14,668 nucleotides of DNA, taken from the NCBI GenBank assembly GCA_001831055.1, contig MIDO01000100.1, positions 1,683-16,350 of the forward strand, in the 5' to 3' direction. Shown piece by piece: positions 1 to 14,668 of the stretch (the stretch's first letter is position 1; each line of letters starts with the position of its first letter). The DNA comes from Verrucomicrobia bacterium GWC2_42_7. Lineage in GTDB: Bacteria; Verrucomicrobiota; Verrucomicrobiia; Opitutales; GWC2-42-7-A. The notes beneath the pieces were generated by a model that saw only the letters and a program-made list of their open reading frames with translations, had not been told where the DNA came from and did not search any database. Position numbers and translations under genes: made by a program.

Positions 1-1
1 C

Positions 2-259
2 GAGGATTTGGCAAAACAATTACGTTACGTTACCGAAACCATATTTAATGGCTGCGGGTGTCGTGATTTTGCCAGGGCAGACTTCATGGTGACCGATGAC
101 AATGAATATTATTTTTTGGAAATCAACACCATCCCTGGTCTTACATCAACCAGCTTGTTGCCAAAAAGTGCCTCCTGCTTCGGCTATTCTTTTGAGGAGC
201 TCGCAAAGAAAATGGTTGACCCGGCCATTGAGAGGTTTTTTTCAAAATGCCTTGTCTAA
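2..259 (+). CDS. ddl: D-alanine--D-alanine ligase, C-terminal fragment
   Basis: The reading frame is open from the left edge (codons begin at base 2) and ends with TAA at 257-259, so only about the last 85 residues are here. Ddl joins two D-alanines with ATP in the cytoplasm to make the dipeptide used by MurF in peptidoglycan synthesis. The visible part is the end of the ATP-grasp domain: CRDFARADFMV holds the conserved R-x-D, and FLEINTIPGLT holds the E-x-N metal ligands and the NTxPG(L/M)T signature. The tail GYSFEELAKKMV is the usual last helix. Position just before ftsQ matches the classical murC-murB-ddl-ftsQ-ftsA order. A family X repeat starts at 260, the base after the stop codon. The internal TTG at base 8 is not the true start. 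Confidence 0.93.
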   Translation, partial: EDLAKQLRYVTETIFNGCGCRDFARADFMVTDDNEYYFLEINTIPGLTSTSLLPKSASCFGYSFEELAKKMVDPAIERFFSKCLV

Positions 260-412
260 CAGAAAGACGTTATTTTAAGTTTCGAGTGCGTTGGACGTCG
301 GATTCGCATTCGGTCACGTATTTAAATACGCTCCCTCATGCTCACCTTGTCCGCCTGCTCGAAATCTTAAACTAACCTCTTTCTGCGGGTCTAGGAAGAG
401 GAGCAAAAAGAT
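260..412 (+). repeat. Family X palindromic element, copy A
   Basis: Terminal inverted repeats lie at 260-285 (CAGAAAGACGTTATTTTAAG...) and about 359-385 (CTCGAAATCTTAAACTAACC...). The core reads GTTGG, CGGATTC, ATTCGGTCACGTA, a six-base centre TTTAAA, TACGCTCCCTC and TGTCCGCCTGCTCGAAA. A tail of about 27 bases after the right arm (CGGGTCTAGGAAGAGGAGC then A-rich) resembles the tails of copies D, E and F. The element begins at the base after the ddl stop codon. Confidence 0.85.
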
Positions 413-486
413 TAGACTTGTTTAGAGATATTGACTAATATCAGTTCGCCAAGTTTGATAAAATGCAATTAACTTTATATTTGATT

Positions 487-702
487 CTTGCGCGAAGAGT
501 GAATTTGAAAAATTTGTTCTTCGCGCAAGTATCTTCTTTTCGAGAGAGAGGAAGAAAAACGTCAGTTCAATTCCTCGAGCAGGCGGACAAGGCGAATATG
601 AGGGAGCGTACATCCGTACGTGACCGAATGTGAGTCCGATGTCCAACACACTCGAGAATTGAAATCACGTTTTTCTATTGGGAGCCCAAAATGGGTCCCC
701 CA
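487..702 (+). repeat. Family Y composite upstream of ftsQ, split by X copy B
   Basis: The outer hairpin hp1 is at 487-529, with arms CTTGCGCGAAGA and TCTTCGCGCAAG around an AATTT/AAATT core. The linker TATCTTCTTTTCGAGAGAG (530-548) matches the linker of other composites in degenerate form. The expected hp2 is replaced by X copy B; only a right-arm relic (CCCAAAATGGGTCCCCC, about 684-700) remains, closest to the hp2 upstream of glyA (CCAAAATGGGTTCTCCC). I infer that copy B inserted between linker and hp2 and that the left arm was lost. Orientation is hp1 outside, hp2 toward ftsQ. Confidence 0.6.
553..676 (-). repeat. Family X palindromic element, copy B (inverted)
   Basis: This is the reverse-oriented X core: CTCGAGCAGGCGGACAAGG, then GAGGGAGCGTA, centre CATCCG, TACGTGACCGAATGTGA and GTCCAACACACTCGAG. 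Its terminal arms (GAAAAACGTCAGTTCAATTC on the left; the right arm reads AGAAAAACGTGATTTCAATT on the other strand) match each other but belong to a different arm subtype from copies A, C, D and F. There is no tail like those of A, D, E and F. A minus-strand 75-codon open frame across this copy is judged to be non-genic. Confidence 0.85.
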
Positions 703-734
703 AACCTTTCTTCCTTGCTTTTCTTTTTAAAGCG

Positions 735-772
735 CGAAAACTTTTCTTTTTTAGTGAAAAGGAAGGTTTTCG
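735..772. repeat. Hairpin hp3 upstream of ftsQ
   Basis: CGAAAACTTTTCTTTT pairs with GAAAAGGAAGGTTTTCG with few mismatches around a TTAGT loop. The sequence just before it (CTTTTCTTTTTAAAGCGCG) resembles the CTTTGGAAAGCGCG linker near the hp3 hairpins at 3216, 6799 and 13432. It lies 33 bases before the ftsQ start and may be part of the leader, or a terminator reading either way. Confidence 0.6.
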
Positions 773-805
773 AATTTTTCTAAAAATATAGTACACCGAT
801 TAAAT

Positions 806-1747
806 ATGGAGCATAGAGAGGACAAGAAGAGATTGTCATCATGGAGGGACATCGACCAAACGAAGGGGCATAGGTCGTTGACTCCGATTGCGCGTTGGAA
901 GAAGCTTCAGTACTATGGCAAGTTGATCGGGTCGGCGGCGATTGTGGTGTGTTGTGTTTTAGGGGCGTTGTGGGCTTTAAGGATTGTACAGATCAAATCG
1001 CGCTCTATACGCGTAGAGGGGGTAACGCAGATATTGAAGCGGATCGACTTTGAAACAGACGGTATTTTGACGGGTCAGTGGTGTAAAGATTTTTTAAAAT
1101 TGCCTGAAAGCGTGCCGTTTATGGATGTTAACTTATTCCAGGTGAAGACGCAGTTGGAATCCTTTGGGCAAGTGCGTTCGGTGGTGGTTGAGCGGCAATT
1201 TCCTGACACGCTCAAAATTCATATTGAGGAATACCGGCCTGTTTTACGTATAGCCGTGAAGGAAGATTCGAAACCGGCGCAATTGTTTTTAATTTCTAAA
1301 GAAGGTATTGTTTATCAAGGAGTTGGTTATCAACGTGAAATCATAGGTAAATTACCCTTTTTGACAGGTGTTCCGTTGAACAAGGTGGGAAACTCCTTTC
1401 AACGACTGGAGGGGATGGAGATCATTTCCCGATTGATAAGCCTGGCAAACATAAAGAAACCGCACTTGTATGCCAATTGGAAATCCCTCTCATGTGAACA
1501 GTTTGATCATAGGGTAGGGGCGGAGTGGTCGCGAATCCGCGTGTCGACCAAAGATGTGGGGGAAGTCATTTTTGGAACCCAAGACTTTTCTGAGCAGTTA
1601 GATAGATTAGATTTTATTGTGAAAAACCTAAAAGCGTCGCAAAAGGAAGGACGCGTAGAGTATATAGATTTATCGACAGATACACAGGCGGCCGTGCAAC
1701 TGACGAGTGTATTTACGGGCAAGAAACAATCTCAAGTCAGACAATAA
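806..1747 (+). CDS. ftsQ: Cell division protein FtsQ
   Basis: The product is a 313-residue bitopic inner-membrane protein that links FtsL/FtsB to the divisome in characterised bacteria. A basic cytoplasmic tail (1-38) precedes one membrane segment at about 40-60 (LIGSAAIVVCCVLGALWALR). A POTRA/FtsQ-type domain follows at about 66-135: IRVEGV, then VNLFQVKTQLESFGQVRSV, then VVERQFPDTLKIHIEEYRP, the typical second strand. The remaining 180 residues are the variable FtsQ beta domain (PFLTGVPL, and GRVEYIDLS near the end, where FtsQ proteins usually have YIDLR). ATG at 806 is the first start and has no clear Shine-Dalgarno sequence. ftsA starts one base after its stop. Identification rests on this architecture and the ddl/ftsA context. 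Confidence 0.9.
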   Translation: MEHREDKKRLSSWRDIDQTKGHRSLTPIARWKKLQYYGKLIGSAAIVVCCVLGALWALRIVQIKSRSIRVEGVTQILKRIDFETDGILTGQWCKDFLKLPESVPFMDVNLFQVKTQLESFGQVRSVVVERQFPDTLKIHIEEYRPVLRIAVKEDSKPAQLFLISKEGIVYQGVGYQREIIGKLPFLTGVPLNKVGNSFQRLEGMEIISRLISLANIKKPHLYANWKSLSCEQFDHRVGAEWSRIRVSTKDVGEVIFGTQDFSEQLDRLDFIVKNLKASQKEGRVEYIDLSTDTQAAVQLTSVFTGKKQSQVRQ

Positions 1748-1748
1748 G

Positions 1749-2942
1749 ATGAATAGTAAGATAGTAGGAGCGATCGAGATCGGAACTTCAAAAGTTATAG
1801 TGCTTGTCGGAGAAATTATCCGAGGAAATAGCCTCAACATTATTGGGGTATCAGAAATTCCATCGATTGGTGTCAAAAAAGGAGAAATGATCGATCTCAA
1901 AGCAGCGAGTCTCGTCACCCATGAAGCCATTCGAGCCGCAGAAAAGAGTTCAAAAGCGACTTTGGATAAAGCGTTTCTTGCACAAACGGGCAGCCATCTC
2001 ATGGGCATACAAAATACGGCGACTGTAAAAGTAAGATCGGCCGACAACATTATCAGTGCGTCCGATATCCAACGCGTACAAGAAGAAGCAAAATCAAAGG
2101 AATTAGATGCTCAACGCGTTTACGTTAACCACATTCGAAATTTTTTCAAAGTAGACAACAAAATAGTTGAAAACCCCATCGGTATGGAGGGACAACAATT
2201 GAGCGTAAGTTATTGGTCTATAAGTGGCGACGTGAATAGGATCAAGGATAGTTTGCGGGTCATCAATGGATTCGGGCTGGAAGTCGAAAACATGGTCATT
2301 TCAAGCGTCGCTTCGGGATCCATCGTCACCAGCGAAACAGAACGGAAAAACGGAGTACTGGTCATCGACATTGGCTGCGGCACAACCGACTATGTTGCAT
2401 ACAAGGACGGCGTCGTCATCAAAACAGGTGTGGTCCCCATCGGCGGAGACCACTTCACCAACGACTTAAGTTTGGGCTTAAGGGTTAATAACAAACACGC
2501 AGAAAAGCTCAAATTGGAAGTTGGGAAAGCTGTTATCGACGATAGCGACAAAGAAGAAAAAGTTTGGCTCATCGGCGGTCGTACCATTGGCGACAGAAAC
2601 GTAAAACGCCTCGCAATTTACCAAATTTTAAATGCCCGAGCAGAAGAACTTTTTGGCATTATCAAAAAGCAATTAAGTCCCATTGAAATAAGGGAGTTAT
2701 CTGCTGGAGTTGTCCTAACCGGAGGGTCCTCCCACTTAAGGAAAATCGACGAAGCGGCCAACAACGTACTCAACGCAGACATTCGGCTTGCAGAAAATCC
2801 AAATTGGGCCGATTCCGAACTTCGCGATCCCAAATACAGTACCGCCCTCGGCCTCCTTCACTACTCCTTAAAAACTAACAACCCCCATTTGCCCGAGGAG
2901 CAATCTGGTTTGTTTCATCGCTTGGCAAAGATGTTATTCTAA
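1749..2942 (+). CDS. ftsA: Cell division protein FtsA, actin-like ATPase
   Basis: The product is 397 residues. FtsA is a peripheral membrane protein that ties FtsZ polymers to the membrane. The phosphate-1 motif is at the N-terminus (GAIEIGTSKVIVLVGEI, 7-23), phosphate-2 is VLVIDIGCGTTDY at about residue 203, and the adenosine motif is VVLTGGSSHL at about 320. Residues between about 85 and 165 would be the 1C subdomain of FtsA. The C-terminus GLFHRLAKMLF is a short amphipathic basic/hydrophobic helix, as expected of the membrane-targeting tail. I chose ATG 1749 because the longer frame from 1707 overlaps ftsQ and adds 14 residues before the conserved start. The one-base gap to ftsQ implies co-transcription and probably translational coupling. 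ftsZ does not follow; a composite hairpin repeat does. Confidence 0.95.
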   Translation: MNSKIVGAIEIGTSKVIVLVGEIIRGNSLNIIGVSEIPSIGVKKGEMIDLKAASLVTHEAIRAAEKSSKATLDKAFLAQTGSHLMGIQNTATVKVRSADNIISASDIQRVQEEAKSKELDAQRVYVNHIRNFFKVDNKIVENPIGMEGQQLSVSYWSISGDVNRIKDSLRVINGFGLEVENMVISSVASGSIVTSETERKNGVLVIDIGCGTTDYVAYKDGVVIKTGVVPIGGDHFTNDLSLGLRVNNKHAEKLKLEVGKAVIDDSDKEEKVWLIGGRTIGDRNVKRLAIYQILNARAEELFGIIKKQLSPIEIRELSAGVVLTGGSSHLRKIDEAANNVLNADIRLAENPNWADSELRDPKYSTALGLLHYSLKTNNPHLPEEQSGLFHRLAKMLF

Positions 2943-2946
2943 ATTA

Positions 2947-3049
2947 CGGGGAAACTGCTTTTGGTCCCCCAAAAGCGTTTCCCCGAACCCCTTCCGAAAA
3001 GGAGGGACTTGCGCAGGAATAAAATTTTTCAAATTTTATTCCTGCGCAA
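2947..3049 (-). repeat. Family Y composite downstream of ftsA
   Basis: hp2 at 2947-2985 has arms CGGGGAAACTGCTTTTGG and CCAAAAGCGTTTCCCCG. The linker CCCCTTCCGAAAAGGAGGG (2988-3006) can itself fold with a CCGAA loop. hp1 at 3009-3049 has arms TTGCGCAGGAATAAAATTT and AAATTTTATTCCTGCGCAA, and is followed by GTTCTTTTTC. It begins five bases after the ftsA stop, with hp2 next to the gene. It may terminate ftsQA transcription; the T-run is weak. Confidence 0.85.
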
Positions 3050-3122
3050 AGTTCTTTTTCTGATTGGATTTGAGAAAGAGGTTTTTTATGGAGGGAATTT
3101 TTTATTTTTTATAAAATGATAT

Positions 3123-3151
3123 TGACAGTGTGCTCAAAAGACGCACAATGT
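3123..3151 (+). promoter_or_regulatory. Weak candidate sigma-70-like promoter
   Basis: A perfect TTGACA at 3123-3128 is followed after 17 bases by ACAATG (3146-3151), a poor -10. It would give a leader of about 390 bases before glyA that passes several hairpins. This rests on motif match only. Confidence 0.25.
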
Positions 3152-3195
3152 TTCCACTTTATTTTTTAAGGCGAGTTCTGTTTTTAATTTTGGAC

Positions 3196-3239
3196 AATTC
3201 GCTTTCCTTTGGAAAGTGCGAAAAGGGAGGTTTTCGCAC
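3196..3239. repeat. Linker plus hp3 hairpin in the ftsA-glyA gap
   Basis: CGCTTTCCTTTGGAAAGTGCG (about 3200-3220) folds on itself and overlaps a perfect hairpin at 3216-3239, GTGCGAAAA, loop GGGAGG, TTTTCGCAC. The same linker and hp3 start recur at 6780 and 13412. A second possible pairing, CACATAG (3237-3243) with CTATGTG (3259-3265), follows directly. Confidence 0.65.
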
Positions 3240-3308
3240 ATAGTGCTTTTAGGATGTCCTATGTGATCATTTTAGGATAAATAGTGGACAAAAATGTCTT
3301 TTTCATTC

Positions 3309-3334
3309 TAAATAAAATCGGCAGGTTTTATTTA
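3309..3334. repeat. Type II hp1-like hairpin
   Basis: TAAATAAAATC pairs with GGTTTTATTTA (one G-T pair) around GGCA. It has the AAAATC-NNNN-GATTTT centre seen at 3413, 6742 and 13369. Confidence 0.65.
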
Positions 3335-3412
3335 GTTCTTGGAGCCGCACGTGCGCGAGGGAAGCGCCTCAAAAATTCAAATTTCTTACAGAAATAAAGA
3401 ACGATATCTAGC

Positions 3413-3512
3413 GCTAAAATAAAATCGATAGATTTTACTTTAGCTCAAATAACTCCTTTTCGGAGACGGGTCTGGGGAGAACCCATTTTGGGCGACCAAA
3501 ATGGGTTCTCCC
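3413..3512 (+). repeat. Family Y composite upstream of glyA
   Basis: An outer hairpin of the AAAATC/GATTTT type is at 3413-3444 (arms GCTAAAATAAAATC and GATTTTACTTTAGC). The linker AACTCCTTTTCGGAGACGGG (3451-3470) is followed by hp2 at 3475-3512, a perfect 17-bp stem (GGGAGAACCCATTTTGG with CCAAAATGGGTTCTCCC, loop GCGA). hp2 ends 37 bases before the glyA start and would lie in the mRNA leader if transcription begins upstream. It brackets glyA together with the composite at 4810-4918. Confidence 0.85.
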
Positions 3513-3549
3513 TAGGAAAAAATTTAAAAGACAAAAGAAAGGTTATAAT

Positions 3550-4800
3550 ATGATTAATAAAATGTTATTAAGAGAAGTAGACGGAGAGATATTTAACTTA
3601 TGTGAACAAGAGAAGAAGCGGCAGCAGGAGCACGTAGAGCTTATTGCCTCGGAAAATTTTGTGTCGCCTGCTATTTTGGAAGCTGTTGGCAGTGTTTTAA
3701 CCAATAAGTATGCAGAGGGGTATCCTAATAAGCGTTACTATGGCGGGTGTGAATTTGTTGATCAAGTTGAACAAATTGCGATCGACCGCGCCAAGCAGCT
3801 TTTTGGAGCAGACCATGTAAACGTACAGCCGCATTCGGGGACACAGGCTAATATAGCTGTTTATTTAGCGATGCTGAAACCTGGAGATAAGATATTGACT
3901 ATGAGCCTCGAACATGGAGGCCACTTGACTCATGGGCATCCAAAGAATGTAAGTGGAATGTTATTTAAGGTAGTGCATTATGGAGTCAATTTGGAAACGG
4001 GCTATATTGACTATGACCAACTTGAAAAGTTGGCATTGGAAGAACGTCCCAAGATGATAACCGTGGGTGCCTCGGCTTATTCACGCACCATCGATTTTGA
4101 AAGAATGGGAGCCATTGCCAAAAAATCAGGCGCATGGCTTTTAGCAGACATTGCACACATAGCCGGTTTGGTCGCAGTGGGATTGCATCCATCGCCCATC
4201 AAACATTCGGACTTTGTCACAACGACGACCCACAAAACGCTTCGCGGTCCAAGGGGTGGCATCATAATGTGCAAAGAAGAACATGCCAAGGTACTTGATT
4301 CAGCCGTATTTCCTGGAGATCAAGGAGGTCCCTTAATGCACGTCATTGCAGGAAAAGCCGTTTGTTTTGGCGAAGCGTTGAAGCCCGATTTTAAAGATTA
4401 CCAAATGCAAATCCTCAAAAACACGAGGACTCTCGCCGATGAAATGGCACGCATGGGCTACAAGATTGTTAGCGGTGGAACAGACAATCATCTTTTCCTC
4501 GTCGATCTTAGAAAGTCTCATCCAGAAGTGACAGGAAAAGACGCGCAAGATGCTCTTTGTAAAGCAAATATTACCATCAATCGAAATGTTATTCCTGCAG
4601 AAACCAGATCCCCCTTCCTGACGAGCGGCATACGCCTAGGCAGCCCCGCAATGACAACCAGAGGGATGAAAGAACTCGAAATGGTAAAAATCGCACAAGC
4701 CATTAACAAGGTCCTAAACAACATCAACAACCCATCCATCATCGACTCCGTCAAGCAGGAGATGATGCAACTGTGCGCTTCCTATCCTCTCCCTTATTAG
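3550..4800 (+). CDS. glyA: Serine hydroxymethyltransferase
   Basis: The product is a 416-residue cytoplasmic PLP enzyme that interconverts serine plus tetrahydrofolate with glycine plus 5,10-methylene-tetrahydrofolate, the main source of one-carbon units. Length matches the bacterial family (417 in E. coli). Visible signatures are [18 protein letters not shown] near residue 30, [15 protein letters not shown] near 55, HSGTQAN near 98, and [14 protein letters not shown] with the PLP-binding lysine at residue 229, the same number as in E. coli. The C-terminal domain has [20 protein letters not shown], which contributes substrate-binding arginine. A good Shine-Dalgarno (AGAAAGG, 3536-3542) lies seven bases before ATG 3550. 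It is a single-gene unit with family Y composites on both sides, oriented inward. Confidence 0.98.
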
Positions 4801-4809
4801 AAAAACGTT

Positions 4810-4918
4810 TTGGGGAAAACTACTTTTGGTCCCCCAAAAGCGTTTTCCCCAAGCCCCTTTCCGAAAAGGAGACACTTACGCGGAGACAAAATTCCGTACG
4901 AATTTTGTCTCCGCGTAA
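4810..4918 (-). repeat. Family Y composite downstream of glyA
   Basis: hp2 at 4810-4852 has arms TTGGGGAAAACTACTTTTGG and CCAAAAGCGTTTTCCCCAA. The linker CCCCTTTCCGAAAAGGAG follows (4855-4872). hp1 at 4876-4918 is a perfect 19-bp stem, TTACGCGGAGACAAAATTC, around CGTAC. It starts nine bases after the glyA stop with hp2 facing the gene. The bases 4919-5061 after it hold nothing I can name. Confidence 0.87.
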
Positions 4919-5061
4919 AAACTTCTTTCGGAATTGGGAGTTGGAAGAAACGACTTTGATAGAGAGGTGCCTTTATTTACCTCAAAAAGAAAGGGGTTGG
5001 CTTCTTGTCACTTCCTCAGTACTAAAGACCGTTATTCCAAAAACTCTTCCGAAAGAGAACC

Positions 5062-5166
5062 TTGCGCAAAAGAAAATTTTGAAAAATTTTATTTTTGCGC
5101 AATTTCCTCCTTTTCCGAGGGGGCTTGGGGGAACGCTTTTGGGGAACCAAAAGCAGTTCCCCCAAG
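5062..5166 (+). repeat. Family Y composite downstream of the cysteine-protein gene
   Basis: hp1 at 5062-5102 starts TTGCGCAAAAGAAAATTTT and ends ATTTTTGCGCAA, slightly imperfect. The linker CTCCTTTTCCGAGGGGG (5107-5123) leads into hp2 at 5124-5166 (CTTGGGGGAACGCTTTTGG pairing with CCAAAAGCAGTTCCCCCAAG). hp2 ends four bases from the minus-strand stop at 5171-5173, so hp2 again faces its gene. It is convergent with the glyA composite. Confidence 0.87.
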
Positions 5167-5170
5167 ATTC

Positions 5171-5515
5171 TTACTCCAAATTTTCTTTCACAATATTAGC
5201 GGCGATGCGGACGCATTGGGTGCAGGGGGTGAGGTTTTTGGATCGGATTTCCTTGCAGAGGGCGGAACCGACTTCTTTGATGAAGCGGTCTTCGATGTGT
5301 TGTTGAGCGATGGGGTCTTTTAGGGATTTTGCTGCGAAGAGGGCCCCGCAAAGGCCTCCGGGAGCACGTCCACCTCCATAGGCCTTGAATTCGGCGATTT
5401 TTTCGGGGGATTGGTTAAAAGCCTTGAGTATGCATTGGGCGCAGTTGTAGCGTTCGGGCGGTTTATGGTACAGCTCTGCTGCGATGTCGCCGATGGATTT
5501 TGTATCGTCGTGCAT
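5171..5515 (-). CDS. C_GCAxxG_C_C family cysteine-rich protein
   Basis: The product is 114 residues from ATG 5513-5515 (MHDDTKSIGDIAAELYHK). It has the spaced cysteines and the GLCGALFAA motif that define the C_GCAxxG_C_C family: YNCAQCIL near residue 25, GGGRAPGGLCGALFAA near 48-63, SALCKEI near 88 and PCTQC near 99. Members are small, probably redox-active or metal-binding proteins of undefined function, often split from or fused to other redox proteins. A longer frame reaches 5641, but its first 42 residues come from repeat DNA (degenerate hp2 and X copy C), so I use the internal ATG. No Shine-Dalgarno is evident. mscS, upstream on the same strand, is separated from it by X copy C. Confidence 0.8.
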   Translation of the reverse strand: MHDDTKSIGDIAAELYHKPPERYNCAQCILKAFNQSPEKIAEFKAYGGGRAPGGLCGALFAAKSLKDPIAQQHIEDRFIKEVGSALCKEIRSKNLTPCTQCVRIAANIVKENLE

Positions 5516-5550
5516 GGTTTTTGATATAGAATTAGAAATCTCTAAAAACT

Positions 5551-5594
5551 TTGGGGAAACACATTTTTGTCCCCTAGAAAAGCGGTTTTTCCAA
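5551..5594. repeat. Degenerate hp2 hairpin
   Basis: TTGGGGAAACACATTTTTG and TAGAAAAGCGGTTTTTCCAA resemble the two arms of hp2 (GGGGAAACGCTTTTGG / CCAAAAGCGGTTTCCCC) with several mismatches. It lies between the cysteine-protein start and X copy C, so that gene also carries hp2-like sequence on both sides. Confidence 0.5.
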
Positions 5595-5719
5595 CAGAAA
5601 GTTGTTATTTTAAGTTTCGAGCAGGCGGACAAGGTGAACATGAGGGAGCGTACATGCGTACGTGACCGAATGTGAATCCGATGTCCAACACACTCGAAAC
5701 TTAAAATAACAACTTTCTG
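5595..5719 (-). repeat. Family X palindromic element, copy C (inverted)
   Basis: This is the cleanest copy: the terminal inverted repeats at 5595-5621 and 5693-5719 are identical over 27 bases (CAGAAAGTTGTTATTTTAAG then TTTCGAG). The core in reverse is GCAGGCGGACAAGG, GAGGGAGCGTA, centre CATGCG, TACGTGACCGAATGTGAATC and GTCCAACACA. Its edge is three bases past the mscS stop codon (5723-5725, minus strand). Confidence 0.9.
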
Positions 5720-5722
5720 GCC

Positions 5723-6505
5723 CTAGCTTTTTAATTCTCTCATCGCGATAATAGGGATCTTGTTTTGGGAGAGGGAATTTGTTATTTCTTTCAAAAGGGA
5801 ATTTTTGATTTCGTTGATCTGTTCTTTCTTGTACCAGAGTTCACAGGAGAACAGTAGATTGTAATTCCGAATCCCTTGGAAAACAACGGAGTACATTGGT
5901 TTTTTGACTATCAACGGGTTTTGTGAAAGGTTTCCTCGGAGGATGACCATGACGTCGTCGAGGTTGGATTCAATGGGGATCATTATTTCCAGATTTAGTC
6001 GCATCAAATCAAAGCGCGAACAGTTCACGAAGGGCATCTTGAGCAATTGTTCGTTCGGAATCCGAGTGAAAAGATTATCAGAGGTGCGGATTCTTATCGA
6101 AAGTAATCCGATGGCCTCAACAGACCCTTTCATGTTTCCATGTTGGATAACATCCCCAATCTGAAAGGACTTCTCTCCTAATAAAAGAAAGCCACTTATG
6201 AAATTGGAAATAGTGGTCTGCATGGCAATACCGAGTGCAATCGAGACCACGCCTGCCGCTCCCAAAAACGCGGATAAATTGATCCCAATTCCCATCAGTA
6301 TGGTAGAAATCAACAACAACGATCCTCCATAGAAAACTGCCTTTTTGACAATCACTGTGTGGCTCGGAGCCAATTTCCCCTTCGTAAGTTTTTCCGCAAG
6401 CTTGGAAAAATATATTAGCAAAGGAAATCCTATCACCGCTGTCACCACAACTCGGGCAAACTGCGCTATCGTACTTAATGAAATGTGTAATTCCGAAAAA
6501 TGCAT
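5723..6505 (-). CDS. MscS-family mechanosensitive channel
   Basis: The product is 260 residues from ATG 6503-6505. MscS channels are inner-membrane heptamers that open under membrane tension to release solutes on osmotic downshock. Hydrophobic segments lie at about residues 10-33 and 52-72, then the pore helix TM3 (AAGVVSIALGIAMQTTISNF, the family's glycine/alanine-rich pattern). The beta domain follows (GEKSFQIGDVIQHGNMKGSVEAIGL, ...TRIPNEQLL...FVNCSR), which matches the MscS signature around the conserved P-N and N-x-S-R. The length fits a minimal three-TM channel (286 in E. coli). A GTG at 6548-6550 would add 15 residues, but it lies inside the hp2 loop, so I prefer the ATG. Neither start has a good Shine-Dalgarno. 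Confidence 0.9.
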   Translation of the reverse strand: MHFSELHISLSTIAQFARVVVTAVIGFPLLIYFSKLAEKLTKGKLAPSHTVIVKKAVFYGGSLLLISTILMGIGINLSAFLGAAGVVSIALGIAMQTTISNFISGFLLLGEKSFQIGDVIQHGNMKGSVEAIGLLSIRIRTSDNLFTRIPNEQLLKMPFVNCSRFDLMRLNLEIMIPIESNLDDVMVILRGNLSQNPLIVKKPMYSVVFQGIRNYNLLFSCELWYKKEQINEIKNSLLKEITNSLSQNKIPIIAMRELKS

Positions 6506-6526
6506 ATGTGGATAATTTAAGGGATT

Positions 6527-6636
6527 TTGGGTAAAACCGCTTTTAGTCACCTAAAAGCTGTTTTCCCCAAGCCCCTTTCCGAAAAGGAGGTTCTTTGAGT
6601 GAAAACAAATTTTTTCAAAATTTGCTTTCACTCAAA
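6527..6636 (-). repeat. Family Y composite upstream of mscS
   Basis: hp2 at 6527-6570 has arms TTGGGTAAAACCGCTTTTAG and CTAAAAGCTGTTTTCCCCAA. The linker CCCCTTTCCGAAAAGGAGG is at 6572-6590. hp1 at 6594-6636 starts TTTGAGTGAAAACAAATTT and ends AAATTTGCTTTCACTCAAA. Its stem bases are wholly different from the TTGCGC stems elsewhere, yet still paired. hp2 faces the mscS gene. The bases between this element and 6742 hold no feature I can support. Confidence 0.85.
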
Positions 6637-6741
6637 AATATCTTTTTCCGCTGGACTCGTTGAAAATATGGAAGTCTTTAGAGGAAGAGCATTTCCCTTT
6701 GTACACAAGGGGGATAGTTGAAAATCGACTCAGCAAAGCTT

Positions 6742-6840
6742 CGAGCAAGCAAAATCTGTAGATTTTGCTTGCTCGATTTCCGCTTTTCTTTGGAAGGGCC
6801 GGGAAACCTTTCTTTTCCCGCGAAAAGAAAGGTTTCCCGG
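6742..6840 (+). repeat. Type II composite downstream of pal
   Basis: The outer hairpin at 6742-6775 is a perfect 15-bp stem (CGAGCAAGCAAAATC, loop TGTA). The linker CCGCTTTTCTTTGGAAGGG (6780-6798) leads to hp3 at 6799-6840, a perfect 18-bp stem (CCGGGAAACCTTTCTTTT, loop CCCGCG). hp3 ends nine bases from the pal stop (minus strand), so it may act as the pal terminator, though no U-tract follows. The polarity is the same as in family Y: the hairpin with the C/T-rich arm faces the gene. Confidence 0.8.
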
Positions 6841-6848
6841 AATCCAGT

Positions 6849-7406
6849 TTACTTCTTCAACCAAACGATGTCGCTGCGGCGATCTTTAGCTCCGTCAAGG
6901 ACGCTGGTTCCGCGTATGGCTTCGATATCGCCTCTTGAGAGGACTTCGAAGCGGCTGCGATCGATGCCCATCTGTACTAGGTAGTTAACGACTCCCTTGG
7001 CTCTGCGCTCACCTAAGCCAAGATTGTATTCTGCTGTTCCATGCCAGTCACAGTGGCCCGCAACTAAAATGCGATGTTCGGGTTCGGCCTTCAGCTTCTC
7101 AACGACGCCTTTTAACATTTCACGATGAGGGGCTGTAATGGCATATTGATCAAAGTCATAATAAACGGCTGATATTACGTCTTCTTGGTTGTAATATTTG
7201 CCAGTCACGGGGTCTGGAGACAAGGCACCGCCGCGCTCACTGAGAGATTCGGAATAGGCATCAGTTTCTCCCATTCCTCCCTCGCGAGTCCCGCTCGAAG
7301 TCCCGACAACCGTATCCAACGGTGCCGGCTCTTTTTTCTTGCCACATCCCACAAAAAAGAGGGCACTGCTTGCAACTATACAGCTTATCTTTATCAGTTT
7401 TTTCAT
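6849..7406 (-). CDS. pal: Peptidoglycan-associated lipoprotein (OmpA/Pal domain)
   Basis: The product is 185 residues. The lipoprotein signal peptide ends at lipobox FFVGC with the acylated cysteine at 21, followed by a charged, low-complexity linker to about residue 65. The C-terminal OmpA-like domain is at about 80-183: VYYDFDQYAI, then LVAGHCDWHGTAEYNLGLGE (the Pal form is GHTDERGTxEYNxxLGxRRA), RRAKGVVNYLVQMGID and DRRSDIVW. The aspartate in GHCD and the arginine in DRRSD are the expected meso-DAP ligands. The protein would tether the outer membrane to peptidoglycan, in the Tol-Pal system if Tol genes exist elsewhere. The threonine of GHTD is replaced by cysteine here. The start is the ATG at 7404-7406; no strong Shine-Dalgarno is seen. 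tol genes are not adjacent. Confidence 0.92.
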   Translation of the reverse strand: MKKLIKISCIVASSALFFVGCGKKKEPAPLDTVVGTSSGTREGGMGETDAYSESLSERGGALSPDPVTGKYYNQEDVISAVYYDFDQYAITAPHREMLKGVVEKLKAEPEHRILVAGHCDWHGTAEYNLGLGERRAKGVVNYLVQMGIDRSRFEVLSRGDIEAIRGTSVLDGAKDRRSDIVWLKK

Positions 7407-7431
7407 AGTTTCTTTATTTAAAAGGAGATTC

Positions 7432-7460
7432 TATTTTAACTAACCCTTCCTTCTTATCAA
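7432..7460 (-). promoter_or_regulatory. Weak candidate promoter for pal
   Basis: On the minus strand TTGATA (7460-7455) is spaced 17 bases from AAAATA (7437-7432), about 25 bases before the pal start. The -10 match is poor. Confidence 0.25.
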
Positions 7461-7469
7461 GCCAGAAAG

Positions 7470-7622
7470 AAGAAAGATGTTATTTTAACTTTCGAGTTCG
7501 TTGGGATGCGGATTCACATTCGGTCACGTACGTATGTACGCTCCCTCGCCCTCACCTTGCCCGCCTGCTCGAAAACTTAAACTAACATCTTTCTGCGGGA
7601 TCATACCAAGAAAACAGTAAAA
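7470..7622 (+). repeat. Family X palindromic element, copy D
   Basis: The left arm AGAAAGATGTTATTTTAACT then TTCGAG starts at about 7470. The right arm CTCGAAAACTTAAACTAACA then TCTTTCTG ends at 7595, and the variable GATGTT of the arms is shared. The core has GTTGGGATGCGGATTCACA, GGTCACGTA, centre CGTATG, TACGCTCCCTC and TTGCCCGCCTG. The tail CGGGATCATACCAAG then A-rich sequence follows. It is 64 bases upstream of pal. Confidence 0.85.
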
Positions 7623-7740
7623 ATATTCAACCTCGTCCGCCTTCTCAAAAATTGAACTGATGTTTTTCTGCGGGATCATACCAAGAAAACAGTAAAAATA
7701 TTCAACCTCGTCCGCCTTCTCAAAAATTGAACTGATGTTT
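7591..7740 (+). repeat. Exact tandem duplication of a 75-bp unit
   Basis: Two head-to-tail 75-bp copies (7591-7665 and 7666-7740) start TTCTGCGGGATCATACCAAG and look identical, followed by another TTCTGCGGGATTATG at 7741. Each unit is the tail of a family X element plus an X right end of the second arm subtype (CCTCGTCCGCCTTCTCAAAA, ATTGAACTGATGTTTT). Sequence identity points to a very recent duplication. Confidence 0.95.
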
Positions 7741-7789
7741 TTCTGCGGGATTATGCAAAATCTTTCTGCGGCACTATGAAAAATGTTAA

Positions 7790-7852
7790 AAGAATTTTAA
7801 AATTCGACTGTGTTGGCCGTCGGAATCGGAAACTTAAAATAACTTCTTTCTG
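7790..7852 (+). repeat. Internally deleted family X remnant, copy G
   Basis: AATTTTAAAATTCGACTGTG then TTGGCCGTCGGAATCGG matches the left half of X. It jumps directly to the right arm AAACTTAAAATAACTTCTTT then CTG, so the central palindrome is missing. Confidence 0.7.
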
Positions 7853-7905
7853 TTCACTTTTCTTCTTTTAACAGAGATTTCCAAAGCTCATCCAAAAGAA
7901 GAGCT

Positions 7906-8040
7906 TTGCGCGGAATAAAAATTCCGAAAGGAATTTTTATTCCGCGCAAGCATCTCCTTTTCGGAAGGGGCTGGGGGAAACGCTTTTGGGTGACCAAAAG
8001 CAGTTTCCTCGAAGTTTTCTGGGTGACCCAAAAGCACTTC
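7906..8040 (+). repeat. Family Y composite upstream of oppA, hp2 duplicated
   Basis: hp1 at 7906-7949 is a perfect 20-bp stem (TTGCGCGGAATAAAAATTCC, loop GAAA). The linker CTCCTTTTCGGAAGGGG is at 7954-7970. hp2 at 7971-8010 has arms CTGGGGGAAACGCTTTTGG and CCAAAAGCAGTTTCCTC. A second, shorter hp2-like hairpin follows at 8011-8040 (GAAGTTTTCTGGG / CCCAAAAGCACTTC). hp2 faces oppA. Confidence 0.85.
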
Positions 8041-8102
8041 CCCCAAAATCTACCCCTTTCTACTTGTCATTTAGAGAAGAAGGTGTAATTAATTCTAGAG
8101 GT

Positions 8103-9719
8103 ATGATGAGGCAAATGGTCGTATATTTGATGGGGATGTTTCTACTTGCTGGGTGTAAGAAGGTGGAGACTGTGGTGGATAAGGGGACGGCGGAGCAGAC
8201 TCTCTTAATGAGTATTGGGCCGTATTTTACGACGTTGGACCCGCAGTTGATGACACTTGCATCCGACATGCATGTAGCGCGTGCGTTGTTTGAAGGGCTG
8301 TTAAGCCCAGACCCCAAGGATTTGCATCCGGTGCCGGGGGTAGCGGAGTCGTGGGAAATGTCGAAGGATGGACTTACTTATACTTTTCACTTGAGGCCTG
8401 AAGCTAGGTGGTCGAACGGGGAACGTTTGACGGCCGGAGATTTTGTATTTTCATATAAACGAATACTTTCTGCTGCATTGGGCTCTGAGTCTGCCAATTT
8501 TCTATATGTGATAAAGAATGGAGCGGCGTATCATAAAAAGGAGATTGAGGATTTTTCAGCGGTTGGGGTAAGGGCGTTGGACGACCATACCTTGCAGTTC
8601 ACTTTGGAGAATCGGACTCCCTATTTTCTCACATTGATTTTAAATCCGGCGTGGTATCCCGTACACGAAAAGACTCTCTTGCAATGCGGAGCCATCGACC
8701 AAAGGGATTCTTCTTGGACACAGGTGGGGCGGATTATTACCAATGGGCCTTTTGTGCTAAAATCTTTGAAGCCGGATGAAAAGATTATTTTAGAAAAAAA
8801 CCTTCATTATTGGGGAGCTAAGGATGTAAGATTAAGGAAAATCCATTTTTTATTGATTCCTGATATGAATACGGAAGAGCGTGCCTTTAGGGATCACCAA
8901 TTGCACATCACTGAAAATGTTCCTTTCCCTCAAATCCTCAAATACGTAAAAAAGCATTCACCGCATTTGAAGATAAGTCCTTACCTAGGAACTTATTGCT
9001 ATGTTTATAATACAACGCAAGCCCCTCTCAATGACGTACGGGTCAGAAAAGCGTTGTCCATGGCCATTAATCGCCGGATAATCGTGGGTACAGACCGTGT
9101 TATGTGCAAATATAGGGCTGCTTATACCTTCGTTCCGGAAAATACAGCCAATTATACAAATCCCAAAAGGATTGTGGAAGACATAGAATTAGCAAAAAAG
9201 TTGTTGGCGGATGCGGGTTATCCCAACGGTCAAGGTTTTCCAAAAATTACGTTAACTTTCAATACCTCTGAAAGCCACCGATTTAATGCCGAAGTGATAC
9301 AGGAGATGTGGAAGAAAAACCTGAACATAGATGTTCAACTGACGAACTTAGAATGCAAAGACATGTTTGCGCGTCGGCGTCAGAAGCAATTTCAGATTAC
9401 ACGTGGGCCCGGCATAGGCGATTACAACGACGCAACCTCTTTTCTTAACATGTGGGAATCCCGCTCTGTTAATAACTATAGTGGTTGGAGTAATGCGCGT
9501 TACGATGAATGCCTCCGATTGGCTTCATTGACAGAGAGTTCAGATGAGCGCTTAAAATTGCTGCAAGAGGCAGAGACTCTCTTACTTAATGAAATGCCTC
9601 TGTTAATTTTGCACTCTAATAATGTAACTCACTTGGTGGATACAAGTGTTAAGAACTGGTATCCCAACATATTAGATTGGCATCCTTATCAATCTATATA
9701 CCTTGAATCGTCGAAATAA
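8103..9719 (+). CDS. oppA: Oligopeptide ABC transporter substrate-binding lipoprotein
   Basis: The product is 538 residues in the SBP_bac_5 (OppA/DppA) family. It binds peptides outside the inner membrane and delivers them to OppBC. The signal peptide has lipobox LLAGC with the lipidated cysteine at 18. Family hallmarks are IGPYFTTLDPQL, ARALFEGLLSPDP, PGVAESWEMSKDGLTYTFHL, SNGERLTAGDFVFSYKRIL, TNGPFVLKSL, PLNDVRVRKALSMAINR and AKKLLADAGYPNGQGFP. The longer frame from 7986 reads through hp2 repeats, so ATG 8103 is chosen (8106 is equally possible; AGAGG at 8097-8101 fits 8106 better). The stop overlaps the oppB start by one base (TAATG), so the genes are translationally coupled. Confidence 0.95.
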   Translation: MMRQMVVYLMGMFLLAGCKKVETVVDKGTAEQTLLMSIGPYFTTLDPQLMTLASDMHVARALFEGLLSPDPKDLHPVPGVAESWEMSKDGLTYTFHLRPEARWSNGERLTAGDFVFSYKRILSAALGSESANFLYVIKNGAAYHKKEIEDFSAVGVRALDDHTLQFTLENRTPYFLTLILNPAWYPVHEKTLLQCGAIDQRDSSWTQVGRIITNGPFVLKSLKPDEKIILEKNLHYWGAKDVRLRKIHFLLIPDMNTEERAFRDHQLHITENVPFPQILKYVKKHSPHLKISPYLGTYCYVYNTTQAPLNDVRVRKALSMAINRRIIVGTDRVMCKYRAAYTFVPENTANYTNPKRIVEDIELAKKLLADAGYPNGQGFPKITLTFNTSESHRFNAEVIQEMWKKNLNIDVQLTNLECKDMFARRRQKQFQITRGPGIGDYNDATSFLNMWESRSVNNYSGWSNARYDECLRLASLTESSDERLKLLQEAETLLLNEMPLLILHSNNVTHLVDTSVKNWYPNILDWHPYQSIYLESSK

Positions 9720-10639
9720 TGCTAAAATTCATTCTAAAGCGCATATTGGAGTCGGTTCCGGTACTGTTTGTAATTGTCACACTGACTTTTTTCCTGGCAA
9801 AATGGGTACCCGGGGGACCCTTTGATGGCGAAGCTGGACTTTCTAAAGAAACACTTCAATCCTTGAATGCGCATTACGGGTTCGATCAACCCCTCTATGT
9901 GCAGTATGGGCGTTATCTTAACAACTTGATACACGGCGACTTGGGCCCTTCCATTAAAAAACAAGGAATAAGCGTCAATAGCTTGTTGAAAAGCCGGGTT
10001 CCTACGAGCATGAAACTCGGATTTATGGCTGTTTGCTTTGCTGCTTTTTTCGGAATCGTCATGGGGACACTCGCTGCGGCCAAGCCTAATACCCGAACTG
10101 ACCATACTTTGATGGGGTTTTCGATGACAGGCATTTGTCTTCCTGCGTTCGTCCTCGGCCCATTGCTTGTTCTTGTTTTTTCCCTAAAACTCAATTGGTT
10201 AAATGCCGTTGGCTGGGAGAATCCTAGTGATTGTATCCTCCCTGTTGTCACCCTGGGATTAATGTATTCGGGTTACATTGCAAGACTTATGCGAGCAAGC
10301 ATGCTAGAGGTTCGAAATCAGGATTATATGAGAACGGCCTTTGCGAAAGGGCTGTCCATTGTCCGTGTCTTATTTGTTCACGGGCTCCGTAACGCGGTCC
10401 TTCCGGTGGTGACCTATCTTGGTCCCACGACAGCTGCCCTTATTAGCGGTTCCTTGATCATAGAAACCGTCTTTAATATTGCAGGTGTCGGGCGGCTTTT
10501 TATCAATGCCGTTTCCGAACGCGATGATACGGTGATAATTGGGGCTGTTTTATTCTATTCTATCTTGATAATCACCTGCAACTTGTTGGTTGATATCGCA
10601 ATCGCCATCCTCAATCCAAAACAAAAACTCGAATCTTAG
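9719..10639 (+). CDS. oppB: Oligopeptide ABC transporter permease OppB
   Basis: The product is a 306-residue inner-membrane permease with about six hydrophobic segments. Its N-terminus (LKFILKRILESVPVLFVIVT, then LTFFLAKWVPGGPF) is typical of OppB/DppB, whose first helix is followed by the conserved PGDP-like turn. The binding-protein-dependent transport motif (EAA loop) is near residue 205: RTAFAKGLSIVRVLFVHGLR then NAVLPVVT, which docks on the ATPase. The C-terminal part (ISGSLIIETVFNIAGVGRL, then AVSERDDTVIIGAVLFYSI) is also family-specific. The start overlaps the oppA stop, and oppC follows after eight bases. Confidence 0.96.
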   Translation: MLKFILKRILESVPVLFVIVTLTFFLAKWVPGGPFDGEAGLSKETLQSLNAHYGFDQPLYVQYGRYLNNLIHGDLGPSIKKQGISVNSLLKSRVPTSMKLGFMAVCFAAFFGIVMGTLAAAKPNTRTDHTLMGFSMTGICLPAFVLGPLLVLVFSLKLNWLNAVGWENPSDCILPVVTLGLMYSGYIARLMRASMLEVRNQDYMRTAFAKGLSIVRVLFVHGLRNAVLPVVTYLGPTTAALISGSLIIETVFNIAGVGRLFINAVSERDDTVIIGAVLFYSILIITCNLLVDIAIAILNPKQKLES

Positions 10640-10647
10640 GCCCTTCC

Positions 10648-11520
10648 ATGCGCGATAAAACCCGGACTCACTTAATTGCTTTATGGAAAGATGCTTGGGG
10701 TCGTCTTTTCGAAAACCGCTTGGCTGTCCTGAGTACGATCTTCTTATTCATTATTGCTATTTTTTGCATTTTTGGACCACTTCTCTCTCCCTATTCCTAT
10801 CACGAACAAGACCTTTTATTGGGAGCAGAGGGTCCTTCCATAGAACACTGGTTTGGTACAGATTTGTTAGGTCGCGACCTCCTTACGCGCATGCTATACG
10901 GTGGTCGCATTTCTCTCGCAGTTGGTCTGGCAGCTACTTTTGTATCCCTCACAATAGGGGTCTTCTATGGGTCAATCGCAGGCTTAGTCGGCGGCCGAAT
11001 CGATAGGCTTCTCATGCGCTTCATCGATATCATCTACCCGATGCCCTTTACCTTGGTCGTCATTTTATTGATGGTGTACTGTGGCAGAAATATCATCCTC
11101 CTCTTCATGGCAATCGGCTGCATGAAATGGCTCACTATGGCCAGAATTGTCAGAAATCAGATCATCACCCTCAAAAATCAACAATTTGTAGAAGCGTCTC
11201 GCAGTATTGGACAAACCTCCTTTGGCATACTAAAAAAACACCTCATCCCCAATCTCTTGGGTGTTATCATGGTCTATGCCACGCTCAATATCCCAGGCAT
11301 CCTCCTAGAAGAAGCCTTTTTGTCTTTCCTCGGACTCGGAGTCCAACCCCCCATGAGCTCCTGGGGCCTCCTCATCCTCGACGGCGCAAATGCCATGGAA
11401 ATCTACCCATGGATCCTCGTATTCCCAGGAATCTTCTTCTCCCTAACCCTTTTTTGTTTCAACTTCCTCGGGGATGGACTGAGGGATGCTTTGGATCCTC
11501 GATCAGACAAGAAAATGTAG
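10648..11520 (+). CDS. oppC: Oligopeptide ABC transporter permease OppC
   Basis: The product is 290 residues, the second permease. The N-terminal cytoplasmic helix and first membrane segment (about 25-47) are followed by HWFGTDLLGRDLLTRMLYGG, the OppC/DppC signature. The EAA loop is at about 180 (FVEASRSIGQTSFGILKKHL, IPNLLG), and EEAFLSFLGLGVQPPMSSWG with FLGDGLRDALDPR is the conserved end. The C-terminus is complete apart from a short tail, so the family X element at the stop has not removed essential sequence. The stop TAG at 11518-11520 coincides with the first bases of X copy E. No oppD or oppF ATPase gene follows; ATPases must come from elsewhere if the system works. Confidence 0.96.
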   Translation: MRDKTRTHLIALWKDAWGRLFENRLAVLSTIFLFIIAIFCIFGPLLSPYSYHEQDLLLGAEGPSIEHWFGTDLLGRDLLTRMLYGGRISLAVGLAATFVSLTIGVFYGSIAGLVGGRIDRLLMRFIDIIYPMPFTLVVILLMVYCGRNIILLFMAIGCMKWLTMARIVRNQIITLKNQQFVEASRSIGQTSFGILKKHLIPNLLGVIMVYATLNIPGILLEEAFLSFLGLGVQPPMSSWGLLILDGANAMEIYPWILVFPGIFFSLTLFCFNFLGDGLRDALDPRSDKKM

Positions 11521-11668
11521 AAAGAGGTTAGTTTAAGTTTCGAGTGTGTTGGGCTACGGATTCGTGCTCGGTCACGTATTTAAATACGCTCCGTCGTGTT
11601 CGCCTTGTCCGCCTGCTCAAAAATTGAACGGATGTTTTTCTAGGGGATTATGCAAAGGAGGTAAAAGA
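11518..11668 (+). repeat. Family X palindromic element, copy E (chimeric arms)
   Basis: The left arm TAGAAAGAGGTTAGTTTAAG then TTTCGAG is of the first subtype. The right arm CTCAAAAATTGAACGGATGT then TTTTCTA (ending 11642) is of the second subtype, so the two ends do not pair well. The core is otherwise standard: TCGGTCACGTA, centre TTTAAA, TACGCTCCGTC, TTGTCCGCCTG. The tail GGGGATTATGCAAAGGAGG follows. The oppC stop codon is the first three bases of the element. Confidence 0.85.
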
Positions 11669-11669
11669 G

Positions 11670-11719
11670 TTTCAACTTTTGAGTGTGTTGGGCTTGAGGA
11701 TTCGCGCTTCGTCACGTAC
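11670..11719 (+). repeat. Truncated family X element
   Basis: TTTTGAGTGTGTTGGGCTTG and GAGGATTCGCGCTTCGTCAC, then GTAC, match the left half of X up to the palindrome centre. It stops there and copy F begins within three bases. No matching right half is found downstream of F, so this is a truncation, not a clean insertion. Confidence 0.75.
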
Positions 11720-11721
11720 TG

Positions 11722-11872
11722 CAGAAAGAGGTTAGTTTAAGTTTCGAGTGTGTTGGGCAGCGGACTCACATTCGGTCATGTACCAACACACTCCCTCATG
11801 TTCCCCTTGCCCGCCTTCTCGAAAGCTTAAACTAACCTCTTTCTGGGGGCTATGCAAAGAGAGCAAAAGGAC
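11722..11872 (+). repeat. Family X palindromic element, copy F
   Basis: The left arm (11722-11748, CAGAAAGAGGTTAGTTTAAG then TTTCGAG) and the right arm ending at 11845 share the GAGGTTAGTTTAAG variant. The centre is altered (GGTCATGTACCAACACACTCCC written as GGTCATGTAC, CAACACACTCCC), two bases shorter than the others, which breaks the reading frame shared by other copies. The tail CTATGCAAAGAGAGCAAAAG ends next to a minus-strand stop codon (11873-11875). Confidence 0.85.
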
Positions 11873-12025
11873 TTACTGGTCCCACGTGGTCCCAGCAAAA
11901 AGAATGTTGTCTTTTTCTAACTTCCCTAAAACTCTACCTACAGTTGCCATAATTTCACTTAAATTGGCAGAATCGTTGCCATTTTTTGTTATTTTTGGCG
12001 GAAGTGGTTGAAAGGATTTAATTCG
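11873..12025 (-). pseudogene. Possible 3' remnant of an unidentified gene (minus)
   Basis: A minus-strand frame of 50 codons ends with TAA at 11873-11875 and reads SFQPLPPKITKNG, NDSANLSEIMATVGRVLG, KLEKDNILFAGTTWDQ. The residue mix looks like real protein, but there is no start before an upstream TAA, except an internal ATG (MATVGRVLGKLEKDN) that would give 25 residues. X copy F begins its tail right at the stop, as other X copies do at true gene ends. I do not recognise the family. Confidence 0.3.
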
Positions 12026-12130
12026 TTAGCAGATGGGGTCTTCAAGTTAAATGAAATGGATAAGGCTATTAGAGGTCTGTTCAGAAAATGGATTATAAAG
12101 GGTAGTATTGAAAAGGCTCTACCCTTTTAA
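11963..12130 (+). pseudogene. Possible remnant of an unidentified gene (plus)
   Basis: A plus-strand frame of 55 codons ends with TAA at 12128-12130. It includes NSLADGVFKLNEMDKAIRG then LFRKWIIKGSIEKALPF, which looks protein-like, but the frame has no convincing start and overlaps the minus-strand remnant for its first 60 bases. Transposase or phage debris is possible; I see no signature to decide. The two remnants may be two decayed genes joined together. Confidence 0.25.
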
Positions 12131-12159
12131 CGATTTAAGACCCATTACTTAATTACTTT

Positions 12160-13029
12160 TCAATCAATTGGAAGTCGTCTCAAACATTCCCCATCGGTGA
12201 TTTGGTTGCACAATGAAAGGTCGAGCGAGGTGAGACTAGGTAAATATCTTAGGAATTCCTCACTGGTGATTTGGAAGCAACCGCCAAGGTTGAGCCAGGT
12301 GAGATTAGGTAAAGATCTTAGGAATTCCCAATTGGTGATTCGTTTGCACAATGAAAGGTTGAGCGAGGTGAGATTAGGTAAAGATTTCAGGAATTCCCCA
12401 TTGGTGATTTGGGTGCACCCTGAAAGGTCGAGCGAGGTGAGATTAGGTAAAGATTTTAAAAATTCCCCATTGGTGATTTGGGTGCACCCTGAAAGGATGA
12501 GCGAGGTGAGATTAGTTGGCAATACGGCAAGATCTTCGTTAGTAGCGTCCCTTAGTTGTACATTGGTTATATTTTTGTGAGAAGCAAAAAACATTCTAAG
12601 ATTATCTGCTTTCATCATTTTACAGTTAATTGCACTACTCTTTTGCTGATCGCGTTTACTTTGGACAAGCTTATATAAAGCCTTATTTGTTTTAGCTAAG
12701 TTTGCTAAGTCGCTTTCAGACAAATAGTTTAAAACGGTTTGTAGCATGGGATCATTCATCTCAGCCGAATCGATATTAACTATACCCTGACTAGATGATT
12801 GAGCAGCACTTTCTTCTGATGCTACAGGCTCTCCGATTGGTTTTTCGGGGCTCTCATTTTTCTCTGGATTTACGACCATATCTAGACGCAATGATTCTTC
12901 CTCGGGAGACAAGGCCTGTCTTGCAGCAGCTTGTACCAATGGTGAAGGCGCGTCTTTCACTGCTTCAGCCAAATTCATAAAGAGTGGCATCACTGCCACT
13001 GCTTTCAATAGGTATTTTATGTTTTTCAT
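12160..13029 (-). CDS. Exported F-box-like / leucine-rich repeat protein
   Basis: The product is 289 residues. A Sec-type signal peptide is likely (MKNIKYLLKAVAVMPLFMNL, AEA; cleavage near 23). A Pro/Glu/Ser-rich linker runs to about 90. Residues 94-122 (DPMLQTVLNYLSESDLANLA, KTNKALYKL) fit the F-box pattern P-x-(L)-x-x-V-L-x-x-L-S-x-x-D-L-x-x-L-x-x-x-x-K-x-L-Y-x-L. From 173 to 287 come five 23-residue cysteine-type LRRs (LTSLDLSGCTQITNGEFLKS, LPN), the kind paired with F-boxes in eukaryotic FBXL proteins. By inference it is a host-directed effector that could recruit a substrate to an SCF ubiquitin ligase. A secretion route past the periplasm is not visible. The gene lacks the bracketing composites of its neighbours and ends right after the last LRR, without a cap. 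Confidence 0.75.
   Translation of the reverse strand: MKNIKYLLKAVAVMPLFMNLAEAVKDAPSPLVQAAARQALSPEEESLRLDMVVNPEKNESPEKPIGEPVASEESAAQSSSQGIVNIDSAEMNDPMLQTVLNYLSESDLANLAKTNKALYKLVQSKRDQQKSSAINCKMMKADNLRMFFASHKNITNVQLRDATNEDLAVLPTNLTSLILSGCTQITNGEFLKSLPNLTSLDLSGCTQITNGEFLKSLPNLTSLNLSLCKRITNWEFLRSLPNLTWLNLGGCFQITSEEFLRYLPSLTSLDLSLCNQITDGECLRRLPID
12169..12513 (-). repeat. Five 69-bp tandem LRR-coding repeats
   Basis: Five in-frame 69-bp units encode residues 173-195, 196-218, 219-241, 242-264 and 265-287. The first two differ by very little (LILSGCTQITNGEF versus LDLSGCTQITNGEF), which indicates recent duplication; the later units have diverged at the solvent-exposed positions. Confidence 0.92.
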
Positions 13030-13063
13030 AATTAGTGTCTTTGTTTTAATTAAGTATTTGTGC

Positions 13064-13092
13064 TTTAAACATTAAAATATTATATTTGTCAA
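13064..13092 (-). promoter_or_regulatory. Candidate promoter for the F-box/LRR gene
   Basis: On the minus strand TTGACA (13092-13087) is spaced 17 bases from TTTAAA (13069-13064), in a very A+T-rich stretch about 35 bases before the start codon. Confidence 0.35.
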
Positions 13093-13203
13093 TACTTATT
13101 AAAAAAACGGTGGATTCAACTTAGAAGTGCAACAGGGGCTGAGGTTTTTATAACAGCTTGATTTTTTCCTGATTTTCTATTGAAAGAGACTCTGATTAAC
13201 TAT

Positions 13204-13255
13204 AGACTGGGGTCTATTGCCTTGCATTTCTACCAAAAACAATAGACCCCAGTCT
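13204..13255. repeat. Perfect 16-bp inverted repeat with 20-base loop
   Basis: AGACTGGGGTCTATTG (13204-13219) is exactly complementary to CAATAGACCCCAGTCT (13240-13255). It is unrelated to families X and Y. It could be a bidirectional terminator between the kinase and the LRR gene, or the collapsed ends of a small mobile element. No poly-T run follows on either strand. The bases 13093-13203 before it show nothing else. Confidence 0.75.
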
Positions 13256-13368
13256 TTGTAATTATTCTATTTATTATTAATATGTGATATTCTTTCTCTA
13301 TAGTTTCCTGAACGATTCCAACACCCCCATTCTCAAGTGTATTGAGTATAACTGCAACTCCTTTTCCC

Positions 13369-13442
13369 TCGCCCAAGAAAAATCGCTAGATTTTTCTTGG
13401 GCGATATTCGTTTTTGTTTGGAAAGCGCGAAAACTTTTCTTT
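13369..13442 (+). repeat. Type II composite, hp3 truncated
   Basis: The outer hairpin at 13369-13404 is a perfect 16-bp stem (TCGCCCAAGAAAAATC, loop GCTA). The linker TTCGTTTTTGTTTGGAAAGC then GCGAAAACTTTTCTTT contains the hp3 left arm seen at 735, but no right arm follows. It lies outside the composite at 13495 and points the same way, toward the kinase. Confidence 0.7.
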
Positions 13443-13494
13443 AATGTCTTATGTAATAAAGGCCGTTTCAAAAACTCCATTACGAAAAAGAAAT

Positions 13495-13597
13495 TTTGCG
13501 CGGGAATAAATTTTTAAAAATTTATTCCCGCGCAAATATCTCCTTTTCGGAGGTGTTTAGGGGAACTGCTTTTGGGGGACCAAAAGCGGTTCCCCTA
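13495..13597 (+). repeat. Family Y composite at the kinase 3' end
   Basis: hp1 at 13495-13536 is a perfect 42-base palindrome with no unpaired loop (arm TTTGCGCGGGAATAAATTTT, T). The linker CTCCTTTTCGGAGG is at 13540-13553. hp2 at 13558-13597 (GGGGAACTGCTTTTGG / CCAAAAGCGGTTCCCC) overlaps the last 13 codons and stop of the kinase gene. Confidence 0.88.
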
Positions 13598-14668
13598 AGG
13601 GCAATCGAACAACAAATTTACTGCCTTTGCTTTCTTGGCTGGAGATTTCGATGGTTCCCTTGTGGAGGTCTACGCTGTTTTTGACCAAGAACATACCTAT
13701 TCCCATTCCCTTGATATTGCTGACATTTTTACAGCGGTGGAAGAGGTTAAAAAGTTTATCTTTTTCTTCTTCTGGGATGCCAATTCCTTTATCTTCGACT
13801 TCGAAGCAAGCTTGTTTTTCATTGACTGTTATGGTCAATGTGGGGGTTGTATCTGCTGGGGAATATTTTAGGGCATTCGATAACAGGTTAACAAGAATGA
13901 AGTACAATAGGGTTTCGTCAGCATAGATCTGTTTAAAAAAGTCTCCCTTGATTTCGATAGATCTGTTTTCCATGGAAAGCTCGAGGTCTTCTTTGATTTT
14001 TTGACAGAGATTATTGAGACTTACTTGTTGAGGCTTAAATTTTGATTCTTGAGACTGAAGTTTTCCTAATGTCAGGATGTCTTCCATTATCTTTACCATC
14101 CGACGAATGCTGGTTTTTATGGAAGACATCTGTTTTTGACGCTTCCCTTCATCTAGTTTTTCCCAGTAATTTTCCAAAAGATCTACGGAGCCGCTTATGG
14201 AGGTTAAGGGCGTTCTGAATTCATGGGATACGATGTTGACAAACAGTGACTTCATGCTGCTCAATTCCTTTTCTTTTTCTAGATTCTGTAACAATCTCTG
14301 TTCGTCTTCTTTTCGCTTTGATATGTCTCTGAAAGATTTTCTTACGCATTGCTTTTTCCCTATGGAAAATAAAGAAGTACTTGTTTCAATGGGAATTAAG
14401 GTTCCTCCCTTTTTGCGAAATACGCATTCTTTATTTATTTCATTTTCTTCACGTATATGGTCGTTAAGCTTATGGATAGCGCAGGCCAATGGGTCTATGT
14501 CAAAAAAACTTATCCCTTTTAATTCATCTTCTTCGTATCCAAGCAACTTACAAGCACTGCTATTTGCGTAAATCAACTCACAGTTATTACTGGGGAGAAA
14601 CCACATAATGCCATCGGGCGAAGTATCGGTAGAGTATTTAAAAGAGAGCATTTCTTGTTCGGTATGTT
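13557..14668 (-). CDS. PAS-domain sensor histidine kinase (5' end beyond window)
   Basis: The frame is open to the right edge (TEQE precedes the first in-window ATG at 14649-14651), so the N-terminus is probably missing. Counted from that ATG, residues 5-110 form a PAS domain (SPDGIMWFLPSN, YANSSACKLLGYEEDEL, then a PAC-like FRDISKRK). A coiled coil at about 112-135 leads to the HisKA box FVNIVSHEFRTPLTSISGSV with phospho-acceptor H143. The catalytic domain has the N box (NLLSNALKYSP, 255-265), G1 (DKGIGIP, 287-293) and G2 (GMGIGMFLVKNSV, 315-327). It has no membrane segment in this part and no receiver domain; the partner regulator is not in view. The last 12 residues after RLPLG (EPLLVPQKQFP) are encoded by the hp2 repeat. 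Confidence 0.93.
   Translation of the reverse strand, partial: HTEQEMLSFKYSTDTSPDGIMWFLPSNNCELIYANSSACKLLGYEEDELKGISFFDIDPLACAIHKLNDHIREENEINKECVFRKKGGTLIPIETSTSLFSIGKKQCVRKSFRDISKRKEDEQRLLQNLEKEKELSSMKSLFVNIVSHEFRTPLTSISGSVDLLENYWEKLDEGKRQKQMSSIKTSIRRMVKIMEDILTLGKLQSQESKFKPQQVSLNNLCQKIKEDLELSMENRSIEIKGDFFKQIYADETLLYFILVNLLSNALKYSPADTTPTLTITVNEKQACFEVEDKGIGIPEEEKDKLFNLFHRCKNVSNIKGMGIGMFLVKNSVDLHKGTIEISSQESKGSKFVVRLPLGEPLLVPQKQFP

Follow-up and report, generated by a model that had tools for sequence, protein, structure and literature searches.

The composite hairpins in the window, the whole 14,668-nucleotide stretch of contig MIDO01000100.1 from Verrucomicrobia bacterium GWC2_42_7 that was analysed, probably (at roughly 60%) belong to a dispersed, non-coding superfamily of REP/BIME-like palindromes that occupies intergenic gaps of this Puniceicoccales/Opitutales-type (Verrucomicrobiota) genome, without a GTAG tag or a detected RAYT. 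The polarity of these elements relative to genes would come from an arrangement with hairpin hp2 outward, combined with entry at gene ends; a role in marking gene boundaries is a less likely alternative. This reading draws on direct observations of copy number, polarity, covarying stems, occurrence in two genomes from other families, and a better-folding strand that is fixed by the element. Two sequence families, A and B, share a common plan of hp1, linker and hp2, in a unit of approximately 103 nt.

Eight composites had been predicted in the window, each with hp2 as the hairpin nearest to a gene. HMM annotation found hp1 and linker at all eight sites and complete composites at seven, which are also the clean cases of hp2 nearest to the gene; the exception is the copy at 487, which has hp1 and linker but an hp2 broken by a 127-nt palindromic repeat. 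The annotated features are as follows.

487..705, plus strand: broken type A composite; hp1 487-529, linker about 533-551, hp2 remnant about 680-705 (hairpin 487-529; HMM; by eye)
553..675, minus strand: family D palindrome, which splits the 487 composite (HMM)
716..771, plus strand: partial type B composite, linker side and hp2B, toward ftsQ (HMM)
2948..3049, minus strand: type A composite; hp2 2948-2984, linker 2986-3003, hp1 3009-3049 (HMM and covariance model)
3181..3224, plus strand: partial type B composite within the ftsA-glyA gap (HMM)
3411..3513, plus strand: type A composite; hp1 about 3413-3447, linker 3453-3469, hp2 about 3474-3513 toward the glyA 5' end (HMM 3411-3512)
4810..4918, minus strand: type A composite; hp2 9 nt from the glyA stop (HMM 4813-4917)
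5062..5165, plus strand: type A composite; hp2 toward the 3' end of a C_GCAxxG_C_C gene (5171, minus strand) (HMM 5062-5163)
6530..6638, minus strand: type A composite; hp2 toward the 5' end of an MscS-like gene (called start 6505, minus strand) (HMM 6530-6633)
6741..6840, plus strand: type B composite of hp1B, linker CGCTTTTCTTTGGAAGGG and hp2B; same plan as type A, different sequence (HMM)
7905..8010, plus strand: type A composite; hp2 about 105 nt from the called start (8115) of an SBP_bac_5 gene (HMM 7906-8009)
13366..13442, plus strand: type B composite, 78% of the model, adjoining the 13495 type A copy (HMM)
13495..13597, plus strand: type A composite; hp2 overlaps the 3' end of a histidine kinase gene (HMM 13496-13595)

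Of the eight predicted composites, four are turned toward the 5' end of a gene and the other four toward the 3' end. The copy at 487 faces the 5' end of ftsQ and matches the HMM at 488-543 on the plus strand, over model positions 1-57 of 103 (55%); its linker is followed by the family D repeat (553-675), beyond which just a remnant of hp2 can be recognized by eye at about 680-705. The intact hairpin nearest to ftsQ (735-772) is part of the partial second-family copy at 716-771, not of the type A copy. The copy at 2948..3049, whose hp2 lies 5 nt from the ftsA stop, is the top covariance-model match of the genome, at 117.5 bits. At 13495, the final residues of the histidine kinase are encoded within hp2, and the stop codon lies at the linker edge of hp2. 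Family D, a sister palindrome, follows the type A linker in 11 of 185 cases, and 19 of its 79 full copies lie within 12 nt of a stop codon.

The window belongs to a draft genome (G000) of 133 contigs, and polarity was counted on 60 of these, using element sides within 70 nt of a gene and excluding copies whose midpoint falls inside a called gene. Because gene calls came from a simple hexamer-based ORF caller, the positions of start codons, and with them the distances to 5' ends, are approximate. The first 40 contigs comprised 17 picked contigs (16 for many matches, and one as the window's own) and 23 unpicked ones; 20 contigs formed the held-out set. The 12-mer CTCCTTTTCGGA occurred 241 times in the genome, as opposed to once for the reversed pattern, and 9 of 153 linker matches fell inside called ORFs. 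Within 70 nt of a gene, the gene-near side was hp2 in 139/150 type A and 68/82 type B cases, so that the strict gene-facing polarity of the original prediction holds as a strong preference but not strictly. Neither random orientation nor a mostly intragenic location, the two outcomes named in advance as contrary, was found. Polarity was independent of gene strand, as had been claimed, and both gene ends were used: 58 of the 139 hp2-facing type A sides within 70 nt were at gene 5' ends, and hp2-facing type A copies in G000 numbered 86 at 5' ends and 88 at 3' ends.

Among the 83 gaps holding exactly two composites, 65 were arranged hp2-out, 18 had both copies in the same direction, and none were hp2-in. 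The hp2-out preference was seen again on the held-out contigs; in gaps with three or more composites, a B+ B- (hp2-in) neighbour pair occurred in five. REP families are described as preferring head-head or tail-tail dimers, with head-tail dimers absent or rare in most (PMC3733652). As inverted pairing is usual for REPs, hp2-out pairs can yield gene-facing polarity without any boundary function, and polarity by itself does not support the insulators or cassette borders that were originally suggested from it. Copies without a detected partner also mostly faced a gene (20/25 for type A, 16/21 for type B), as did most mixed A/B pairs. These copies count against the REP-like reading, since pairing alone does not explain them. 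Element types in the two halves of a gap were independent (p = 0.82), and each gene end of a gap tended to carry its own copy. Gene-facing type A copies scored 70.3 and 65.6 bits against their model, compared to 51.1 for copies facing no near gene, and the corresponding type B values were 60.0 and 53.6 compared to 46.5. Higher scores of gene-facing copies would be expected from selection for a function at the gene as well, a second point against the REP-like reading.

The original prediction had also raised the possibility of cassette borders, that is, of gene cassettes delimited for site-specific recombination, which we now consider very improbable. The hp2/hp2 class was the commonest bracket, accounting for 90 of the 165 gene runs with an element on both sides, but the 90 hp2/hp2 and 14 hp1/hp1 runs compare with 87.8 and 11.8 expected from independent ends. 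On the first 40 contigs, a unit tended to have elements of one type at its two ends (58/77), with a Fisher p of 2e-4, a within-contig permutation p of 0.02, and values of 0.13 for full copies only and 0.26 for the unpicked contigs. This same-type bracketing is not claimed because it was found post hoc and was not repeated on the 20 held-out contigs (8/13, odds ratio 1.2, a small sample); together with the independence of gap halves, this argues against cassettes. Copies in one gap or around one unit were about as similar as random copies: the two copies around a unit were no more alike than random pairs (0.725 vs 0.720, n = 27), and for hp1 within one gap the similarity was 0.68 vs 0.62 (n = 21). 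One gene run flanked on each side by hp1 contains a tyrosine recombinase gene (Phage_integrase), which would suit a cassette. That run of three genes on L110, one of 14 of its kind, also bears on the proposal that A- and A+ are the terminal repeats of a transposase-encoding element, since hp2-out inverted pairs resemble terminal inverted repeats. We find this proposal barely credible: the recombinase is a single case and resembles a chromosomal XerC/D protein, no transposase was seen by eye in the other 13 runs (five proteins were also scanned against Pfam), and the spacers of paired copies share, by eye, only a degenerate stretch beside hp1. Paired copies were rejected as transposon ends, as nothing was found beyond the one recombinase in 1 of the 14 runs.

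A covariance model detected diverged relatives in two genomes from other families of the order, G012 and G022. In the stretches cut around these matches, which are not a random sample, hp2 again adjoined genes, and close copies were nearly always at 3' ends. Fourteen G012 copies have a common longer right part, 10 of these also have a common left part, and in 11 of the 14 the end coincides with a stop codon or lies near one, as might be the case for a mobile element. By eye, the ends of these extended copies are inverted repeats that change together; terminal inverted repeats were likewise seen in the family D palindromes, but not in type A or B units. The 17-letter linker pattern was absent from 371 other genomes of the order, and covariance searching extended to 344 of the order's genomes gave matches only in G000 and G012; with 11 candidates scored per genome, this is weak evidence of absence elsewhere. 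Exact linker searches returned 47 single, chance-like matches from a set of genome contigs that may lack the window's own genome, and two single matches from viral contigs.

The stems covary well beyond the controls: 271 cells (17 of 26 pairs) changed on both sides, whereas shuffles gave 74 and slid versions no more than 96, and 95.8% of cells are paired. The claim that the linker can fold too is consistent with its pairing (97.9% of cells) but finds no covariation, as 0/6 pairs changed on both sides, and these pairs may be inherited from one master copy. Across 151 contexts, a plain inverted-repeat test without gaps failed to detect hp1 in 31 and hp2 in 74; hp2 stems are bulged, and some copies are degraded. 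A symmetric ancestral palindrome, with an arm before hp1 made of an inverted linker plus half of hp2, was tried and was suggestive only: arm scores of at least 10 were found in 17/131 flanks in the first 50 bases beyond hp1, 6 in the next 50 and 21 in the third 50, the last probably being neighbouring elements, and in none of the shuffled flanks. Some G012 copies appear symmetric by eye (L151, L165, L155).

The fold counts exclude copies that contain N, are cut or have no recognized linker. The hp1-to-hp2 strand was the better-folding one in 52/65 5'-facing and 65/74 3'-facing type A copies, in 31/36 and 24/28 type B copies, respectively, and in 14/16 G012 and 8/9 G022 copies chosen from 32 and 18 matches, with near-identical and mirror matches left out. 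The better-folding strand is thus set by the element and not by the gene, and in all three genomes it runs from hp1 to hp2, including in copies where this strand lies antisense to the neighbouring gene. With the linker excluded, a strand-neutral count gave GT 223 vs AC 153, with 1 of 12 classes at p < 0.05, and the strand bias is modest.

These results bear on whether the elements are functional gene boundaries that mark the ends of transcription units, either by terminating transcription in both directions or as insulators bound by protein, with selection preserving their position and orientation. Copies of hp1 account for most of the window's best terminator-like matches in a consensus scan, several of them on both strands. 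Strong polarity at both gene ends in families A and B, a separate copy of independent type at each gene end of a gap, the recurrence of polarity close to 3' ends in two other families, and the better model fit of gene-facing copies also favour such a function. We nevertheless judge it rather unlikely. Elements are frequent upstream of genes, whereas intrinsic terminators would be expected downstream only. Copies at 5' and 3' ends are alike in HMM bits (type A p = 0.15, type B p = 0.22), MFE (p = 0.67) and T content beyond hp1 (p = 0.54, first window tried). A terminator acting at the mRNA level is disfavoured by this lack of a difference in conservation, T content and stability and by the strand being fixed by the element, which makes the antisense strand the better-folding one at 3' ends. 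The T-rich stretch reaches its maximum about 8-11 bases beyond hp1, and in the consensus hp2 is not immediately followed by a T-run on the outward strand. Some hp2 copies overlap the called start and others lie more than 200 nt from it, so a promoter may be on either side of the element, and the absence of the 17-letter linker pattern from 371 genomes of the order also counts against a boundary role. Rfam at gathering score gave 0 matches in the window and only tRNAs in nine loci, with one weak, chance-like match in a 3-kb stretch.

A role at mRNA 3' ends, as for E. coli REPs, would instead involve protection from decay or ribosome stalling near the stop, with 5' copies as by-products of inverted pairs. 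The median distance from hp2 to the stop is 17-18 nt, nearly all close copies in G012 and G022 are at 3' ends, and E. coli REPs less than 16 nt from the stop reportedly lower translation (PMC12306157). This role seems improbable given the near-equal use of 5' ends in G000 and a better-folding strand that is antisense to the mRNA at 3' ends.

The REP-like reading suggests how the arrangement could arise. As the outer end of the unit, hp2 would settle beside a gene end, and two units in one gap would usually lie hp2-out, one for each flanking gene. Spread would occur in trans through the folded hp1-to-hp2 single strand, and any effects on transcription would be secondary. TnpAREP is described as recognizing its folded strand in a strand-specific manner (PMC8266576). 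No Y1_Tnp (RAYT) domain was found in G000 (64% complete), G012 (91%) or G022 (97%), in a search whose control was positive in 5 of 14 known genomes, and RVT_1, DEDD_Tnp_IS110 and the TnpB-type zinc ribbon gave no match in G000 at the same 64% completeness. CGTC REPs reportedly have no dedicated transposase (PMC3733652), and a missing RAYT therefore does not exclude that group. More tentatively, these may be a class of palindromic mobile elements placed at the ends of transcription units with one fixed outer hairpin turned to the gene, whether upstream or downstream and also when unpaired or paired across families. RAYT-independent machinery would place them by acting on the hp1-to-hp2 strand in its folded form, and a single lineage would have seen them spread from 3' ends to both ends, where they now bracket a large part of the genes.

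Several known systems resemble these elements in part. Bidirectional intrinsic terminators share a strong hairpin and T-rich flanks at hp1, several on both strands, but the present elements also lie upstream of genes, have no direct T-run after hp2 and show no conservation specific to 3' copies. MITEs and other bacterial miniature palindromic insertions are likewise non-coding, palindromic and in this size range, and some G012 copies sit within a longer element that ends at stop codons and, by eye, carries terminal inverted repeats, whereas in G000 no terminal inverted repeats of their own were seen in type A and B units. Mitochondrial repetitive hairpin elements include single and double hairpins scattered between genes, but they are organellar, and the words 'orientation' and 'polarity' are absent from the main text of their description (PMC2800124). 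The nearest analogue remains REP/BIME, as originally proposed, with which copy number, extragenic placement and inverted pairing agree. REPs, BIMEs and REPINs (GTAG, CGTC) are described as palindromic and extragenic, with hundreds of copies and compensatory changes; REPs also prefer inverted dimers, with head-tail dimers rare, and lie near stop codons, which they sometimes supply (PMC3733652, PMC3116915). Unlike a REP unit of about 20-60 nt with one imperfect palindrome, the element described here has 103 nt with two long hairpins and a linker; its consensus, TTGCGC...CCCC, has no GTAG or CGTC at the ends, and the flanks beyond the unit look variable. It further differs in having two families of one plan and no RAYT found, in lying at 5' ends about as often as at 3' ends in G000, and in being polar in unpaired and mixed-family copies. 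This repeat superfamily, found in genomes of three families of one order, is REP-like without a REP tag or a transposase that could be found, and REP-like spread may therefore be driven in more than one way. Its strong orientation toward genes at both ends makes it possible to test how short repeats come to be positioned around transcription units, and a natural comparison set is provided by the polarity kept across families.

The type A composite consists of hp1 (mostly 41-44 nt, with 19-20 pairs counted in most copies of the window), usually 4 nt, the linker CTCCTTTTCGGAAGGGG, and hp2 of approximately 40 nt. Eight such composites had been predicted in the window; seven are complete, and the copy at 487 is split by a family D repeat and retains only a remnant of hp2. 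A second composite of like plan and different sequence, type B, occurs in the window and the genome. Profile HMMs identified 134 full and 40 partial copies of type A, 82 full and 37 partial copies of type B, and 64 full and 10 partial copies of family D, a separate 127-nt palindromic repeat, in 40 contigs of the draft genome.

Window 262-388: family D
Window 553-675: family D
Window 5595-5717: family D
Window 6741-6840: type B composite (example)
Window 7472-7598: family D
Window 11520-11645: family D
Window 11724-11848: family D

Among full family D copies in 60 contigs, 19 of 79 have a stop codon no more than 12 nt away, and several supply that stop, its TAG or TGA continuing into AAAG. A family D copy follows within 28 nt in 11 of 185 type A linkers.

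The draft genome comprises 1,296,502 bases in 133 contigs and is 64% complete; gene positions are the calls of a simple home-made ORF caller on this one incomplete draft. The window contains the end of a D-Ala ligase gene, ftsQ, ftsA, glyA, genes for a C_GCAxxG_C_C protein, an MscS-like channel and an OmpA-like protein, an SBP_bac_5 transport gene and two open frames, and genes for an LRR protein and a histidine kinase. Named closest relatives of FtsA include Rubellicoccus, Cerasicoccus (both Puniceicoccales, class Opitutia), and one Puniceicoccales bacterium, at approximately 48-53% identity. The C-terminal part of D-Ala ligase (window 2-259) is out of frame with the upstream called ORF ending near 92, and this mismatch (window 1-259) is a frameshift, a pseudogene, or an assembly error. 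LRR proteins are encoded at window 12160-13029 and at L081 4403-5299; the former carries 69-nt repeats and matches F-box weakly, under the curated cut-off.

The 12-mer CTCCTTTTCGGA occurs in 122+119 copies in the draft genome, its reversed pattern once, and in 34 relatives it is found 0-4 times per genome. Similarly, CTCCTTTTCGGAARGGG has 164 copies here and was found in none of the order's 371 other genomes searched. The covariance model R1, trained on 71 type A copies, gave at least 150 matches in the draft genome (150 of 2389 candidates scored).

The original prediction held that hp2 faces the gene at either end, and this was the majority arrangement in picked, unpicked and held-out contigs, though with exceptions. 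Of the 40 contigs, 17 were picked (16 for many matches, one as the window's own) and 23 were unpicked. A linker scan tolerating at most one mismatch gave 153 matches, whose placement was neither random nor mostly intragenic: hp2 was nearest the gene in 118 and hp1 in 14, with 9 inside called ORFs and 12 not flanked on both sides by a called gene. The unpicked contigs taken separately gave 35 versus 6; a further 3 lay inside and 10 at edges. In 20 held-out contigs, obtained after the gene caller and HMMs had been frozen, the counts were 27 versus 7 for type A (1 inside, 3 at edges) and 24 versus 8 for type B (1 inside, 6 at edges). Across the full 60 contigs, where an element side came within 70 nt of a gene it was hp2 in 139/150 cases for type A and 68/82 for type B; within 120 nt the figures were 162/187 and 86/115. 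Type A copies face 5' ends with hp2 in 86 cases (median 56 nt) and 3' ends in 88 (median 18 nt), while hp1 faces 21 and 33, respectively, at greater medians of 226 and 149. A degenerate arm of approximately 50 nt outside hp1 may account for part of this asymmetry; with 50 nt allowed for the arm, hp2 was still nearer in 18 of 25 partnerless type A copies. Of 79 type A copies at 3' ends, 5 overlap with the end of the called gene, and hp2 of one type A copy (window 13557-13597) supplies the C-terminal codons of the histidine kinase gene.

In the first set of 40 contigs, where a gap contains exactly two composites, their hp2 sides point outwards in 56 cases, the two run in the same direction in 12, and hp2-in was found in none; the held-out contigs gave 9, 6 and 0. 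Five first-set gaps with three or more composites contain a B+ B- pair. The two halves of a gap take type A or B independently (33, 21, 20, 11; p 0.82). An apparent association between the types on both sides of one transcription unit in the first set (p 2e-4) did not recur among the few held-out cases (7, 2, 3, 1). The only recombinase found in a gene run flanked by hp1 sides is encoded by a tyrosine recombinase gene (L110 13079-13978; Phage_integrase match, E 5.6e-52). Its run comprises three genes and is faced by hp1 at both ends; the gene is presumably a chromosomal XerC/D.

Stems in the 71 copies have standard pairs in 95.8% of cells, compared with 83.7% in shuffles and at most 67.3% with slid partners. 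Cells altered on both sides number 271, versus 74 in shuffles and at most 96 with slid partners; they are confined to hp1 and hp2, and none of six linker pairs shows such a change. Folded alone, the hp1-to-hp2 strand is the stabler in 52/65 type A copies facing 5' ends (sense) and 65/74 facing 3' ends (antisense), and in 31/36, 24/28 and 22/25 type B copies facing 5' ends, 3' ends and no gene. If the hairpins served the upstream gene's mRNA, 3' copies would be expected to prefer the opposite strand. A strand-neutral stem count, with the linker excluded and both families and hairpins pooled, gave GT versus AC as 102 versus 74 (5'), 100 versus 63 (3') and 21 versus 16 (no gene faced), a modest excess, since p was below 0.05 in just 1 of 12 classes. 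Copies at 5' and 3' ends showed no difference in conservation, T content or stability; gene-facing copies had family-model scores above those of copies without a near gene. A consensus scan showed hp1 to resemble a terminator hairpin, in several instances on both strands, so that an effect on transcription is possible.

R1 also matched two genomes from other families of the order, at least 29 times in G012 (best E 1e-10) and at least 15 times in G022 (best E 1.4e-7), and had no match in a further 32 relatives (115 candidates were scored per genome). Stretches of G012 taken around R1 matches, 293 kb in all, gave 27 full copies. In 19 of them hp2 is at most 70 nt from a 3' end, in none is it that close to a 5' end, and the remaining eight, all beyond 70 nt, turn hp2 towards a 5' end in seven and a 3' end in one. 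Many of the 18 matches in 80 kb of G022 are mirror matches on both strands; nine of ten listed were kept. In seven of these hp2 is no more than 40 nt from a 3' end, and the other two lie 33 and 94 nt from a 5' end. The hp1-to-hp2 strand was the stabler in 14/16 G012 and 8/9 G022 copies folded. By eye, the linker core TTTT..GG..AAGGGG is shared, as is the hp2 start GGGGAAAC, but not the linker hairpin. Some G012 elements are longer, or symmetric:

L153 5958-6054: hp1-linker-hp2 module in longer element (also at other G012 loci)
L148 1987-2082: the same
L158 7445-7542: the same
L151 7433-7589: symmetric hp2-linker-hp1-linker-hp2 copy
L155 8923-9077: the same
L165 7594-7727: the same

A longer right part is common to 14 copies, ten of which also have a left part in common; the outer ends resemble inverted repeats that covary, and a stop codon lies at or near the end of 11 of the 14. 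The symmetric copies are perhaps the ancestral form.

At the gathering score, the window had no Rfam match and nine loci from the three genomes matched only tRNAs. A literature search limited to listings of open-licence papers found no description of the element. The main rival explanation of the polarity is a gene-boundary role. If the composites are REP-like, the polarity needs no boundary function; the outer hairpin would reach gene ends probably by way of a folded single strand. Pairing alone does not account for the mixed A/B pairs and unpaired copies that also face genes, and these leave room for gene-end targeting or selection. According to PMC3733652 and PMC3116915, REP/BIME/REPIN elements are high-copy palindromes with compensatory change, arranged in inverted pairs near stop codons, with head-tail arrangements rare. 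Unlike the GTAG and CGTC superfamilies, the composite has a consensus without the tag and a far longer, composite unit, and, in contrast to GTAG REPs, no RAYT (Y1_Tnp) was found in G000 (the draft genome, 64% complete), G012 or G022. The suggestion that REP/BIME elements are the closest analogue fits in copy number, compensatory change, inverted pairing and proximity to stops. Having these features and falling outside the GTAG/CGTC definition, the composites therefore most likely form a new superfamily resembling REPs, with the outer hairpin settling next to gene ends.
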